A DNA stretch of 64,000 nucleotides from Verrucomicrobiia bacterium (GCA_036405135.1 DASWYF010000013.1:293538-357537), one strand, 5' to 3'. Positions 1 through 64,000 are shown, numbered from the stretch's first letter. The notes: a model not told the origin generated them from the letters alone. A program made the numbers and translations.

Positions 1-378
1 TTTGACGGCTTGCTCTAAGGTGGGATGACGTTGGGAGAAGCCGCCTTCACGAGTCTTGCGCGGGTGAAAGAGGAAGCGGATGCAAGGGCCGCGTTCCTCG
101 GAGATCTGCACGCGGATGCAATGATCGTGCGCGAGAAAGACGAGGTTCGTCAGGTTGTTGAAGTCGAACGTGGAGAAGTTCTGACGTTGCACGTTCACGG
201 CCACGTAGTATTCGTGCGACCACTCCACCTTGCGGATATCGCCGGGGAAGTGGTGAAGGCCATTGAAGAGATCATCGAGCAGGACGGCCACGCGAAGGCC
301 GGTCGGTGAAATTTCTTTTGCGCCGTTGGCTTTCAGGAATTTGCTGGCGGCTTCGGTGCGTTCGGGTGAGATGGGCAT
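1..378 (-). CDS. Hypothetical protein, truncated by the window edge
   Basis: An open minus-strand frame of 126 codons starts at ATG (378-376) with MPISPERTEAASKFL and runs off the left edge, so the C-terminus is missing. It continues the strand and tight spacing of the downstream mobile-element genes, with only 37 bases to the methyltransferase gene. The visible part is soluble, with no signal peptide or membrane segment. I do not recognise the family. The plus-strand ORFs over it are its shadows. Confidence 0.6.
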   Translation of the reverse strand, partial: MPISPERTEAASKFLKANGAKEISPTGLRVAVLLDDLFNGLHHFPGDIRKVEWSHEYYVAVNVQRQNFSTFDFNNLTNLVFLAHDHCIRVQISEERGPCIRFLFHPRKTREGGFSQRHPTLEQAVK

Positions 379-415
379 AAAGTTTTGTTTCGAGTTTCTT
401 GTTTTTGGTTTCGGG

Positions 416-1186
416 TTAGCGGTGGAGTTCGACGAGCATGGTGCGGATGTCGGTGCCGGATTCGCGGAAGGTCTTGGCGGGAATCTCTTCGGCGTGGCCG
501 TGTTGCTCTACGAGCTTGCGAAAGCCGTGGTGACGTTCGTCAGTGCGCCATGTCCAGCCGGGAGCGGTGATGGCCACCAAGCGGCCATGTGGGGCGAGAA
601 GATTGAATGCGCGATAGACATGCTCAATGTCCTGACCGTTGCGGAAAGGCGGGTTCATGATGATGCGATCGAAACGGAGGTTTCGGTCCAGCTTCATGAA
701 GTCGGTGCCGAGCCAGTTGATGACGGGGCCAAACTTTTTGAGCAGGATCTGCTGCCGCTTGGCATCCAGTTCACACACGCCAATGCTCAAGCGGGTGGGG
801 CACTGTTCCATGATGGCCGCGATGATGGAGCCTTCACCGGCGCTGGGTTCCAAGACGGTGTGTTCCGGCATGATTCCCGCTTGCATCACCATGCGCTCGG
901 CGAGATCCGCCGGAGTGGCGAAGAACTGGGTGAGTTTCTTTTCGTCCACGGCGCGCTCCACCAGGCCGAACATGATGGCGTCTTGGATGGCATCGGCGGG
1001 GTCTTCATCGAAGATGTGGGCCTTCTTCTTGGTGTTCCACTTGCCGCCGAGGTTGGTGAGGATTTTGTTCACCTGCTCGTAGATGTTGCGATCGAGACCG
1101 CCTTCCGGGAGGAAGAGGCTGGTGCCTTCGCAACGGCATCGTTTCAGGATTTCGAGGATGTGAGGTTGGATGGTGATGGTGGACAT
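416..1186 (-). CDS. SAM-dependent DNA methyltransferase, NPPF type
   Basis: A 256-residue class I methyltransferase. Motif I is EPSAGEG (residues 113-119), which binds S-adenosylmethionine, and the catalytic motif is NPPF (178-181), the N6-adenine/N4-cytosine DNA methyltransferase signature. The first 100 residues resemble the N-terminal part of plasmid and phage proteins that carry a small DUF before the methyltransferase fold. No restriction partner is adjacent. The likely role is modifying element DNA to evade host restriction, inferred from context. The target base is most likely adenine, but the sequence does not prove it. Confidence 0.8.
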   Translation of the reverse strand: MSTITIQPHILEILKRCRCEGTSLFLPEGGLDRNIYEQVNKILTNLGGKWNTKKKAHIFDEDPADAIQDAIMFGLVERAVDEKKLTQFFATPADLAERMVMQAGIMPEHTVLEPSAGEGSIIAAIMEQCPTRLSIGVCELDAKRQQILLKKFGPVINWLGTDFMKLDRNLRFDRIIMNPPFRNGQDIEHVYRAFNLLAPHGRLVAITAPGWTWRTDERHHGFRKLVEQHGHAEEIPAKTFRESGTDIRTMLVELHR

Positions 1187-1192
1187 GATTGG

Positions 1193-1639
1193 TTATTTGG
1201 TTTCGGTTGACGGTTGAGTGGACAAAGTGGCGAGTGATGCATGGATCTCGCTGGCGGCAAAATCCATGAAGTGAGTGCCATCGGTGTAGCAGAGGATGCC
1301 GACATCAAGTGGCACGACGGGCGCTTTGTAATGAGCACTCTTTTCCAGCTTGGTCTGGATCTCTGGGGAGTTTGCGCCTATCTCTTTGTAGCCATCGGAG
1401 CCGCGTCCGTAGGAGAAAAGCCAAATCTTGCTGCGCCCTGCACCTTCCTTCTTGAACCAATGTTTCACTACTTCGGGGATGACATCGGCGAGGATGGGCA
1501 CAGGAACTGGATCGCCATTCCAAAACGGTATGCAGGCTTGGCAGACTTCGCCCGCCACCGCTAAAGATTTTCGGATCAGAATGACGCAGCACTTGGGGCA
1601 GACTGCGGGGAGGGAGTTGGTTTCGGTGATAGTATTCAT
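1193..1639 (-). CDS. Hypothetical protein with two Cys pairs
   Basis: A 148-residue protein of unknown function. I place the start at ATG 1639, which overlaps the stop of the upstream gene as ATGA, typical of translational coupling; a longer frame to 1699 is open but would overlap the neighbour further. Near the N-terminus are two CxxC pairs (CPKC around residue 14 and CQAC around residue 34), which could bind zinc as a small ribbon. The rest has no recognised domain. Confidence 0.65.
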   Translation of the reverse strand: MNTITETNSLPAVCPKCCVILIRKSLAVAGEVCQACIPFWNGDPVPVPILADVIPEVVKHWFKKEGAGRSKIWLFSYGRGSDGYKEIGANSPEIQTKLEKSAHYKAPVVPLDVGILCYTDGTHFMDFAASEIHASLATLSTQPSTETK

Positions 1640-2157
1640 TTGCGGAATTTGTATTTGGGATGTATCCAGCGTTTTTTGCCGGCGCGTGGATCTTCCCAAG
1701 CGCGGATAGATTTGAAGGTGTCGCGGGGCAAACGCTTATCGCCAATCAACTGAAGTTGCCGGCGGATGCGAAGCTGATGCCAAGGGGACTGGTGATAAAC
1801 GGTGATGGTGTGGATCGCTCCAAGGAGAAATACAGGATCGCGCGGGATTTGGATCTCTGGATGGTTCCAATAGCGGAGCAGACCTTGGCGGGTGATGGGC
1901 GGCAGTTCATTTACCTTTGCCCTTGCCCTGCGCCAATTGACTGCCCAGCGTTCGCGCCAATCCTGATTGAATTGGGCGCAGTGCTTCTCAAGTGAGTCCA
2001 CTCGCTCTTCAGCGGAGGTATGGGTGACCAGTTCAGGGAAGAGAGCATACTTGTCCTTCTCTTTGGCAACTGCCCTGCGGGCGGCCGCCATGCGTTGGGG
2101 AGAACGCTCCAGCTTGTAACCTTCCGCCTTGGAGTAGGGGCACTTCGTGAATCTCAT
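1636..2157 (-). CDS. Hypothetical basic protein
   Basis: A 173-residue, arginine- and lysine-rich protein without a recognised domain. Both ends overlap neighbours by four bases (ATGA at 2157-2154 with the upstream gene and at 1639-1636 with the downstream gene), so it belongs to a translationally coupled operon. The N-terminus has a single CPYS motif and the C-terminus is basic (GKKRWIHPKYKFRK). Nucleic-acid binding is possible but unproven. Confidence 0.65.
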   Translation of the reverse strand: MRFTKCPYSKAEGYKLERSPQRMAAARRAVAKEKDKYALFPELVTHTSAEERVDSLEKHCAQFNQDWRERWAVNWRRARAKVNELPPITRQGLLRYWNHPEIQIPRDPVFLLGAIHTITVYHQSPWHQLRIRRQLQLIGDKRLPRDTFKSIRAWEDPRAGKKRWIHPKYKFRK

Positions 2158-2684
2158 GCCGTGAGGAGTTCGCGTGGGGTGCAGTGGTGACTGGTGGCGA
2201 GGTCTTTCAGGTGGTTCAGTCCCAGGTGTGAAACGAAGGCGGCGACCTTCTGGCGATCGAGGGTTTGCACGCGCTTCCAGATGTCGCGGTAGAAGTCGTC
2301 GTCGCGTGCTTCGATATCAAAGCCTTTGGTGTGGCGCAGGAGGTTGAGGAGGTGTGGGAAATCCTTCTTCAGGATGGTCCAGCTTTCCCAGTAGTAGTTC
2401 CCGCCAGCGCCGTAACTGGTGTAGCGGATCTTGCGCTTGGATTTGCCGAGGATGAGACGTTTGCGACTGGACTGGATGCGGACGGGGTAGTCCACACCTT
2501 CCATCGTGCGTGCGTCAATGAACGTGCTGCCGCTCAGGAGTTCAAAGGTGCAGCCCATGTCATCCACCCCGGGAATACTGAGGTGGATGTCGATTTCAAA
2601 GTGGGTGCAGTTGCCGGTGCAGTGGGGTTCGGCATAGCCGAGGTTAAGGCGCGGCGACCAGTTAATGAGCAGAGATTTTTTCAT
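2154..2684 (-). CDS. Hypothetical protein
   Basis: A 176-residue protein of unknown function. The start MKKSLLINWSPRLNLGYAEP lies five bases downstream of the stop of the cytosine methyltransferase, and its stop overlaps the next start, so it is cotranscribed with them. The N-terminal half alternates short beta-like stretches and contains a HCTGNCTHFE segment. The C-terminal half looks helical. No signal peptide and no known motif. Confidence 0.6.
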   Translation of the reverse strand: MKKSLLINWSPRLNLGYAEPHCTGNCTHFEIDIHLSIPGVDDMGCTFELLSGSTFIDARTMEGVDYPVRIQSSRKRLILGKSKRKIRYTSYGAGGNYYWESWTILKKDFPHLLNLLRHTKGFDIEARDDDFYRDIWKRVQTLDRQKVAAFVSHLGLNHLKDLATSHHCTPRELLTA

Positions 2685-2689
2685 GGTAG

Positions 2690-4831
2690 CTACTCAGCGA
2701 AAGACATCTCGCAGAGGGCGGAGACGTCGGGGTTTTGGGTGAGGACGGCGTAGACGAGGGCGCGAGCGGTGTTGCGAGGGACGGCGTTGCCGATCTGCTT
2801 CACTACTTCGGTCTTGGTGCCGCTGAACTTGTAGTTGCGCGGGAAACCCTGCGCGAGTTGCAGTTCATGCGGCTGGAGCATCCGCCAGCGGAGACGGATG
2901 CGGAAGATGCGCCCGGCGATCTCCACGCAAGGGACAACCAGTGCGAAGCGTTCCTTGCAGGTGATGGTATCGAGCGGGTCAGCGACAGGCTGGCCGGTGG
3001 CGGTGTTGTAGAACTTGACGACGAAGGGTTTCAGTTCGGTGCCTTCAGGAACGGTGATGTGGATCTGCTCGCCCAGTTCCGTCTCAATGATGGAGATGGC
3101 ACCGGCGCAAGCCACGGCGGGCACTGGCTCGGTAGATGGACGCAAGACGCTGCCGCTTTGCTGGCCGAGCACGAAGGTGGTCATCTCCGGTTGCGCGATG
3201 GACATGGAGCCGCGTTCACCGCAGACGGCTTTCATCGGTTCATCCGGACGATGAGCGCGAATGCCACCGCTATTGCCATGCGCTGTCTCGATCAAGAGAG
3301 GTTCGAGTTCTGGCTTGGCAAAACCGTGAGTGGGTGAGCCGACGATGGAGTGCATCGGCTGGCGGGTGGTCTGGCATCGCGGGCTCTGGCCTTCACGTTC
3401 GCCGAAGGCGGTGGGGACGATGACGCCATCATACAAGCCATGATGTGCGCCGCTGGTGTTGACGGCCGTCAGAGGTCCGTTGATCGACTTGGCGGAGGCT
3501 TTCACCTGGTCGGGTGACGTGCCGCGAAGCTCGACCAAAGTAGGTTCCGCCACGCAATGACGTTGCTTGGTGGTGCCGGTGGTGAGGGGATCGGTATCAG
3601 GTGCGGTGCCATTGCCGTTCGATTGCTGGTCGATCGTGACGATGATGGGGCGGACGATCGCTTCACCGCGTGATTCGCAGGTAAGGGTTTTGAGCGGCTG
3701 ATCAACCGAGTGAACGCGGTTTAAGCCGGATTCTTTCGGCAGGATGTAAGGGCGGATGCCGAACTTCAGCAGTCCGTTGTAGATGCGGGCGATGGTCTTC
3801 GGTGAGAGGGGTAAGCCGTTGTATTGCTTCTTGCCGGGCATCTCATCGAGGTAACGGCCTTCGAGCGACCAATCAATGCACTCGGCGGCAGAGCGCCATG
3901 GACGCAGCTTCGGTGCGGTGCTGGCGAAGAGGTCGGGTGAGTCCGCACTTTGACGGGCGAGGATTTCCTCCATCGGTGCATTCGTGCGGTTGGGCCAGAC
4001 GATCTTGAGATTGCCACGGACAGCTTGCACGAAGAGGCGCTGACGGGTGGTGGGATCGTTGTAATCGGCACAGCAGATGAGTTTCCACGCGACCTTGTAG
4101 CCGAGGGATTCGAGCATTCCTTTCCAAGCGAGGAAGGTCTTGCCCTTGTAACGGGGATCGGGAATCCAGACGTTGCACATCTTCTCCTGCTTCGTCTTCG
4201 GGCAGTGCTTCATCCAAAGCTGACGGAGTGAAGGTGCGCGTTTGGTTTTCTTGCGATTAGCCTTCTTCCATTTGGCGCGATAGGAATTGATCGTCTGCTC
4301 GTTGGTCTTCTCAGACCATTCGGTGAGAGACAACGACGGCCACTTCACTTTCTCCATGCGGCGGACTTTCATGAGCGGTCCCCATTCGAGGAACTCGGGC
4401 ACGTTCTCCACGAGGATGATGCGGGGCTGCAATGCCTCGGCCCAGCGGGTGACGCAATGGGCGGTGGCGCGGGACTGTTCGTTCATGGGCTTGCCGCCCC
4501 GTGCCCGCGAGTGATGCGTGCATTCAGGCGAGGCCCAGAGGACGTCCAGTTCACCGAGCTTGTAGAGGGAGCGGGGATTGATGTCGTCCACGCCGGTGCA
4601 GTAGTGACGGTCCTTGGGATGGTTCTTGCGGATGGTGCGGATGGCGACCTTCCAGTGATTGATGTGCGTGCTCTCGGGATCGTACTGGGCAGCGCGCATG
4701 GCTTCCTTCGCGCCATTGGAGGTGCCGCCTCCGCCGCAGAAGAGATCCACGAAGCGGAGCGTCTTGCGCTTGGGTGTGTGCCTGGTGCAAAGAGCGCGGG
4801 CAGATGGAGCGGGAAGGTCTAGGGTTTGCAT
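2690..4831 (-). CDS. Large C5-cytosine DNA methyltransferase
   Basis: A 713-residue C5-cytosine methyltransferase, much longer than the usual 330-450. Motif I is VDLFCGGGGTSNG (about residues 28-40). The catalytic loop reads SPECTHHS (about 100-107), keeping the nucleophilic Cys but with Glu where most enzymes have Pro-Cys. Motif VI is ENVPEF (about 141) and motif VIII contains TRQRLF. The C-terminal motifs IX-X (QGFPRNYKFSG, QIGNAVPRNTA) are intact. Between them is an insert of about 250 residues with repeated units of the type D-x-P-L-x-T-[IV]-T, a layout I associate with phage and plasmid enzymes. The likely role is protecting element DNA. No cognate nuclease is visible. Confidence 0.9.
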   Translation of the reverse strand: MQTLDLPAPSARALCTRHTPKRKTLRFVDLFCGGGGTSNGAKEAMRAAQYDPESTHINHWKVAIRTIRKNHPKDRHYCTGVDDINPRSLYKLGELDVLWASPECTHHSRARGGKPMNEQSRATAHCVTRWAEALQPRIILVENVPEFLEWGPLMKVRRMEKVKWPSLSLTEWSEKTNEQTINSYRAKWKKANRKKTKRAPSLRQLWMKHCPKTKQEKMCNVWIPDPRYKGKTFLAWKGMLESLGYKVAWKLICCADYNDPTTRQRLFVQAVRGNLKIVWPNRTNAPMEEILARQSADSPDLFASTAPKLRPWRSAAECIDWSLEGRYLDEMPGKKQYNGLPLSPKTIARIYNGLLKFGIRPYILPKESGLNRVHSVDQPLKTLTCESRGEAIVRPIIVTIDQQSNGNGTAPDTDPLTTGTTKQRHCVAEPTLVELRGTSPDQVKASAKSINGPLTAVNTSGAHHGLYDGVIVPTAFGEREGQSPRCQTTRQPMHSIVGSPTHGFAKPELEPLLIETAHGNSGGIRAHRPDEPMKAVCGERGSMSIAQPEMTTFVLGQQSGSVLRPSTEPVPAVACAGAISIIETELGEQIHITVPEGTELKPFVVKFYNTATGQPVADPLDTITCKERFALVVPCVEIAGRIFRIRLRWRMLQPHELQLAQGFPRNYKFSGTKTEVVKQIGNAVPRNTARALVYAVLTQNPDVSALCEMSFAE

Positions 4832-4881
4832 GGGGAGAGGGGGTTAACCGCAGATGGACGCAGATAAACGCAGATGAGGGA

Positions 4882-5286
4882 TCAGCCGAGGTGGATGATG
4901 TTGAGCTGGGTGGACGCGTAGCCGCAGACGCGGACTAATCGAACCAAGTCATCAGCGTGGTATCTTTCGGAGACAATGATGATGTGGTGGAAATTTAGCT
5001 GGAGCTTGCGGAGGACTTTTTGAAATGGAACGCGCCGACCTTGGTGAGGTGAAAGAGGAGTGTTTGAGGCGCTTAAATCTACCAAGCCTACATTCAATTT
5101 TTTAGGGAGTTTGGTTAAGCTCCCGTATAAATTCGCCGCCAGTGTGCTTTTGCCTGAACCTATTTCACCGGAGATGATGGTGATGGTGGCCTGATCTTTC
5201 CGCATCGAGCGCGTGATGGTGAGTTTCGCGTCTGTAGCGTTGAGATTGTGGGCGCGTAGGAGGGAGAGGGGTGAGGTGGTTTTCAT
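4882..5286 (-). CDS. Small P-loop NTPase, copy A
   Basis: A 134-residue protein with a Walker A motif GEIGSGKS (residues 40-47) and a hydrophobic strand FHHIIIVSE that could be the Walker B strand. It is a clear paralogue of the protein at 5571-5945: both end with a KxLxxxQxNFHHxIxV segment and a QxNxIxL tail. It is too short for a full helicase or packaging ATPase, so a kinase-like or regulatory ATPase is more likely. Function unknown. Confidence 0.7.
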   Translation of the reverse strand: MKTTSPLSLLRAHNLNATDAKLTITRSMRKDQATITIISGEIGSGKSTLAANLYGSLTKLPKKLNVGLVDLSASNTPLSPHQGRRVPFQKVLRKLQLNFHHIIIVSERYHADDLVRLVRVCGYASTQLNIIHLG

Positions 5287-5522
5287 GGTGTGGCGATGAA
5301 GGGTTGAAGTTGTGGGACGTTCTTCGTGGGGATCGCGGAAGGTGTGAACTCATACGCGACATACGCATGGTTGGAGTGGCGGATGCGCGAGCCATCCGCC
5401 AGTTCGTCCATGCCGCAGGGGATGGCACCGATGAACAGATCGCGGACCGGAGGACGGAACCACTGCTTCATGCGGAGGCGGCGGAGTTTGAGACGCTTCT
5501 TGCGGGTGAGGGGTTTGTTCAT
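5283..5522 (-). CDS. Hypothetical small basic protein
   Basis: A 79-residue protein starting MNKPLTRKKRLKLRRLRMKQ, so the first 20 residues are strongly basic. Its stop overlaps the start of P-loop copy A by four bases (ATGA), which supports real, coupled translation. No domain recognised. It sits between the two P-loop paralogues and may belong to their complex, though that is inference. Confidence 0.6.
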   Translation of the reverse strand: MNKPLTRKKRLKLRRLRMKQWFRPPVRDLFIGAIPCGMDELADGSRIRHSNHAYVAYEFTPSAIPTKNVPQLQPFIATP

Positions 5523-5570
5523 GGGGAGAGAGGGTTAAACCGCTAAATACGCGGAATACACGAACGGGGT

Positions 5571-5945
5571 TTAGGTGAGATTGATGACGTTGATCTGCGT
5601 GTTCTTATGGCAACGCCGGCGGATTAGCTCCATGAACTCACCGCCCATGGGTTCAATCACCAATATGAGGTGATGGAAATTGCGCTGGATACGTTTGAGA
5701 TATTTGCGTGTCTCTACCGCACGAAATGAATGGTTGGCGTCATCAATGACTACTGCGCGAGTACGGGAATCTCCGTATGTCAGAGCGTCATATAATTTCT
5801 TCGCCAGTGTGGACTTGCCGCAGCCCATCCTCCCGGTGATGAAGGTAATAGTGGCGGGAAACTGGTCCTTTTTTAATCGTCTGCAAACTGTGTCGCTGTG
5901 TTTGAAATTATGGTGATGAGTCCAGAAAAATGGGCTTTTTTTCAT
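5571..5945 (-). CDS. Small P-loop NTPase, copy B
   Basis: A 124-residue protein with Walker A GRMGCGKS (residues 38-45), followed by VVIDDANHSF and an NFHHLILVIE strand. The start is placed at MKKSPFFW (5945) because a longer frame to 6113 would run into the preceding gene. It is a paralogue of copy A 285 bases downstream, so the pair arose by duplication. Two different Walker A middles (EIGSG and RMGCG) suggest an older divergence or heteromer. Function unknown. Confidence 0.7.
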   Translation of the reverse strand: MKKSPFFWTHHHNFKHSDTVCRRLKKDQFPATITFITGRMGCGKSTLAKKLYDALTYGDSRTRAVVIDDANHSFRAVETRKYLKRIQRNFHHLILVIEPMGGEFMELIRRRCHKNTQINVINLT

Positions 5946-5988
5946 AGTGGTGTGCTTACTCAGGTTTGAGGATGGCCTTGGCGATTTG

Positions 5989-6855
5989 TTAGCCGTTGAG
6001 AGGAGGTGGTTCGGAGAGATGGAGAGCTTCACGGAGAAGCTTCCAAGCGATTTCTCGTTTGGCTGTTTCCTTCTTGGACATGTATTCCGACTGGTAGGGC
6101 AATCCGCCGCCACCCCATTCCGCCTTCATGAAGGGAGCGGCCAAGGTGCCCATGGCCTTGAGGGCGGTTTCGAGCTGGGCGATGCGCTGGTGCTGCTGGA
6201 GGACGTAGGTGGGGATCAGTGCATCGAAGAGGTGATAAAAATCGTCTGCCCGTTTGATGATGTACCAAGCTGGGGAACTGAATGCTTCTTCGATTTTGTC
6301 ATGGGAGATCAGTTGCTCCACATCAAGGCACGCTTGGCGATGTGTCGGTGATAATTCGTTCCAGTTGATTTCCTCTTTCAATTCTTCAATGACTTCCTCC
6401 ATGATTTTCCGTAGCTGCGTGTCCCGCGCCTCTTTGCTCCAAAAGAAATCCGAATCTGGTGTGCCATTGTGGATGTCGTAATGGATGACATACACGGTGG
6501 GATTTTTATCGGTGGAGGTGAGGTCTTGGATCAGCGGGACGAAGTCTTCCAAGATGAGTTGCATCGTCTGGTCGCGGGCGGTCTTGCAATCGTCGTCGTA
6601 GCCTTCGTGCGGCTTGGGCAGGAGGCGTGCGCCGAGATCCACGACGCGTTTCACCAAATCGAAGCGGTGCGTGGTCTTGTCGCAGTTCGGGCAGAGGACG
6701 GTCTTGAAACCGTCGATCGTGACGCAGCAGAGGAACTGCGGGTGCATGTCCACATGGCAGATGTAGCAGCGGCAGTGTTCGTCCTTGGGATGTTCCGCGA
6801 GGCAGTAGGAGCATTGCGGGATGGGCTCCGGTTCGGTGAGGGCAGGTGTGGTCAT
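5989..6855 (-). CDS. Hypothetical zinc-finger protein
   Basis: A 288-residue protein with an N-terminal cysteine/histidine cluster: CSYC, then CRCYICHVDMH, CC and CPNC within residues 15-65, arranged like two or three zinc-binding ribbons. The remaining 220 residues are mostly helical and acidic (EEVIEELKEEINWNELS). No enzymatic motif recognised. It lies in the minus-strand operon, 12 bases downstream of the next gene. It may be a DNA- or protein-binding adaptor of the element. Confidence 0.6.
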   Translation of the reverse strand: MTTPALTEPEPIPQCSYCLAEHPKDEHCRCYICHVDMHPQFLCCVTIDGFKTVLCPNCDKTTHRFDLVKRVVDLGARLLPKPHEGYDDDCKTARDQTMQLILEDFVPLIQDLTSTDKNPTVYVIHYDIHNGTPDSDFFWSKEARDTQLRKIMEEVIEELKEEINWNELSPTHRQACLDVEQLISHDKIEEAFSSPAWYIIKRADDFYHLFDALIPTYVLQQHQRIAQLETALKAMGTLAAPFMKAEWGGGGLPYQSEYMSKKETAKREIAWKLLREALHLSEPPPLNG

Positions 6856-6867
6856 AGTAGGGGTGAG

Positions 6868-7287
6868 TTACTTGAGGTTGCAGATGCAGTGGTGACGGTT
6901 GAGGACTTCGGCCATGCGTTCGCAGATGGCCTGGCCGAAGCAGTAAATCATGGTGACTTTCCGCCCTTGGATCGTCTGGTCGGCATACATCCAGAAGATC
7001 TTGCACTCGTGAAACCGGCGGAAGAGATGGGAGAAGCTGGACCCGTTATCCAATACGACCTGATGGCCGACTGGGTTGGGGAACTCAGCGAAAATGATGC
7101 TGAACTGCTTGCCCATGTCCCGAAGCGGGGCGTCACCGATCAGCATGATGGCGAGTCCGGGATCGGGAATGGCTGCATCCGCATCTTTGACCATGCATAA
7201 GCGGTCCCTGCTATGCCGACAGGCGGTCAGGTAGAGGGTCGCAACGCAGGGCAGCTCATCGGATTTATAAGAAGCGGTTGGTTTCAT
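6868..7287 (-). CDS. Hypothetical protein downstream of an operator palindrome
   Basis: A 139-residue protein. The start is set at MKPTASYKSDELP (7287) rather than the in-frame ATG at 7335, which would begin upstream of a regulatory palindrome. It contains scattered Cys and His (CRHSRDRLC, HHCIC) and no known domain. Twenty-two bases upstream lies CCATAAAATATGG (7310-7322), identical to the palindrome beside the XRE repressor near 18,355. This gene is therefore probably the first of a repressor-controlled operon reading leftward. Confidence 0.6.
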   Translation of the reverse strand: MKPTASYKSDELPCVATLYLTACRHSRDRLCMVKDADAAIPDPGLAIMLIGDAPLRDMGKQFSIIFAEFPNPVGHQVVLDNGSSFSHLFRRFHECKIFWMYADQTIQGRKVTMIYCFGQAICERMAEVLNRHHCICNLK

Positions 7288-7309
7288 GGTATCAGTTTTA
7301 AATGGTTGA

Positions 7310-7322
7310 CCATAAAATATGG
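7310..7322. promoter_or_regulatory. Operator palindrome CCATAAAATATGG, copy 1
   Basis: A 13-base palindrome (CCATA-AAA-TATGG) preceded by TTGA, in the intergenic region upstream of the minus-strand gene at 6868-7287. The same TTGACCATAAAATATGGA string occurs at 18,345-18,362 by the XRE gene. A half-site-like CCATAAAA and its inverted TTTTATGG also occur at 7,427-7,457. It is probably the binding site of the XRE repressor at 17826-18254. Confidence 0.55.
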
Positions 7323-7480
7323 AAAAAACAGGCAAGCGAAACTGCCCGAGAGGAGAATGAACAAAGCGGGAAATGAAGACGCGAGAGTTCTGGGATGGTG
7401 CAATCCATGCCTCAGACTACATTATTCCATAAAAAATAGTAAAACTAAATTTTATGGAGAAGTAACCGAACATATCCGAA
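7323..7480. other. AT-rich intergenic region with inverted operator half-sites
   Basis: No convincing gene. It contains CCATAAAAAATAG and, 15 bases on, AATTTTATGG, forming an inverted pair around 7427-7457 that resembles the operator at 7310. This is probably the regulatory region for the genes reading left from 7287. Confidence 0.35.
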
Positions 7481-7729
7481 TCAGTTCCGGGAGGTGTGCA
7501 GTTGTTTGAAGGTGCGCAGGTCATCACCGGCCTGTTTCAATTCCTGTTTGACCTGGGCGAGTTCATCCAGCAGCGCCTTGGTGTGGCCTTCCTCGAGGCG
7601 GTCCACCAGAGACTGGCGGGCGGCGGTGAGGGCGGCGATGCGTTCTTCGGTGAGCCGGATGTTCTCTGTGTTAGAGGGCACTCCGGTGAAGATAACGGCA
7701 AGCACACCAAGGGGCAAGCGGATGAGCAT
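7481..7729 (-). CDS. Small protein with hydrophobic N-terminus and coiled coil
   Basis: An 82-residue protein. Residues 1-16 (MLIRLPLGVLAVIFTG) look like a signal or membrane anchor, and residues 25-75 form a heptad-rich coiled coil (RIAALTAARQSLVDRLEEG). The layout recalls small phage spanin or lysis accessory proteins, but no lipobox or partner is seen. It is two bases from the next gene, so cotranscribed. Confidence 0.5.
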   Translation of the reverse strand: MLIRLPLGVLAVIFTGVPSNTENIRLTEERIAALTAARQSLVDRLEEGHTKALLDELAQVKQELKQAGDDLRTFKQLHTSRN

Positions 7730-7731
7730 GG

Positions 7732-7923
7732 TCAGTTGGAGGTTAGGTTGGTTGGTGGGAGGGGCAGACGGGCCTGCGCCTGATCGGCAGCGGCCTTGTC
7801 CGCCTTTTGCATCTCCAGTTCGCGGGAGATACGTTCGCCATCCGCCGTGGTGCCAATCCCGAGATTGAAAGAGGCGGTGGTGAAGGCGAATTCCGGTATG
7901 TGAATGAGTTTCTTGTTGTTCAT
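7732..7923 (-). CDS. Hypothetical small protein
   Basis: A 63-residue protein (MNKKLIH-like start, MNNKKLIHIPEF) between two tightly spaced genes: two bases from the coiled-coil gene and three from the AAA+ ATPase. No motif recognised; the middle has a charged RISRELEMQKADKAAAD helix. Support is positional only. Confidence 0.5.
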   Translation of the reverse strand: MNNKKLIHIPEFAFTTASFNLGIGTTADGERISRELEMQKADKAAADQAQARLPLPPTNLTSN

Positions 7924-7926
7924 AGG

Positions 7927-8562
7927 TCAGGCGGCGATGTCATAGCGTTGCATATCAAGGAAACTGGAGGCATCGGCCAACGCTGCCCGCACGTTGCCCT
8001 TGGTGGCGTCGGCGATCTTGGAAGCGGTATCAGCAGGGATATTCCGTCGCATGAGCAATTGGGTCACTTCATCCAAGGCGGGTGCTTCGAAATGCCAGAC
8101 TTTGAAGCGTGATTGATACTGCGATTGCAGTTCTTCAACGGGTTTGTTGGTCGTGCCGAGGATGATCGTGCGGCGAGGCAGGTAGTCCAGAAAAGTGCGC
8201 ATCTGATTGCAGGCGACGTCCGGAGTGCCATCCAGTTCATCGATGAGCTTCACAGAGAAGTCCCCGAACATGGGCAGGTGGTAGCGATCGTTCGTCCAGC
8301 GTCGCGCGACATCCACGGTCAGGCTGGAACCGTTGAGGTTTTCCACGCCGCCGGGATAAGGGGCGATGAGATAGGCAACTTGTTTGGCCAGTCCAGATTT
8401 TCCGATGCCGGGAGGACCGACGAAGAGGTGGCATTTCTCAAAAGGAAGCAGTTTGTCCGTAGCGGCGGGATCAGACTGATACTCTTTCACCTTATGGCCC
8501 ATGATGTGGGCGATGCGGCGAGTGAGGCCAATCCAGTCATTGATATCAGAGGGTGGGTTCAT
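7927..8562 (-). CDS. AAA+ ATPase, clamp-loader/RarA-like core
   Basis: A 211-residue AAA+ ATPase. Walker A is GPPGIGKS (residues 49-56), the Walker B region is VKLIDELD, sensor 1 is ILGTTN, an SRF probably supplies the arginine finger, and the small helical lid follows (NIPADTASKIADATKGNVRAALADA). The fold is closest to the RuvB/RarA/replication-factor-C group, but the protein lacks extra C-terminal domains. It may load or remodel a replication or recombination complex of the element. It is directly downstream of the serine recombinase gene (13 bases). Confidence 0.75.
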   Translation of the reverse strand: MNPPSDINDWIGLTRRIAHIMGHKVKEYQSDPAATDKLLPFEKCHLFVGPPGIGKSGLAKQVAYLIAPYPGGVENLNGSSLTVDVARRWTNDRYHLPMFGDFSVKLIDELDGTPDVACNQMRTFLDYLPRRTIILGTTNKPVEELQSQYQSRFKVWHFEAPALDEVTQLLMRRNIPADTASKIADATKGNVRAALADASSFLDMQRYDIAA

Positions 8563-8575
8563 ATACGTCTAAAAT

Positions 8576-9430
8576 TCAGTCGATATTCTGTTCATCGTTC
8601 AGAGGCTTCTTCTTCAGGACTTCGGCGGTGTGCTTGGACTCCAGCACCTTCTTCACATTGGCGGTCTGCCAGCCGCCGACTACGCCCGTCTTGGTGGGGA
8701 CTTGGCGTTGGTTGAGCCAGGTGGCTACGCGGTTGTAATTGGCATTGGCTTCGGTCATGCGCTGGGCCATCTCACGGATCCAATATTGTTCGGTAGGATC
8801 GTCGGTGAGCTTGGTGCCCTTCGGCCATGCCATGATGGGTTTGCCTTCGCCATTCGTGCCGGTCTGGATCTTGGTGACCGAGCGGCCTTCGGCATCGACG
8901 GGACGGAAACCGTAGGGGATGGTGCCGATGACTTCGTTATCCTTGAATTTCTTGCTGAGACGGTCGGTGATGCGCGTGCGGATCATATCGCGCTCGAACT
9001 CGGCGAAGTGAGCGAGCAGGGCGAACATGAGACGACCGACTGGGCCGCCAGTGGAAACGGCATCGCCACCGAGATCCACGATGTGCAAGGTGATCTTCCG
9101 TTCGTCCAGCCATTGAAGCAACTGGAGCATATCCGTGGCTTTGCGGCCCAAGCGATCGAGCTTGGCGACCACGAGATGCTTCACCGGTTCTGGCGTCAGG
9201 CCGAGCTGGGGCGAGAAGCCGTGTTCCAAGGCGGAGAGAATGGAGCGTCCGCCATCGCGATCGGCGAAAGCGATGCCGCCAGAGGTTTCTTCATCGAAGA
9301 ATTCCAATGAGGTGTGGGACACCAGCCCTTTCAGCATCAGGTAATTGGCTAGCTTGGCTTCCTGCACGTCCAGCGAGCCTTCCTGATGGCCGGTGGAGAC
9401 ACGGCGATAGAGAGCAGCGTAATCTTTCAT
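8576..9430 (-). CDS. Serine recombinase (resolvase/invertase family)
   Basis: A 284-residue serine recombinase. The N-terminal resolvase domain starts ALYRRVSTGHQ, with catalytic Ser12 in the RVS motif, and carries KLDRLGR and FAEFERDMIRTR, the typical catalytic arginine region and E-helix. The C-terminal part (about 190-270) resembles the Recombinase domain that follows the E-helix in large serine recombinases but is short. It may resolve multimers or drive integration alongside the tyrosine integrase at the right end. Confidence 0.9.
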   Translation of the reverse strand: MKDYAALYRRVSTGHQEGSLDVQEAKLANYLMLKGLVSHTSLEFFDEETSGGIAFADRDGGRSILSALEHGFSPQLGLTPEPVKHLVVAKLDRLGRKATDMLQLLQWLDERKITLHIVDLGGDAVSTGGPVGRLMFALLAHFAEFERDMIRTRITDRLSKKFKDNEVIGTIPYGFRPVDAEGRSVTKIQTGTNGEGKPIMAWPKGTKLTDDPTEQYWIREMAQRMTEANANYNRVATWLNQRQVPTKTGVVGGWQTANVKKVLESKHTAEVLKKKPLNDEQNID

Positions 9431-9442
9431 AGTGGCAAAGGG

Positions 9443-9799
9443 TTAGAAGGTGACGGGTTCAACCAAGATGTATTCGTAGGCACGGTGCAGGAGCAGGAGA
9501 TTGCGGTCCTGCAACCATTGCTCCTCTTCTGCCGACAAAGGACGGTATTTGCGGATGGCTGCGGCGTAATGCTCGGATTGCACTTCGAAGAACAAGGCGT
9601 AGCCGTCTTCAGCGGTGTGCATCACGCGTTCCACGCGATCGTTCATGGCCACGCCTTCGCTCAAGCTGAAGATGAGGCGGCCATCGCCATCCGTGAAATT
9701 CGTGAGGTCACTGTCGGGATGGAAGCCGAGGCTGATGCCTTTTTCCCACAGGCGGTCAATGATGGCCGCGGCCTCGAGATAGAGAGGAGTATTTTTCAT
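9443..9799 (-). CDS. Hypothetical protein
   Basis: A 118-residue soluble protein starting MKNTPLYLEAAAIIDRLWEKG, which looks like an amphipathic helix. The rest mixes strands and helices with no motif I know. It lies between radC and the serine recombinase, 12 bases from the latter, on the same strand. Spacing and codon use support a real gene. Confidence 0.6.
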   Translation of the reverse strand: MKNTPLYLEAAAIIDRLWEKGISLGFHPDSDLTNFTDGDGRLIFSLSEGVAMNDRVERVMHTAEDGYALFFEVQSEHYAAAIRKYRPLSAEEEQWLQDRNLLLLHRAYEYILVEPVTF

Positions 9800-9820
9800 A
9801 GTTATTGGGGGTTGGATGAC

Positions 9821-10384
9821 TCAGCAATAGAAATGGCCCAGTTCACGAAGAGACTGGTAATACCTTGGGTTGCTCTGGCACACACCGGTCTGGCCGAGCA
9901 CGACGTGGTCCAGCACATCGATCTTCAAAAACTGTCCGCCGCGGATCAGATCCCGCGTGACTCGGATATCGGCATCGGACGGGGTGGGATCGCCGCTGGG
10001 GTGATTGTGCATGAGTACGATCGCGGAGGCGCAAATCGTGAGGGCGTTTTGAAAAACTTCACGCGGATGGACGAGCAAGGTGTCCAGCGTGCCCTGGCCG
10101 ATGATGCAATGGCCGATGGCGCGGCGCCGTGTGTTCAGAAAGATCGCCATGAGGTTTTCCACCGTGGGGCGATAGAAAGGACTGGTGTTGATGAAATCGC
10201 GGCAATATTCCGCCGCTGCTTCCGGATTATCCAAAGAGACAGATGAAACCTTGGCCAGTTGCTGCCGGATCGGGATGAGGCCGTATTCGACCACGCTGTA
10301 AAAAGAAGCTGGCCGCTGAGGAATGATGACTTCTTTGGGGATGGTTGGAACGCTGTCCCAGAAAGAGAGGGTGTGTTGTGTCAT
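9821..10384 (-). CDS. radC: RadC-like JAB/MPN-domain protein
   Basis: A 187-residue RadC homologue. The JAB/MPN metal-binding signature reads VLMHNHPSGDPTPSDADI, with the preceding acidic residue in the domain, so the zinc-protease-like site is intact. The N-terminal helix-hairpin-helix region of chromosomal RadC is replaced by a short unrelated stretch. RadC proteins are common on phages and islands; their role is uncertain despite the old DNA-repair name. The start is put at MTQHTLSF (10384) because the longer frame would overlap the divergent promoter region. Confidence 0.85.
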   Translation of the reverse strand: MTQHTLSFWDSVPTIPKEVIIPQRPASFYSVVEYGLIPIRQQLAKVSSVSLDNPEAAAEYCRDFINTSPFYRPTVENLMAIFLNTRRRAIGHCIIGQGTLDTLLVHPREVFQNALTICASAIVLMHNHPSGDPTPSDADIRVTRDLIRGGQFLKIDVLDHVVLGQTGVCQSNPRYYQSLRELGHFYC

Positions 10385-10488
10385 GGGAAGAAAAGCGGAA
10401 TGCCCGGCCGGGAACGCCAAGGAGGTGGGCCAGAGGATGGCCACTGAAGAAACGTTTCCCGACCGGGCAAAAGTGTTAGGTTGTAACT

Positions 10489-10671
10489 ATGCCTCAGAAA
10501 AAGCAGACGGCGATGAAGAAATTACCGGATGGATACCAGTCCAGTTCGGAGTTGATCAATGGCGTGATGACGCTGGTAGGGCGGCGTCCAGACAAGGTGC
10601 CACCGATCTACATCGCCACCAAGGATGGATGGGAGGAGTATTATCCGCCCAAGAAAAAAGGGTGGAGTTAA
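10489..10671 (+). CDS. Hypothetical small protein, divergent from radC
   Basis: A 60-residue plus-strand frame (MPQKKQTAMKKLPDGYQ...) and one of few rightward genes in the element. It ends in a basic/aromatic tail (YYPPKKKGWS), and its stop overlaps the convergent gene at 10668 by four bases. No clear ribosome site or domain. Accepted with caution because the minus strand is otherwise empty here. Confidence 0.45.
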   Translation: MPQKKQTAMKKLPDGYQSSSELINGVMTLVGRRPDKVPPIYIATKDGWEEYYPPKKKGWS

Positions 10672-10982
10672 CGCCGTGTGCGCTGGACCTGTATTATGAG
10701 ATCCATGGCCGCGTGAAAGTCCGCACCTGTCAAATTGCATTGGGCGATGAGGATGGCATCGCCTGACTTGCCGATGAGCAGGGCACGGAGGAGGTCGTCA
10801 ACGGGATCTGGCTGACGCTCGCCGTTCACGTCCACAGCGATGCACAGATCCATGAAGTCCTCGCCACCCGTGCCGAGGTTAAACTCTTTCCAGAGGTAAT
10901 AGCGTACGGCATCACTCGGCAGTCCGTTGAAGCCGGTAGTGATGGTATTTCCAGAACGGAAATGGGCTTTGATGGTCAGCAT
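10668..10982 (-). CDS. Hypothetical protein
   Basis: A 104-residue protein beginning MLTIKAHFRSGNTITTGFNG, a beta-rich start, followed by a helical C-terminal half with a Cys (AQCNLTGADF). No known domain. It follows the 231-codon frame by 14 bases on the same strand. Confidence 0.55.
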   Translation of the reverse strand: MLTIKAHFRSGNTITTGFNGLPSDAVRYYLWKEFNLGTGGEDFMDLCIAVDVNGERQPDPVDDLLRALLIGKSGDAILIAQCNLTGADFHAAMDLIIQVQRTRR

Positions 10983-10996
10983 AGCCTGGTCAGAAG

Positions 10997-11569
10997 TTAG
11001 AGGGTTGGTGTCGATTGGCCCACACTATTCGGAACGGCGATCCAATCGCCGGTGTAAGTGTAATAGCCTTCTTGGTGTTTGATCTCTTCCTCCAGTTCCC
11101 ATTGAGTCCAGAAGCCGTCATTATCTTCAAAGGCTTCATCGAGATCCTTGTTGCCACGCTCGCGGGCGATCTGTTCAGCGGCTTCCTTGGTAGCGGCGTA
11201 TTGCTCGCCGCTGCCAAACATCCAGCCTTCATTCATACCCATGCCGGTGATGTCGCACTTGCGGGCGTAGCGTCCGCCTTCGGCCTCGGCGAGAGCGATG
11301 CGGGCGTCTTTCAGCCAGGCAGAGAGGATTTGATCGCCTTCCTGATTGGCCAGTTCCACCCGCAAGATCGCTTCCTTCAAACGCTGATACATCAGCGGCG
11401 CGGCCGCCATCATGGAGGCATCTGCGAAGGTGTCGCCATGCTTCTCAGCATTGGTGAAGACATAGGCATTGCGCAGGCTGGCCAGCGTGGTGTCTTCACT
11501 GACCAACTGGTCGGTGCCACGCAAGGCGTACCATTGTCCGCCGGTGATATTGGGAGGGTTCGGGTTCAT
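10997..11569 (-). CDS. Hypothetical protein with CDITGxGMNEGW motif
   Basis: A 190-residue protein; the start is taken as MNPNPPNITGGQWYALR (11569). The centre has a helical segment, then KCDITGMGMNEGWMFGSGEQY (given here only in part), a Cys/Gly motif I have seen in small uncharacterised phage and plasmid proteins, followed by an acidic C-terminus (DEAFEDNDGFWTQWELEEEI). Function unknown. Cotranscribed with the neighbours. Confidence 0.6.
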   Translation of the reverse strand: MNPNPPNITGGQWYALRGTDQLVSEDTTLASLRNAYVFTNAEKHGDTFADASMMAAAPLMYQRLKEAILRVELANQEGDQILSAWLKDARIALAEAEGGRYARKCDITGMGMNEGWMFGSGEQYAATKEAAEQIARERGNKDLDEAFEDNDGFWTQWELEEEIKHQEGYYTYTGDWIAVPNSVGQSTPTL

Positions 11570-11692
11570 AAATTTTTGTGTAACGAAGGCAACCCAGAGG
11601 GAGAGGCTGGGCTGCTTTCGATACGCAAAGAGGAAATGCCGCCGCAGATGCGCTAGAACAGCTAACGCACCGGCGGCGGCAACGGAACCCAA

Positions 11693-13033
11693 TTAAATGT
11701 GTGCCGGCTGCGCAGACCCTGCGACCAGCACACCTGAATGATAACCGACCTGACGAAGCATGCGCTTCCAGGCCGGGACAGTTTCGATGTGTGTTTCCAC
11801 CACTACTTGTCGAATCGGCTCCGATTCGGGTGGAGCTGGCGGTGGAACGATTTCGAGTGGCGCTGCAGGAGATGAAACCTCGTCGGTAATGGCCTCGATC
11901 GTGCCGTCCATCGTTTCTACCGATGGATCGGTGGTGCCTTCCGGTGACATGAGAGCGGCCGCAATCTCCTCGGTGAGCAATTGGCCGATGGTGTGAGCGT
12001 GATATTCCTCGCGGTGGCAGCGTTCGGTGAGGATCTCCATGATGGCCATCGTCACGTCTTGCGGATCGGGCACGCCTGCATCGGTGGCCGCCTTCAAAAG
12101 ACGTTCATCCAGATGCTGCTGGGCGAGCATGAATTTTTCCTCGGCCTCAGCGTGCAAACCTTCAGGGAAAGCGGTCAGTGCGTTCAGAAGTCGCTGCCAA
12201 CCCTGCTTGAGCCGTTTGGAATCGGCATCCTTGCCGGTGATGGCGATAAGCTTTTCACTCACCTCCTTGATCTTGGGAGCCATGGCTGCTTTGGCATTCT
12301 CCACGTCTTGCATGAAGTGGTCCCAGCATTGATTGACACCTGCGACGGTCATCTCGTCCGTGAAGAGAGGGAAACCGTGGGTGGACGGGATGAATGGATT
12401 TTCATTGGCGAAAGCCACCACCTCGGACCAAGGCACGACGCCAAACTCATCTTGTGACAACGTGACGACGATGCCTTTGTTTTCGCTGGCCCATGCCACG
12501 GGAGAAGATCCACCGCCGATGCCGATGATGGAGTAAGCGGTCCGAACGGCATCCTTGCCCTCGGCAGCGGCCTCGAGGAGAGAAAAATGTAGATGATGAT
12601 TTTGCACCGATGTGAGGCAGGTGCAGATGGCCGCGTATTTGACCTCATCCGGCAACGTGCGCTCGATGTGCGGCAGTTTGCCCGTGCCCAGTTTTTCAGC
12701 GATCGGTACCGGAGTGGAAACCGTGGGTGTTTCGGCGGTGGTGGTGGCCGTGCTGTTCGTCTTGAACTGAGGCAACCAGGTGCCGAGAAGCTGCTGCACA
12801 TCGCCACCTTGGCTGTGATAGTGCAGGGTGAAATCGCGCAGGGCCTTCTCGGGATCGGAGAAAGTGACGCCTTCGCGATTGGCGAGGAACAGAAACATGT
12901 TCAACGACAATGCCGGCTGGACGTGTTCCTGCTTCGCCTTTTTCTTGGAAGCCGGTTTGACCGGTTCCGCCGGTGCAGATGCTGACGATGGCGTAGAAGC
13001 CGTGCCAGTCTGGCTAAGAGGGTTGAAGCGCAT
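11693..13033 (-). CDS. Hypothetical 446-residue protein
   Basis: A long soluble protein. Residues 1-45 are a low-complexity Ser/Ala/Pro/Lys leader (SSASAPAEPVKPASKKKAK). A globular middle follows, with a helical region around residues 240-330, and the tail is acidic and proline-rich (SSPAAPLEIVPPPAPPESEP). No catalytic motif recognised. It is the largest unknown of the element apart from the 15162-16742 protein. Confidence 0.6.
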   Translation of the reverse strand: MRFNPLSQTGTASTPSSASAPAEPVKPASKKKAKQEHVQPALSLNMFLFLANREGVTFSDPEKALRDFTLHYHSQGGDVQQLLGTWLPQFKTNSTATTTAETPTVSTPVPIAEKLGTGKLPHIERTLPDEVKYAAICTCLTSVQNHHLHFSLLEAAAEGKDAVRTAYSIIGIGGGSSPVAWASENKGIVVTLSQDEFGVVPWSEVVAFANENPFIPSTHGFPLFTDEMTVAGVNQCWDHFMQDVENAKAAMAPKIKEVSEKLIAITGKDADSKRLKQGWQRLLNALTAFPEGLHAEAEEKFMLAQQHLDERLLKAATDAGVPDPQDVTMAIMEILTERCHREEYHAHTIGQLLTEEIAAALMSPEGTTDPSVETMDGTIEAITDEVSSPAAPLEIVPPPAPPESEPIRQVVVETHIETVPAWKRMLRQVGYHSGVLVAGSAQPAHI

Positions 13034-13141
13034 AATGGTTTAGGTGGAGGAATCTCCTCCATTCAATGCCGGCGGAAGTGCCGACACTGAAGGGAGGAGG
13101 CGGCGATGTCTGCCGCCTCCGGTTTTCTCGCGTAGAAGCGA

Positions 13142-13318
13142 TTACGGCTTGATGTAAGCATTCAGGCCGATGGTGACGGGCTTGCCGTCCACAACAGCCT
13201 GACTGACGATGTTGCCGTGCGTGCTGGCCACCACGAGCGTCTTTTTGGATGCGCTGAGGGTGGGGGTTTGTAACGGAATGGTGATGACCAAGTTTTTGCC
13301 TTCGACTTTTGCCTGCAT
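13142..13318 (-). CDS. Small conserved-looking protein, 58 residues
   Basis: Start chosen at MQAKVEGKNLVITIPL (13318) because AAAGGA stands about eight bases upstream on the minus strand; the longer frame to 13417 lacks this. The short protein is beta-rich and ends AVVDGKPVTIGLNAYIKP. No domain known. It resembles small element-encoded proteins of the VEGKxLVIxIP type that recur near single-strand-binding or replication genes, but that link is a recollection, not shown here. Confidence 0.6.
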   Translation of the reverse strand: MQAKVEGKNLVITIPLQTPTLSASKKTLVVASTHGNIVSQAVVDGKPVTIGLNAYIKP

Positions 13319-13374
13319 GTTTTTCCTTTTTTCGTTTCCTCCGCTGACACCATGCCAGCGGAAAAGTGGTGTGT

Positions 13375-13470
13375 TTAGCTGAGGGCCAGCCAAAACAAAA
13401 TTGCGACGGCCAGACACATAGCGAGGGTTTCAATCCAAGTGTCCGGCTCATGGGTGCTGGGCGTTTTCAT
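13375..13470 (-). CDS. Putative 31-residue single-pass membrane peptide
   Basis: A short minus-strand ORF: MKTPSTHEPDTWIETLAMCL followed by AVAILFWLALS and stop. The C-terminal 17 residues form one hydrophobic membrane segment. A weak GGA lies 11 bases upstream of the ATG. It fits the gap between the 58-residue gene and the next terminator. Unverified. Confidence 0.4.
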   Translation of the reverse strand: MKTPSTHEPDTWIETLAMCLAVAILFWLALS

Positions 13471-13578
13471 AGTGATCATTTCCGGGGAAATCCGAGAAAG
13501 CGTTTCTGCGGATCTCGGCTATGCGCCTTTCTGAAAAATTCCCGAGGTGCGGGCCGTAAGGGGGAAAAAGAAAACAAA

Positions 13579-13616
13579 AAAAGCCCCGACCACAGTGAAG
13601 TGGCCGGGGCTTTTTA
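13579..13616. terminator. Bidirectional hairpin terminator
   Basis: AAAAAGCCCCG and CGGGGCTTTTT flank a loop region containing ACCACAGTGAAGTGG. A-tract on one side and T-tract on the other, so it can stop transcription in both directions. Confidence 0.75.
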
Positions 13617-13706
13617 GCGGTTATTTGTTTACGGTCGCGGTCGTATCGTCACCTCCAGTTGAGGGTTCAACGGATGCTGCCAACGCAGATGTCCGCACAA
13701 ATGGAA

Positions 13707-13743
13707 AAACCCCGGTCGTCACAAGGACGACCGGGGTTTTCTT
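13707..13743. terminator. Hairpin terminator
   Basis: AACCCCGGTCGTC and GACGACCGGGGTT pair around ACAAG, with A-rich 5' and T-rich 3' flanks. It lies just past the stop of the minus-strand gene at 13758, so it terminates that gene. Together with the hairpin at 13,579 it brackets about 90 bases with no clear ORF. Confidence 0.75.
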
Positions 13744-13757
13744 GAATGGTTTTACGA

Positions 13758-14546
13758 CTAGGTTTTAGCCGTGAGGACTTGCACTTGCGGCGTGTGCAAG
13801 GCGTGATACCACGAAGTGATTTTGTCATCATCGAAACGACGTTCGGGCTTGTCGCCTTCCGTCATATTATTTTCGATGGCATCGGCGGCGTCTTTCAGGC
13901 CGATGTGGAACTCCTTGGCCTTGTCCTCATCTTTGATGTAGGTCATCTCCGCCGTCACCACAGCGAGCAGTGCCGTGTGGTGGCCGTGCGCGAGAACTTC
14001 CTGTATCAGTTCGATGGCCTTTGCCTCGTCCATTTTCTTGGGGCCTTTCAAGCCTTCCAAGATTTCCTTGAGCTTTTTCGCGGCCGTATGACCGCGCAGG
14101 TGCAGGTGGTTCGCCGCTTCGGCAATGGCCTTGTGCGTGAGATCGCCACCGACCTTGTTCGTGATACTGGCGGCGATTTCTAAGCACTGAGCGGAGCAAA
14201 GGTCATAGTCCGCTTCCGTGATAAGACCGCCCTTCACGAAGCAATCGAAAGCCACACTGCAAGAAAGCGCGTGCGGGTTCGGCTTGGATTTCGTGAGGAA
14301 TTCCCAGTATGCCGACAGGGACGTGTTACGTGCCACGGCCTGCTTGAGCTTCATTTCTTCCAGTTTCTCGCCGATGACGGCGAGCAACTTGCCAGTTTCC
14401 GGGAAAGCCGATTTGTGCCGTTCAGTGGCAGTCTTCGAGTCTTTCTCGATGTCGGCGGCCTTGCCTGCTTCCGCAGTCAAGAGGTCGATCGTGAGGCTCC
14501 GCAGGTGTGCGGCAGTAAGGATTACTTTGGATTCCGTTGTTTTCAC
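13758..14546 (-). CDS. Hypothetical helical protein
   Basis: A 262-residue, Ala/Lys/Glu-rich protein that looks almost entirely helical (LLTAEAGKAADIEKDSKTAT; EAKAIELIQEVLAHGHHTAL). It contains two isolated Cys (DLCSAQCLEIA) and no motif I recognise. It is followed by a strong terminator on its own strand, so it ends a transcript. Coding is well supported by composition and length. Confidence 0.6.
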   Translation of the reverse strand: MKTTESKVILTAAHLRSLTIDLLTAEAGKAADIEKDSKTATERHKSAFPETGKLLAVIGEKLEEMKLKQAVARNTSLSAYWEFLTKSKPNPHALSCSVAFDCFVKGGLITEADYDLCSAQCLEIAASITNKVGGDLTHKAIAEAANHLHLRGHTAAKKLKEILEGLKGPKKMDEAKAIELIQEVLAHGHHTALLAVVTAEMTYIKDEDKAKEFHIGLKDAADAIENNMTEGDKPERRFDDDKITSWYHALHTPQVQVLTAKT

Positions 14547-15161
14547 TGTATTTTCGGGTGGGCTTTAACCCGCGCCCTTGGATTTGCAGCTTAATGCCGC
14601 AAACTTGCCGCCGGGAGGAATCATCCCGGCAAATTCGCATTTTGCTTTTCTCGCACCACTCCGACTCGGAGCGGCCATCAGCTTCGCACTTGCGCCATTT
14701 CTGGCGTGCGCTGCTGGCGACCGCCCCGTTCGGGGTTGGTGCGGGACTCGGCAAAACGGACGTCATACAAACGTCCACGTCCGGGCAATACTGGAAACCC
14801 TTTTCAGAAGGATTGGGTGATTGCCCGGAGGTGGAGGCTAGCAGGATCGTGGCGTCTAAAAGAAAGAGACGCCGGCAGATTGGTGCGGCCTTGCGCCGCG
14901 CTTGGCATCCTCCCCGGACGCGCAACGCGCCCGCATGGCCGCACCGCTCTACTATTAACTACTCCCGCCGCGCAGACCCTACGCACACCGCCCGCGCTCC
15001 GACTCGGAGCGCAGGACGCGCCGCAAGGCCGCCCAGCTCTACATAATGAACTGCGCCGCGTGCGCAGACCCTCGCCCGCTGGCCTTCACCAATGAGGGCA
15101 AACAAAAAGGGCGGGAGCCGAAGCCCCCGCCCAATACCGCGCCCGCCGCGCTGGCTGGCCT
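14547..15161. other. GC-rich intergenic block with repeats
   Basis: No convincing gene; overlapping ORFs on both strands look like frame noise in GC-rich DNA. It holds the palindrome CTCCGACTCGGAG twice (about 14,659 and 14,998), and two degenerate copies of a roughly 60-base unit ending GCGCAGACCCT (around 14,975 and 15,070). GCGCAGACCCT also occurs near 11,712. It could be a recombination or regulatory region. Confidence 0.4.
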
Positions 15162-16742
15162 TTAGCGAAGCCAGCCCGCCCGCCAGCCTTGCGACGCCTT
15201 ACGCCATGAATCCTCTAACCCGCCGCGATGCTGGAGCAGCAAACGACGCGCTTGCATGGCCGAGGCAAAAGCCCGCCCGCGTTCATCGGTGACCCGCGCC
15301 CATTGGCCCGCCAGTGGCGATTGAACCCAGCAAGGGCGAACTTCGGCGCGCTCAGTGGCGCGCCGCGTGCAAGTGTAATCTCGCACCGTGCCGCCCTCGC
15401 CCGTGACGGCCAGCACCACGCCGCCAGATTCACGCCGTACAGCCTTCGCCGTGCCCGCAACACCCTTGGCGAGCATGCCGGAAGCCAAGGCCCGTTGCGC
15501 CTTTATCAGCTTGCCCGCCCGCAACGCCGTTACCCGCGCCCTTGCCCGCAGGTGCTTCAACTCCGGCATACGTTCCCAATGATCTGTACAAGCATCGCCC
15601 AGCTTGGCCCACACTTGGCCCGATCTGAAGGACTCGACGGCAGCACGCCCGGAAGCGAAGCCAGAAAGCCGCGCCGCATCTGAGAGGGATTGACCGTGCA
15701 AGAGACGGACCAGCACCCGCGCCCGTTGCGCCGCCGTGCGCCGAGCTTGTGACGGTCCCGCGCCCTTGCCCTTGATGCTGCCAACCAGAACGGCCCAGAC
15801 CCAACGGCAAGCCGTCTCCCTGGCGTTGTCCTTGGCAGACGGAGGACGTACCGCGGCCTGATTCGCCCACGTTTGCAAGCCCGCTTGCTCTACCTCTAAT
15901 TGAACGTCCGAGAGGGGAACGAATTGGAGCTTGTCCACTTCGCTAGAACGGCCCGAGACGGGAGACGCGAACTCAACGAGAGACTTGTGAGCAGCACGCC
16001 AGCCGATACGCCAGAGCAGCTTGAGGAATCGCGACCTCTCCCAGTGTTCGGGGCGAACGCCCCGCTTGCTAGATACCTTGGCCCACATCGCGCTAACGGC
16101 ATCGCTGGCCGCGTCCTGAATCGAAGTAGAGGACGGGCTTTTGCCGTACTTGCGCGTAAGGGAACGGGCAGCACGGGCAGCACAACCGCCCCCGCCCCAA
16201 GTCGCGCTCTGCGCCTTGCTGAATCCCTCGCCCCCGGCCAGCTTCATTAGGCGAAGCCCTACCTCTTGCTCCTTCCGAATCTCTTCGGCAATCCATGGCC
16301 ACCGCTCCTCTTGCTCTGCTTGCGCGATAGCGCCGCGCATCTCCTTATCTAGCCCCTCGCCCACCGGGCGAGCTTGCTTGATTGGAACACGGCGAGGCGT
16401 GAGGCGATTGCTGGCCTGTAGTGCCTTCACTCCCGCCGAAGGCGCAACTTCTTCCCACTCGCCGGTAGGCGAGCGAAACGAAGCCGCGCCGCCGTCAACA
16501 ACGATGCTACCGTCATCTATCCCGCGCCCTTGCCCCGCGCCCCCTGTAATGTCTCCTCCTACACGGTGACCAAGTGTAGCCACGTCAGGAGGTAATAAAC
16601 CCCAGTCCATGCGCTTCGGTGCTTCGTTCGTTGCGCCCGTCCATCCCATTGCTGTTAGCTTCATACTGTTTGCCATCGGCAGTGCCCGCACCATGCAAGC
16701 AAAAGCTGCCAATGTCCTTTCAAGTGCCAGAATCGCGGACAC
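15162..16742 (-). CDS. Large unknown protein with sigma-like segments
   Basis: A frame of 526 residues; MANSMKLTAMGW (about 16676) is a possible shorter start. Residues around 205-260 (IQDAASDAVSAMW ... FLKLLWRIGWRAAHKSL) resemble sigma region 2, and a later helix-turn-helix-like stretch (LLHGQSLSDAARLSGFASGR, about 355-375) is where region 4 would sit, so a diverged sigma-like or DNA-binding protein is possible. The protein is very rich in Ala and Arg and more GC-rich than its neighbours. No replication-protein motif was found. Identity uncertain. Confidence 0.55.
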   Translation of the reverse strand: MSAILALERTLAAFACMVRALPMANSMKLTAMGWTGATNEAPKRMDWGLLPPDVATLGHRVGGDITGGAGQGRGIDDGSIVVDGGAASFRSPTGEWEEVAPSAGVKALQASNRLTPRRVPIKQARPVGEGLDKEMRGAIAQAEQEERWPWIAEEIRKEQEVGLRLMKLAGGEGFSKAQSATWGGGGCAARAARSLTRKYGKSPSSTSIQDAASDAVSAMWAKVSSKRGVRPEHWERSRFLKLLWRIGWRAAHKSLVEFASPVSGRSSEVDKLQFVPLSDVQLEVEQAGLQTWANQAAVRPPSAKDNARETACRWVWAVLVGSIKGKGAGPSQARRTAAQRARVLVRLLHGQSLSDAARLSGFASGRAAVESFRSGQVWAKLGDACTDHWERMPELKHLRARARVTALRAGKLIKAQRALASGMLAKGVAGTAKAVRRESGGVVLAVTGEGGTVRDYTCTRRATERAEVRPCWVQSPLAGQWARVTDERGRAFASAMQARRLLLQHRGGLEDSWRKASQGWRAGWLR

Positions 16743-16806
16743 TTGCGAGTTACACCACCTGCGAACGCGGGTTTTTCTCGGTTTCGATTGCCCCGTAAGC
16801 CGCTGA

Positions 16807-17460
16807 TAATAAGCCGGTTGGGCATTGTGTTTTTATGGGGTATTACGGCCAGTAGGGGGGTAGATTTTGAGGAAAAAATCGCCCGTTTGCAGTTTGGGGG
16901 GTAGGTGGTGCTGACGCACAGATAAATTCGCTCGATCGGGAGCGCGGCGAGATCAAGATCAGCCACATTTTGAGCCGGGGGATGCAGGCGAGCTTTGGGC
17001 GCGGGCTCGGGCTGGGGTGTGGATCCCGGCCAGGCCCAGCCTCGATAATGGGGCGCGGGACAGGGCGTTACTTCATTGGAGTAAGGTGGTAACAGATCTT
17101 GGAGCCGAGTTTAAAACGGTCCAATCTATATCTATATATCTATATATCAATGACTTATGAAATAAATAAAGTAACACTGTTACCTCTGTTACCTCTGTTA
17201 CCTAAATTTATGCAAGCAACGTGCTGCTGCTATCAAAGACAATTTAATGATCAACGGAACAGTGTTGTGCTAGCAGTGGTGGATAGAGGTATTTTGTTTG
17301 GGGACGTAACACTGGTAACAGCTATGCTTAACCTTCTCTAATTCAGATACTTGCGTGTTCCGTTGTCTGAGTAACAAGTAATCTGTCTGGTAACATTCTG
17401 CTAGCAGCGATCGCACAACGGAAACCGGAAGAAGTAAACGAATCTAAAAGGGCAGGGGCT
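16807..17460. other. AT-rich intergenic region with GTAACA repeats, candidate origin
   Basis: Between two minus-strand genes. About nine GTAACA/TGTTAC motifs occur: at about 17,088, a cluster of three or four inverted copies at 17,171-17,202, two at about 17,305, and two at 17,372-17,393. Next to the cluster is a run of TATATCTATATATC (17,128-17,147). Earlier (16,850-16,910) are G-rich stretches GGGGGGTAG and GGGGGGTAGG. The mix of iteron-like motifs and an AT-rich tract suggests a replication or partition site. The 80-codon ORF inside (17099-17341) is not convincing. Confidence 0.4.
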
Positions 17461-17464
17461 AGGG

Positions 17465-17833
17465 TTAGTGTTTGCTGAGAATAGCGAGCAAGATGCCGAA
17501 GATGGCGATGGGTATGGCTAGAAAGAGGAAGGGTATGATGGTTGCGATGGTGATGCCGATGATCACAGCGCCGCTGAAGTAGAATAGAAAAAGGACGGGC
17601 AGGATAAAGCAGACTGAGAGGATGACTTTCAGCCAGGTGGGTGAGTTCTTAATCTTTCGATTTAAGGTTTCATTGCGTTGGCATATGCTGCCAATGCCCA
17701 CAATGCTCATAAAAATCAAAAGACCCCCGAGGATTTTCCAATCTGTCAGAAAGAAGAGACAGAGCCCGACAACCAGAATCCACCCTACCTCAGTGGAGGT
17801 GGCGATTGTCGGGCTCTGGTTCGTCTTATTCAT
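17465..17833 (-). CDS. Small membrane protein with about three to four TM helices
   Basis: A 122-residue protein with hydrophobic segments at about residues 16-30, 33-50, 68-90 and 92-118, joined by a basic loop (RNETLNRKIKN). It overlaps the stop of the XRE gene by eight bases, so it is translated from the same leftward transcript. It may be a partner of the repressor, such as an immunity or superinfection protein, but no family is recognised. Confidence 0.6.
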   Translation of the reverse strand: MNKTNQSPTIATSTEVGWILVVGLCLFFLTDWKILGGLLIFMSIVGIGSICQRNETLNRKIKNSPTWLKVILSVCFILPVLFLFYFSGAVIIGITIATIIPFLFLAIPIAIFGILLAILSKH

Positions 17834-18254
17834 TCTTCGCGAACGACATCATGGCTTTGATGGCTTTGCGGATCTCTGGTGATTTCAGGGCCGCCAGTAC
17901 TATCTTTTGGTCCTCGGCGCTCAGATCAGGTGACATCTGGAGTACCTGACTCATGAAGGAGGAGTTATTCTCTTTCAGAGTAGTGGTCTTGGGGTGGATG
18001 TCAAACTCATGGAAATCATTACCGAGTTGGAGGCGAATCCATGCTTGAATGAGTTCCAGATGTTTCTCCCGAGGGAGATGGAGTTTGCGTGATATTCTGT
18101 AGATAGTGGTCAGGGATATTTTTGACGGATCACTTTTGCCATTCGTTACTTCAATTTTCGAGATGGTTTGGGGTGCGACTCCAACCAATAAGGAGAAGTC
18201 TTTTTGGGTTTTTTTACCACGGATGTCTCTGATCAGGTTTGCTAGTTGGCTCAT
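17826..18254 (-). CDS. XRE-family transcriptional repressor
   Basis: A 142-residue regulator. Residues 1-60 form a Cro/CI-type helix-turn-helix (KKTQKDFSLLVGVAPQTISK plus the following helix). The C-terminal part is a short helical region without an S24 autoprotease motif. A sigma-70-like promoter on the minus strand (TTGACA 18315-18310, AATACT 18293-18288, 16-base spacer) lies upstream and contains ACCATAAAA, which resembles half of the operator CCATAAAATATGG at 18349. It probably controls its own gene, the excision genes to the right and the operon at 7287. Confidence 0.85.
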   Translation of the reverse strand: MSQLANLIRDIRGKKTQKDFSLLVGVAPQTISKIEVTNGKSDPSKISLTTIYRISRKLHLPREKHLELIQAWIRLQLGNDFHEFDIHPKTTTLKENNSSFMSQVLQMSPDLSAEDQKIVLAALKSPEIRKAIKAMMSFAKNE

Positions 18255-18287
18255 ACATGGGGACTTACCGGCCCTAACACCGAGCGT

Positions 18288-18315
18288 AGTATTCTGTTTT
18301 TTATGGTAATGTCAA
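18288..18315 (-). promoter_or_regulatory. Predicted sigma-70 promoter of the XRE gene
   Basis: On the minus strand, TTGACA (18315-18310) and AATACT (18293-18288) are separated by 16 bases. The spacer contains ACCATAAAA, like an operator half-site. Confidence 0.6.
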
Positions 18316-18344
18316 AAAAAATGGAATTTCTTCGTAAAAATTAT

Positions 18345-18373
18345 TTGACCATAAAATATGGAGACTATATTTT
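18345..18373 (+). promoter_or_regulatory. Predicted rightward promoter with embedded operator CCATAAAATATGG
   Basis: TTGACC (18345-18350) and TATTTT (18368-18373) are 17 bases apart. The palindrome CCATAAAATATGG (18349-18361) overlaps the -35 and the spacer, so a bound repressor would block RNA polymerase. It drives the small gene at 18412 and the excisionase-like gene. Confidence 0.6.
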
Positions 18374-18411
18374 GTAGCGAACATGTTGGGGCGTAAACTC
18401 AGGAGATACGT

Positions 18412-18582
18412 ATGCATTGCCAAAGGAGACTGAAGAAAACAATGTTAACCATTCTTGAGGCTGTTGTGGAACAGGCTAAGAATGAACGAGTTAAGGGGAA
18501 AAAATTGGGACGGCTAAAGAAGGATAGAGAACTGGATGTGGCGGCGCGGAAAATCAGAAACGCTATTAAGAGGGCTAAGTGA
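18412..18582 (+). CDS. Small basic protein, first gene of the rightward operon
   Basis: A 56-residue ORF with AGGAG eight to twelve bases upstream of ATG 18412. The product is very basic and helical (KNERVKGKKLGRLKKDREL), so it could bind DNA. Four bases separate its stop from the excisionase-like ORF. It lies directly behind the repressed promoter, in the position of early phage genes. No family recognised. Confidence 0.55.
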   Translation: MHCQRRLKKTMLTILEAVVEQAKNERVKGKKLGRLKKDRELDVAARKIRNAIKRAK

Positions 18583-18583
18583 T

Positions 18584-19873
18584 TTATGAATGGAACTGAT
18601 ACTCTGATTCCAGAGGATGAGCAATTGATGAGCATTCGCAAGGTTGCTCCGTTGATGAAGTTGCCGTATGAATGGCTGCTTGAAGTGAGGTCTGCTGATA
18701 AGGATTTCCCGATAGTGAGAGGGAAAACGTGTGTGAAATGGGTGAGCCAGTATCTTGAAAGAAAACGTCCTGGGGGATCTGTGCGGACTGAGGAGGCGAA
18801 GGTAACTCCGCCATCTGTTCCGGTTGCGAAGGTAGCGTAATTTTATCAAGAGCATGTCGCACGTCTTCGTCCAAGTAGCGATTGTATATCTCATGCACCT
18901 CTGTGGAATTGTGTCCAACGAGTTGCATCATGGTGGCGCGATCTACACCAGCTCGTCGGCCACGGGTGATGAAGGTGACCCGGAGAGATTTGAAAAGAAA
19001 TTTAACGCCTTCTTTCCGGCTGTAGTACAACCAATTCAAGCTCCAGTTGGGGCGGAGCTTTCCGTGGTTGGATGTGGTATCGAGGGTGTTCGTCTGTTTG
19101 TTGGCAATCATTCTCTTGAAGATTGGATCCAGCGCTGGGTTGTAAGGAATGACTTGTACGCGCTCTGGTTTACGCCGGGTGAAGCTCAATGTGTGTTTTT
19201 CAAAATTTATGGTCGCCAGCGGGAAGTCGGTTTCGGATGGTCGAAAGCCAGTATGCAGTCCAATCTCAAATTGGTCCTGCATCCATTGAGGGTATTTTTT
19301 GAGCCTTTCCCTGTGATCGTTGATAACGACATCGGAAAGCTCAGGTGCCTTCATTCGCTTGGGTCGTCTTTTGCCACGACGCTTGAGAAGATTTTGAGCG
19401 GGGTTCATGTGGGCAAATTCTCGAACAATGGCTTCCTCCATAATCCCATGAAGCAGGGTCATCTCTCCCATGGCGGTGTTCAAATTGACTTTGCGATCTT
19501 TGACTACCTGGTTGGTTCTCCAATCGAGGTAGCTCGAGCAGTCGTTGTAGGTCAGTTCCGCAGGGCAGTTGATTTTTCTTTCGTGCAAAAAAGTAAGTAT
19601 GGTGGTCCAGAGGCTGCGATAGGTGATCTTGGTGGTTTCACTTATCTCGCGATTGATGATGAAGCCGGGAACCCAACTTTCCCATTCGTCATCTGCTCCT
19701 GTGTTAGCTTTGATCTTGGCTTCTTTGGCTTGGTATTGAATGAGAAGTTGTTCTGCGGTTTGAACATGCTTGGGCCGGTCGATACGCAAGTGGAGACTCT
19801 TGCGGATAGGTTTGGATGCGCCACCATTATATTTTATCCAGAAAATCTTTCCTCGATGGAAGAGCGATGCCAT
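18584..19873 (-). CDS. Tyrosine site-specific integrase
   Basis: A tyrosine recombinase; the start is taken at MASLFHRGKIFW (19873), although a frame to 19915 is open. A SAM-like core-binding domain (about residues 60-150) precedes the catalytic domain. Catalytic residues seen are Arg in HTGFRPSE, KSLR (Lys in place of the usual His of HxxR), GH in VGHNSTEV and Tyr in EIYNRY. The catalytic domain ends near LDKITLPSQ. A further 83-residue Ser/Pro/Gln-rich tail is fully antisense to the excisionase-like gene. It sits at the right end of the element, as expected. Confidence 0.88.
   Translation of the reverse strand: MASLFHRGKIFWIKYNGGASKPIRKSLHLRIDRPKHVQTAEQLLIQYQAKEAKIKANTGADDEWESWVPGFIINREISETTKITYRSLWTTILTFLHERKINCPAELTYNDCSSYLDWRTNQVVKDRKVNLNTAMGEMTLLHGIMEEAIVREFAHMNPAQNLLKRRGKRRPKRMKAPELSDVVINDHRERLKKYPQWMQDQFEIGLHTGFRPSETDFPLATINFEKHTLSFTRRKPERVQVIPYNPALDPIFKRMIANKQTNTLDTTSNHGKLRPNWSLNWLYYSRKEGVKFLFKSLRVTFITRGRRAGVDRATMMQLVGHNSTEVHEIYNRYLDEDVRHALDKITLPSQPEQMAELPSPPQSAQIPQDVFFQDTGSPISHTFSLSLSGNPYQQTSLQAAIHTATSSTEQPCECSSIAHPLESEYQFHS
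18586..18840 (+). CDS. Excisionase-like winged-helix protein
   Basis: An 84-residue protein with the layout of AlpA/Xis-type MerR-like binders: LMSIRKVAPLMKLPYEWLLE forms the helix-turn-helix, then DFPIVRGKTCVKWVSQYLER forms the wing and final helix. The tail is basic and proline-rich. It follows the small basic gene and lies entirely antisense to the last 83 codons of the integrase gene. It probably directs excision with that integrase. Confidence 0.65.
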   Translation: MNGTDTLIPEDEQLMSIRKVAPLMKLPYEWLLEVRSADKDFPIVRGKTCVKWVSQYLERKRPGGSVRTEEAKVTPPSVPVAKVA

Positions 19874-20037
19874 GTGCCCAAGTGTGTCCAGACATTCAAA
19901 AACATCAACAAACAAAGGGGTTTTAATAAAGAATTATCTCGACAAAAACCTATAAATACCGAAACTTTTACAAACAAAAATAATTATAAAAATTATTTGA
20001 CGTAACCAGTGTTGTCGTTTAATCGTCTTACACGTAA

Positions 20038-20205
20038 ATGAAACATACTCTAAACATAACAATTCAGTCGCCCGGAACGGCATCGAAGCCGTTTGCGCAA
20101 GGATTGTTGTGCGCCGGCAGTATGTCCAAGGCGGGTTGGTCCTATCTGACCAAGGGAGTATCCCTCAATAACCGTCATGAAGATAAGCCGGAGGTAAGCA
20201 GTTAG
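20038..20205 (+). CDS. Possible 55-residue peptide gene next to the integrase
   Basis: An ORF starting MKHTLNITIQSPGTASKPFA and ending DKPEVSS before a stop at 20205. A strong terminator follows 22 bases later. No clear ribosome site precedes the ATG, so it could be a structured RNA instead. Located at the presumed element boundary. Function unknown. Confidence 0.35.
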   Translation: MKHTLNITIQSPGTASKPFAQGLLCAGSMSKAGWSYLTKGVSLNNRHEDKPEVSS

Positions 20206-20227
20206 GAGTTATCCAAGATTTTTGGCC

Positions 20228-20260
20228 AACCCTGCTTACCACAAGTAAGCAGGGTTTTTT
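20228..20260 (+). terminator. Rho-independent terminator
   Basis: AACCCTGCTTAC and GTAAGCAGGGTT pair (12 bp) around CACAA, followed by TTTT. It ends the short transcript at 20,038-20,205. Confidence 0.85.
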
Positions 20261-20573
20261 GTTGGTTAAAAAAGATTAAAACCACGGCAAATGCCGCAGA
20301 AACGAAAGGCAAAGCACTGTGAGTTATCGAAAGGCGACGTCTTAACGATGTCCCCGACAGGATTCAGATTTTGGCAGAGACGATCCCTATCGCTCCACCG
20401 GCGGGGTGTGCCCCGAGTGAGTGAAAAATCGTGCCGAACGAGATTTTCCCAGATTTACAATCTAAGGGCTTCGGAGGAGGTGTGCCCTAAACACCGAAAC
20501 GTCCACCGCGAAAGACCTGTGGCCACAAGGCGATTGACCCTGTGATGGTGTTTGTTCTTTGTTGTTATATGAC
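20261..20573 (+). ncRNA. Possible structured RNA ahead of a terminator
   Basis: About 300 bases without a convincing protein (an 84-codon frame at 20291-20545 has odd composition). It holds short pairing stretches such as CGGCGGGGTGTGCCCCG and GGTGTGCCCTAAACACC, and ends at a strong terminator. I could not match it to RNase P, tmRNA, 6S or SRP RNA. Listed as a candidate only. Confidence 0.3.
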
Positions 20574-20608
20574 AAGGCCGGGCGTGTAAGACATGCCCGG
20601 CCTTTCAA
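20574..20608 (+). terminator. Rho-independent terminator
   Basis: AAGGCCGGGC and GCCCGGCCTT form a 10-bp stem around an 11-base loop, followed by a T-rich tract. Confidence 0.8.
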
Positions 20609-20886
20609 TTTCTATATATAATTAGTTCGCATGGGTTGCTTAGGATTGAAGCTGATCAAGTAGCATGGCGAGGGCAGTTCTCCCATCTTCCGATCCACTC
20701 TCAACCATCGACCATCGACTGATTTTCAACAGGTTGCGCGTCAGCACGCTGCCGGGTCTCCAAAACCCAGCTCACTCCGGGCAGCACGGAGGCAATCTGC
20801 CACTTGAATTGAGAATTCAGAATGATGAATGCAGAAAACCGTGGTGATGTTTCTACATTCTGAATTCCTCATTCTTCATTTCTTAC
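20609..20886. other. Intergenic, with hairpin spacer before tRNA array 1
   Basis: No gene. It contains an imperfect palindrome of the GAATGAAGAA family (about 20,811-20,883) that recurs at 33,552-33,612, and a short CAACCATCGACCATCGACTG stretch resembling another array spacer family. Confidence 0.4.
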
Positions 20887-20962
20887 TGCGGGGAACTCGA
20901 CTGAGACAGAGGGGAGTTTCATAAGCTCTTACAGGTGGGTTTGATTCCCACCTCCGCAACCA
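20887..20962 (+). tRNA. tRNA-Met(CAT), T-loop TTTGATT
   Basis: Acceptor TGCGGGG pairs with CTCCGCA (one GU), then A73 and encoded CCA. Anticodon loop TTCATAA; T-stem GTGGG/CCCAC with loop TTTGATT. No GG in the D-loop. It pairs at 1-72, so it is not a typical initiator; it could also be a lysidine-type tRNA-Ile. The only array member that keeps T55. Confidence 0.8.
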
Positions 20963-20969
20963 ATTTCAA

Positions 20970-21059
20970 GGGAATCGATCCAGCCGCCCGACTGTAAATC
21001 GGGTGTCATCAAACAAGGTTGGAAGTGACGAACTGGAGCGTTACCAGCGGCTCCCACCA
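20970..21059 (+). tRNA. tRNA-Tyr(GTA) with truncated D-arm
   Basis: Anticodon stem CCCGA/TCGGG with loop CTGTAAA. A long variable arm (GTCA...TGAC) fits Tyr. The T-loop is AGCGTTA. Only about ten bases lie between the acceptor and anticodon stems, so no normal D-arm can form, and the acceptor GGGAATC/GGCTCCC has an A-C mismatch. CCA is encoded. Confidence 0.65.
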
Positions 21060-21065
21060 TCTTTT

Positions 21066-21155
21066 GAAGGACGATTTTGGATTTACGATTTACGGGGCTG
21101 TGGGCGTTTCAAAACTGCAGTCGATTCGTAAATCGTAAATCCCAATTCGTAAATT
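21066..21155. repeat. Array spacer palindrome, family 1 (GATTTACGATTTACG)
   Basis: GGATTTACGATTTACG and its inverted copy CGTAAATCGTAAATCC enclose about 30 unique bases. The same design recurs at 21,586-21,668, 22,680-22,772 and 32,816-32,898 between tRNAs, with related strings at 41,380 and 63,742. Arms are conserved and loops are not. Confidence 0.75.
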
Positions 21156-21160
21156 TCTCT

Positions 21161-21236
21161 CGGAGTGTAGCTCAGTCTTTAGAGCGCCTGGTTTGGGGCT
21201 AGGAAGTCGCAGGCGAAAATCCTGCCATTCCGACCA
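21161..21236 (+). tRNA. tRNA-Pro(TGG), T-loop CGAAAAT
   Basis: Acceptor CGGAGTG/CATTCCG, D-stem GCTC/GAGC with loop AGTCTTTA (no GG), anticodon loop TTTGGGG, T-stem GCAGG/CCTGC with loop CGAAAAT, A73, CCA. Confidence 0.8.
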
Positions 21237-21246
21237 TTTTAAGAAT

Positions 21247-21323
21247 GCTGCTGTGGCTGAGTGAGATCAGGCGTTCGTCTTCTAAACGAACTAATGCAGG
21301 TGCGAATCCTGCCAGCAGCTCCA
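21247..21323 (+). tRNA. tRNA-Arg(TCT), T-loop TGCGAAT
   Basis: Acceptor GCTGCTG/CAGCAGC perfect, anticodon stem TTCGT/ACGAA with loop CTTCTAA, T-stem GCAGG/CCTGC with loop TGCGAAT, T73, CCA. G replaces T at position 55. Confidence 0.8.
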
Positions 21324-21334
21324 GTTATTTCTTT

Positions 21335-21408
21335 TGCCGGGTAGTGTCAAAGTAGCACGGCGGTCTGTTAAACCGCTTGAACTGGTGCAAGTCCAGTCCC
21401 GGCAGCCA
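21335..21408 (+). tRNA. tRNA-Asn(GTT), T-loop TGCAAGT
   Basis: Acceptor TGCCGGG/CCCGGCA, D-arm GTG-TCAAAGTAG-CAC, anticodon stem GCGGT/ACCGC with loop CTGTTAA, T-loop TGCAAGT, G73, CCA. Confidence 0.8.
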
Positions 21409-21421
21409 TTTCACAGGTTAG

Positions 21422-21498
21422 GCTCGTGTAGCTCAATATATCAGAGCGCGGCGCTTCGAACGCCAGGGTTGGAGGCGAGAATCCTCCCATGAGCACCA
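21422..21498 (+). tRNA. tRNA-Arg(TCG), T-loop CGAGAAT
   Basis: Acceptor GCTCGTG/CATGAGC, D-stem GCTC/GAGC with loop AATATATCA, anticodon loop CTTCGAA, T-stem GGAGG/CCTCC with loop CGAGAAT, A73, CCA. Confidence 0.78.
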
Positions 21499-21504
21499 AT
21501 TTAT

Positions 21505-21580
21505 CAGGGTGTATTGTCAGCAGTAGACGGCCTCCCTCGGAAGGAGGAGGACGCAGGTGCGATTCCTGCCACCCTGACCA
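21505..21580 (+). tRNA. tRNA-Pro(CGG), T-loop TGCGATT
   Basis: Acceptor CAGGGTG/CACCCTG, D-region GTC-AGCAGTA-GAC, anticodon stem CCTCC/GGAGG with loop CTCGGAA, T-stem GCAGG/CCTGC with loop TGCGATT, A73, CCA. Confidence 0.8.
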
Positions 21581-21673
21581 ATCTCAATTACGATTTACGA
21601 TTTACGAAACTTTTGGCGCTTCGGTTGCCTCAGTTGCTTCGTAAATCGTAATTCTAAAATCGTAAATCAGTTC

Positions 21674-21747
21674 CGTCCGATAGCTCAAAAGCAGAGCGCC
21701 CGCCTGATAAGCGGAAGACCACGGAGCGTCACCGTGTCGGACGACCA
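21674..21747 (+). tRNA. tRNA-Ile(GAT), T-loop AGCGTCA
   Basis: Acceptor CGTCCGA/TCGGACG perfect, D-stem GCTC/GAGC with loop AAAAGCA, anticodon loop CTGATAA, T-stem CACGG/CCGTG with loop AGCGTCA, A73, CCA. Confidence 0.8.
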
Positions 21748-21789
21748 TTTTTTCGTTCACTCCATTCAACCCTCAACGAAAGGAACCGT

Positions 21790-21948
21790 ATGTATCGCGA
21801 GACCTCCTATAAGCAGAGCCCTTTGCTGTATCGCCGGAGCTACAAGCCCGGACGCCGCCAGACATTGACGTTCTGTCCGCAACCCTTGCCGACGGTTGTG
21901 CGTGAAGGTGAAGTCAAGCTGCCGCCGATCAAGGGCGTGAAAGAATAA
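21790..21948 (+). CDS. 52-residue basic protein encoded inside tRNA array 1
   Basis: Starts MYRETSYKQSPLLYRRSYKP; AAAGGA lies about six bases before the ATG, a good ribosome site. The protein is basic and rich in Tyr, Arg and Pro, ending EVKLPPIKGVKE. It sits between tRNA-Ile and a set of hairpins, on the tRNA strand, so it may be on the same transcript. The composition suggests RNA or ribosome binding, which is inference. No family recognised. Confidence 0.6.
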   Translation: MYRETSYKQSPLLYRRSYKPGRRQTLTFCPQPLPTVVREGEVKLPPIKGVKE

Positions 21949-22001
21949 GTTTCCGCCGGTTGCGATTACCCGCAGTCGGCGACCCGGGTGGGGAACCCCA
22001 A

Positions 22002-22029
22002 GGGCTGATGGTGGCGACATCATCAGCCC
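22002..22029 (+). terminator. Hairpin after the 52-residue gene
   Basis: GGGCTGATG and CATCAGCCC form a 9-bp stem with a 10-base loop, 53 bases after the stop codon. It has no T-run, so it may be a processing or stability hairpin rather than a terminator. Confidence 0.45.
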
Positions 22030-22096
22030 CATGAATTTTACGGTTAATCGCTGATCAGTGCCCAAAGACATCTTTCCAAGGGGGCAAAAGCGATAA

Positions 22097-22140
22097 TGGA
22101 ACGGTGGCAATCAGATCGATCCGCGATTGCCGCCGTTCCA
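22097..22140 (+). other. 16-bp hairpin ending in CCA
   Basis: TGGAACGGTGGCAATC pairs with GATTGCCGCCGTTCCA (one GU) around AGATCGATCCGC. The 3' end reads TTCCA, like an acceptor minihelix, possibly by chance. Confidence 0.5.
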
Positions 22141-22154
22141 GTTCTATTTAGTGA

Positions 22155-22503
22155 CGCTGGATGGTGTCGGAAGCCACTTACTGAATAGGAGGAGGCCGCG
22201 CAGGTTGGGCAAGGACCGTATGGCTAGGCGCGACGAAGGAGAATATCCTATATGGATCTTCGACTGAGGAGCAACAACGCCAGACGGTCCTTGCCCAATC
22301 TGCCCGGAGGGGTGCGAGTCTTTTTTGAGGAGACTTCGTTGTTCGTCAGTCAGAGATCTCTACGGATATCTTTCTTCCTCACGCCTCGTCTCCTCAAAAA
22401 ATCCTGCGCAACGCGGCCTCCTCCTATTCAGCAAGTGGCTTCTAAGTCTGCACGGCTGGCTGAAGCCCGGCAGGTGTCGGCGCAATTCCGACTCCAGCGG
22501 CCA
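22155..22503 (+). ncRNA. tRNA-like gene with a large nested-palindrome insertion
   Basis: The ends look like an array tRNA: CGCTGGA (22155-22161) pairs with TCCAGCG (22493-22499), then G73 and CCA, with T-stem GTCGG/CCGAC and loop CGCAATT (again G55). Between them is a 31-bp stem with one mismatch (22170-22200 with 22412-22442) enclosing a perfect 15-bp stem (22205-22219 with 22284-22298) and a perfect 14-bp stem (22321-22334 with 22388-22401), a three-arm structure. I could not place an anticodon. It has no group I core and no tmRNA features. It may be a tRNA disrupted by a palindromic element, or a new RNA type. Confidence 0.6.
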
Positions 22504-22507
22504 TTTT

Positions 22508-22592
22508 AGTAGATAGTGGATGGTTGATAGTAGATAGCGAAGTTTTGAAGGCGTTCACCTTCCATCGACTATTCACCATCTACCATCCACAA
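22508..22592. repeat. Array spacer palindrome, family 2 (GTAGATAGTGGATGGTTGATAG)
   Basis: GTAGATAGTGGATGGTTGATAG is inverted as CTATTCACCATCTACCATCCAC around a short loop. A second copy lies at 33,185-33,265 in array 2. Confidence 0.7.
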
Positions 22593-22599
22593 GTTAATC

Positions 22600-22677
22600 G
22601 TCCGTGAATGCAAAGCAGCTCGCGCGCCTGGACTTTCATTCCAGCCCTAGCCGGTGCGAGTCCGGCCACGGATGCCA
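22600..22677 (+). tRNA. tRNA-Glu(TTC), T-loop TGCGAGT
   Basis: Acceptor GTCCGTG/CACGGAT, D-loop containing AAAGCAG, anticodon stem CTGGA/TCCAG with loop CTTTCAT, T-stem GCCGG/CCGGC with loop TGCGAGT, G73, CCA. Confidence 0.78.
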
Positions 22678-22779
22678 CTTTGATTTACGATTTAAGAAGT
22701 ACGATTTACGAAGCGACAGGCAGTTTGGTGCTGCCAATCGGCTCGTAAATCGTAAATCCAAAATCGTAAATCTACGTTT

Positions 22780-22856
22780 GCTTTCAAGGTGTAACAGATC
22801 TGCATGTCTCCCTGCGAAGGAGAAGGCTCATGGTGCAAGTCCATGTGAGAGCACCA
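22780..22856 (+). tRNA. tRNA-Arg(GCG), T-loop TGCAAGT
   Basis: Acceptor GCTTTCA/TGAGAGC, anticodon stem TCTCC/GGAGA with loop CTGCGAA, T-stem CATGG/CCATG with loop TGCAAGT, A73, CCA. A GCG anticodon is unusual for bacterial Arg, which normally uses ACG read as ICG. Confidence 0.75.
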
Positions 22857-22943
22857 ATTCAAGGGACGAGGAAGAAGTGCGAGGGGCGAATTAAAACAGG
22901 CCCAGTTCGGACTTCTCACTTCTGACCTCGCCCCTTTCTGAAT

Positions 22944-23018
22944 GGTGATCATGATGTAAGAGCAGCATCACGCCCTGTGAAGGCGTTTGTGCCGGTGCAA
23001 ATCCGGTTGATCACCCCA
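22944..23018 (+). tRNA. tRNA-His(GTG), T-loop TGCAAAT
   Basis: Acceptor GTGATCA/TGATCAC perfect, extended by G-1 opposite C73, the His identity pair. D-arm GATG-TAAGAGCAG-CATC, anticodon loop CTGTGAA, T-loop TGCAAAT, CCA. Confidence 0.82.
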
Positions 23019-23130
23019 ATTTCAAAACAGAGAGAGCTGTGCATTGGAGCGATAACTTTTCGTTGTGCTTCAATGGCGTTGTCCTAGAGTCCGCTCCATC
23101 TGTTCAACGGCCTGTCCGCCTTTGATTGGT

Positions 23131-23997
23131 ATGTTAAACCTAGAAGAAGCCGTCCGCGTGAATCCGAGCATGAGAAAGCTCGAGATCGGCGATTTTCTTT
23201 TTGCGGAATACACCTGCGGCATCGGCGCGGAAAAACTAGGTCTTTGGTCGCCCACGGATTATCTCGTGAATGTCGTTACGGGTAAGAAGACTTGGCGGAC
23301 CGCAGAGGCCACCTGGGTGGCCAAGCCGGGCGAGAGTTTGTTTTTCAAAAAAGGCGCAGCCATCGTCGATCAGCATTTCGAAGTGGATTTCTGTCTGCTC
23401 ATGTTTTTCATTCCGGATCACGTGGTGAAAGGCATCGTGCAGGAAGTGGCCGCTAGTCTGCAGCCGATCCCGAGGAAAGTGACGCCGATCACCTCCGCCG
23501 CCTGGGTGGAGAATGATGTGGCGTTGCTCGCCTTCCTGCAGTCCATGCGCAGTTATTTCACGGCGAAAGAAAAACCTTCGGAACCATTGCTGCGCCTGAA
23601 ACTGAAGGAGCTGGTCATCAGTATTCTTACCAGTGGAAAGAATCCGGAACTCGCCGCCTACTTCCGCAAGATGGGCGAATGCGAAGCTCCCTCGGTCGCA
23701 GAGATCATGGAAGAAAATTTCCGGTTCAATCTTTCGCTCGAAGAATACGCCAAGCTGTGTCATCGCAGCCTGTCTTCTTTTAAGCGCGAATTTCAAACGG
23801 CGTTTCATGAGTCTCCCGGCAAATGGTTGCTGGGCCGTCGTTTGGATTATGCCGCTGGCCTGTTGCGCAATTCGCCGCAGAACGTCACGGCCATCGCGTT
23901 TGAAAGCGGCTTCGAAGATGTCTCGCACTTCAGCCGCGTATTCAAGGATCGCTTCGGCGATTCTCCGGTTGCCTATCGTCAGAATTCTGTGAGCTGA
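23131..23997 (+). CDS. AraC-family transcriptional regulator
   Basis: The start is taken at MLNLEEAVRVNPSMRKLEIG (23131); an upstream ATG at 23065 adds 22 residues of poor composition. The 288-residue protein has an N-terminal cupin-like sensing domain and a C-terminal AraC double helix-turn-helix (SLEEYAKLCHRSLSSFKREF ... NVTAIAFESGFEDVSHFSRV). It precedes an AhpD-like gene on the same strand (about 110 bases), probably its target. The ligand is unknown. Confidence 0.85.
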   Translation: MLNLEEAVRVNPSMRKLEIGDFLFAEYTCGIGAEKLGLWSPTDYLVNVVTGKKTWRTAEATWVAKPGESLFFKKGAAIVDQHFEVDFCLLMFFIPDHVVKGIVQEVAASLQPIPRKVTPITSAAWVENDVALLAFLQSMRSYFTAKEKPSEPLLRLKLKELVISILTSGKNPELAAYFRKMGECEAPSVAEIMEENFRFNLSLEEYAKLCHRSLSSFKREFQTAFHESPGKWLLGRRLDYAAGLLRNSPQNVTAIAFESGFEDVSHFSRVFKDRFGDSPVAYRQNSVS

Positions 23998-24109
23998 GGC
24001 TGAACCGCTCAGTCAATGGATTGAACCGCGCAGCAAAGCGGCGTTTCTCTTCCTTTCTTATCATGCTGGCCGATGAATGGGTTGCCCATCATCAGACCGA
24101 AAGCTGCAT

Positions 24110-24415
24110 ATGTATAAGAAAGAGAATCTGGCGGTATTGAAGAAAATGGACACGCTTGCCCCCGAAGTGATGAAAGCCTTTTGGGCTTTCGACAAGGCGG
24201 CGCTCGCTGACGGTGCCATTCCCGTGAAATACAAGGAACTGATCGCCATCGCGGTCGCGCTCACCACACAGTGCCCGTATTGCATCGATATCCACGCTGC
24301 GAACGCACGCAAGGCGGGTGCAACGGATGTCGAGATCGCGGAAGCTGCCATGGTCGCCGCTGCGCTGCGCGCCGGTGCCGCCGTCACTCACACCACACAC
24401 GCGCTGGGAAAATAA
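24110..24415 (+). CDS. AhpD-like carboxymuconolactone decarboxylase-family protein
   Basis: A 101-residue single-domain protein of the CMD/AhpD fold. The redox motif CPYCIDIH (around residue 61) has the CxxC of AhpD-type peroxidase partners. The start is at MYKKENLAVLKK (24110). It pairs with the AraC regulator upstream, a common arrangement for stress-induced CMD proteins. The reaction is unproven; thiol-dependent peroxide reduction is the most likely. Confidence 0.85.
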   Translation: MYKKENLAVLKKMDTLAPEVMKAFWAFDKAALADGAIPVKYKELIAIAVALTTQCPYCIDIHAANARKAGATDVEIAEAAMVAAALRAGAAVTHTTHALGK

Positions 24416-24567
24416 CAAATTATCCCGCCTGATGTGCCGAGCATGGGCTGTGATCGTGTGCCGGTTCATGAACCGGGCATCTGGCGGATAAGCATTTTTT
24501 GCCGTTGGTTCGATAGCTCTCAAAAACATCGGTGGAATGGAAGCTGCTAAGTAGCGGTTGCTCTTAT

Positions 24568-27012
24568 ATGAAGAAAGTCTTGGTTTTGTGGGTGTTTTTG
24601 TGGGCTTTAACGGTACAAGCGGGACCGACGAATGCCATCATGTTCGTCACGCAGGTGCCGATTCCGGGCGATTTCACGAGCATCGGCTCAACTTTTGGAA
24701 ATCACAGTGCAGACTTGGAAAGCTGCGGTCGTGGCGGCGATCTCTACATCCGCTACCCGAATGGCGAGGTGAAAAACCTGACGCGTGCCGCTGGTTTCGG
24801 TAAGTGGGGAGATCAGAGGACGAATGGTATCGCCGTGCGTCAACCCGCTGTCCATTGGGATGGCACGAAGGCTGTCTTCAGCATGGTGGTGGGCGCACCG
24901 AAGAAACAGTATGACTACAATACGGTGGCCTACTGGCAGCTTTACGAGATCACGAATTTCACGGACCCGTCAGCGACTCCGGTCATCACGAAGGTGCCGA
25001 ATCAACCGGCGAATTATAATAATATCTCGCCGATTTACGGAACGGATGATCGCATCATCTTCACGAGCGATCGTCCGCGCAATGGCCAGCGCCATCTCTA
25101 TCCGCAACTGGACGAGTATGAAGAAGCGCCGACGGTGACGGGTATCTGGAGCTTGAATCCGGCGAATGGCGATCTGTTCATCTTGAATCACACACCGAGT
25201 GGTGCGTTCTCGCCCACGATCGATAGCGCGGGTCGCGTGGTGTTCATCCGGTGGGATCACTTGCAGCGCGATCAACAGGCAGATGCCGATTCCGATGGTG
25301 AGATCGTCTACGGCGCTTTCAACTGGAGCAGTGAGGCGACGAACTCGGTGACTACCACGAACGTGACGGAAGTATTTCCGGAGCCGCGTGCCGGTCGCAC
25401 CGACCTCCTCGCCGGAACGCATTTGCGGGGCAATTCGTTCAATCAATTTTTCCCGTGGCAGATCAATGAGGATGGCACCGGTGAAGAAACGCTGAACCAC
25501 GTGGGCCGTCATGAATTGGGCGGCAGCTATCGCAGTGCGGCGTTCGATAACGATTCGAACATCCAGGATCTGTATTATTTCGGTAATAAATTCAATACGA
25601 ACACGATTGAGCACATGTTCCAGATGCGCGAAGACCCGCGCACGCCGGGATTGTTCTACGCCATTGCAGCGCCTGAGTTCGGCACGCACAGTGGAGGTCA
25701 GTTGATCTCCCTCACAGGCGGTACGAACGTGAATGCGAATGCGATGCGCATCGATTATCTCACGCCGCTGGCCACGCGTTTTCCTGCGGATGCGGATGAT
25801 ATTCCCTCCGAACACTCGGGTTTTTATCGCAATCCTTTGATGACCACAGATGGTTATCTCATCGCTTCGCACACGGCGTGGCAGTTGGAGGAGGATGGCG
25901 GTGACTCTTATGAGTTCCCGAGCTCGAAGTATGATTTCCGCCTGAAGATACTGCAGAAGATCGGCAACTTTTATGTGCCGAACTCTGTGTTGACCACGGG
26001 CCTGACCAATCGCGCCACTTACTGGACGCCGGATGATTTCATCACGAACACGAATGTGCTGTGGGAACTCGACCCTGTGGAAGTCGTCGCCCGCACACGT
26101 CCGGTGCATGTGGGCGAGCAGGTGGAAGCGCCAGAACGCACTGCGTTCGAGCTGGCTGGCGTGGATATGGAGAAATTCAAAGACTATCTCCGCACGCATG
26201 AACTGGCGCTGATCGTCAGCCGCGATGTGACCACGCGTGATAAGGGTGATCGTCAGCAGCCGTTCAACTTGCGCGTCAGCGGCACGACACATCAGACGGT
26301 CGGAGCTTCAGGCAAGATCTATGACGTAGCGTGGATGCAACTTTTTCAGGCAGACCAGTTGCGCGGGTTGAATCACGGAAATGTGAATGAGACCGGTTAT
26401 GGCCGTCGCGTGATCGCGCAGCATATGCATGACGCCGCGGTGGATAATCCGACCACGGCACAGACATTGGTGGGCAGCGTGAAGATCGCTCCGGATGGTT
26501 CACAGGCGGCGATTGTGCCAGCTCGTCGAGCGATGACGTGGCAATTGACGGATACCAACGGTGTGGGTGTGGTGCGTGAGCGTTACTGGCTGACCTTTCA
26601 ACCCGGTGAGATCCGCACTTGTGTGAGCTGCCATGGTATCAATCAGAAGTCGCAAGCAAACGAACTGGTGCCGACAAATACGCCGCAAGCATTGGTTCAG
26701 CTCCTGAGCTACTGGAAGACCAATGTCACCACGAAGCAGGATGTGGCGATAGATCAGGCTGCAAAATATTTCCAAGTCACCTTTGTGCGTCGTCCTGCGG
26801 AGACGGGCGTGACCTATCACATCCAGCACTCGACCGATCTGGCGAACTGGACGGATATCGCCAGCTATGCAGGCACGAACATCGTGCTCACGGCACAGGC
26901 GCAGGAAGTCTCCCGGACCGGTTCACCGAATGAGAGCGTCACCGTGCGTGACATCTCGGGGATCAATTCCCACACGCAGAAATATTTGCGAGTGCATGTG
27001 ACGCGACCGTAA
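24568..27012 (+). CDS. Secreted cytochrome, hydrazine-synthase-alpha-like
   Basis: The start is MKKVLVLWVFLWALTVQAG (24568), a clear signal peptide. The 814-residue protein has repeated beta-propeller-like segments (DLYIRYPNGEVKNLTRAAGF; TDDRIIFTSDRPRNGQRHLY) and one c-type haem motif CVSCHG near residue 692, in the layout of hydrazine synthase alpha-subunit-like proteins of planctomycetes and verrucomicrobia. A true hydrazine synthase needs other subunits, none nearby, so the role is probably a different periplasmic redox step. A C-terminal discoidin-like tail (YFQVTFVRRPAETGVTYHIQ) follows. Confidence 0.75.
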   Translation: MKKVLVLWVFLWALTVQAGPTNAIMFVTQVPIPGDFTSIGSTFGNHSADLESCGRGGDLYIRYPNGEVKNLTRAAGFGKWGDQRTNGIAVRQPAVHWDGTKAVFSMVVGAPKKQYDYNTVAYWQLYEITNFTDPSATPVITKVPNQPANYNNISPIYGTDDRIIFTSDRPRNGQRHLYPQLDEYEEAPTVTGIWSLNPANGDLFILNHTPSGAFSPTIDSAGRVVFIRWDHLQRDQQADADSDGEIVYGAFNWSSEATNSVTTTNVTEVFPEPRAGRTDLLAGTHLRGNSFNQFFPWQINEDGTGEETLNHVGRHELGGSYRSAAFDNDSNIQDLYYFGNKFNTNTIEHMFQMREDPRTPGLFYAIAAPEFGTHSGGQLISLTGGTNVNANAMRIDYLTPLATRFPADADDIPSEHSGFYRNPLMTTDGYLIASHTAWQLEEDGGDSYEFPSSKYDFRLKILQKIGNFYVPNSVLTTGLTNRATYWTPDDFITNTNVLWELDPVEVVARTRPVHVGEQVEAPERTAFELAGVDMEKFKDYLRTHELALIVSRDVTTRDKGDRQQPFNLRVSGTTHQTVGASGKIYDVAWMQLFQADQLRGLNHGNVNETGYGRRVIAQHMHDAAVDNPTTAQTLVGSVKIAPDGSQAAIVPARRAMTWQLTDTNGVGVVRERYWLTFQPGEIRTCVSCHGINQKSQANELVPTNTPQALVQLLSYWKTNVTTKQDVAIDQAAKYFQVTFVRRPAETGVTYHIQHSTDLANWTDIASYAGTNIVLTAQAQEVSRTGSPNESVTVRDISGINSHTQKYLRVHVTRP

Positions 27013-27118
27013 GCGACACCGACATAAAATTAGCAGGGCAGGTGCTGATGATCTCGGCACCTGCCCTTTGGCTTTCCAAAGCAAGCCTGAAAAATACTGA
27101 ACTCTTTCCAATCTATCT

Positions 27119-28888
27119 ATGAGAACTGATATGCACAAAGTCCTGACGGACGACAGATGCTACCGCTGGTCAAAAATCAAACAGGAAAGAAAAGCGAATC
27201 GGACAGAGGACCAGTTGCCCCGTTGTGAGGGGATGAAGCGGTTGCATGGTGTGGGAGGTAAATATTTAAACGGACGTAACGGTCCTCTGAAGCGTTGGTT
27301 GCGTTCCCGATCTGGATATCACTGGGATAAGGTGTTCAGTGAAGCGGCCCAAGTGTTCAAGTTAGATGATTTCGTGAGGAGACAGATGCGGATCAAGCTG
27401 CTGGATATGGTCGAGCGGAATACTTTCATGCGAGATGGGGAGGTTTGGTGCTGTAAACCTAATTCATGGCGCCGGGAGCAGGAAGTGCCAGTGCAAGAAT
27501 TGAGGAGCCGCCGGGATGTTTTCTATGTGCATCCGGAGAGCGGAGTTTTATTGCCCGTGCCAGATAAGCCTCGCGGGCCAAGGATGCTGGAAAGTGAAGA
27601 GAAGAAATTTGGCGGGGTGAAACGGAAACTGCCGAAAGATTTTTTGCTGCTAAAGCTGAAAGGGCATTGGTTCGAATGCCGGATGGTGCGGTATCCGAAA
27701 CGGTGGGAGGTCGCACCTTATGATGTCTTGGTGCGGTTGCCGCTCATCGCTTCTCATGCGAGGGAGCTTTATGGCGAGTCATTCTATTGCATTCGCAAGC
27801 GACAGCTTTCTCGCAAGGAATTGCGCGAGCGTGGGCTGAGCAACTCCAGGTCGGCGGCAGATTGTTTTCTTACGGTCATTGGCGAGCGTTTGCTGGGGAA
27901 AATCCAGCGAGCCAATGGCAATCCTGTGCGGTGCTGGCTTCAGTGCAGAACTGATTTCTGTGCTAAAGCCAGCATCGTGCTAAGTGAAGTAAATATCCAC
28001 ATCAAAGCAGGGAATACCTGCGAAACAAAAACTATGAGAGCTGATATGCACAAGGTGATTTGTGAATCACCACGCGGAGGTCAATATTGGGCGAGGAGGT
28101 TTCCCCGTCCGCAGATAAACTGTGAAGAGGCTCCGAAATACGAGAGCATCACAAAGCCGCATAAACATCGGAAATGGTTCGGCGAACATCTTGGACCATT
28201 GAAGCGCTGGCTCAGGTCAAACGTCGGCCGTCCCTGGAACGATGTCTATAGCGAGGGCAGTCCCATCTTCAAGCCGGACAATGTCGTGCGGGCGCACATC
28301 CGTTTTCATCTGTTGCAGATGGTGAGGCGCAACACGTTCATGCGTGATGGAGAGATCTGGGACCGCGGCGACTGGATGGAGCATAAGTTGAGAGGTGGCA
28401 TCACTTGCTCGCCAGTCTTCTATGTTCATCCTGAATCAGGCTTGCTGTTGGAATCGCATGCCACTTGGAAACAGGAACGCAAGGCTCAACAACAGGCGGA
28501 AAAATTACATGCTGACCATCGTTGGCTGACGGATGACACGATGCTGAAGCAGATCGAAGGTGTTTGGTATGAATTCCGGTTCAAGAAATTACACGATGGA
28601 AATGGGGTCTTTGATCTGCTGGAGCGACGAGTGGTGTTCTCCCATGACGTGGGGCGTGCGGGAGCATGCTATTCAAAACACCAGCTCTCGCATCGGGAAT
28701 TAAAACGTTTTGGCTTGGTCAACCAAGCCACAGTGAAAGCGCGGTCTTCAAGGCATCAAGGTGCTTTGACGACCGCGCTTCATGCTTTTTCATCCCGTTG
28801 GCCGAGCAGTTCAGGCAACAGTTTGCAAAACTGTTTAGATGGGTGCGATTCCCATACGGGATTCCAAGCTTGTGATGGAATGCGCTGA
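27119..28888 (+). CDS. Two-domain unknown protein; frame runs through tRNA-Cys
   Basis: One 589-codon frame made of two homologous units. Unit 1 starts MRTDMHKV (27119) and unit 2 MRADMHKV (28034). Both share GPLKRWLRS, RNTFMRDGE(V/I)W, FYVHPESG(V/L)LL and a Q-L-S-[RH]-[KR]-E-L-K-like end. This N-terminus recalls hypothetical proteins I associate with planctomycetes, from memory. No stop separates the units, so it is either a fusion or two tandem genes with the first stop lost. The last 33 codons overlap tRNA-Cys (28792-28866), so the real C-terminus is doubtful. It may bind RNA; unproven. Confidence 0.6.
   Translation: MRTDMHKVLTDDRCYRWSKIKQERKANRTEDQLPRCEGMKRLHGVGGKYLNGRNGPLKRWLRSRSGYHWDKVFSEAAQVFKLDDFVRRQMRIKLLDMVERNTFMRDGEVWCCKPNSWRREQEVPVQELRSRRDVFYVHPESGVLLPVPDKPRGPRMLESEEKKFGGVKRKLPKDFLLLKLKGHWFECRMVRYPKRWEVAPYDVLVRLPLIASHARELYGESFYCIRKRQLSRKELRERGLSNSRSAADCFLTVIGERLLGKIQRANGNPVRCWLQCRTDFCAKASIVLSEVNIHIKAGNTCETKTMRADMHKVICESPRGGQYWARRFPRPQINCEEAPKYESITKPHKHRKWFGEHLGPLKRWLRSNVGRPWNDVYSEGSPIFKPDNVVRAHIRFHLLQMVRRNTFMRDGEIWDRGDWMEHKLRGGITCSPVFYVHPESGLLLESHATWKQERKAQQQAEKLHADHRWLTDDTMLKQIEGVWYEFRFKKLHDGNGVFDLLERRVVFSHDVGRAGACYSKHQLSHRELKRFGLVNQATVKARSSRHQGALTTALHAFSSRWPSSSGNSLQNCLDGCDSHTGFQACDGMR
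28737..28781 (+). terminator. Hairpin just before tRNA-Cys
   Basis: AAGCGCGGTC and GACCGCGCTT form a 10-bp stem around about 25 bases, followed by CTTTTTC. It lies at the expected natural end of the unit-2 protein and may separate it from tRNA-Cys. Confidence 0.55.
28792..28866 (+). tRNA. tRNA-Cys(GCA), T-loop TGCGATT
   Basis: Acceptor ATCCCGT/ACGGGAT, D-stem GCC/GGC with loop GAGCAGTTCA, anticodon stem ACAGT/ACTGT with loop TTGCAAA, T-stem ATGGG/CCCAT with loop TGCGATT, T73, CCA. It carries the same G55 and AGCAG signature as the arrays although it is about 5 kb from array 1 and 3.6 kb from array 2. Confidence 0.82.
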
Positions 28889-28891
28889 CGA

Positions 28892-29308
28892 TCAGCAGCG
28901 TTTCAGGAAGACGACGCGGGAGATGGCGGTGATGGTCGGGGGCTTGATGCGACGCCAGAGTTCGGCGGATTCAGTGGTGGTGCCGGTGACTTCGTGATTG
29001 CCGATGAAGAACCATAAGCCGCCTTCCTCGCGGCGGACATAGACGGGGAGCGGGCCAGTGGTCTCAGCGAGCTTGGCGCCCCACTTGGCCAGATCACCTT
29101 TTTTCCCGACCCACACTTCACAGGGGTTGCTCTCGGCGAGCGGGTTCCACATGAGGCCGAGGCACACGCCTTTGATCGCGTCACCCTGATGGATCACGAA
29201 ATGAGGCGGAGCAAAATCACCGCCGAGATCCTTGCGGATGGCGTTAAAATCATAGCCTTCACCGACGATGTGTTTGGGGGCTGGAGCCGGAGTCGAGTTA
29301 TCAGACAT
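28892..29308 (-). CDS. Hypothetical protein
   Basis: A 138-residue protein, with the start set at MSDNSTPAPAPKHIVGEGYD (29308). A central stretch of aromatic and Gly residues (GLMWNPLAESNPCEVWVGKK, GLWFFIGNHEV) suggests a compact beta domain. No family recognised. It is convergent with the two-unit protein and separated by three bases from its apparent stop. Confidence 0.6.
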   Translation of the reverse strand: MSDNSTPAPAPKHIVGEGYDFNAIRKDLGGDFAPPHFVIHQGDAIKGVCLGLMWNPLAESNPCEVWVGKKGDLAKWGAKLAETTGPLPVYVRREEGGLWFFIGNHEVTGTTTESAELWRRIKPPTITAISRVVFLKRC

Positions 29309-29382
29309 CGGCGCTAGACAAGCAACGGAGCGGGGTGGAGTCAACTGGCATAATCGATTAAACCGTAGCGCTATTGTCTGAA

Positions 29383-31131
29383 TCAAAATTTTTGCAGCAA
29401 AGCAATGAAGTTGCGCTTGGGTTTATGTCGGGCACGGAGTTGAGCGAGGTAATTGTTGAATTCTTCCTGTCGTTCCAGAGCGTGCATAAGTGAACGGATA
29501 TGTTTAACCAGCTTCGCAGCCTCGGCGTAGGAACTGTTATTTTTCAATTCAATCTGAGCTTCCGCCAGTTTTTGATAGACGGGAATGACATCGGCTGGAT
29601 GTGTGGTTTCCCGTGTCTTGGCGAGTTGCAGCCAGAGCGAATTGTGACAACCGCCGCTGATAGCTTCCTGCCAGGCTGTTTCCAGATCATTTTCCCAGAG
29701 CGCAATCTCCACGAGTAATGAATGGCTGGGAGGATATAAATTCCAAGAGCCGCCTTTGCGGACTTGGAGGGCTTTTTCCGCAGCGATTTTCTCGCGGATA
29801 TGGTCCAATGCTTTGGTTCGCCAAGTAGGCCATTGTTTGACCTTATCGACGTGGTTTTTGAGCAGTTGATAGCGGTCTAGCCTAGGAAAATCGATAAACT
29901 CTGACCAGATGAGTGATAACGCATCATCATGACGATGCGCGCGATGGTATTCATCAGCCAGAAATTCTCTGAGCCTGCCATCCGGGCGTTTAGGGAAAGC
30001 ATTCAGACCTCGCTCCGCCCAAGCGAGTGCTTGGGGATAGTTTTTGGCGGTGCGGTATATTTCTGCGATCTGCAGAAAACAGTAAGGGCTGCTCAAGTCT
30101 TTGGATTTGACCGCCACCACCGCTTCAATGTCGCCCGTTTTTCGGGCGAGAGATTCCATCATGGAAGTGATACGGAAATATTTGGTGAACTTATTGACGT
30201 CGGAATCATTTGGTTTGCGTGCTGGAATTTCCTCCCACTTTTTTTGGGCCAGAGACTGGTAAGTCTTGAGTCCTGAAGGACCGAGGATTTCAGCGTAAAC
30301 TTCGGCCGCCTGATAGAAGGTGTCCCAAGAAGTCTTCATTTCCCAGTTGAAGAGCTTTTCGGCCAAAGCTACTGGATCGGGGCGGGCTTTTTTGCAGGCT
30401 TCGTGATGCAGATCTTGAAAATCATGGAGCAAACTGCTGATTTCTCCATCGGAATCGTCCGCATGGTTAAGGGCGTTTTCAATGGCGGACAAGCCGTGCT
30501 CGGCCAGTTCTATGACTTCAAGGGCATGACCTTTCTTGAGAAGTTCGGCGAGAGAATTGACGACGTTACGCACACCACTGGCAAATCCGCGGGCTGAACG
30601 GTAGTCAACGAAGCCATGTATATGAGTAGCGCGGTTGATGGCATCACGGTAGGATTCAACATTGATTTTTTTCCCGGAAGTGCTGATTGCCTGCAAGAGG
30701 AGCTTCTCGCGCAGGATATGATCTTTGGCGGCTTGATCGAGGAGCAGATTGATCAAATATTCCTTGTCCTGGCGGGCCAGCCAATCACGCGCATCTTTCA
30801 ATGTGACGGTAGGTGTGGAAGATGATTTTTTCCCGTTATTGCGATTGGCAATCCAAGTGAGGCCGACTGCGACGCAATGTTTGCAGAAGGTTCCATCCTC
30901 ACCCATGGGGCAGGTGCAATCGTAGGCCAGTTCATTGGCATCGACCCAAAGTTCGACGGTGTAGTTTTCCGTGCCAGAGACCTGAGCGGTGATCCGGTGA
31001 TTAAACTCCACCAAGTTATGCACGGCACCAGATCGGGCGTAGGCATTACCGCGCTGAAACGATTGTGAACCTGAGCAGCGTTGAAGGTTCTCTCGGGTGA
31101 CAAGGTCGGCCAGATCACGGGTCGCAGGCAT
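29383..31131 (-). CDS. SWIM zinc-finger protein
   Basis: A 582-residue protein with a SWIM zinc finger at about residues 75-95 (CTCPMGEDGTFCKHC: C-x-C-x(n)-C-x-H/C). The rest is helical repeats resembling TPR-like arrays (WERGLNAFPK, SYAEAAKLVKHIR). Such stand-alone SWIM proteins are common in verrucomicrobia and usually lie near Swi2/Snf2 helicases; none is visible here. The function is protein or nucleic-acid binding by inference. Confidence 0.8.
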   Translation of the reverse strand: MPATRDLADLVTRENLQRCSGSQSFQRGNAYARSGAVHNLVEFNHRITAQVSGTENYTVELWVDANELAYDCTCPMGEDGTFCKHCVAVGLTWIANRNNGKKSSSTPTVTLKDARDWLARQDKEYLINLLLDQAAKDHILREKLLLQAISTSGKKINVESYRDAINRATHIHGFVDYRSARGFASGVRNVVNSLAELLKKGHALEVIELAEHGLSAIENALNHADDSDGEISSLLHDFQDLHHEACKKARPDPVALAEKLFNWEMKTSWDTFYQAAEVYAEILGPSGLKTYQSLAQKKWEEIPARKPNDSDVNKFTKYFRITSMMESLARKTGDIEAVVAVKSKDLSSPYCFLQIAEIYRTAKNYPQALAWAERGLNAFPKRPDGRLREFLADEYHRAHRHDDALSLIWSEFIDFPRLDRYQLLKNHVDKVKQWPTWRTKALDHIREKIAAEKALQVRKGGSWNLYPPSHSLLVEIALWENDLETAWQEAISGGCHNSLWLQLAKTRETTHPADVIPVYQKLAEAQIELKNNSSYAEAAKLVKHIRSLMHALERQEEFNNYLAQLRARHKPKRNFIALLQKF

Positions 31132-31373
31132 AAAAAGGCGCGTCGAAGGTCTAAATGAGATGGGCGCTCCCGCAAGCGGGATTAATAGGCTCTAATGAGC
31201 ATGTCCTGACGCCCCGGCAGCTATGATCTCAAAGCCGGAATTGGGACCGAGACTCTTTCGACGCGCTATTATTCTCTTAGCATTATCGCGTAGAATCACA
31301 AGCGTGATTTCTGCCAGCGCGACTGATCTGCGCTTGTGCGAATGGGTAGATTCGGGCAGAAACCGGGTCAGCC
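31132..31373. other. Intergenic between SWIM protein and lipoprotein
   Basis: No gene. It holds a short palindrome CCCGCAAGCGGG (about 31,166-31,177) and no recognisable promoter pair. A 64-codon minus-strand ORF here has no supporting evidence. Confidence 0.4.
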
Positions 31374-32267
31374 ATGCACCAGCCATCTGACATTTGCAGA
31401 ATGTTTCTAAGCTTGGTGTTGGTATTCAGTGTCATCGGCTGCGCCACTCAGTCTTCCTCCATGAAACCGAAATATTACGGTTACACTTTGGGCTTCGATT
31501 CACCGGAGGATGCGGCTATGCAAGCGCAGTTGGAGGGAATTGATACAGCCTTGCGCGAGAAACACGGCATGAAGCCGGAGCAGACGATGGTAGGGGTGCT
31601 GGATTTGCGGACGTTGCGGCTGGCGATGTTGCGGCCGGATAAGATGGAGTATGCGGCCAGTGTGCCGAAGGTTGGCATCTTGCTCGCTTACTTTCAGCTG
31701 CATCCGGAAGCGGTGACGAATCTTCCGGCGCAGACGAAGCATGAGATGGGCTTGATGGCGAAGGCGTCGAGTAATGAGATGGCAGCGAAATTTTCGCAAG
31801 CGATGGGTTTGAAACAGGTGCAACAGGTGCTGAACAGTTACGGTCTGTATGACACGAATCACGGTGGCGGCATCTGGGTGGGGAAGCACTACAGCAAGGA
31901 AGGGGAGCGCATCCCAGACCCGATCGGCAATGTTTCCCACGGGGCGACGGTGCGGCAGTTGTTGCGCTATTTCCTCTGGCTGGAGCAAGGGAAGTTGGTG
32001 TCGCCAGAAGCATCTAAGCTGATGCGAGAGATTTTTGGATCGCCAGAGATACCGCATGATCAAATCAAGTTCGTGAAAGGACTGAGCGGCCGAGAGGTGC
32101 GAATCATCCGCAAGTGGGGCTCGTGGCAGACATGGCTGCATGACAGCGCGGTTATCACGGGGGCGGATCGGCACTACATCCTCGTAGCGCTGACGAATCA
32201 TCCAAAGGGGGATGCGTATTTGGAGGAGCTGGCACGGGCAGTGGATGATTTGTTCTCCAATCAATAA
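31374..32267 (+). CDS. Lipoprotein, class A beta-lactamase-like serine hydrolase
   Basis: A 297-residue protein with a lipoprotein signal (FLSLVLVFSVIGCA; a start at MFLSL, 31401, is equally possible). Residues ASVPK provide the S-x-x-K nucleophile motif, SSN matches the SxN box and KWGS stands where KTG is expected. This fits class A beta-lactamase/D,D-peptidase-like hydrolases, but the altered last motif makes penicillin hydrolysis uncertain. It may act on peptidoglycan in the periplasm. Confidence 0.75.
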   Translation: MHQPSDICRMFLSLVLVFSVIGCATQSSSMKPKYYGYTLGFDSPEDAAMQAQLEGIDTALREKHGMKPEQTMVGVLDLRTLRLAMLRPDKMEYAASVPKVGILLAYFQLHPEAVTNLPAQTKHEMGLMAKASSNEMAAKFSQAMGLKQVQQVLNSYGLYDTNHGGGIWVGKHYSKEGERIPDPIGNVSHGATVRQLLRYFLWLEQGKLVSPEASKLMREIFGSPEIPHDQIKFVKGLSGREVRIIRKWGSWQTWLHDSAVITGADRHYILVALTNHPKGDAYLEELARAVDDLFSNQ

Positions 32268-32470
32268 ATCGGTAGCGAGATGGGGAAAGACTCTGCCGAG
32301 CCCCGACATTCCCTTGAAGTGCCCGTAGTTAGATTGCAGGGACAAGGAGCAGTAAGAGTTGAGGTTTTCAGCGTCTTACCATTGCCAGAGTAACCGTATC
32401 GATTTGTTCATCTGCTCAAGTCTGGCAAGGGCTCGACAGAGTCTCGCCCTACCATTCATACAAATTTTCC

Positions 32471-32545
32471 CGGGCATAGGTGTTGATAGATACACGCCGG
32501 TCTTCCAAACCGGATTACAGGGAGCGTTACCCTGATGCCCGTCCA
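32471..32545 (+). tRNA. tRNA-Gly(TCC), T-loop AGCGTTA
   Basis: Acceptor CGGGCAT/ATGCCCG perfect, D-stem GTGT/ACAC with loop TGATAGAT, anticodon stem CCGGT/ACCGG with loop CTTCCAA, T-stem CAGGG/CCCTG with loop AGCGTTA, T73, CCA. Confidence 0.8.
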
Positions 32546-32552
32546 TCCATTT

Positions 32553-32632
32553 TCCCAAGTGAGCCAGAGGAGCGATCTAGACCTCGCACGGTCGAATTAA
32601 TGATCGGCATCCTCGGCTCGGTGCGCTTGGGA
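32553..32632 (+). ncRNA. 80-nt long hairpin RNA in array 2
   Basis: TCCCAAG pairs with CTTGGGA at the ends. Inside, GAGCC/GGCTC, GAGGA/TCCTC, GCGATC/GATCGGC and GACC/GGTC stack as a bulged hairpin rather than a cloverleaf. No CCA and no T-loop. Size and position match a tRNA slot, so it may be a decayed tRNA or a structured small RNA. Confidence 0.45.
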
Positions 32633-32644
32633 GATCCTTTTCTT

Positions 32645-32725
32645 TGTCATGCGGGCGGCAGGTGCTTGCTCAGGACTTCACAGGCCTGAGTGCGATGGTT
32701 CAAGTCCATCCCCGCGTGGCAAAGA
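32645..32725 (+). ncRNA. tRNA-like hairpin with canonical T-loop and 13-bp stem
   Basis: TTTGTCATGCGGG pairs along 13 positions with CCCGCGTGGCAAA. Inside are a D-like arm GCA-GGTGCT-TGC with GG, an anticodon-like arm CTCAGG/CCTGAG whose 10-base loop contains TTCACA, and a T-stem GATGG/CCATC with the standard loop TTCAAGT. No CCA. The loop could present TCA or CAC. Unlike its neighbours it has normal elbow motifs. Confidence 0.45.
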
Positions 32726-32738
32726 GGTTTCTATTCAT

Positions 32739-32814
32739 GCTTCGGGAACTCGAGCAGCAGAGTGTCTGTCTCTTAAACAGATATGTCAGGGTGCAAGTCC
32801 CTGCCGAAGCACCA
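32739..32814 (+). tRNA. tRNA-Lys(CTT), T-loop TGCAAGT
   Basis: Acceptor GCTTCGG/CCGAAGC, D-stem CTC/GAG with loop GAGCAGCA, anticodon stem TCTGT/ACAGA with loop CTCTTAA, T-stem CAGGG/CCCTG with loop TGCAAGT, A73, CCA. Confidence 0.82.
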
Positions 32815-32904
32815 ATTTGATTTACGATTTTGGATATACGAATGACGAGCGGTTGATGGGTTTCTTCTGTCTCGTAAATCGTAAATCCAAAATCGTAATT
32901 CTTC

Positions 32905-32988
32905 CGGTGTGTGGTTAACCCCGAATAGCAGAGGGGACAGTCTTAGAAACTGTGAGCCTTGGAGGTGCAAGTCCTCCCACGCCGACCA
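32905..32988 (+). tRNA. tRNA-Leu(TAG), T-loop TGCAAGT
   Basis: Acceptor CGGTGTG/CACGCCG, then an unusually long seven-base linker, D-stem CCCC/GGGG with loop GAATAGCAGA, anticodon stem ACAGT/ACTGT with loop CTTAGAA. The variable region is short (GAGCCTT-like) where Leu normally has a long arm. T-stem GGAGG/CCTCC with loop TGCAAGT, A73, CCA. Confidence 0.75.
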
Positions 32989-32995
32989 ACTTTTG

Positions 32996-33078
32996 AGGGT
33001 TTCGAGTTTGAAGTTTCTGGTTTCGGGTTGTGTGCGGCATCAACTCGTAACGCAAAACTCATAACCCGGAACTTACGT
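32996..33078. repeat. Array spacer palindrome, family 4 (GTTTCGAGTTTC)
   Basis: TTTCGAGTTTGAAGTTTCTG is followed by inverted ACTCGTAACGCAAAACTCATAACCC-type sequence (shown in part). A second copy is at 33,361-33,445, and a fragment lies near 383-418 in the mobile element. Confidence 0.6.
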
Positions 33079-33083
33079 TAATC

Positions 33084-33175
33084 GGAGGGTCAACCAGACG
33101 AGCGTGCTGGCGCTGTTTGCTAAACAGTGGGTTCCCCGTTCGGGGGATGTGGTGCAAGTCCACGGCCCTCCGCCA
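33084..33175 (+). tRNA. tRNA-Ser(GCT), T-loop TGCAAGT
   Basis: Acceptor GGAGGGT/GCCCTCC, D-stem CCAG/CTGG, anticodon stem GCTGT/ACAGT with loop TTGCTAA, long variable arm TCCCC-GTTC-GGGGGA as expected for Ser, T-stem TGTGG/CCACG with loop TGCAAGT, G73, CCA. Confidence 0.8.
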
Positions 33176-33268
33176 TTTCAGTTTTGTAGATAGTGGATAG
33201 AGGATGGTTGATAGTGTGAGTGGTGCTTCCGTCTATCAACGATTCACTCTCAACCATCAACTAAGTTT

Positions 33269-33356
33269 TGCCACCTCTGATCGCGAAGTAGATCGAGCGG
33301 TCCATGTTGACGGATGAAGCCGGTGGAAGAGACCGGCCAGGGGTGTGCCCTTTTTC
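33269..33356 (+). ncRNA. Candidate small RNA with two hairpins and T-run
   Basis: GCCGGT/ACCGGC (33319-33337) is followed by a second short stem around GGGTGTGCCC and TTTTT (33351-33355), a terminator-like end. The upstream 50 bases contain GATCGC/AGATCG pairing. It is flanked by array spacers and looks like a separate small RNA gene, not a cloverleaf. Confidence 0.45.
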
Positions 33357-33459
33357 ACTAATGGTTTCGGGTTTGGTGTTTCTTGTTTCGAGTTGTCTGC
33401 GTTCGGAGGCTCGACGCGAAACGGGAAACTAGGAACTCGTAACTTGTCGCTTTGCGACT

Positions 33460-33536
33460 GGAGCTGAAGCCACAGCAGACCGGCATCGGACTTTTAATCC
33501 GATAAGGTGAGGTTGCAACTACCTCCGGCTCCACCA
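33460..33536 (+). tRNA. tRNA-Lys(TTT), T-loop TGCAACT
   Basis: Acceptor GGAGCTG/CGGCTCC, D-stem GCC/GGC with loop ACAGCAGACC, anticodon stem TCGGA/TCCGA with loop CTTTTAA, T-stem GAGGT/ACCTC with loop TGCAACT, A73, CCA. Confidence 0.8.
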
Positions 33537-33551
33537 GTTTTTAAAGAAATT

Positions 33552-33612
33552 TAGAATGAAGAAGTGAGAATGTAGAAGGTGCAGTTTTCTACGTTCTTAA
33601 TTCTTCATTCTG
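33552..33612. repeat. Array spacer palindrome, family 3 (AGAATGAAGAA)
   Basis: AGAATGAAGAAGTGAGAATG is inverted as TTCTTAATTCTTCATTCTGG-like arms. A counterpart occurs at about 20,811-20,883 before array 1. Confidence 0.65.
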
Positions 33613-33621
33613 GATTTGTTT

Positions 33622-33695
33622 CGCCCGGTGATGAAACAGGATCATGTCTGTCCTACAAACAGAACTTGAGGGTGCGATTCCTTCCCGGGTGACCA
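33622..33695 (+). tRNA. tRNA-Val(TAC), T-loop TGCGATT, C33
   Basis: Acceptor CGCCCGG/CCGGGTG, D-stem GAT/ATC with loop GAAACAGG, anticodon stem TCTGT/ACAGA with loop CCTACAA, so position 33 is C rather than the near-universal T. T-stem GAGGG/CCTTC with loop TGCGATT, A73, CCA. Confidence 0.75.
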
Positions 33696-33706
33696 TTTTG
33701 CAAAGA

Positions 33707-33781
33707 TGCCTCGTGGCGTAAAGAGCAGCGCGACGGTCTCTGAAACCGCAGGACTTGGTGCAATTCCAGGCGAGGCAGCCA
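33707..33781 (+). tRNA. tRNA-Gln(CTG), T-loop TGCAATT
   Basis: Acceptor TGCCTCG/CGAGGCA, D-stem GCG/CGC with loop TAAAGAGCAG, anticodon loop CTCTGAA, T-stem CTTGG/CCAGG with loop TGCAATT, G73, CCA. Last tRNA of array 2; the HNH gene follows 170 bases later. Confidence 0.8.
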
Positions 33782-33950
33782 TTTGGTTCGAGGACGATGG
33801 CGACGACGAGCACGAGGGGAAGTTTCCATAACAACAGAGGGCAAACACCAACACGGAAGAAGTGTTAAATGGATTGAATCGTTAAATCGTGAATGGGTTC
33901 ACGTTTTTAACCATTCAACGCGTTTTACGATCTAACGAACGAAACGACTT

Positions 33951-34535
33951 ATGAGCGATGTGCTGAACAAAGCGGTTGTCCTGGTGCTGAACCGGAACTG
34001 GCAGGCGATCCATGTGCGGACGCCGGCAGAGGCTTTTTGCCAGATGGCCACAGGGGCGGCCACAGCGCTGGAGATCGAGGGTGAGGAATACATCCGTCCA
34101 GTGACGTGGGCGGAGTGGATCACTCTGCCGGTGCGTGAACAGGATCAAGCGGTCCGCACGGCGCGCGGTGAGATCCGGGTGCCGACGGTGATCGTGGCGG
34201 TGAACTTTGACAGGGTGCCGAAGAAGCGCCCGAAGCTGTGCTCCAAGACGATCCGCGAGCGCGATGGGAATCGCTGCCAATACACGGGGCGTGTGCTGCG
34301 TCCGGACGAGGGCAGCCTGGACCACGTGCTGCCGCGGTCGCGCGGCGGGCAGGATACGTGGGAGAACCTGGTGTGGGCGGATAAGGACGTGAATACCCGG
34401 AAGGGTAACCGTCTGCCGCACGAAGCGGGGTTGAAGTTGCTCAGCGTGCCGCGGGCGCCGAAGGAGCAGTTGGTCACGGCGTTGATCCGAAATTCGCACA
34501 GCATCCCGGAGTGGAAGCTGTTTTTGAATGAGTGA
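33951..34535 (+). CDS. HNH endonuclease-family protein
   Basis: A 194-residue protein. The N-terminal region (VLNKAVVLVLNRNWQAIHV) matches a widespread HNH family that opens with VLVLN. The HNH core is RDGNRCQYTG ... SLDHVLPRSRGG ... ENLVWADKDVNTRKGN, with the zinc-side CxxxxG and the catalytic DH intact. This family is common in chromosomes, and its substrate is unknown. It starts 170 bases after tRNA-Gln, so it could be cotranscribed with array 2, but this may be chance. Confidence 0.85.
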   Translation: MSDVLNKAVVLVLNRNWQAIHVRTPAEAFCQMATGAATALEIEGEEYIRPVTWAEWITLPVREQDQAVRTARGEIRVPTVIVAVNFDRVPKKRPKLCSKTIRERDGNRCQYTGRVLRPDEGSLDHVLPRSRGGQDTWENLVWADKDVNTRKGNRLPHEAGLKLLSVPRAPKEQLVTALIRNSHSIPEWKLFLNE

Positions 34536-34771
34536 GTGAAGAGGGGGGTGAAGCGTTAGGCGCGCTCACCCCTCACCCCCGCCCTCTCCGCCGAAGTTCG
34601 GCCTCCCTATAAGGGGAGAGGGTGATGGCGGGCGCTTACGGTGTGCGGACGCGGTTGGTAATTTGGACGGTTGTGTGTTTCGGCGGCGGCGCGGTGAGGA
34701 CACCGCGCCCTACCAATTTTTAAGTCGTATGAACATGAGTGAAATGAGCGAAAGCATAGAAAGGTTTATCT
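34536..34771. other. Intergenic repeat-like hairpins
   Basis: It contains CCGCCGAAGTTCGGCCTCC within a CCCTCTCC...GGAGAGGG inverted pair (34,580-34,625) and GGTGAGGACACCGCGCCCTACC (34,690-34,712). Similar elements occur at 40,676, 41,032 and 41,087, so these are dispersed intergenic repeats. Confidence 0.5.
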
Positions 34772-35635
34772 GTGAGAATATTGTTTCCGAGTCATCCTTT
34801 ACATAGGCGGCAGGCGGATCCGGAGTATGCGGGGGAGTGGCGGGCGGCGAGAGCGGCGGGGTTCGCGTGTGAGTTGTATGACGTGGACCGGTTGCGGGAA
34901 GGGAATGCGCCGGAGGCGTTGAAGTGTTGCGCACCGGCCACGTCAGCGGGTGAGGCGATATTGCATCGCGGGTGGATGTTGCGGTGTTGGGCGTATGGCT
35001 CGCTGCATCGGGAGTTAATTGGGTTGGGGTATCGGCCGGTGGTGTCGCCGCAGGAGTATGCGGAGGCGCATTATCTGCCGAATGCGTATCCGCTGCTGGC
35101 GGGGCATACGCCGGAGAGCCGGTGGCTGGCGGGGAACGATGTGCGGGCGGCGTGGTCGGTGTATGAAGAATTGGCGGCGGCCGATGTGATCGTGAAGGAC
35201 TTTGTGAAGTCCGCGAAGCATCGGTGGCAGGATGCGTGTTTCATTCCGGCACAGACGCCTTACGCACGGTTCAAGGACATCTTGCTGACGTTCTTGTATG
35301 TGCGCGGGGATGCATTCGAGAAAGGGTTCGTGTTCCGGCGGGCGCACTCGCTGGTCACGACAGGCGCGCACTCCTGCGGTCGGCCGAAGCATGAGGAGGT
35401 GCGGCTGTTCTTTTGGGATGGCGAGTTGTTGGCGGCGACGGATGAAGGGCCGTTAGTGGAGTTAGCGCGGTGGACGAAACTGGCGCGGCGGTTCAGTAAT
35501 CGCTTCATCACGTTGGATGTGGCGCGGCAGATGGATGGAAGCTGGATTGTGATCGAGACGGGTGATGGCGGGGTTTCGGCGTTGCCGGAGGGGATGAGGG
35601 CAGAAGTGCTATACAAAGGCTTTTGCACGTTTTAG
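34772..35635 (+). CDS. ATP-grasp-like protein
   Basis: A 287-residue protein (GTG or nearby start) of the ATP-grasp type. The C-terminal half has VIVKDFVKSAKHRW, GFVFRRAHSL, EVRLFFWDGEL and SWIVIETGDGGVSALP, the last resembling the metal-binding E-x-G/N-x-G end of ATP-grasp ligases. The N-terminal part is an unknown binding region. Substrate unknown. No partner ligase or peptide gene lies adjacent. Confidence 0.65.
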   Translation: MRILFPSHPLHRRQADPEYAGEWRAARAAGFACELYDVDRLREGNAPEALKCCAPATSAGEAILHRGWMLRCWAYGSLHRELIGLGYRPVVSPQEYAEAHYLPNAYPLLAGHTPESRWLAGNDVRAAWSVYEELAAADVIVKDFVKSAKHRWQDACFIPAQTPYARFKDILLTFLYVRGDAFEKGFVFRRAHSLVTTGAHSCGRPKHEEVRLFFWDGELLAATDEGPLVELARWTKLARRFSNRFITLDVARQMDGSWIVIETGDGGVSALPEGMRAEVLYKGFCTF

Positions 35636-35728
35636 CATTCAGGGCTGAAGCCAAAACGTTTAAAGAATGAAGATGTGATAGGTGCTTACGTCTTTCAATT
35701 TAGGAGCCAATGAAGAGGGTGTCACAAT

Positions 35729-37132
35729 ATGAACGATGTTGATCGAAAACCAATTAGCGAGTTCTTTGAGGCAATCAAATCGATTGCATCGGGATACAAT
35801 CACGCAGTTTTCAGCTATGTGGCCTTTAAAAAAGGGCAACATTTCGAACTCGCCAAAGGTATATTGCAGTTGCAGGGAGTTTCTCTGGGTGTTCCATCAA
35901 AACACTTCAGATCAGAGAATATTGAAGCAGGCCTTTACCGACTTGATGAGATTGGGCAGACTCCTACATCAATAATTGATGCCCTGCTAACTGGTGAACT
36001 GAAGCTGCCGTCTGGGGATTTGAGCTTTCCACCGGAGGAGTCGCGACCTCATTCAGTCTATTTCAGTCCCTTTTTCTCTGGCGGAACAGTGCTTCAGCAC
36101 CGTCAAATCCAACTTAATGTTTATGGAGGCCGTCGTGAAACAGTATGGCCTCCAAAATTCGATTGGGAATTGAGAGCTTCGAATACGCCTTACGATACCG
36201 TGCAGGAACTGTGTGGTGAGTTTGGCCTTGGTGCTCTGAATGGGGATATAATCAGCGTCGAAATTATAGCTTACAACGTGGCGGGAATTGATACGCAAAG
36301 CAGAATCAACGGATCTCAAGCGCATCTCATCTTGAATTTGGCCCACGGCTTAGAACCTGCGAAAGCGTCGATAGGATACCGACTTTTTCTAGGGAAAAAC
36401 GTCGTAAAACGGGCGACCATATCTGGCAGTTCAATGGAATGGAGCACCACGGAAAAGTTTCAACAAGGCATCGGCAAGCTGGAGGTTCCAGTGGGCGCGG
36501 TGTTGAATTGTGTGTCTTGCTATAATGGGATGGCTCAAAGTCATTACTGGGTAGCTGATTTGGACAACGCACAGAATCCTTTTCGAGCGGTTCATCAAGC
36601 TTTTGATAGTAAGCTCGATATTCTACAGGAACTAATCGCGAAGGCTGAGAGCAAAGGTGCCAATGCAAGAGATTTGGAGTTGGCGGTTGCTTGGCTTTTG
36701 TGGCTTCTAGGGTTCAGCGCAACTCACATAGGGGGGACACCTAGGACATCAGATGGACCAGATTTGATAGCCGCGACCCCAGCAGGAAATTTCTTGGTCG
36801 TTGAATGTACGACTGGAATTCTGAAGGAGAATAACAAACTGCCGCACCTGATAGAGAGAACGGAGAAAGTCAGGCGAAGCTTATCTGCATCCGGGAATCA
36901 ACATCTAAAAGTTTGTCCTATTCTGATTACAACCAAGACACGCGAAGAGGTTAAGGCAGAGTTGGATCAAGCCTATAAACTCGGCATTTTCGTGGTAACC
37001 CGTGATGGGTTTGACGAAATTATCAACCGAACACATGTCGTTCCCGATGCCGATCGGCTTTATTCACGCATAGAAGAGGTTGTCAAACGTAACTTGGAAA
37101 CGCCACAGCAGACGTCTTTGCCTTTTAAATAG
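35729..37132 (+). CDS. Putative PD-(D/E)XK nuclease-like protein
   Basis: A 467-residue protein. The C-terminal third contains a restriction-nuclease-like core: GPDLIAATPAGNFLVVECTT, in which D and E could be the PD-(D/E)XK acidic pair but Thr replaces the usual Lys. The following helices and strands (KVCPILITTKTREEVKAEL) match the fold. The N-terminal 300 residues are unrelated to known domains. Base composition is more AT-rich than neighbours, suggesting transfer. A DNA-defence role is possible. Confidence 0.55.
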   Translation: MNDVDRKPISEFFEAIKSIASGYNHAVFSYVAFKKGQHFELAKGILQLQGVSLGVPSKHFRSENIEAGLYRLDEIGQTPTSIIDALLTGELKLPSGDLSFPPEESRPHSVYFSPFFSGGTVLQHRQIQLNVYGGRRETVWPPKFDWELRASNTPYDTVQELCGEFGLGALNGDIISVEIIAYNVAGIDTQSRINGSQAHLILNLAHGLEPAKASIGYRLFLGKNVVKRATISGSSMEWSTTEKFQQGIGKLEVPVGAVLNCVSCYNGMAQSHYWVADLDNAQNPFRAVHQAFDSKLDILQELIAKAESKGANARDLELAVAWLLWLLGFSATHIGGTPRTSDGPDLIAATPAGNFLVVECTTGILKENNKLPHLIERTEKVRRSLSASGNQHLKVCPILITTKTREEVKAELDQAYKLGIFVVTRDGFDEIINRTHVVPDADRLYSRIEEVVKRNLETPQQTSLPFK

Positions 37133-37375
37133 TATGGAGAGCGCAATACATATTCACCCGACGGGTGAGGCGACAGGCTTCATCCCGACTCCGGGAGGCA
37201 AGGTAAGCCGATCACGGTGATCGGGACGAATTCCATTCGCGCGGGTAGGGCGTGAGGGGGGATTTCAGTCGTCACTACGTGACGAGGGTTTTCTTTTGGT
37301 TGATACCGTGGGTTTCACCCACGGCTACCATCGGGTGTTCGCTACGCGAACGGGGGATAAGGCTGTGATCGGTTT
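37133..37375. other. Intergenic region without a recognisable gene
   Basis: Short palindromes such as ACCCGACGGGT and CCGATCACGGTGATCGG are present and no ORF has support. It may hold the terminator of the upstream gene. Confidence 0.4.
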
Positions 37376-37702
37376 TCAGAGGGGGTAAAGTTTGTTGATG
37401 AATTGGCGGAGTTGGGTGGCATCGGCTATGCAGATCTGGAGTTCGCGGGGCATCTCGTTGCAGAGTTCGGAACAGAGGGTGTCGAGTGTGTCGTGAGTGC
37501 AGGGGGCGCTGATGACGATTTTGAGTCCGCGAGGGTAGATGTCGATGGGGAGGATTTGAAATTGGTGGGCTATACGGGCGGGGATTCGATTAAGGAATTC
37601 AGGGGTGAAAGAGACATGCTCGAGGTGGACGAATTCAAGTCCGGAGGAGTCGAACATTTCGCTCATGAGGCAAAGTTCCAACATGGAAGAGGATTCGTCC
37701 AT
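37376..37702 (-). CDS. Small GspE/MshE N-terminal-like domain protein
   Basis: A 108-residue protein whose sequence FTPEFLNRIPARIAHQFQIL ... LKIVISAP ... LRQFINKLYP matches the GspE N-terminal (MshEN-like) domain of type II secretion and pilus ATPases. The ATPase itself is absent, so this is a stand-alone domain, possibly a nucleotide-binding regulator. It ends the tract before the next minus-strand gene. Confidence 0.65.
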   Translation of the reverse strand: MDESSSMLELCLMSEMFDSSGLEFVHLEHVSFTPEFLNRIPARIAHQFQILPIDIYPRGLKIVISAPCTHDTLDTLCSELCNEMPRELQICIADATQLRQFINKLYPL

Positions 37703-37786
37703 TTTGTTTTTACCGCGAACGACGCGAAATACGCGAAAACGGGGCAGTTATCAACCGAATGGGGTCAAGCGAATGGGCTGCATGGA

Positions 37787-38275
37787 TCAGGTGATGTCTG
37801 ATGAGGTGTCGCTTGATCCGCCGATGACACGGTCACGGTAGGCGCGCCAGGTATCGAGGCCGCCTTCCAGTGCGGCCAAGAGTTCCGAGCCGTTGGAGAT
37901 GGGGATGATTTGGAAGTTTTCCAGCAGATTTGGGGGCAAGTGCCGTTCCTGAGCTTCATCGGTAAGCAGGATGCAGGGTGGGTCCATGGCGGGTAATAAG
38001 ACGCAGCCGCTTGCGCGGGTGAATTCAAAGATGAAGTTGCCGATGGGCTCGCTGGTGCCTCTGAGAGCGAACATCACACCGGTGAATGATTCCCGGCCAT
38101 CAAGTCCAGCAGCATATATCTCCAAGTGGGAGCCGTCTGGGAATTCCACTCCGTAGAAATCATGCTCAGGCTCATGGATATGGCGGACCTGAGACAAGAT
38201 GGCGCGAGCCGCTTCGGCGTTAGCTGGGGCGCTATCTCCATTACGAAATGCCTGGGTGAAGACATCAAAGCTCAT
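37787..38275 (-). CDS. Hypothetical protein
   Basis: A 162-residue protein with a central beta segment (VEFPDGSHLEIYAAGLDGRE) and no known motif. It lies on the same strand as the GspE-like gene, separated by 84 bases. No signal peptide. Confidence 0.6.
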   Translation of the reverse strand: MSFDVFTQAFRNGDSAPANAEAARAILSQVRHIHEPEHDFYGVEFPDGSHLEIYAAGLDGRESFTGVMFALRGTSEPIGNFIFEFTRASGCVLLPAMDPPCILLTDEAQERHLPPNLLENFQIIPISNGSELLAALEGGLDTWRAYRDRVIGGSSDTSSDIT

Positions 38276-38453
38276 ATGAGTTTCTTTGAATTCGGTGGAG
38301 ATGTTGTTTAGTGATGTAGCTAAGGTGATTCAATGATGAAAATGAAGCGGGCTTTCAGCCCTTGATCTTCTTGGCGGATGCTTGCCCAGGCCGTTGGCCT
38401 GGGCTGGTATGACATCGCGCCGTTGGCGCTTCGGGAGCGGGCTGAGTGATGTT
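38276..38453. other. Intergenic spacer
   Basis: It includes a CTTGCCCAGGCCGTTGGCCTGGG hairpin (38,382-38,404) and no gene. Confidence 0.4.
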
Positions 38454-40316
38454 TCATTTTGCTTTGGCGAGGCCTTTTAGAATGGCGGCTTTGTCTTTGT
38501 GTTGATCGCAGATTTTGCGGAGGGTGGCGCGGGTCAGGGTAGTGGGGGAGTTGGCTTCACTGAATTCATCGACGAGCAGGAGGTAGGTGACGGTGCTGCC
38601 ATACGCCAGTGTGATCCAAGGTTTGTCGGGGCCAGCCTCATTGGAGGGTTGGCCTTTTGGATTGGTGGCGTAGCGGGCTTCCAGTTTCACGGGACGCACG
38701 CCGAGCACGCACCAATGACGGTAGTGTTTTTCTCCCTCAAAGACGGGGGTGGCGATGCGGGTATCCACGGCGAGGTCGGAGTCTTTTTGCCAGCTTGTCA
38801 GATAATTGCTGGCGAGGTCCATCAGGGTGCGCGGGTCTGCAGCTTCACCGGGAAGGAGCGAGGGTTTTAGGCCGATGTCTTCGCAGGCGAGGAGGTGGAA
38901 GCCGTAGAAAAGGTTTTTCATGGTGGCGAGTTCTTCCATGAGCGGTAGCGCGCGGGGGCCGTTTTCCTTGAGGCCTTTTAAAGATTTGAGCTGGGCTTCC
39001 GGCAGCAGAGTGGGCAGGAGATTTTCGAGGAAGGCGTAGCTGCGAGCCAAGCGCAGGTAGCTGGTGGGATTTGGCTCGAGACGAAGGCGGGGAGATATGC
39101 GGGGGATCTCGTAAACTTCTAATGCGGTTGCAGCAACGGGCATGTTTACTTCATGTGTTTCACGTTGTTTGGTGAGGATGGCGCGGAAGGCTTCGACGAG
39201 GCGTTCTTTGTATTTGCGGGTGAGGAGCAGTTTTTGATTTTCCGGGCCGCGCTCGGGGAGAAGGAAGGTCTCGAGAGCGAATACTTGATAATCATACCAA
39301 CCGCTATCGGCGCGAGGGGCGAGATCGACGCGACCGCTGCGGATGGCTTTGATGAATTCTTCCATTAGATCGACACCGGCGGGCAATCCCGAGGTTCCGA
39401 AGAGTTTGGTGAAGAGCACGGTTTCCTTGGCTTGCATGGGGCTAAGGAAGTAGCGGCCGTCAGGTTTATCCAAGGTGTCGAGCCATGCAGGATTATTAAG
39501 CCCGGCTTGAGCGGACAGCATGCGCTGATAGCTGGCGAGGAGGGAAGGTGATGCTGCGAGGTTTTTGCGAAGGTCGGTAATGACCGTGGAGGATAGCCGT
39601 TGCTGGATGAAGCGGGTGGCGCGCCAGATGCGTTGGAGATCTTTTGACCACGCGTAGAAGCTCAGCGGTTCGGCTTCTGGAGAGGCGAGGAAGTTGTCGC
39701 GGAGTTTTTGTGCGATAGGGTTCAGGGTGATTTTGGGTGTTTCCGCGAGGTGTAAGGCGGCTGAAACCCACGCGTGAGCCTCGGAGCCTTGGGGCAAGGT
39801 CTGGTGAAGAACAAGCAGCACGGCAAGTGGGGAATCAGGTGGAGGTGCGGTGGCGGAATTTAAAGCAACCATGAGAGCGGCCATGAGGCCGTCATCGAAC
39901 TGCTTGGCCTTGGCAGAGAGGAGATTGACGGAGGGCAGGAGAGGCGTGATACGGCTTTGATCTTGGAGTGCCTCGGCAGCGGCGCGGTAGTGAGGGTAGA
40001 GGCGATTGAGCGGTTCCTCAGTCTTTAGAGTGTTGCCGATGTCCAGGTTGATGATGGCATCGCTGCTGTTGATGACCCAAAAGGTTTGCTCGGTCTGGAG
40101 AGAGCGAGAATCAACGAGGGCGGGATCGAAGACGGGTTTCTTGTCGCTGAGTTTATCATCGACCAATAGCGGTGGACGCGAGGTTTCCTCGGTGATGACA
40201 TCGCGCTCGATGGTGAATTCTTCTGATTTGTCGAAAGGGGACCAGTAGCGAGAGACAACGGCGATGACGATCAGGAACGCAATGGTGATGAGGGCGACTT
40301 TTCGTTCAGTGGTCAT
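38454..40316 (-). CDS. Membrane-anchored protein of unknown function
   Basis: A 620-residue protein with an N-terminal anchor (VALITIAFLIVIAVVSRYW, residues 7-25) and a long soluble, mostly helical periplasmic part. No enzymatic motif. The arrangement resembles large verrucomicrobial DUF proteins. It ends the minus-strand tract before the 1.3-kb repeat-rich gap. Confidence 0.6.
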   Translation of the reverse strand: MTTERKVALITIAFLIVIAVVSRYWSPFDKSEEFTIERDVITEETSRPPLLVDDKLSDKKPVFDPALVDSRSLQTEQTFWVINSSDAIINLDIGNTLKTEEPLNRLYPHYRAAAEALQDQSRITPLLPSVNLLSAKAKQFDDGLMAALMVALNSATAPPPDSPLAVLLVLHQTLPQGSEAHAWVSAALHLAETPKITLNPIAQKLRDNFLASPEAEPLSFYAWSKDLQRIWRATRFIQQRLSSTVITDLRKNLAASPSLLASYQRMLSAQAGLNNPAWLDTLDKPDGRYFLSPMQAKETVLFTKLFGTSGLPAGVDLMEEFIKAIRSGRVDLAPRADSGWYDYQVFALETFLLPERGPENQKLLLTRKYKERLVEAFRAILTKQRETHEVNMPVAATALEVYEIPRISPRLRLEPNPTSYLRLARSYAFLENLLPTLLPEAQLKSLKGLKENGPRALPLMEELATMKNLFYGFHLLACEDIGLKPSLLPGEAADPRTLMDLASNYLTSWQKDSDLAVDTRIATPVFEGEKHYRHWCVLGVRPVKLEARYATNPKGQPSNEAGPDKPWITLAYGSTVTYLLLVDEFSEANSPTTLTRATLRKICDQHKDKAAILKGLAKAK

Positions 40317-41586
40317 GGGCTCCTAGGCGCATTGAGTTCAGGTGATGGGAGAAAGATAATAGAGGGGCAGGGGGCTGACGAGGGGAAACGGAATGCGAGT
40401 TACACAGATTGGGATTTTTGGATGTTCTTGAGAGAGAAAAGGTTGCGTTTTAGCTGCAAATTTTAGCGAAAAGAGGTGGTTTTCTTGAGGGTTTTTGATA
40501 ATGTTTTCAGTGCTGACAACTCGTTGTCGGTAAAGGCGGGTGAGACTGGAGGTTGGCGCTCGAATCGGAGCGGTAGGCAGCTTCTGGAGAATCCCAAAGT
40601 CATCAAGCATAGCGATGTGATTTTATTGCATTGGTGTGTCCTGCGTTGGTGGGGAGGTGACAGCCTTATGGAATCAGCCGAAGTTCGGCTTCCCAATAGG
40701 GGAGAAGTGCTTCGGCGGTGGTGGGGTTGGGTTTACGTGAGTGCCTTGGCGAAAAGAGTCAGGGCTCGTCGGGAGCCTCGCCCTACCATGTCAGGATCTG
40801 TGGGTGTATCGGGCGCTGGATCAGGGCGCGTAAGCTGGAGGGGGAACGGGACGTCGGGCGGCGTAGGATTTTATGTCCGCTCGGGGAATCCTCAGTAGCC
40901 ATTGCGGAACCAGCCGGGTCAGGAACAGCATTAGAGTCTGGCCTCCCTATTAGGAGGAGCCATAGGCGAGATACATCAACAGGGGTCGGATGGTTTCATT
41001 GCTCTTTGACATAGTTTCCTTTTAAGGAAATGCAGGCCGAAGGTCGGCTTCCCTTTATTAGGGGAAGGAAGAATGGGGAGGTTAAGTGCCTCCTCTCCCC
41101 GGCCCTCTCCTCCAACTATCGTTGGAGGAGAGGGGGATGGGAGCGTTGTGCTTCGGCGATGGTGGGTCGTAGTTATCGCGGTGCTTTGGCGAAAAGAGTC
41201 AGGGCATCGCGGCAGCAATGCCCTACCATGATTGGGTTGCTGCGTTTCTTTTGGAGTGGCTGGCGAGGGTCGGATTCGAGAGGTGTAGACTGGTTGCTAA
41301 AGTGCCGCATGAACAGGATGCAATCGTGTGAGTGATACACTGAACGGACGAGATGGGAAGGCGACTTCGGGGGAATGAATTAATTTACGATTTGGGAAGG
41401 ACGATTTACGAGTCGTTCGTGTTTCCAGGTTCTTGCTCTTGGTGGGCGAGAGCCTCAAGGGAAAGTTAGGGACCGGGTGGAACCGGTCCTTACCTTGTTT
41501 AGTTAGCGCCGTCTCATCCCGCATGCGGGACGGCTACAGATTAGGAGAAGGTCAGTTCCGCCTCATCACTTCGGCGGCTACGTTGC
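40317..41586. other. 1.3-kb repeat-rich intergenic region
   Basis: No convincing gene. It contains two copies of a repeat with GTGC(C/T)TTGGCGAAAAGAGTC (40,741 and 41,181), each followed by a CCCTACCAT end, and elements reading CCGAAGTTCGGCTTCCC (40,679 and, variant, 41,036), GCCTCCCTATTAGGAGG (40,941) and CTCCTCTCCCC...GGGGATGG (41,087). These resemble dispersed REP-like repeats also seen at 34,580, 32,410 and 62,150. Confidence 0.55.
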
Positions 41587-42483
41587 TTAGTGGCGTTTCG
41601 CGGAGGCGTTCTGCTTCGCGCGGAATTCGCTGGGGCGCCAGCCGATCCACTTCTTGAACGTGGTGGAGAAGACGAAGGGGTTCTGGTAACCGACGGACGC
41701 AGCGATGACTTCGATTTTGTCGTTGTTCACGCTGAGGAGTTCGGCGGCGCGTTGCATGCGCAGGAAGGTCACTTGCTGCATGGGGCTGCGGCCGAGTTGG
41801 CGGCGGCAGAGGCGGCGCAGGTGTTCGCTGCTGACGTGGCTGATGGAGGCGAGGCGGTCGAGGGTCCACTCTTGATCGAGTTCGTTGATGACTTGATGCC
41901 AGAGGCGCCAGAGGCGGTCATCGCCCTGCCAGGGTTGCGCGAATTGCAGGACGTAAGATTGGATGAGTTCCACCCAATGATGGAGCGCGCTTGGTGAGTT
42001 GCCCGCACCGCATTCGTGATAGAGACCTTCGACGGCGTGACGTAGTGGCAAGCTGTCGAACTTCGCGATCACTGGGGAGGTGGCGGAGATGATGGGTTTC
42101 TTTTCCGGCGGTTCGGCGTAGCGCACCCAGCAGAATTGCCAACGACATTCGGAGGTGGCGTAGAAGGCGTTCATGGTGTGCGGCGGCAAGAGACAGGCGG
42201 TGCCGGGAGCGCAGACTTGCCAGTGGCCATCGATGAGGACTTTGCCGCGTCCACCGAAGCAGGCGAGGAGATAGGTGCCGCTCTGATCCTTACGCACGAC
42301 GCGGTAAGGGACCTTCGCATTCGCGATGCCGACGTGAGCGATCTGGTGCAGGCCGAGGGTGTTGCAGACGCGAGCTTCTTGCAGCCACTGGCGGGGGTCG
42401 TGAGTGTCAGCGCGGACGACGCATTGATGTGTGTCGTCGCCGATGATGTGCGTTTCCGATAGCTTTTCGTGCTTCCCACTCAT
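41587..42483 (-). CDS. AraC-family transcriptional regulator
   Basis: A 298-residue regulator with an N-terminal cupin-like sugar-sensing domain (GTYLLACFGGRGKVLIDGHW, PGTACLLPPHTM) and a C-terminal AraC double helix-turn-helix (TLDRLASISHVSSEHLRRLC ... IEVIAASVGYQNPFVFSTTF). It is divergent from the PEP-hydrolase-family gene, separated by 77 bases, and probably regulates it. A sugar-type inducer is inferred from the fold. Confidence 0.85.
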   Translation of the reverse strand: MSGKHEKLSETHIIGDDTHQCVVRADTHDPRQWLQEARVCNTLGLHQIAHVGIANAKVPYRVVRKDQSGTYLLACFGGRGKVLIDGHWQVCAPGTACLLPPHTMNAFYATSECRWQFCWVRYAEPPEKKPIISATSPVIAKFDSLPLRHAVEGLYHECGAGNSPSALHHWVELIQSYVLQFAQPWQGDDRLWRLWHQVINELDQEWTLDRLASISHVSSEHLRRLCRRQLGRSPMQQVTFLRMQRAAELLSVNNDKIEVIAASVGYQNPFVFSTTFKKWIGWRPSEFRAKQNASAKRH

Positions 42484-42560
42484 GGCTGGTGCTTAGTGTG
42501 TGCCTATACTACAGTCACTGAACCGGATTGCACGATTAAACAACATCTGACTTTTGCTTT

Positions 42561-43448
42561 ATGCCGAATCCATGGACTGGAAAAGGAAATCCTTACACGC
42601 GCAAAGAAGTGGTGGAACGCCTGCGGGCCGTGGTGAAGAAGGGTGACGCCATCATCGCAGCGGGTGCGGGTACGGGCATCAGCGCGAAGTTCATCGAGAA
42701 GGGTGGCGCGGACCTCGTGATCATCTATAACTCCGGCCGTTTCCGCATGATGGGCCATGGTTCGACGTGCGGCATGATGGCGTATGGCGACGCAAACGCG
42801 ATCGCGATGGAGATCGGCGAATACGAAGTGCTGCCGGTGGTGGAAGAGGTGCCGGTGATCTGCGGTGTGCACGCGACGGATCCGCGCCGCCGCATGTGGC
42901 ACTGGTTGGGGCGCATCAAGGAAATGGGCTTCAGCGGGGTAAACAATTTCCCGACGCACACGATCGTGGACGGTCATTTCCGCGGCGTGCTGGAAGAAAC
43001 AGGCATGAGTGTGAAGAAGGAGTATGAGATGGTCGCGCTGGCTCGCCGTATGGATTTGTTCTCGGTGGTTTACGTGGGTTCTCCGGAAGAGGCTGTCGAG
43101 ATGGCAAAGGCGGGTGCGGATGCGATCATCGCGCATGTAGGCACGACGGTGGGTGGTTCGATCGGTGTGACTAAGTCCGTGGTGTCATGGGATTTCACGA
43201 TCAAGCGCACGCAAGAGATCATTGATGCCGCGAGCCGTGTGCGGAAGGACATCTTCTTCCTGTGCCATGGCGGACCAATCAACACGCCGCAAGATGCGGA
43301 TCGCGTGATGAAGAACACGGATGCCGTGGGTTTCGTGGGTGCAAGCTCGCTGGAGCGCATGGGCGTGGAGGCTTCATTGACGAATTTGACGAAGGAATTT
43401 AAGGCGTTGAAAGCTCCGGCAGCGAAGAAGTTTGGGAAGAAGAAGTAG
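42561..43448 (+). CDS. PEP hydrolase-family TIM-barrel protein
   Basis: A 295-residue TIM barrel matching the phosphoenolpyruvate hydrolase-like family (a group of PEP mutase-fold relatives sometimes called TIM-barrel signal transduction proteins). Visible features are [19 protein letters not shown], the [13 protein letters not shown] block and GTTVGGSIG. Divergent from the AraC gene. The actual reaction is unknown; the family name does not guarantee hydrolysis. Confidence 0.8.
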
Positions 43449-43492
43449 CTTCTTTTCACCACGGAGGCACGGAGAGCGCGGAGTTTGGAGAC

Positions 43493-43870
43493 ATGGAACT
43501 GGTTTCCAAAGAGATTACGGAGCAAGTGATCGGTGCCGCAATCGAAGTGCATCGGGCGCTAGGGCCGGGGCTTTTAGAGTCGGCCTATGAAGCCAGTCTT
43601 TGTCATGAATTGAGTTTGAGACGGCTGGCTTTTCAGACTCAAGTTGCGCTGCCGGTTGCTTACAAAAGCATCAAACTGGATTGTGGTTATCGGCTCGATA
43701 TGGTGGTTGCCGGATCTGTGGTGGTTGAGATAAAGGCCGTCGAAAAACTGGAGCCAGTTCATGAAGCGCAATTGCTGACTTACATGAAGTTGGGTGGATA
43801 CAAAGTGGGGCTGTTGATTAATTTTAACGTCCCGCTATTAAGAGATGGCATAGTGCGTCGGGTGCTTTGA
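43493..43870 (+). CDS. GxxExxY family protein
   Basis: A 125-residue protein of the GxxExxY family ([38 protein letters not shown]). The VEIKA core looks like the E-x-K of a PD-(D/E)XK nuclease-like fold, and the family is frequent in genomes of slow-growing bacteria. Function unknown. A 5' segment with CACGGAGGCACGGAGAGCGCGGAG is typical of repeated leader text seen before such genes. Confidence 0.8.
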
Positions 43871-43907
43871 CTCTGTGTTCTCAGTGTCTCCGTGGTTAAT
43901 TAATATT

Positions 43908-44312
43908 ATGCAAAAGCATGTTTTCATCAGTGCGGCGCAGGCGATGACAGAAGAGTTCAAGGGGCGCACGAATCATTGGCTGTGCCGCCCTGAGATCGCG
44001 AACTGCAAGGACCTGCAGATCTGCCGCGCGACGTTGCCACCGGGTGAGGGACATGATTTTCATACGCATCCGGAACTGGAGGAAGTGCTCTATGTGTTGG
44101 AAGGACAGTTAGAGCAGTGGGTGGAGAAAGAGATGAAAGTGCTCAACCCTGGTGAGTTGGCGGTGATCCCGGCGGGTGTGGTGCATGCTTCGTTCAATCC
44201 GACGAAGAAGGATGTGACCTTTCTCGCGATCCTTTCGCCAGCAGCGGCGAAAGGACCCTTTGCAGTGGATGTGAGTGGCGAAGAGCCGTGGAAGTCTTTG
44301 CGGAAGAAATAA
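43908..44312 (+). CDS. Cupin-domain protein
   Basis: A 134-residue single-domain cupin. Motif 1 is HDFHTHPELEEVLYVLEGQL, with the His/Glu metal ligands, and motif 2 is ELAVIPAGVVHASF. The start is placed at MQKHVFISAAQ (43908). Such cupins often bind sugars or act as isomerase or dioxygenase-like enzymes; the substrate is unknown. Convergent with the SDR gene. Confidence 0.85.
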   Translation: MQKHVFISAAQAMTEEFKGRTNHWLCRPEIANCKDLQICRATLPPGEGHDFHTHPELEEVLYVLEGQLEQWVEKEMKVLNPGELAVIPAGVVHASFNPTKKDVTFLAILSPAAAKGPFAVDVSGEEPWKSLRKK

Positions 44313-44318
44313 GGCGCA

Positions 44319-45233
44319 TCAGTCCGGCATGCGGAATGGCAACGGCTGTGTGCCATCCACGTCGGTGAAGCCGTATTCCTTTGCGAGATCGCCGACGCAG
44401 AGCGCTTTGCCAGTGTGGCGTAATACATTGCGATCGGCGGCGAGTGCGGTCACAGCGCGTCCCACGTATTCCGTTGTCTCAGTCGGAAACCCCGCGAGTT
44501 CTGCATGACTTGGGTCCTCTGCGAAAACTTTTAGGACGCGTTCCGTGCGCATGAATCCCGGTGATAAGGCTATGGCTGTGATGCTGTGTGGTTTTAGTTC
44601 CGTGGCCATGGAGAAGGCCATGCGGTTCATTGCGCTCTTGGCGAGATCGTAGAAAAATTGTCCGGTGTATTTATCGCGGTCCCAGAAGGAGATGTTCACG
44701 ATCAATCCATTTTGATGCGGCAACATCCAAGGCACGACAGCGGCGCTCGCGAGCAAGTAAGTCTTCACCCCTAGTTCGAACATGTTCTTCCAGTGTTCCT
44801 TGGATTGCTCCCAAAACGGCTTGAGATCAATGGGGAGTTCATTGCCTGCCCAAGCGCAATTCACCAGCAGATCGATGTGGCCGCCCTCGGCGCCGATGCG
44901 GTTGATGGCGGCTTCGAGCTGCCATTGATCGGAGCAATCGCACTTAAGTGCAATGCCTTTACCACCACGCGCGGTCACGGCTTCGGCAGTGTCTTCGATG
45001 GTGCCGGGAATATCATCTTGGCGTGGATGATGACGACTTGTGCGGGCGAGAACGTAAACCGTTGCACCCGCAGAGCCGAGGGTTAACGCGATACCTTTCC
45101 CGGCACCGCGGCTGGCACCGGTCACGATGGCGATATGGCCTTTCAATGGGCGCGTGGTATCCGGCAGAGGATCGTGCTGCGAGCGTATATCTCGTTGCTC
45201 AGCGGGGGCGGTGTGAATAGTGTCCGTTATCAT
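44319..45233 (-). CDS. SDR-family oxidoreductase
   Basis: A 304-residue SDR with cofactor motif TGASRGAGKGIA and an active-site region containing S...YDLAKSAMNR (Tyr and Lys spaced as in YxxxK). A 30-residue N-terminal extension is unusual. It follows the WYL regulator by 36 bases on the same strand, so regulator and enzyme probably form an operon. Substrate unknown. Confidence 0.85.
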   Translation of the reverse strand: MITDTIHTAPAEQRDIRSQHDPLPDTTRPLKGHIAIVTGASRGAGKGIALTLGSAGATVYVLARTSRHHPRQDDIPGTIEDTAEAVTARGGKGIALKCDCSDQWQLEAAINRIGAEGGHIDLLVNCAWAGNELPIDLKPFWEQSKEHWKNMFELGVKTYLLASAAVVPWMLPHQNGLIVNISFWDRDKYTGQFFYDLAKSAMNRMAFSMATELKPHSITAIALSPGFMRTERVLKVFAEDPSHAELAGFPTETTEYVGRAVTALAADRNVLRHTGKALCVGDLAKEYGFTDVDGTQPLPFRMPD

Positions 45234-45269
45234 GCAGACACTATGGCAGAGGAGACTGACAACCTTATG

Positions 45270-46211
45270 TCAGGATGGTTTTCGATGATGCGCCAGAGTC
45301 TGCTCCGCCAATGTAACCAGCTTCTGCTGCATCTCCGGCGGGTCGATGATGCGGGCATTCGTACCGAAGGAAAGCAACCAGCCACCCATCCAATCAAGTG
45401 AGCCGGTGGATAGCGCGAGGATGACACCATCTTTCACGGGTTTCTCGCTCTTCACGCCCCAAGACCATTCGCGACGCGCGCGTTCCGCAGAGAGCGGTTG
45501 GAAATGAACAGTCACGGTAATGCTCGTTGTTTCCTTCTGCCATAATTCGTGAAGCTTCTCGTAAGTGACATCTTCGCGCGGAGGAAACGTCTCTTTCAAA
45601 ACGGTGAAACTTTGGATGCGGTCCGTGCGGAAATCGCGGGCTTCATTACGCAAGCGGCACCAGGCGATGAGATGCCAGCGGTCGAGATAATACAGCAGGA
45701 AGACTGGTTCGATATCGCGCTTCTTGGCTTGCTCATCCTTGACGCCTTTGTAGGCGATCTGGATCACGCGGCGTTGTGCGAGTGCCTGTTGGAGTTCGAT
45801 GAGGTTCGCGTCATCTGGTGCCTTACTGCGCGGGAAGGAGATGCTGCGCTCGACGTTCTCCAGATGCCGTTGCTGCTCGGATGGCAAGACCGCGCGGATT
45901 TTCATCAGAGCGGATTGCATGGGGGCCCGTAGAGAGGCATCAGTAAGTTGATTCACGAGCACGCTGCCGGTGGCGATGGCACCGGCTTCTTGTGCGGTGA
46001 ACATGACGGGCGGCAGATGATAACCGCGCACGAGGCTGTAACCGACGCCTGCCTCCGCCATGATGGGAACCCCGACTTCACTCAAGGCAGCCAAATCGCG
46101 ATAAACGGTGCGCACGCTGATCTCGAAATGCGCGGCCATATCCTCCGCACGGACGACACGGCGTCCTTGGAGGAAGAGGATCATGCCCAGCAATCTATCC
46201 ACGCGATTCAT
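45270..46211 (-). CDS. WYL-domain transcriptional regulator (YafY-like)
   Basis: A 313-residue regulator: N-terminal helix-turn-helix (DMAAHFEISVRTVYRDLAAL), then a WYL domain (YKGVKDEQAKKR ... DRWHLIAWCRLRN with the W-x-L-like core) and a C-terminal helical region. WYL proteins sense nucleotides or DNA damage signals and regulate nearby genes. It precedes the SDR gene on the same strand, a plausible operon. Confidence 0.88.
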   Translation of the reverse strand: MNRVDRLLGMILFLQGRRVVRAEDMAAHFEISVRTVYRDLAALSEVGVPIMAEAGVGYSLVRGYHLPPVMFTAQEAGAIATGSVLVNQLTDASLRAPMQSALMKIRAVLPSEQQRHLENVERSISFPRSKAPDDANLIELQQALAQRRVIQIAYKGVKDEQAKKRDIEPVFLLYYLDRWHLIAWCRLRNEARDFRTDRIQSFTVLKETFPPREDVTYEKLHELWQKETTSITVTVHFQPLSAERARREWSWGVKSEKPVKDGVILALSTGSLDWMGGWLLSFGTNARIIDPPEMQQKLVTLAEQTLAHHRKPS

Positions 46212-46270
46212 GCGCGGATTTCAGGGCAGAAGGGGAAGGGCGTCAATCTTGGAGCGCGAGTCTTTGATTC

Positions 46271-47815
46271 TCACTCCGTATCCATATCTAACGGGCGTTT
46301 CAGTCTCATGATGACACGGAGGCCGCCACTCTTGCGATTGCGTGCAGAGACGGAACCACCGCACGATTCGATGCAGGTCTTCACGATGGTGAGGCCTAGG
46401 CCTACACCCCCAGTTTCGCGATTGCGGGAAACATCTACACGGAAGAAGGGGTCGAAAAGTTTGGTCACATCTTCTGCGGGGACACCGGGACCGTGATCAG
46501 AGACGATGATCTCCACCTCGGAATCCACAGTGCGTGCAGCGATCTGGATGGGACCGCCTTTCGATGCGTAGCGGATGGCGTTGCGTACGACGTTGCCGAT
46601 AGCACGGATGAGCAAGTCCTTCTCACCCATCACTTGCATGTTCTCAGGAACATTGATCTCTACTTCGGCCATGTCCTTAGCTTCCCGGGCGACGACCTTT
46701 TGTGCTATATCCAGCACGGATACCGGTTTGAGTTTGAGTGCGGCTGGGCGCAATCCTGCTTTGGAAAAGGAGAGCAGCTCGTTCACCAGGGCAGACATGT
46801 GCTGCAATTCCTCACGCACATCCTCCACATAAGGTTTCTGTTTCTCATCCGCACGCTGTTCGAGGATGCCCAGGGCGAGCTGCATGCGGGCGATAGGAGC
46901 GCAGAGTTCGTGCGCGGTATCACCGAGAAAGCGTTTCTGGCCGTGGACGAATCCAGCAAGGCGGCCGGACATACGGTTAATGGCATCGCTGAGGCGACCG
47001 ATCTCATCGCGGCGTTTCGTATCCACCTGCACTTCGAACTGACCTTCGGCGATCTGCTCGGCGGCTTTGGTCACGCGCGAGACGGAGCCGGTCATGCTGC
47101 GCACAAGAGGCAACCAGAATAGAGCAGAGACGAACACGATGCTGCTCGCGCCAAAGATCCACGGTTTATAATCAAAGAAGATACCGCCAGCGCTGAAGGT
47201 TTCTGAGCGCATGAAAATGACGCCGGGTGCACCGCCGTCATTGTCGGTGCTCACAAAACGCGTTTGCAATCCCACCCAGTAAAATTCAGGTCCGGTAGTG
47301 CGCATCATGAAGCGCTGATGAATGGGGTAGGGGCCGCTCGGTGGACCTGGACGCATATCACGCATGGGGCCTCCTTGTGGCGGGCCATCCTGTCCGCCGG
47401 AGTTGTCCTGGCTGTCTTCATTGAACTGACGGCGTGGTGGGCCGCCGCCACCACCTGGACCGCGCATGCCGCGGCCTGGCCCTTTCGGCAGGCGACGGCG
47501 CAGTTCATCGGGCAGGTCGTTTACCGGACCGTAAGGCTCCTGCGATCCCTCCAATACCACACAAAACACGACACCGTGCTTTTCACTGCGTTTTTCGAGG
47601 ATCTCGCTCCATTCGTTTTTGGTGGCCTCGGTCAATTCGCTGATGACTTCACGTGCCAAAGGTTCGGCGCGCTGGGTGACATAGCCGGAGATGAAAGAGT
47701 CCAAACCGCTCCGCACTTGTGCACGCAAGATAATCGAGCCGATCACGACCAGAACAATGATGTTCAGGAAGAACCAGGTGAGGATCTTGGCGTAAAGTGG
47801 GAAGCGGGGCTTCAT
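46271..47815 (-). CDS. Sensor histidine kinase, CpxA-like
   Basis: A 514-residue membrane kinase. A transmembrane segment at the N-terminus (YAKILTWFFLNIIVLVVIGS) and a second before HAMP enclose a periplasmic domain with an unusual Gly/Pro/Arg/Met-rich insert (about residues 115-160). The cytoplasmic part has HAMP, an H-box with DTAHELCAPIARMQL, N-box NVVRNAIRYAS, and G-boxes DHGPGVP and GVGLGLTI. It lies 125 bases downstream of the response regulator gene, on the same strand. Its closest match in layout is the CpxA envelope-stress type. Confidence 0.9.
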   Translation of the reverse strand: MKPRFPLYAKILTWFFLNIIVLVVIGSIILRAQVRSGLDSFISGYVTQRAEPLAREVISELTEATKNEWSEILEKRSEKHGVVFCVVLEGSQEPYGPVNDLPDELRRRLPKGPGRGMRGPGGGGGPPRRQFNEDSQDNSGGQDGPPQGGPMRDMRPGPPSGPYPIHQRFMMRTTGPEFYWVGLQTRFVSTDNDGGAPGVIFMRSETFSAGGIFFDYKPWIFGASSIVFVSALFWLPLVRSMTGSVSRVTKAAEQIAEGQFEVQVDTKRRDEIGRLSDAINRMSGRLAGFVHGQKRFLGDTAHELCAPIARMQLALGILEQRADEKQKPYVEDVREELQHMSALVNELLSFSKAGLRPAALKLKPVSVLDIAQKVVAREAKDMAEVEINVPENMQVMGEKDLLIRAIGNVVRNAIRYASKGGPIQIAARTVDSEVEIIVSDHGPGVPAEDVTKLFDPFFRVDVSRNRETGGVGLGLTIVKTCIESCGGSVSARNRKSGGLRVIMRLKRPLDMDTE

Positions 47816-47940
47816 GGGAAATGTCTAATGACGAAGCACGAATGACGAAGGAATGAGCGAAATCCCAGTGATTAGATTGTTCGCCGGAATTTGGGCTTTG
47901 AAATTGTGGAGTTCCTTCGTCATTCGGATTTGGGCATTCG

Positions 47941-48735
47941 TCATTGTTCTTCAGGGCTCATCATCATGTAACCTGCCGCGCGTACGGTGCGGATGTAGCG
48001 CGGCTCTTTCGCATCATCACCGAGTTTGCGGCGCAGGGCGGAGATGTGCACATCGATGGAGCGGTCGAAGACTTCGTAGTTGCGATCGCGGATCTCATCG
48101 AGCAATGCCTCGCGGGTTTTCACACGGCCCTTTGCGCGGGCGAGGCAGTAGAGCAGATCGAACTCCACAGGAGTAAGCACGAGCGGTTGATCCCCCATCG
48201 CGGCATGACGGCTGTTCGGGTTCACGCGCAGAGGACCTACGACGGCTTCGGGTTCGATCTCGGTGTGCGATTCACTCGTCACTTGGGAGCGACGCATCAC
48301 CGCACGGATGCGGGCGAGCAGTTCGCGGGTGGAAAAAGTCTTGGGCAGATAATCGTCCGCACCGATCTCGAGGCCCACGATGCGATCGGCTTCCTCACCA
48401 CGGGCCGTGAGCATGAGGATGGGCACAGTGGATTTGGCGCGGATGCGTTTGAGAACTTCGAAACCATCCATTCCGGGGAGCATCACATCGAGCAGGACTG
48501 CATTCCACTTGGCGCTGGTGGCTTTCTCCACGCCTTCCGGTCCGGTGTGTACGGCTTCCACTTCGTAGCCGAGCGGGGTGAGATAATCGCCGATCAGGCG
48601 GGCGAGCTTCTTGTCGTCGTCGATGATGAGCAGGCGGATCGTTCCGCTGGCCTTATCCGCGCTTTGATTCGTCGTAGGCATAGCCATGAGTGTCTCGTCG
48701 GCAAGCATGGCATAATTGTCCGGATTTGGAAGCAC
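47941..48735 (-). CDS. OmpR-family response regulator
   Basis: A 264-residue regulator. The receiver domain carries the DDD and phospho-acceptor DVMLPGMDGFE, and the C-terminal winged helix ends with the OmpR-type DNA-binding segment (DRNYEVFDRSIDVHISALRR). An ATG at residue 17 (MAMPTTNQ) is an alternative start. It is divergent from the YHYH gene at 48946. The TTTACA/TTAACA motifs at its own and three other promoters are likely its binding sites. Confidence 0.92.
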   Translation of the reverse strand: MLPNPDNYAMLADETLMAMPTTNQSADKASGTIRLLIIDDDKKLARLIGDYLTPLGYEVEAVHTGPEGVEKATSAKWNAVLLDVMLPGMDGFEVLKRIRAKSTVPILMLTARGEEADRIVGLEIGADDYLPKTFSTRELLARIRAVMRRSQVTSESHTEIEPEAVVGPLRVNPNSRHAAMGDQPLVLTPVEFDLLYCLARAKGRVKTREALLDEIRDRNYEVFDRSIDVHISALRRKLGDDAKEPRYIRTVRAAGYMMMSPEEQ

Positions 48736-48775
48736 GATACCGGTAAAGCAGGATTCAGGGTGTGCGGACAGGGCT

Positions 48776-48902
48776 TTTACTCCCGCTTAACAATAAAACT
48801 CATGAATTGCCGGATTTGGCCGAAAACCTTGAATATCAGTGGATTTGCTGAGTTTTACACTTCCTTAACACTAATGGTTTAAGCGACTCACAATTGCTTA
48901 AC
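48776..48902. promoter_or_regulatory. Shared TTTACA-N5-TTAACA regulatory boxes between response regulator and YHYH gene
   Basis: At 48,856-48,873 stands TTTACAC-TTCC-TTAACAC; CTTAACA also occurs at 48,786-48,792 and TTGCTTAACG at 48,893. Very similar boxes stand before the kinase (about 55,250) and the second YHYH gene (about 57,530). The tandem 11-base spacing of the half-sites fits OmpR/PhoB- or CpxR-type regulators. Confidence 0.7.
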
Positions 48903-48945
48903 GCCGGTTTTGTTGACTATGGCCCAACAAGAAAGGGCAGACGTA

Positions 48946-51900
48946 ATGAAACTGGTAACCAAGATGATTTTGTCGGTGGCGACGCTGCTGGGTGCTTCGC
49001 TCTCGAACGTGCTGGCGGCGGACAGCCAGATGCTCACGAATTGGATGACGACCAATTCAGGTGCTTATGCGCGGGTCTACAAGACAACCACCGCAGAAAG
49101 CAACGGAACAAAGAGCACCACGTGGACGGGGCAGGACTCTCCCGTTTACTCGGATATCCAGGTGGTTCAATACTCCGCCAACTGGGTGTATGTGCAATAC
49201 AGCGGTCTCTCCAGTCACATGATGGGCCCGTGGTTGAATCCGCAAGGCGGCCAGTTTCAATTCTGGCCTACGAACCAGCATGGCATCCGCCGCTTTCCGC
49301 GAAATCCGGTGGTGCAATCCGGCACGAAGGATTCCACCTCCGGCGGTTATTCCGGCTTGTTCGTGAATGGTGTGGCGATCTTCAACTCCCTGGATGGCCA
49401 GGCTTGGGATGGCAGTCAGATTCAAGGCCAGGCGCCGCACACGCAATCCACCTACTACTGGCATCGCAATGCGCCGGTGGCCGAGGCGTTCAACTTTGAT
49501 GCGGCCTTGGGCCATCAACCCCCTTCCGCTGTATATCACACGCACCAAAATCCTTTGGCGTTGCGTTATCAGCTCGGGGATCACGTGGATTATAGCTCCA
49601 GCACGAAGGATTACACGGAGAGTGTCACGGCGATGACGAAACACTCACCAATCATCGGTTGGGCGCATGATGGGTATCCGATCTATGGCCCTTATGGTTA
49701 CAGCAGCGCTTCGAATTCCGCAGGCGGCATCCGGCGCATGGTGCCGGGATATGTGAAGCGGGATGGCAGTAATGGCTCGGATGCGGTGACCAGTAACCGC
49801 TCGGTGATCCCCGCGTGGTATGCGCGTTATCGGCAGGCACACTTTGGTGGCGGTTATTCCACGGCGGCAGGTGCTTCACGGCCCTCGGACACTTCCACTT
49901 ATCCGGTGGGAACATTTGCCCAGGACTGGGCTTACTTGGGTGACTTGGGCAAGACAAAGGGTGTGGATTTCGATCTGGATGAATATAACGGCCGTCTGTG
50001 CTATACGCCGGAGTATCCAAACGGAACGTATGCTTACTTCACCGCGATCGATTCCAGCAGCAATTCCTCGTATCCTTATCTGCTCGCGTTCGAATTCTAC
50101 GGTGATGCCACGGGAGCGTCGGTGGCAAACATTTCAGAATCGGTGACCACGCAGTTTGTCGGTGGCCCGAATACTGCCCTTGTGCTGAACACACCTTCGG
50201 TCAATGACGACACCAGTTTGGTGACGTTGACTTGGAGCTCAGTCGAAGGCGGTACTTACCAGGTGGAATCTTCGCCCAATCAATCCACATGGACGACGCA
50301 ATCCGCGAGTGTTTCCTCGGGCGGCACGTCGACGCAGAGCAGCTATACCGGCACGACGGGAACGGGTTATGCACGGGTGACACGCACCGCCCTTGCTTCT
50401 TATGACAGCGCCACGACGGGAACCTTCACGAGCACGCAGACGGATACGGAGAGCTATACCATCGGCGCATTCTCCATCTCGGCAGACCCGCAATCCCAGA
50501 CGGTGAACCCGAATGCGAATGTGACCTTCTCGGTGACGGTGAGCGGCACGGGGCCGTTCACTTACCTCTGGTATAAGGGCGTCGATTCCATTCCGACTGC
50601 GACGAGCAGCAGCTATACGATCAATGGTGTGACATCAGCAAATGCGGGCACTTACAAAGTGGTAGTCACAAAGGGAGCTGTGTCTGTGACGAGCGGTAAT
50701 GCCGTTCTTTCCGTGAACACGGCTCCCAGCATCACGCAAGATCCGCAATCGTTGACGATCAGCGAGGGGAACAATGCCACGTTTACGGTCACAGCAAGCG
50801 GCACGTCGCCACTCAGCTATCAGTGGAAGAAAGGTTCATCGGTGATCAACAACGCGACCAACAGCAGCTACACGATCACAAATGCGACTACGGCCAGTGC
50901 TGGAACTTACTCCGTGGTGGTGACGAATATCGTGAGCTCTGTCACGAGTGGGAGCGCGACTCTTACGGTGACGGCGCCGGTGAACACTGCGCCCACAATC
51001 ACGACGGAGCCGGTTTCGCAAGCGGTGGCGGAAGGCGGCAGTGTGACGTTCACCGTCGCAGCCACAGGCACGAGCCCGTTCACGTATCAGTGGAAGCAGA
51101 ATAACAACCCGATCGGCGGTGCCACGAGCAGCAGCTACACGATCAATCCGGTCTATTCGACGAATGCGGGCACTTACACGGTGACGGTCTCGAACGGTAC
51201 TGGTTCTGATATCAGCGCGGGTGCGGTGCTGACGGTCATCTCTGCCTCCAGCAGTGACGCATTGTTAACTTCCTGGTTCACCAATTTGACGGGGCGATAT
51301 GCGCGCATCTATGAGACTGACGCCACCCGTTTGGACGGCGAGACCGTGACAACGTGGGGTAACGGCGCACAGAACCAGACATCACCTGCATACGCCGGTG
51401 TTCAAGAAGTGTTCTCGTCGTCGAACTGGGTGTATATCCGGACGACGGGTTTGGGCATGCATACGATGGGACCCTGGTATGACAATGCTGCCCGTTCCAC
51501 GATCTTTGTGAACATGCCGAAGAACCAGAACGCCATTTATCGGTTTCCCCGAGTGCCCACGGTGCCGGGCACCAAGGTGACTACGGGTGGTGAGATCGGG
51601 TACATGGTGGATGGTGTGAACCTTTTCGATGCGAGGGATGCCGTTTCTTACTCAAACAGCAATTCACGTGATGGTGACGCTCCGGGCTCTCCGAATGGCG
51701 TGACCGGTGATGGCATCTGGAATCGCGATGCCTACGTGAACGAAAGCATCACATTTGATCCGGCTTACGCACATCAGCAGAACACCGGTGTCTACCACTA
51801 TCACGCCAGCCCGATCGGCTTGCGCTACATGTTAGGCGATCATGTGGACTTCAACGAAAGCACGAAGATCTATACGGAAAAATCGGGTTCGCCCTCCAAG

Positions 51901-53265
51901 CATTCACCCATCATAGCCTGGGCCAAGGATGGCCATCCGATTTACGGACCGTATGGTTATTCTACAGCGACAGATACAAACAGTGGAGTGCGTCGCATGG
52001 TGTCCGGCTTTGTCCTGCGAGATGGACAGAATGGCACGGCGAACCTGAGTTCGACCGGCCGGAATACGTTGCCGCTCTGGGCACAACGTTCGCAGAATCG
52101 CACTACCCTCACTTCGGGCCAGTATGGCCCGGCGGTGAGCACTTCATTTCCGCTTGGCCGGTATGCGGAAGATAACGACTACCTCGGTGATCTGGGCAGG
52201 ACACAGGGTACGCACTTTGACCTGGACGAATACAACGGGCGGTTCTGCAAGACCCCGGAATTCCCGAATGGCACCTATGCTTACTTCTCCTGCTTGAGCA
52301 GCACGGGCGCTCCGGCTTATCCATATAATGTCGGACGGCAATACTACGGCAGTCCGACGGGCGGCTCCGTCTCTACTGTGAGCGAGACCGTGGTGACGAA
52401 CTGGGCAGGTGGAGCAAGCCGGACGCTCACAGTCTATCCTCCTGAGATCGATGCCGAAGGAGTTTACCTGGTTTGGACGGCGGTGGAAGGTGGAACCTAT
52501 CAGATTGAATCCAGCTTCAACCTGACGAATTGGACGACGGTGGATGAAACCGTTGTTGAAGGGGTTTCGGATGGCCCTGTCGTATGGGATTACGCGACTG
52601 AGTTTGGTCCGGATAACACGTTCTTCCGGATCAAACGCACGGACCTGGCCGCCTACGATAATGCAGGCTCCGGCACGACGGGTGGCGGAACGGGTGGCAG
52701 CGGTGGCATCACGTCGGTCTCGCCGACGAGTGCGGCAGCGAGTTCAACCGTTACGGTCACAATCACACTGGACGCGAACGCAAATCCAGCCTTGCCGCCG
52801 ACACAAGCGGTGCCCAGCGCGGTGACGATCGGTGGTGTGAGCGGCATCAGTATCCAGCGCACCAGCACGAATACTGTGACGGCGTCGTTCACCTTCGGAG
52901 CGGCGGCCAGCACGAATACTGTGACCGTGACGTTCACGAATCCGATGGATTCTTCGACGGTCAGCTACACATTGACGAATGGCTTCACGGTCACGACCGC
53001 AGGCGGAGGCGGTGGTGGGGTGGTGACATTCACTGCCACGTTCCCGACCAATCCGCCGTTGCCGCCGCAAGATCAGATCCAGGCTTCCGCTGTCGGCACC
53101 GCTACGGCGACTATCACGAGCTACAACCAAGCGACGGGTGCGGTGACCTTTCAGTTTAATAACAGCACTTTGGCGACGGGTAATCATAGCGCGACGATGA
53201 AGTTCACGCCGCCGAGCCAGAGCCAGCAGACGTTGACCTCCTCGAACCAGTATACCAAGAACTGA
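48946..53265 (+). CDS. Large secreted YHYH/Ig-like protein
   Basis: The start is taken at MKLVTKMILSV (48946) with a signal peptide ending near AADSQ. The 1439-residue protein has two YHYH modules: one with AVYHTHQNPLALRYQ and a second with GVYHYHASPIGLRYM. Between and after them are three or four immunoglobulin-like repeats of about 90 residues with Thr/Ser-rich turns, and a C-terminal Thr/Gly-rich region. YHYH modules are thought to bind metals and are often coded beside MbnP-type proteins, as here. Confidence 0.85.
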   Translation: MKLVTKMILSVATLLGASLSNVLAADSQMLTNWMTTNSGAYARVYKTTTAESNGTKSTTWTGQDSPVYSDIQVVQYSANWVYVQYSGLSSHMMGPWLNPQGGQFQFWPTNQHGIRRFPRNPVVQSGTKDSTSGGYSGLFVNGVAIFNSLDGQAWDGSQIQGQAPHTQSTYYWHRNAPVAEAFNFDAALGHQPPSAVYHTHQNPLALRYQLGDHVDYSSSTKDYTESVTAMTKHSPIIGWAHDGYPIYGPYGYSSASNSAGGIRRMVPGYVKRDGSNGSDAVTSNRSVIPAWYARYRQAHFGGGYSTAAGASRPSDTSTYPVGTFAQDWAYLGDLGKTKGVDFDLDEYNGRLCYTPEYPNGTYAYFTAIDSSSNSSYPYLLAFEFYGDATGASVANISESVTTQFVGGPNTALVLNTPSVNDDTSLVTLTWSSVEGGTYQVESSPNQSTWTTQSASVSSGGTSTQSSYTGTTGTGYARVTRTALASYDSATTGTFTSTQTDTESYTIGAFSISADPQSQTVNPNANVTFSVTVSGTGPFTYLWYKGVDSIPTATSSSYTINGVTSANAGTYKVVVTKGAVSVTSGNAVLSVNTAPSITQDPQSLTISEGNNATFTVTASGTSPLSYQWKKGSSVINNATNSSYTITNATTASAGTYSVVVTNIVSSVTSGSATLTVTAPVNTAPTITTEPVSQAVAEGGSVTFTVAATGTSPFTYQWKQNNNPIGGATSSSYTINPVYSTNAGTYTVTVSNGTGSDISAGAVLTVISASSSDALLTSWFTNLTGRYARIYETDATRLDGETVTTWGNGAQNQTSPAYAGVQEVFSSSNWVYIRTTGLGMHTMGPWYDNAARSTIFVNMPKNQNAIYRFPRVPTVPGTKVTTGGEIGYMVDGVNLFDARDAVSYSNSNSRDGDAPGSPNGVTGDGIWNRDAYVNESITFDPAYAHQQNTGVYHYHASPIGLRYMLGDHVDFNESTKIYTEKSGSPSKHSPIIAWAKDGHPIYGPYGYSTATDTNSGVRRMVSGFVLRDGQNGTANLSSTGRNTLPLWAQRSQNRTTLTSGQYGPAVSTSFPLGRYAEDNDYLGDLGRTQGTHFDLDEYNGRFCKTPEFPNGTYAYFSCLSSTGAPAYPYNVGRQYYGSPTGGSVSTVSETVVTNWAGGASRTLTVYPPEIDAEGVYLVWTAVEGGTYQIESSFNLTNWTTVDETVVEGVSDGPVVWDYATEFGPDNTFFRIKRTDLAAYDNAGSGTTGGGTGGSGGITSVSPTSAAASSTVTVTITLDANANPALPPTQAVPSAVTIGGVSGISIQRTSTNTVTASFTFGAAASTNTVTVTFTNPMDSSTVSYTLTNGFTVTTAGGGGGGVVTFTATFPTNPPLPPQDQIQASAVGTATATITSYNQATGAVTFQFNNSTLATGNHSATMKFTPPSQSQQTLTSSNQYTKN

Positions 53266-53385
53266 TGTATGGCGGTGCCTGTCCCCTTGCGTGGCGACGC
53301 GAAAGGGGGCAGGGTCTGCCAAAGGTAGGCGAACTACCTATGGCGGGCAGCCAGACATGTGAAAAGCTTGAGTGTCGTTCATCAC

Positions 53386-55188
53386 ATGAAGAACAGTGCC
53401 CAACATCGCGAAAGTCCAGGCATCCTTGTCTGGCTGTGGTTGATGCTGGGCTGGCTGCTGGTCTATGCCGCTACGGGCGCGGAGGTGCCGGTGAGAAAGC
53501 TGACGGTGGATATGTCAATCCAGTTCGGCGGCACGCCGGTGAAGCTGGACCAGTTGGTGAATACCAATGTCGCGGATCAGGTCTTCTCGGTCACACGGGC
53601 GGATTTTCTACTGTCGGATTTTGCCGTGCGCCGCACGGACGGCACGTGGGTGGAGCGTACGAACTGGCAGGCTTTTATCAGTCTCAGCGCGCAGCGTCTG
53701 CGCTTCGAGGTCCCGCAAATCCCGGCAGACAAGTATGACCGCATCCGTTTCAAAGTGGGAGTGGAGCCGGGCATCAATCACTCAGACCCGGCCAAGTATG
53801 GCCCTGATCATCCGCTGAATCCTAACTTGAACCAACTGCATTGGGGCTGGCAGGGCGGTTATGTGTTTCTCGCGTTGGAAGGGCGTTGGAGGAAGGCGTC
53901 GGGAGACTTGGGTGGTTACTCTTTCCACATCGGCAATGACTCGATGCTCACCACAGTGGAGCTCGCGCTGCCTCTGGACCTCACGCAAGACCAGCGGCTC
54001 AATGCGGGGTTGCACCTGAACCGGCTGTTTGGAGGAAGACCGGCGTTTGCTTTCGATGACGAGAACGCAGTGACGCATTCGCGTGAAGGCGACCCGCTGG
54101 CAGGGCGGTTGCGCAACCAGTTACAGAACGCGTTCACGTTTGAGATGCCGCCGAACAAGCTGTCTGATCTGGCGCAGAATCGTCCGGTGGGCAAACGTTT
54201 GATCGCGACAAACGCCACTCCGTATAAGTTTGTTTTCGCACGGCAATTCCCCCCGCCGAGCTTGCCGATGGATAATCCTTTGACGAATGAAGGTGTGGAA
54301 CTCGGCCGCCGTTTGTTCCATGAAAAGCGGCTTTCAGGCAATGGCACGCAATCCTGTGCTTCATGCCACCAGAACACCTTGGCATTCGCCGAATCGCGCC
54401 AGTTCAGCCTGGGTGCGGAAGGCAAGGAAGGGCAGCGCAATTCGATGCCGCTCTTCAATCTCGCGTGGAAGCAAACTTTCTTTTGGGATGGACGCGCGCC
54501 GACCTTGCGTGAGCAGGTGTTGATGCCGATACAGGACCCCATTGAAATGCATCAGACTTTGCCGGAGATGGTGGGCAAGATCACGGCTTTGGAACCTTAT
54601 CCGGCCCTGTTCGAGCGGGCGTTCGGGACGAAGGAGATCGATGCGGATCGTGTGGCACGTGCATTGGAACAGTTCCTCCTGACGATCGTCTCCTATCGCT
54701 CCAAGTTCGACCGCGCGATGCAGGGCCGGGAAGAAATGACGGAGCAAGAGAAACGCGGCTTCGAGTTGTTTGTCACAGAGTATGATCCGCGTCGCGGATT
54801 TTACGGTGCAGATTGTTTCCATTGTCATGGCGGGCCGTTCTTCACGAATCATGGATTTGCGAACAATGGTCTGGAGGAGACAGCGATTGATCTCGGTCGC
54901 GGCAAGGTGACGCGGCGTGAATTCGATCTGGGCCGTTTCGCGGTGCCTTCACTGCGTAATGTGGCGGTGACGGCGCCTTACATGCATGACGGGCGCTTCA
55001 AGACGCTGGAGGATGTGGTGGAGCATTACTCGACGGGAGTGAAGTCGTCTGCGTCATTGGACCCGAATCTGGCGAAGCATCCGAAGGGTGGAGTGCCGTT
55101 GAGTGAGGCGGACAAGAAGGCCCTGGTGGCATTCATGAAGACGCTGACGGATGATGAATTTCAGCCGAAGCAGGTGACGGGGAAATAG
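53386..55188 (+). CDS. Fused MbnP-like and diheme MbnH/MauG-like protein
   Basis: A 600-residue secreted protein (MKNSAQHRESPGILVWLWLM; signal end near AATGA). The N-terminal half matches MbnP-type copper proteins, with the characteristic QLHWGWQGGYVFL block and MLTTVELALPL. The C-terminal half is a di-haem peroxidase/MauG-like domain: haem motifs CASCH (near residue 324) and CFHCH (near residue 482), and FWDGRAPTLREQ. In other bacteria MbnP and MbnH are separate proteins, with MbnH modifying a Trp of MbnP; here they are one chain. It follows the YHYH gene by 120 bases. Confidence 0.85.
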   Translation: MKNSAQHRESPGILVWLWLMLGWLLVYAATGAEVPVRKLTVDMSIQFGGTPVKLDQLVNTNVADQVFSVTRADFLLSDFAVRRTDGTWVERTNWQAFISLSAQRLRFEVPQIPADKYDRIRFKVGVEPGINHSDPAKYGPDHPLNPNLNQLHWGWQGGYVFLALEGRWRKASGDLGGYSFHIGNDSMLTTVELALPLDLTQDQRLNAGLHLNRLFGGRPAFAFDDENAVTHSREGDPLAGRLRNQLQNAFTFEMPPNKLSDLAQNRPVGKRLIATNATPYKFVFARQFPPPSLPMDNPLTNEGVELGRRLFHEKRLSGNGTQSCASCHQNTLAFAESRQFSLGAEGKEGQRNSMPLFNLAWKQTFFWDGRAPTLREQVLMPIQDPIEMHQTLPEMVGKITALEPYPALFERAFGTKEIDADRVARALEQFLLTIVSYRSKFDRAMQGREEMTEQEKRGFELFVTEYDPRRGFYGADCFHCHGGPFFTNHGFANNGLEETAIDLGRGKVTRREFDLGRFAVPSLRNVAVTAPYMHDGRFKTLEDVVEHYSTGVKSSASLDPNLAKHPKGGVPLSEADKKALVAFMKTLTDDEFQPKQVTGK

Positions 55189-55646
55189 GGAATTCTAAGT
55201 GTTGAGTTTTAAGTTTTAAATTTAGGGGGCTGGAGTAAGGGGCAAACATTTACACTGGCTTTACAATTTTTGTTTTGGGTTAACACATTTGCTTAACACA
55301 ATGGGAGGATGTTGTGGGCATATGAAAAACAAAAAGGTGATTTTCGTTCCAGGGGTTGGAGCATTCGTGGTGGCGTAACGTCAGCAACTCCTCTCAAACC
55401 AGTGAAAACTGGTCCTACAACGGTTTCCGCCCCGTGGCGGAGAGACGGGCTCGGGCTAAAACGTGTGCATCCCGGGCCCGTCCGCTTTTATGGCGGAGGA
55501 TGCGTACGGAAAGAGCTTTCAAATTCACTGGCAATGACCATTATTTGCGCAGTGAACATTGATGGCCGGACAGGTTGTGAGTGGTACGGCATCAATTTCG
55601 ATTCGCAGTCGCGCCAAACAAAGACATTTTCTGAACTGAACTGACC
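55189..55646. other. Leader region of the kinase gene with regulatory boxes
   Basis: Upstream of the kinase are TTTACACTGGCTTTACAA (55,250-55,267) and GGTTAACACATTTGCTTAACAC (55,279-55,300). The first is an 11-base-spaced TTTACA pair, and the second holds two TTAACAC half-sites. The ORF at 55309-55644 is not convincing; its sequence has low codon quality. Confidence 0.55.
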
Positions 55647-57470
55647 ATGTTGGTCCAGTGTACCAATCCATCGTGTGGGACAAAGTTTCCGCGTCCAGAT
55701 GCTGATGCGGGACGGATTGTGATGTGCCCGCAATGTGGCAAGTCCACCTCCGCTTTCGCCGCCAAGGAAGAAAAGTCTTTGGGCCAGCTGGGTGATTACA
55801 AAATCATCCGTCCGATCGCAAAAGGCGGCATGGGCGAAGTGTTTGAGGCCACGCAATTGCGCTTGGGCCGTTCAGTCGCACTCAAGGTACTCAATCGTCA
55901 GCTTGCCAATGATGAGCAGTTCATCGCACGGTTTGAGCGTGAGGCCAAGGCGGCAGCGGCGTTGAATCACCCGAATGTTGTTCACGTTTATGATTTCGGC
56001 CAGGAGGACAGCAAGGCGTATCTGGTGATGGAGCTGATCGAAGGGCAGGATCTGGCGAAGGTCGTCAGCTTGAATGGCAAGATGCCGTTGAAGGATGGCC
56101 TGCGCATCGTCGCCGATGTCGCCAGTGCGCTGCAGGAGGCGCATGGAAAAGGCATCATCCATAGGGATATCAAGCCGGCGAATATTTTACTCACGAGCAA
56201 GGGGATCGTGAAGGTGTTGGACCTTGGTCTGGCAAGGAGATTGGATGATGACTCCGATCTGACGGCGACGGGAGCAGGCATCGGCACACCGCATTTCATG
56301 TCTCCCGAACAGGCCCGGGATGCGCATCACGTAGATCATCGGGCAGATATCTACTCGCTGGGGATCGCATTGTTATATTTGCTGACAGGCAAGCGGCCGT
56401 ATGAAGGGAAGTCTTCTTACAGCATCGTGCTGGCGCATTCCACGGAGCCGCTTCCGAGCGGTCTTGAGCTGGGCACGGAATTGCCGCCCTATGTGGAGGC
56501 TTTGCTGCAGAAGATGGCGGCAAAAAATCCGGCTGACCGTTATAGTGATTATGCAACGCTGATCGCAGATATCAGACGCGTGCAGCGCGGTGAGATGCCT
56601 GCTGGCAAGCTCGACGATAACACGTCTACCCAGCCGCTTGTCCCGGCCCATCACCATGCACATGGGGATCCCAAGCCGAAAACACAACCCAAGCCGCTGG
56701 ATATCACCGCCACATTACATGTACCGCAAACACCCACAGTGGTGCAGAGCGGTGAATCGCGCTTCTGGCAGATCGCGACAGGTGTGGGGATTCTATGCAC
56801 GGCAGTGATCTCGCTTGTGGCTTTGATGCATAGCTTGAAGAAAAATCAGCCGGAGAATCAGCAACCGGTGACGGTGGTTCCGGTCAATGACGGACAGCAG
56901 ACGGCCAACGATGCTAAGGGCAAAGATCTGACGCCGGAGGACCTCAGGACACTGCAGGAGATGATGGGGCCGCAAAGCCAAGTCCAAGGTAAGGGCAAGC
57001 GCTATAATAACATGCCCAATATGGGCAAAGATCATCCCGACCCGCTGCCGCAGTTGGAGCCGATCCAAAATCCGCTGCAACAGGCACCGCTGAAAGCGAT
57101 GGTGGCGGAAGCCAAGGCCTATGCGGAGGCGAATCCCACTAAGTATCGCAACATCCTTGCCCGCTATGACCAGCTTTATGATATGACGGGGGGAACACCG
57201 TTCCGACCTGAAGTGGGAGATGCGTATCGGGTGTGGTCTGAACGCCAGATGGCAGCGACGCAGAAAGAGTATCTTACATTCTCCAACAGTGTGCGCCGGG
57301 TCATGACTGAACAAGGGCATCGGGAGGGAATGGCAGAATGGAACAAATTTCCCGAGGATTTGCGCGGTGAAAAGACGGACCTTTACTTACAAGAGAAGAT
57401 ACGTAGTGACTTTCCCCCACCGTCAATCGGGTCGGAGGGATTCAAGAACAAAGGGCCGCGCAATCCTTGA
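55647..57470 (+). CDS. Membrane serine/threonine protein kinase
   Basis: A 607-residue protein. N-terminal zinc ribbon (CTNPSCGTKFPRPDADAGRI and CPQC), then a Hanks-type kinase domain: G-loop PIAKGGMGEVFEA, catalytic HRDIKPANILL, DLGLARR for the DFG position (DLG), GTPHFMSPEQA. One transmembrane helix (IATGVGILCTAVISLVALM) follows, and the C-terminal extracytoplasmic part has a short Gln/Pro-rich stretch. It probably phosphorylates envelope or regulatory targets. The DLG for DFG change is seen in some active kinases. Confidence 0.88.
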   Translation: MLVQCTNPSCGTKFPRPDADAGRIVMCPQCGKSTSAFAAKEEKSLGQLGDYKIIRPIAKGGMGEVFEATQLRLGRSVALKVLNRQLANDEQFIARFEREAKAAAALNHPNVVHVYDFGQEDSKAYLVMELIEGQDLAKVVSLNGKMPLKDGLRIVADVASALQEAHGKGIIHRDIKPANILLTSKGIVKVLDLGLARRLDDDSDLTATGAGIGTPHFMSPEQARDAHHVDHRADIYSLGIALLYLLTGKRPYEGKSSYSIVLAHSTEPLPSGLELGTELPPYVEALLQKMAAKNPADRYSDYATLIADIRRVQRGEMPAGKLDDNTSTQPLVPAHHHAHGDPKPKTQPKPLDITATLHVPQTPTVVQSGESRFWQIATGVGILCTAVISLVALMHSLKKNQPENQQPVTVVPVNDGQQTANDAKGKDLTPEDLRTLQEMMGPQSQVQGKGKRYNNMPNMGKDHPDPLPQLEPIQNPLQQAPLKAMVAEAKAYAEANPTKYRNILARYDQLYDMTGGTPFRPEVGDAYRVWSERQMAATQKEYLTFSNSVRRVMTEQGHREGMAEWNKFPEDLRGEKTDLYLQEKIRSDFPPPSIGSEGFKNKGPRNP

Positions 57471-57525
57471 GCGGAGCTTTTTTCATAGCGCAATTTTTGT
57501 AAGAACTTTGCTGGCTAAACCGGCT

Positions 57526-57583
57526 CTTTTTACAGTTCCTTAACAATATCTCGCCCTTAGCCTCATGAGGTCTTAACATAGGC
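57526..57583. promoter_or_regulatory. Regulatory boxes before the second YHYH gene
   Basis: TTTACAG-TTCC-TTAACAA occurs at 57,531-57,548 and CTTAACA at 57,573-57,579, closely matching the box before the first YHYH gene. It suggests coregulation by the response regulator at 47941. Confidence 0.68.
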
Positions 57584-57605
57584 TTCGTCTCCTGTGTTCA
57601 AGCCT

Positions 57606-58649
57606 ATGAGCAAAGCATTTTTAACGGTAGGATTATCTCTTTGTTTGACCGGTACGGTTTTCGCGCAGGCAGATCGCGGGCCGGTGAACCAGCAAAGACC
57701 GGGGCGGGATACGGTGCTGGCGACGGTGGCTCCAGGCACGAACATGGTGAGCATCAAGGTGGAAGGAACGAACCGCGTGATCCGCTCGAACGGCTGGCCG
57801 GATCATACGCCGGGTCAATTTCCAAATCGTGGCAATCCGAACACGCTGCGTCCGCAGAGTTATTCTTTCAAGGTTCCGGCGAATCCCAAAGCAGCGGGCA
57901 ATCTCAGTCCCAATCACGGTGCATTCTTCGGCGTGGCGTTGAATGGTGTGCCGTTTGAGCCGGGCACGGGTGAATTTTGGAATGGTGATCGCCGGTGGAA
58001 TTATGAAGCGATGTCCGGCAAGATCAATCTGGGCATCGACCAGCACAATGCGCATGTGCAGCCGACGGGGGCGTATCATTATCACGGCTTACCGATGGGC
58101 CTGATCAACAAGCTGGGAGGCGCGACAAACAAGATGACGCTGGTGGGATATGCGGCGGATGGTTTTCCCATCTACACCAACCTTGGTCACACGGATGCGA
58201 TGGATACGAACAGCGCGATCAAGAAGGTGAAATCGAGCTGGCGGGTGAAGCAAGGCACACGTCCTACGGACAGTCCTGGCGGCAAGTATGACGGTACATT
58301 TACGGTGGATTATGAATTCGTGAGGGGCGGTGGAGACTTGGATGAATCCAACGGGCGCTTCGGCAAGACGCCGGAGTATCCAGAGGGGATCTATCATTAC
58401 TACATCACGGAAGAGTTTCCGCAGCTCGGGCGGTACTGGCGTGGAACCCCGGATGCGGGTTTCCGTAAAGGACCGCCGGGTGGTGGACCCGGAGGCGGCA
58501 AAGGTCCCGGTGGACAGGGTGGTCCCGGAGGGCGTGGACCGGGAGGTCCAGGCGGGCAAGGCGGGCCGGGATTTGGGCCTCCGGGCGGTGGACCTGGAGG
58601 TGGACGTCCGCCGGGTGGTGGGCCACCGGATGGGCAGAGACCGTTCTAA
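57606..58649 (+). CDS. YHYH-domain protein with Gly-rich tail
   Basis: The start is taken at MSKAFLTVGLSLCLTGTVF (57606) with a signal peptide. The 347-residue protein contains the YHYH motif in GAYHYHGLPMGLINKLGG and a conserved body like the first module of the large YHYH protein. The last 70 residues are almost all Gly, Pro, Gln and Arg (GGGPGGGKGPGGQGG), resembling the insert in the CpxA-like kinase. It overlaps the DHH gene's 3' end by four bases in convergent orientation. Confidence 0.85.
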   Translation: MSKAFLTVGLSLCLTGTVFAQADRGPVNQQRPGRDTVLATVAPGTNMVSIKVEGTNRVIRSNGWPDHTPGQFPNRGNPNTLRPQSYSFKVPANPKAAGNLSPNHGAFFGVALNGVPFEPGTGEFWNGDRRWNYEAMSGKINLGIDQHNAHVQPTGAYHYHGLPMGLINKLGGATNKMTLVGYAADGFPIYTNLGHTDAMDTNSAIKKVKSSWRVKQGTRPTDSPGGKYDGTFTVDYEFVRGGGDLDESNGRFGKTPEYPEGIYHYYITEEFPQLGRYWRGTPDAGFRKGPPGGGPGGGKGPGGQGGPGGRGPGGPGGQGGPGFGPPGGGPGGGRPPGGGPPDGQRPF

Positions 58650-59596
58650 AGCTTCAACCCATCCAAAACGGAGGCAAGGCTGTTCAAATCGCCGCCACCC
58701 GTGACCTTAGGTTGAGGGGCAGGCGTGAGCATCCGTTTCATGTATTCTGCGGCATCGGCCACGTTGGTGACGGATTTGGGCAGGGTGGCTCCGGCGGCAT
58801 TGGGATGGCCACCGCCTTGGAAGAGTTGGGCGATGGGCAGGGCTTCGCCGTTCTTGCTGCGGAAGCTGACCATCACGGTATTGGCCGAGCGGCGGAATAT
58901 GGTGGCGAGGACGGGGTAAGGGGTGGCTTGCTCATCGAGCAGGCGGTGGACGATGAGGTTCACATTCCCCACTACAGTGTTCACCCAACCGACTTTATCG
59001 CTTAGCGGTTTGACGTTATTGCGGCTCCAATCGAAACCGATGGGGTCTTCTACGCGGCGCTTCACGGCAATCACTTCGAGCAGTGGATGGTCGAGCAGGT
59101 TTTCCAAGCGACCATCAATGATCTCGTAGAGATTCCAGAAGCCGTAGGTTTTCACCAAGTTCGCGTAATCTTGGGCGAGGGCGAAATCGGGGGCGTCTTC
59201 GAGGAAGAGGTCGGCGATGTTGTTCAGGTAGACGAGGCGTTCCAAGGCAGGGGAACCGAGACCGTGTTCACAGGCCAGTTCATAACAGAGGAGACCGGCG
59301 GATTTAGCCTTGTCGTGGATGAGCTTGGCATGCTTGGCAGTGACATCAGTGATGTGGTGATCCAGGACGAGCCAGTTGGGCTTGTCGAAGCGGGCTTCAA
59401 AGGTGAAATCGCTCACCCAAGCTGCCTTCTCTGACATGCTGCGCTGCTTCCAGTAGTTGTTGTGGTGAGCCTCGAGTTTGATGTTTTCGCCGAAGAGTTT
59501 TTCGGCCAAACGACGGAGGATCAGGCCGGAGGTGAATCCGTCCAGATCACTTTCATGGGTGAGGATGACCTCAGGTTTGGGCAAATCGATCGCCAT
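58646..59596 (-). CDS. DHH/DHHA1-family phosphoesterase
   Basis: A 316-residue DHH-superfamily protein. Motifs are HESDLDGF (DxD), LDHHITD and, in DHHA1, GGGHPNAAGATL. The spacing suits oligoribonuclease/NrnA or pAp-phosphatase-type enzymes rather than RecJ. It is convergent with the YHYH gene and overlaps it by four bases. Its in vivo role is not deduced. Confidence 0.85.
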   Translation of the reverse strand: MAIDLPKPEVILTHESDLDGFTSGLILRRLAEKLFGENIKLEAHHNNYWKQRSMSEKAAWVSDFTFEARFDKPNWLVLDHHITDVTAKHAKLIHDKAKSAGLLCYELACEHGLGSPALERLVYLNNIADLFLEDAPDFALAQDYANLVKTYGFWNLYEIIDGRLENLLDHPLLEVIAVKRRVEDPIGFDWSRNNVKPLSDKVGWVNTVVGNVNLIVHRLLDEQATPYPVLATIFRRSANTVMVSFRSKNGEALPIAQLFQGGGHPNAAGATLPKSVTNVADAAEYMKRMLTPAPQPKVTGGGDLNSLASVLDGLKL

Positions 59597-59809
59597 TACG
59601 GAGGGGATGTAGCGTGGCTGGGCGGTTTTGGCGAGGAAAGATGGAGGCAGACAGCGTAATTCGGGCCCAGTAGTCCTTTATGATAAGTTTTGGACAGGGT
59701 TTTTTTGCCTATATTAGCAAGGCTTGACGATGGCTTGCCGATAGCGTTACTTGAGCATCACACAGCATGCAGCCGCCGTATTGGGCTGAAGAACCATCTT
59801 TTTACCCGT

Positions 59810-60757
59810 ATGCGTTATTTCAGGTCTGACAAGCAGAGGAGCAAAGCGTTCACATTGATCGAGTTGTTGGTGGTCATCGCCATCATCGCAATTTTGGCCG
59901 GCATGTTGTTGCCTGCGTTGGCCAAGGCAAAGCAGAAGGCCTTGATCACCAAGTGTTTGAATAATATGAAGTCGATCGGGAATGCCACCGCGATCTACAC
60001 TGGGACCTGGTCGGAAAGATTCCCTCAATCGGTCGCCAAGTTCAATTGGTCCGGCGCCGACCGGCAGTATAGCTGGGATGAAATGTTGGACAAAGGCCTG
60101 GGTGGACAATTGCCGATGTATGGGACGGATATGCAGCAGGGTGCGGCCGTATCGGGGAAAACGCCGAAAATGCTTTTGTGCCCGTCCGACACCATCCCGC
60201 TGAAGAACGGTGCGGATGGCGGCTGGGATAATTCTCAACGGCGGACTTATGCCACCACGCTGTTCAACATGCAGCAAACCAACTGGCCGCCGAACCCCAG
60301 CAGTGACACGGGCATGGGGCTGTATTGGGATTTTACGGATTTCTATCCGAACTGGAATGCGCAGGTGGCGGCGTGGGGTGTGGTAGTGCCGTCTTTTTCC
60401 ACGATGACAAATGATGGGCGTTTCAAATTCAATTTTGATGCCCAGGCGTCGGTCAGAACGGCTACCTTGCAAGCCCCCACCGACACCATCTGGATCACTG
60501 AACAGGCGAACTTTGAAAACCTGGCGGGCAGCCGGGTTTTCTCCGCCATCCATCGCGCGGACATGCATTTGCAGACATCGGACACCAACAGATCCAAGGC
60601 GTATCCGGGCATCGTGCAGAGTGCTTACCATAACAACATGTTCAACTACCTGTATGCGGACGGACATGCGGAGACGAAGAATCCCGCAGCTACTGTCGGT
60701 GTGAACGGCACGCTGGCCGCTCCGAAAGGTGAATGGACGATCAAGGCCAAAGACTGA
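59810..60757 (+). CDS. Prepilin-like protein with type IV N-terminus and DG motif
   Basis: The start is at MRYFRSDKQRSKAFTLIEL (59810). The type IV prepilin segment FTLIELLVVIAIIAILAGM follows a basic leader, with Glu5 of the mature pilin visible. The body is the long beta-rich domain seen in verrucomicrobial and planctomycete prepilin-like proteins, ending with a YLYADGHAE motif (H-x-DG type). Such proteins are numerous in these genomes, and their role (pseudopilus or secreted architecture) is unclear. Confidence 0.88.
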   Translation: MRYFRSDKQRSKAFTLIELLVVIAIIAILAGMLLPALAKAKQKALITKCLNNMKSIGNATAIYTGTWSERFPQSVAKFNWSGADRQYSWDEMLDKGLGGQLPMYGTDMQQGAAVSGKTPKMLLCPSDTIPLKNGADGGWDNSQRRTYATTLFNMQQTNWPPNPSSDTGMGLYWDFTDFYPNWNAQVAAWGVVVPSFSTMTNDGRFKFNFDAQASVRTATLQAPTDTIWITEQANFENLAGSRVFSAIHRADMHLQTSDTNRSKAYPGIVQSAYHNNMFNYLYADGHAETKNPAATVGVNGTLAAPKGEWTIKAKD

Positions 60758-60783
60758 TGCTGAAACTTAAACGGAGATAAACT

Positions 60784-61164
60784 ATGAAGTTTTCTGCATA
60801 TATATTGAGCTTGGGGATGCTGGCGGCAATCGGATGTTCTGATTCCGAACCGGAAGTGCCCGCTGTGCCCGCTCCCGCACCTGCCGCGACTGTGGACCCG
60901 GTTGCCAGCAGTCCCGTGGCACCCACGGGTCCTGCGCCTGCAGTGGCCAGTCCGGCTGCGGCTCCAGCAGGCGATGTAGAGCCGGAGCTGAAGCCGATCC
61001 AGAACGCGATCGAAACTTTTCAAGCCCAGAACAAGCGCATGCCCTTGCACGTGGATGAACTGGTTTCTTCAGGCGCCATCCAATCATTGCCCACTCCGCC
61101 TCCGGGCAAAATCTATTTCATTGATCAGGCCACGAAACGCATCCGCCTCGGCGGGCGTGACTGA
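60784..61164 (+). CDS. Small lipoprotein
   Basis: A 126-residue protein with a lipoprotein signal (LGMLAAIGCSDSEPEV). The N-terminal part is Pro/Ala/Val-rich (low complexity) and the C-terminal part is compact with LPTPPPGKIYFID. It starts 26 bases after the prepilin-like gene and is probably cotranscribed, possibly anchoring that protein to the membrane. Function unknown. Confidence 0.7.
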   Translation: MKFSAYILSLGMLAAIGCSDSEPEVPAVPAPAPAATVDPVASSPVAPTGPAPAVASPAAAPAGDVEPELKPIQNAIETFQAQNKRMPLHVDELVSSGAIQSLPTPPPGKIYFIDQATKRIRLGGRD

Positions 61165-61315
61165 TTCTTTGGTTTCCAACCGAATCGCGAAGGTGAAAGC
61201 CTTCGCGATTTTTTGCTTTCCGGTTTCGGTAGGGAACGCAGTATAGCGGTGTCCGATGGCTCAGAGCGCAGGGAAAGTCCCTTGCCTGAACCCGGCGGCA
61301 AAACGAGATACAGCA

Positions 61316-62128
61316 ATGGCAAACAATCTTTTCGATCTTTCAGGTGATGTGGCAGTGGTCATCGGCGCGACCGGTGTCCTGGGTGGATCTCTGGCTGAAG
61401 GCTTGGCCGCAGCAGGGGCCAAGGTGGCCGTGCTGGGCCGCAATCAGGAACGTGGTGAGGCGCGGGTGAAATCCATTCAAGCGAATGGTGGTCAGGCGGC
61501 GTTCTTCACGGCGGATGCCATCAGCCGTTGCAGCCTCGGTGAAGCGCATGAACAGATCGAAGCGAAGCTCGGTGCGCCGACGATCCTGATCAATGCCGCG
61601 GGTGGCAATGACCCGAAGGTGACGGTGACGGCGGATCATCCGTTCGAGTCCATCAAGTTGGAAGATTGGCAGGCGAATTTCGACATGAACCTGGTTGGTG
61701 GTGTCCTCTTGCCGTGCCAGGAGTTCGGCCCGGCGATGGCGAAGCGCGGCAAGGGCAGCATCATAAACATCGCGAGCGTCTCGGCGCATCTGCCACTCTC
61801 GCGCGTGGTGTCATACTCGGCATCCAAGGCGGCGGTGATCAGCCTCACGAAGTTCCTCGCGCGCGAATGGGCGACGAAGGGTGTGCGCGTGAACACGTTG
61901 ACGCCCGGCTTCTTCCCGGCGGAGCAGAACCGCAAGCTGCTTTTCAATGACGACGGCACGCCGACGGCACGCACGAAGGCCATTTGGGGCCACACACCGA
62001 TGAACCGTTTCGGTGAATCACAGGAATTGATCGGTGCGACCATCTTTCTCGCATCGCACAAGGCGAGCAGCTTTGTGACGGGCACGGACATCACGGTGGA
62101 TGGTGGATTTTTGTCGCAGACGATATAA
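61316..62128 (+). CDS. SDR of the fructuronate/mannonate oxidoreductase type
   Basis: A 270-residue SDR (start MANNLFDLSGDVAVVIG). Cofactor motif GATGVLGGSLAE, catalytic SV...YSASK, and the family-typical end GFFPAEQNRKLLFNDDGTPT plus NRFGE that I associate with SDR-type D-mannonate oxidoreductase (the non-UxuB route). It would reduce fructuronate to mannonate in uronate metabolism. No other uronate gene lies adjacent. Confidence 0.8.
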   Translation: MANNLFDLSGDVAVVIGATGVLGGSLAEGLAAAGAKVAVLGRNQERGEARVKSIQANGGQAAFFTADAISRCSLGEAHEQIEAKLGAPTILINAAGGNDPKVTVTADHPFESIKLEDWQANFDMNLVGGVLLPCQEFGPAMAKRGKGSIINIASVSAHLPLSRVVSYSASKAAVISLTKFLAREWATKGVRVNTLTPGFFPAEQNRKLLFNDDGTPTARTKAIWGHTPMNRFGESQELIGATIFLASHKASSFVTGTDITVDGGFLSQTI

Positions 62129-62256
62129 GCAGTCGATAACCCGAGGGGGCACCCCTCATCCTCAATCCTTCTCCCCTCCGAGGGGAGAAGGAGGAGAGCC
62201 GGCGGGTTATTTATAGCGGGTTTGAAGAATCGTTACTGACCGAGTATTTTAAAGTC
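62129..62256. other. Intergenic hairpin before hicB-like gene
   Basis: CTTCTCCCCTCCGAGGGGAGAAG (62,168-62,190) forms a strong stem within the 128-base gap. Similar C/T-G/A hairpins occur in other intergenic regions of the window. Confidence 0.55.
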
Positions 62257-62451
62257 GTGTTACAGCATCGTATCAAAGTTGAATGTGACGAAGATGGAGT
62301 TTGGGTCGCGGAGTGTTTGTCGATTCCTGGCTGTGTCAGTCAGGGGCAAACAAAAACAGCGGCATTGACGAATTTGAAAGAAGCGATCGCGCTTTGTCTG
62401 GAAGTCCGAGCGGAACTGGGAATGCCGCTCACTGTTATTTCTAAATTTTAA
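62257..62451 (+). CDS. HicB-like antitoxin-type protein
   Basis: A 64-residue protein (likely GTG start) with the HicB fold: VLQHRIKVECDEDGVWVAEC, SIPGCVSQGQTKTAALTNLK. The usual HicA toxin is absent on both sides, so it may be solitary or a regulatory HicB homologue. It ends five bases before the LarA-like gene. Confidence 0.75.
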   Translation: MLQHRIKVECDEDGVWVAECLSIPGCVSQGQTKTAALTNLKEAIALCLEVRAELGMPLTVISKF

Positions 62452-62456
62452 TATCT

Positions 62457-63743
62457 ATGCAAGCCATCGGCCAATCCGTTCCGTCGGGTTCCAGCATCTC
62501 GCCGCAGCAAGTGGTGGAGATCGTCGCGCAAGCCTGTCCGGCCAAAGAGTATCGCGACAAGAAAGTGCTGCTCATCGTGCCGGATGCCACACGCACGGCC
62601 CCGGTGGGTTTGCTCTTCAAGACGCTCTTCAACCAGATCGGTGAAGTGACGAAGTCCATGGACATCCTCACGGCGCTGGGCACGCATCAGCCGATGAGCG
62701 AAGCGGCCATCTGCGAGCGGCTCGACATCACCGAAGCCGAGCATCAGGGAAAGTATCGCAAGGTTAAATTCTTCAACCACGAGTGGGATAATCCGGCGGC
62801 ATTGCGGCGCGTGGGCACCATCAGCAAGGAAGATATCCGCGAGCTGTCCAGCGGTCTGTTCGAGATGGAAGTAGGCGTGGACGTGAACAAGCTCGTCTTC
62901 GAATACGACCAGATCATCATCGTGGGGCCAGTGTTCCCGCATGAGGTCGTTGGTTTCTCCGGAGGTAACAAGTATCTGTTCCCCGGTGTGGGTGGACCGG
63001 AGATTTTGAACTTCTTCCATTGGCTCGGCGCAGTCGTCACGAACCCGATGATCATCGGTAACAAGTGGACGCCGGTGCGCAAGGTGGTGGATCGCGCAGG
63101 TGCTTTGGTCACTATTCCGAAGAAATGTTTTTGCATGGTGGTGGCGCCGAACAAGGATCTGGTGGGCCTGTATGCGGGCACGCCGGAGACGGCTTGGGAT
63201 GCGGCGAGCGAAGTCTCGAAGCTGCATCACATCTGCTACAAGGATAAGCCGTTTCACACAGTGCTCTCCTGCGCCCCGGCGATGTATGACGAGCTGTGGA
63301 CGGGTGGCAAGTGTATGTACAAGCTGGAACCGGTGGTCGCCGATGGCGGCGAGCTCATCATCTACGCGCCGCACATCCATGAGGTCTGCATCGCGCACGG
63401 GAAGACGATCATCGAGATTGGTTATCATTGCCGCGATTACTTCCTGAAGCAGTGGGACAAGTTCAAAGATTATCCGTGGGGCGTCATCGCGCACTCCACG
63501 CATGTGCGCGGCATTGGTAAGTTCGAGAATGGTGTGGAACATTGCCGCGTGAAGGTGACGCTGGCGACGGGCATTCCGGAGGAGATCTGCAAGAAGATCA
63601 ACATGGGTTATCGCGATCCGAAGACGATCAACAAGGAAGATTTCGCGAACCGCGAGGATGAAGGCATCCTATATGTGCCGAAGGCGGGCGAGATGCTTTA
63701 TCACCTGAAAAAGCAGCCGAAGTGGGCGGGCGGGGAGTATTGA
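62457..63743 (+). CDS. LarA-like (DUF2088) lactate racemase-family protein
   Basis: A 428-residue protein with the LarA core: LIVPDATRTAPVGLLFK, GFSGGNKYLFPGVGGPEILN and the C-terminal RVKVTLATGIPEEICKKI. LarA racemases need the nickel-pincer cofactor; homologues of this group act on other alpha-hydroxy acids. It is separated from the hicB-like gene by five bases. No maturation genes (larB, larC, larE) are nearby. Confidence 0.85.
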   Translation: MQAIGQSVPSGSSISPQQVVEIVAQACPAKEYRDKKVLLIVPDATRTAPVGLLFKTLFNQIGEVTKSMDILTALGTHQPMSEAAICERLDITEAEHQGKYRKVKFFNHEWDNPAALRRVGTISKEDIRELSSGLFEMEVGVDVNKLVFEYDQIIIVGPVFPHEVVGFSGGNKYLFPGVGGPEILNFFHWLGAVVTNPMIIGNKWTPVRKVVDRAGALVTIPKKCFCMVVAPNKDLVGLYAGTPETAWDAASEVSKLHHICYKDKPFHTVLSCAPAMYDELWTGGKCMYKLEPVVADGGELIIYAPHIHEVCIAHGKTIIEIGYHCRDYFLKQWDKFKDYPWGVIAHSTHVRGIGKFENGVEHCRVKVTLATGIPEEICKKINMGYRDPKTINKEDFANREDEGILYVPKAGEMLYHLKKQPKWAGGEY

Positions 63744-63769
63744 TTTACGATTTGGGATTTACGAATTAC

Positions 63770-63805
63770 GAGCGCCGCTCTGAGATTTCAGGGCGGCGTT
63801 TTTAT
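63770..63805 (+). terminator. Terminator after the LarA-like gene
   Basis: CGCCGCTCTGA and TCAGGGCGGCG form a stem (with small mismatches) followed by TTTTT. It overlaps the edge of a family-1 spacer-like sequence (GATTTACGA) near 63,742-63,768. Confidence 0.7.
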
Positions 63806-63916
63806 TGAGAGTCATCTTTTGAAAATGCCTATGTATATGAGGCACAAGGCACCGAGAATTAGAGCGTTTTAAATAAAGTTATAGCCGTTCTGCGGGAAGT
63901 TTGGCAGAGTTGGGGG
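63806..63916. other. Spacer before the transposase start
   Basis: No gene. GAGCGTTTTAAATAAAGTTAT near 63,861 may be the start of the IS630-type left end, but the terminal repeat cannot be confirmed because the partner is outside the window. Confidence 0.35.
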
Positions 63917-64000
63917 ATGAAACGGCCCATTTCGCTGGATTTACGGCAACGGATTCTGGTTTCTTATGATCAGGACGAAGGGACCCGCGAGGAAATCGCC
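63917..64000 (+). mobile_element. Start of an IS630-type transposase gene, cut by the edge
   Basis: Codons 1-28 (MKRPISLDLRQRILVSYDQD...) match the N-terminal helix-turn-helix of IS630-family transposases. A G-rich ribosome site (GTTGGGGG) precedes the ATG. The rest lies beyond the window. Confidence 0.75.

Follow-up and report, generated by a model that had tools for sequence, protein, structure and literature searches.

The window analysed here (the whole stretch of 64,000 nt from a Verrucomicrobiia bacterium; GCA_036405135.1 DASWYF010000013.1:293538-357537) contains 21 array tRNA genes, i.e. 20 intact genes and one tRNA-Phe gene split by an inserted repeat. Judged from sequence, they belong to a second tRNA set that exists beside a full canonical set, shares a near-common change at positions 18 and 55, and largely keeps the other features of tRNAs. 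The reading that we favour, at a probability of about one half, is that this set, near-complete in the best-preserved relatives, would serve as a back-up for translation under RNA damage, marked for escape by its elbow.

Array tRNA genes in the window

ARAGORN and the Rfam tRNA model identified 7 and 10 genes in the window, respectively (13 with laxer Rfam filters), and a purpose-built cloverleaf scan identified 19. The class-II Tyr and the interrupted Phe were added separately, the latter being recognised by comparison with its intact relative. The cloverleaf scan gave 0 matches in shuffled windows (plain shuffles, 5 per run, 2 runs) and, at the same cut-off, 0 matches in the real window outside 20-34 kb. 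The other tRNAs of the host genome number 46 and cover all 20 amino acids, and every one of their T-loops contains TTC. The genes of the array are as follows.

20731..20802, +, tRNA-Trp(CCA), first array tRNA; T-loop GGCAGCA, short D-arm
20887..20962, +, tRNA-Met(CAT), initiator type, here with U1-A72; T-loop TTTGATT
20970..21059, +, tRNA-Tyr(GTA), long variable region; T-loop AGCGTTA
21161..21236, +, tRNA-Pro(TGG), D-loop U19 facing A56; T-loop CGAAAAT
21247..21323, +, tRNA-Arg(TCT); T-loop TGCGAAT (ARAGORN, cloverleaf scan)
21335..21408, +, tRNA-Asn(GTT); T-loop TGCAAGT (ARAGORN, cloverleaf scan)
21422..21498, +, tRNA-Arg(TCG); T-loop CGAGAAT (Rfam, cloverleaf scan)
21505..21580, +, tRNA-Pro(CGG); T-loop TGCGATT (ARAGORN, cloverleaf scan)
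21674..21747, +, tRNA-Ile(GAT); T-loop AGCGTCA (ARAGORN, cloverleaf scan)
22155..22503, +, tRNA-Phe(GAA), interrupted, intact in a relative (L066:6243-6318); T-loop CGCAATT
22600..22677, +, tRNA-Glu(TTC); T-loop TGCGAGT (cloverleaf scan)
22780..22856, +, tRNA-Arg(GCG); T-loop TGCAAGT (lax Rfam, cloverleaf scan)
22945..23018, +, tRNA-His(GTG), C73; T-loop TGCAAAT (ARAGORN, cloverleaf scan)
28792..28866, +, tRNA-Cys(GCA); T-loop TGCGATT (ARAGORN, cloverleaf scan)
32471..32545, +, tRNA-Gly(TCC); T-loop AGCGTTA (cloverleaf scan)
32739..32814, +, tRNA-Lys(CTT); T-loop TGCAAGT (Rfam, cloverleaf scan)
32905..32988, +, tRNA-Leu(TAG), without long variable arm; T-loop TGCAAGT (cloverleaf scan)
33084..33175, +, tRNA-Ser(GCT), long variable arm; T-loop TGCAAGT (cloverleaf scan)
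33460..33536, +, tRNA-Lys(TTT); T-loop TGCAACT (lax Rfam, cloverleaf scan)
33622..33695, +, tRNA-Val(TAC), anticodon arm read by hand as TCTGT-CCTACAA-ACAGA; T-loop TGCGATT (Rfam, cloverleaf scan)
33707..33781, +, tRNA-Gln(CTG), final array tRNA; T-loop TGCAATT (ARAGORN, cloverleaf scan)
33951..34535, +, array-type HNH protein, 194 aa (Pfam HNH_4, 1.6e-8), 3' of the last Gln tRNA

The original prediction of about 20 tRNAs with a non-canonical elbow was borne out, and the T-loop sequences that it quoted are correct. Its statement that all of them have G55 holds for 20 of the 21 genes, the exception being Met at 20887. The array begins at tRNA-Trp, ahead of the stretch 20887-33781 to which the prediction referred. 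Of the five amino acids not seen in that prediction, Ala, Asp, and Thr were not found in the array here either; Trp is present, as is Phe in broken form.

Altered elbow of the array tRNAs

The canonical tRNA elbow consists of G18-U55 (psi55) and G19-C56, and the G18-psi55 contact is held to be near-universal because many machines read the elbow. Among 592 distinct array tRNAs from 53 stretches, G55 was found in 584. In the test set, 176 array tRNAs with C56 contain A18 and G19 in 160 and 163 cases, respectively, i.e. the 18-55 half of the canonical elbow is absent and the 19-56 half is mostly retained. Overall, positions 19 and 56 form a Watson-Crick pair at a frequency of 0.82 vs 0.61 when permuted (p = 5e-4); some array tRNAs have another pair in place of G19-C56, and 19 of the 45 without C56 do not pair at these positions. 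The 15-48 and 54-58 contacts are largely kept.

The motif AGCAG, which had been taken to replace the D-loop GG, reads A18-G19-C20-A21-G22, so that position 18 is changed as proposed but G19 is not lost. Similarly, the idea that both sides of the elbow disappeared together applies to 18/55, changed throughout, and not to G19-C56, which survives in most array tRNAs. Only the 18/55 side is constantly changed, with A18/G55 for G18/U55.

Stems, identity bases, and amino acid coverage

When the 23 isotypes are taken one by one, between 7 and 16 of the 17 stem pairs show two-sided (compensatory) changes. Base N73 agrees with that of the host isotype at a frequency of 0.855, vs 0.387 with isotypes permuted (p = 2e-4), the exceptions including 14 of 25 array His without C73 and 17 of 31 array Gly with A73. 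The 51-63 pair also follows the host isotype (0.518 vs 0.342 permuted, p = 8e-4), and G3-U70 is present in all six array Ala-TGC (6/6). An unpaired 1x72 position was found in 13 of 16 initiator-type Met, vs 7 of 558 other tRNAs and 0 of 17 elongator-type Met. Features expected of a chargeable cloverleaf are present: the stems, anticodon and T loops of 7 nt, the CCA end, and the discriminator and identity bases. The weak T-stem pairs for EF-Tu (A49-U65, A51-U63) that typify non-proteinogenic cell-wall tRNAs do not characterise the array: 49-65 is A-U in 6% of array tRNAs vs 20% of host canonical tRNAs, and 51-63 in 16% vs 26%. With relatives pooled, array tRNAs cover all 20 amino acids and the initiator type; in one relative (L169), 19 amino acids were detected by the cloverleaf scanner and His by Rfam.

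The earlier description of stems, CCA ends, and identity features as well kept largely stands, except for N73 of part of the His and Gly tRNAs, and the stems change in compensatory pairs instead of decaying. Because gene order recurs across families, stems compensate, and identity bases follow the amino acid, and with an initiator type of its own, the array is best regarded, as had been predicted, as a specialised set whose elbow has been rewired and not as a product of decay.

Distribution among relatives

In the proposed search of related genomes, the T-arm of the window Lys-TTT was used as a probe. Arrays occur in many Verrucomicrobia relatives, with a similar gene order in many families. 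The distribution is patchy, at least 49 of the 293 genomes of the order having the array. In another order of the class, one genome contains G55 tRNAs together with TROVE, HNH, RtcB, and LysR genes, and its array ends with an HNH ORF. Drift does not account for an 18/55 change that nearly all array tRNAs share and that is seen in two orders.

RNA-repair genes associated with the array

In many relatives, Ro60, Y RNA candidates, an RtcB2-type ligase, and an HNH gene are interleaved with the array. Ro60, a protein with TROVE and Ro60 vWA domains (Pfam), is present in 21 of the 32 array genomes counted among the 293, vs 18 of the 261 others (p = 6e-14). Eight of the 39 genomes with TROVE have no array tRNA, or a single one, in the TROVE stretch that was read. 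Y RNA matches, which are below the Rfam gathering score, lie beside Ro60 in two of the three stretches scanned. The array RtcB belongs to TIGR03073, whose cut-off is exceeded in 29 of the 293 genomes; 21 of these 29 carry an array with at least four G55 tRNAs, and 3 of the 29 RtcB2 loci are without array tRNA. HNH homologues occur in most array stretches read, and the close HNH subfamily occurs in 59 of the 293 genomes; of the 32 genomes that match the Lys-TTT pattern, 30 have it. The resistance to tRNA-cleaving toxins that the original prediction considered gains context, as a possibility, from the Ro60, Y RNA candidates, and RtcB2 found within the arrays of relatives.

Similar gene combinations are known. 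The rsr-yrlBA-rtcBA operon of Salmonella and others, activated by tRNA damage, unites Ro60/Rsr, Y RNAs, and RtcB (PMC7790460), as do the arrays of relatives. It has no tRNA set (the phrase 'tRNA genes' has 0 occurrences in PMC7790460), and its RtcB is unlike that of the array, which is of the RtcB2 (TIGR03073) branch; in the part of the locus ORFs scanned with Pfam, neither RtcR (CARF) nor RtcA was identified. In its RtcB2 branch the array RtcB resembles the RtcB2-PrfH ribosome-repair module, but in L068, L069, and L169 its gene is flanked by tRNA genes, with tRNA-Phe on one side and tRNA-Glu or Arg on the other. Plasmids were covered by searches with the Ro60 and RtcB2 proteins alone; around three plasmid RtcB2 genes that were checked, no G55 tRNAs were found, bar one weak scanner match. 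In Escherichia coli, RtcB2-PrfH gives protection from colicin E3, which cleaves 16S rRNA, but none from colicins E5 and D, which cleave tRNAs (PMC9223846), so that the presence of RtcB2 may point to rRNA damage.

A decoy role, in which the array RNAs would mimic tRNAs to absorb anticodon nucleases or act as Ro60 clients, with no need for translation, also fits a locus that holds Ro60 together with Y RNA candidates. We consider this unlikely, as decoys need none of the discriminator bases, G3-U70, or the initiator mismatch that the array retains, and the RNAs next to Ro60 have canonical TTCRA arms, unlike the array set.

Leader upstream of the array

A conserved leader of ~700 nt precedes the array:

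19931..20612, +, conserved leader with two intrinsic terminators, 5' of the first array tRNA, identified by similarity to relatives
20193..20261, +, attenuator-like block: segment 1 GGTAAGCAGT, segment 2 CCCTGCTTACC, and segment 3 GTAAGCAGGG, then a T-run
20454..20605, +, leader element 2 (AAGGGCTTCGGAGGAGGTGTGCCC...AAACACC...GGTGTTTGTTCTTTGTTG), ending in terminator 2 (20574-20605)

The window leader shares 67.6% identity over 395 nt with that of L069 and 82-83% over ~160-180 nt with those of L156 and L159; among relatives the values are 70-89% over 570-760 nt. In the attenuator-like block, segment 2 is able to pair with segment 1 or segment 3, and in 19 of 19 aligned leaders 9-10 of 10 pairs (1:2) and 8-10 of 10 pairs (2:3) can form. 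A leader-peptide reading over attenuator 1 gave no codon-position signal (0.42/0.39/0.42). Leader element 2 matches a single place in the genome when as many as three mismatches are allowed; 72 of its 162 columns are invariant in 18 sequences, and 10 of 36 consensus pairs have two-sided changes. No leader family was found by Rfam with lax filters in the L069 copy. The two terminators are suggestive, but only suggestive, of a stress-type control of the array.

Erosion in the genus of the window

The window genome has no TROVE match, no RtcB2 over the TIGR03073 cut-off, and no array tRNA for Ala, Asp, or Thr, all three of which are found in relatives, and Ro60 with adjacent Y RNA and RtcB was encountered in relatives but not in this genome. 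The D-loop of its array Phe is interrupted by an element with 31-nt inverted ends (arms 22170-22200 and 22412-22442); the gene is intact in the sister genome G001, where the Trp array gene has the anticodon GCA. For these reasons, the window set cannot work alone. The locus is partly eroded in this genus, where it may be only a supplement to the normal set or on its way out.

Alternative explanations and related systems

A tRNA array of the usual kind, belonging to a mobile element or phage and providing codon compensation under relaxed selection on the elbow, would agree with the patchy distribution and with a weak integrase-like ORF at 18584-19915 of the window. Bxz1-type mycobacteriophages likewise carry both a Ro-like protein, related to Ro60, and a large tRNA array, and mycobacterial and phage arrays are considered putative anti-defence systems, with evasion proposed via anticodon-loop changes (PMC12803027 and PMC10264068). 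However, none of the 27 scored tRNAs of the Bxz1-type phage LinStu has G55 and 24 read TTC. In viral contigs, exact patterns for Lys, Asp, and the leader gave 0 matches each and that for Phe gave one, in a stretch with no array tRNA. Together with the uniformity of the 18/55 change, these data make such an origin improbable.

The T-loop of the non-proteinogenic tRNA-Gly of Staphylococcus contains GUGC. These tRNAs have UU or CU for G18G19 (PMC4052509), and the array tRNAs might similarly be aminoacyl donors, as for the cell wall, kept off the ribosome by their elbow. A use outside translation, which the original prediction had allowed for, is nevertheless disfavoured because of the amino acid coverage and the initiator type. 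The T-stem 51-63 pair tracks the host isotype, and no Fem, MprF, or other aminoacyl transferase was among the Pfam matches of the locus ORFs scanned; the donor reading is thus quite improbable. Departures from G18G19 and/or T-psi-C are also known in tRNA-Pyl and metazoan mitochondrial tRNAs (PMC7609411 and PMC4052509), but these, like the staphylococcal tRNA-Gly, concern a single species or an organelle, not a parallel set beside the canonical one in a bacterium.

That altered ribosomes, as had also been suggested, or a special elongation factor read the set would fit with the contacts made to the elbow at the A, P, and E sites (PMC4810234), but is highly improbable: exactly one EF-Tu match over cut-off was found in 41 of 46 array-positive and array-negative genomes (none in four, with fragments only, and two only in G001), no second EF-Tu accompanies the array, and no ribosomal-protein or translation-factor family was detected among the locus ORFs scanned with Pfam, so that this idea has no support so far.

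A close counterpart of the back-up set that we favour is the trn operon of Anabaena sp. PCC 7120, whose 26 tRNAs are encoded on megaplasmid delta. This operon is under repression by TrcR and is induced by translational stress, with rtcB in the same regulon (PMC10272220). Both are second tRNA sets beside housekeeping tRNAs and are associated with rtcB, with a link to stress in Anabaena. The trn operon differs in its protein repressor, and a terminator-bearing leader, Ro60, and Y RNA are not reported in the available text of PMC10272220, where the term T-loop has 0 occurrences.

Proposed function and implications

In the back-up reading, the leader would hold the array off until antitermination, and damage would switch it on. 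The array tRNAs would rely on the synthetases that the host already has and on its single EF-Tu, and would sustain protein synthesis while RtcB2 would repair damaged RNAs and Ro60 with Y RNAs, whose tRNA-like parts keep a canonical T-loop, would sort them. The G55 set would be insensitive to an elbow-dependent step of attack, or would avoid being cleared by way of the canonical elbow. A more elaborate form, which we put forward tentatively, is an 'elbow code' of two parallel tRNA sets, one ordinary with G18-psi55 and the other an inducible, complete A18/G55 set with its own initiator, terminator-bearing leader, Ro60, canonical-elbow Y RNAs, and RtcB2. Under attack on tRNAs or ribosomes the decoding set would be swapped for this second one, to which attackers, modifying enzymes, and clearance that read the elbow would be blind, and the Y RNAs would act as canonical-elbow bait.

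These results suggest that a bacterium which keeps ordinary tRNAs alongside can abandon the G18-psi55 elbow rule wholesale. The array is a natural test of the role of G18-psi55 in ribosome transit, RNase P action, modification by TruB/TrmA/TrmH, decay, and attack, and the altered elbow could be useful in tRNA design. One conserved locus joins second tRNA operons, Ro60-Y RNA particles, and RtcB repair, and offers a concrete place to learn the role of bacterial Ro60 and Y RNAs.

tRNA genes of the window and its genome

The host genome (5.8 Mb in 52 contigs) yields 58 Rfam tRNA matches, 12 of which come from the array stretch on contig 13. According to ARAGORN, the remaining 46 tRNAs specify all 20 amino acids, and all of them (46/46) have a TTC T-loop. 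Genes of the array, i.e. the second tRNA set, were identified using our own cloverleaf scanner, which requires stems, U33, and CCA and ignores the elbow bases. They lie on the plus strand throughout, in the order Trp, Met, Tyr, Pro, Arg, Asn, Arg, Pro, Ile, Glu, Arg, and His in the first block, followed by Cys and then by Gly, Lys, Leu, Ser, Lys, Val, and Gln (Val is our own reading of a gene labelled Arg-CCT by the scanner). No scanner matches were obtained in plain shuffles of the window or, at the same cut-off, in the real window outside the array stretch. The array Phe gene is split in the D-loop by an element of ~270 bp with inverted ends and is whole in G001, a genome of the same genus. 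A set of about 20 tRNAs had been predicted from the sequence, and the scanner finds 20, to which the interrupted Phe is to be added. Of the five isotypes then reported as unseen, Ala, Asp, and Thr were again not found; Trp is present, and Phe is present in interrupted form.

Other features within or next to the array are as follows (window coordinates).
18584–19915, minus strand: weak phage-integrase-like ORF, just 5' of the leader (the ~700 nt preceding the first array tRNA)
21590–21670, 22683–22775, and 32820–32900: spacers between array tRNAs, composed of GATTTACGATTTACGA and its complement; short matches to these spacers are scattered elsewhere in the host genome and in relatives
22170–22442: MITE-like element inside tRNA-Phe, with 31-nt inverted ends (97%); a related copy lies elsewhere in G001 (C426:4928–5168)
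24532–27012: 826-aa ORF between the two array blocks, matching the middle domain of hydrazine synthase alpha (3.4e-13)
27119–28888: protein family that matches neither Pfam nor NCBIfam, also found in G001 (L066:6890–7732); in several arrays its members sit between His and whichever of Ro60 or Cys comes next

Altered elbow of the array tRNAs

Among 592 distinct array tRNAs gathered from 53 stretches, including the window, 584 have G at position 55, 7 have T, and 1 has C, so that the G55 originally noted in the window is common to nearly the whole set; position 56 is C in 512. The D-loop side was analysed in the 221 G55 tRNAs whose D-stem is unambiguous and whose loop is 7 to 8 nt long; in these, the last four D-loop bases are mostly A18, G19, C/T20, and A21. 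In the C56 subset (n = 176), A18 is found in 160 tRNAs and G19 in 163. The original prediction that both sides of the elbow had been lost therefore holds for the 18/55 side, which is now A18/G55, but mostly not for the 19–56 side. In the subset lacking C56 (n = 45), 26 tRNAs pair 19 with 56 in other ways (U-A, C-G, U-G, and A-U), and 19, mostly Arg-CCT and some Arg-TCG, are unpaired.

The Watson–Crick fraction at 19–56 was 0.82, compared with 0.61 after permutation, a strong signal whose p-value is indicative only because related tRNAs are non-independent. The signal at 18–56 was small (0.077 vs. 0.048, p = 0.002), and no pairing signal was detected by permutation at 20–56 or 19–57 in the same test set; base 55 is constant in this set, which makes permutation inapplicable to 18–55 and 20–55. 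Our first idea, that base 20 might form an antiparallel pair with G55, was rejected, base 20 being variable (in the C56 subset, C 85, T 52, A 28, and G 11). Other contacts are retained: 53–61 is G-C in 95%, T54/A58 is found in 400 of 584, and 15–48 is A-U or G-C in most array tRNAs. What is constant is thus the replacement of the canonical G18/U55 by A18/G55, and the predicted L-shape looks otherwise ordinary. Within the order, each isotype largely has its own T-loop type (GGCRGCA in Trp, mostly AGCRTYA in Ile-GAT, and mostly AGCRAAG in Glu-CTC), with some exceptions.

Decay or misalignment as the source of these loops is rejected because G55 holds across families and the stems change in pairs. 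When random stem decay was looked for within the genus, pairing was retained in 43 of 53 stem-pair changes, in line with the original view of rewired rather than decaying tRNAs; the figure is 34 of 41 without Ile, which was set aside as its comparison partner seems wrong (59% identity). Two-sided changes that preserve pairing were counted in 23 isotypes and affect between 7 and 16 of the 17 stem pairs in each at least once, although all such counts are biased towards pairing since the scanner demands it. In Lys-TTT, both sides of the T-stem pair 53–61 have changed, T-A being replaced by G-C and by C-G; the pair is broken once (C-A, in genome G148).

Probable fitness for translation

The array set is probably translation-competent. 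Its discriminator bases match those of the host canonical isotype at a frequency of 0.855, compared with 0.387 after isotype permutation (p = 2e-4), and the 51–63 pair, which tunes EF-Tu binding, follows the host isotype more weakly (0.518 vs. 0.342, p = 8e-4). G3-U70 is present in 6/6 array Ala-TGC genes. Two Met classes were separated by acceptor sequence; in one of them, positions 1/72 are unpaired (U-U, C-C, U-C, or A-C) in 13/16 genes, compared with 7/558 other tRNAs and 0/17 elongator-type Met. An unpaired 1/72 is a hallmark of bacterial initiator tRNA; the initiator-class Met of the window itself has U1-A72. The array of one stretch (L169) covers 19 amino acids by the scanner, plus a His-GTG with C33 by Rfam. 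Identity is imperfect for some isotypes, as C73 is absent in 14/25 array His and A73 occurs in 17/31 array Gly. A dedicated EF-Tu for the array was not found in 46 array-positive and -negative genomes; a second, stronger EF-Tu match occurs in G001 alone (C190:1767–2954) and perhaps represents contamination.

Two further observations concern the variable arm. Bacterial Leu tRNAs normally have a long one, which is lacking in 63/65 array Leu (e.g. window 32905–32988). At L169:4567–4660 and in 9 other loci there is a class-II tRNA whose anticodon is TAT and whose long variable arm (GTCGCACTAGATGAGTGCC) is strongly conserved (10 genes in 10 loci).

Distribution

The Lys-TTT pattern, a T-arm probe from the array tRNA-Lys(TTT) of the window, was detected (≤3 mismatches) in 32 genomes out of 293 from the host order and in 0 of 287 others in the phylum sample. 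The named contigs with the pattern comprise 19 from Verrucomicrobia MAGs (3 with subdivision 3 in the title), one from Pedosphaera parvula, and one bearing the title Akkermansia muciniphila. At least 49 of the 293 genomes contain two or more G55 array tRNAs, a tally consisting of the Lys-TTT genomes, 11 found via Ro60 loci, 5 via RtcB2 loci, and G029; two arrays are present in one genome (G027). G55 tRNAs were also found beyond the order, in two genomes of the same class, G473 and G372 (family f66), and several of those in G473 have AGCA D-loops. A degenerate array Phe T-arm pattern has one match in a 245-kb viral contig (L218, IMGVR_UViG_3300048915_000145), which is probably due to chance, as the 4.4-kb stretch read contains no array tRNA.

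Genes associated with the array

In many relatives, an RtcB ORF of 376–439 aa follows the array Phe, and a Ro60 gene (TROVE and vWA domains) precedes Cys. The array RtcB tested belongs to TIGR03073, the RtcB2 branch. TROVE is present in 21/32 Lys-pattern genomes vs. 18/261 others (Fisher p = 6e-14). Of the 39 genomes with TROVE, 31 have array tRNAs in the TROVE stretch read, and 8 have 0 or 1 there (G079, G084, G115, G119, G168, G169, G172, and G266). RtcB2 exceeds the cut-off in 29/293 genomes, of which 21 have an array of at least four G55 tRNAs, 5 have 1 to 3, and 3 have none at the locus. In G473, genes for TROVE, HNH, AAA ATPase, RtcB, and LysR proteins lie within or adjoin the array.

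In the window, the final Gln gene is followed by one for an HNH protein that has homologues in most array stretches, and the G473 array also ends with an HNH ORF. As an array-only marker the gene was rejected, since matches occur in 265/293 genomes, mostly just a ~40% paralogue. A close subfamily is found in 59/293 genomes, including 30/32 with the Lys-TTT pattern; part of the 29 genomes lacking the pattern were checked for arrays. Two stretches have a 148-aa ORF that separates Ile from Phe (L069:9263–9709 and L070:8764–9210) and gives a weak, below-cut-off match to the DIP1984 family (6e-5).

RNAs with canonical TTCRA arms lie 5' of Ro60 in most Ro60 stretches examined, so that a canonical T-loop is retained by the locus's tRNA mimics but not by its decoding set. 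Those of L169 and L156 match Deinococcus Y RNA (9e-6 and 3e-4) and YrlA (4.5e-7 to 2e-3), all below Rfam gathering scores; at the same place in L069, Rfam gives tRNA matches only.

The window's own copy of the array is reduced: its genome has no TROVE match, no RtcB2 above the cut-off, and no detected array Ala, Asp, or Thr gene, and Phe is interrupted. In G001, the array tRNA at the Trp position (L066:4344–4415) has anticodon GCA, not CCA, which points to erosion in the genus.

Leader region

The ~700 nt 5' of the first array tRNA are conserved between families (70–89% over 570–760 nt in many pairs); the window leader is more diverged (67.6% over 395 nt vs. L069). Two intrinsic terminators lie at the leader's end. 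In the first, the middle of three segments can pair with either neighbour (1:2, 9–10/10 pairs; 2:3, 8–10/10; 19/19 leaders), a predicted arrangement that is the layout of an attenuator. The second ends element 2, in which 72/162 columns are invariant and 10/36 pairs show two-sided changes, located in one junction helix and the terminator stem. Element 2 occurs at a single place in the host genome and has no exact match in viral contigs. In 18 of the 20 leaders having element 2 (21 leaders examined), it contains AGGAGGTG, a perfect match to the anti-Shine-Dalgarno, which makes the 3' end of 16S rRNA a candidate ligand. By eye, a stretch preceding the G473 and G372 arrays resembles the 3' part of element 2. 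Transcriptional control by the leader is inferred.

A leader peptide that would sense ribosomes (MKTCMNI...EVSR, whose end falls on segment 1 of the attenuator) is not supported, since differences are equal at the three codon positions. The L069 leader, when scanned, matched no Rfam family, and a known riboswitch or a second RNase P RNA was rejected accordingly; its weak archaeal RNase P match (E = 9) is noise.

Relation to known systems

Burroughs and Aravind reportedly mentioned, in 2016, a tRNA-like RNA alongside RNA-repair genes. A similar case is the stress-induced second tRNA operon of Anabaena, whose repressor also controls rtcB; like the array, it is a second tRNA set tied to rtcB (PMC10272220). 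The Salmonella rsr-yrlBA-rtcBA operon responds to tRNA damage (PMC7790460), and RtcB2-PrfH shields Escherichia coli from colicin E3, but not from the tRNA-cleaving E5 and D (PMC9223846). We consider that the array belongs to an RNA-damage response, with a probability of roughly 60%.

That the elbow change serves evasion is a more tentative proposal, slightly on the doubtful side. Anticodon-loop changes have been proposed to let phage tRNAs escape anticodon nucleases (PMC10264068), and mycobacterial tRNA arrays are described as putative anti-defence (PMC12803027). Phage LinStu likewise has a Ro-like protein and a tRNA array, but TTC is found in 24 of its 27 scored T-loops and G55 in none. Its Gly-GCC and Asp tRNAs (L173, 8755–8904) have ATCGTAA T-loops among otherwise canonical ones.

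Departures from G18G19/T-psi-C, as far as described in the accessible text of two papers, concern single tRNAs or organelles (PMC7609411, PMC4052509). No complete elbow-altered tRNA set was recognized in the literature searched, which largely excluded subscription papers. What makes the array new is the elbow of the set as a whole; were the Anabaena trn tRNAs to share the G55 elbow, the array would be a new member of Anabaena's kind and not a separate kind.
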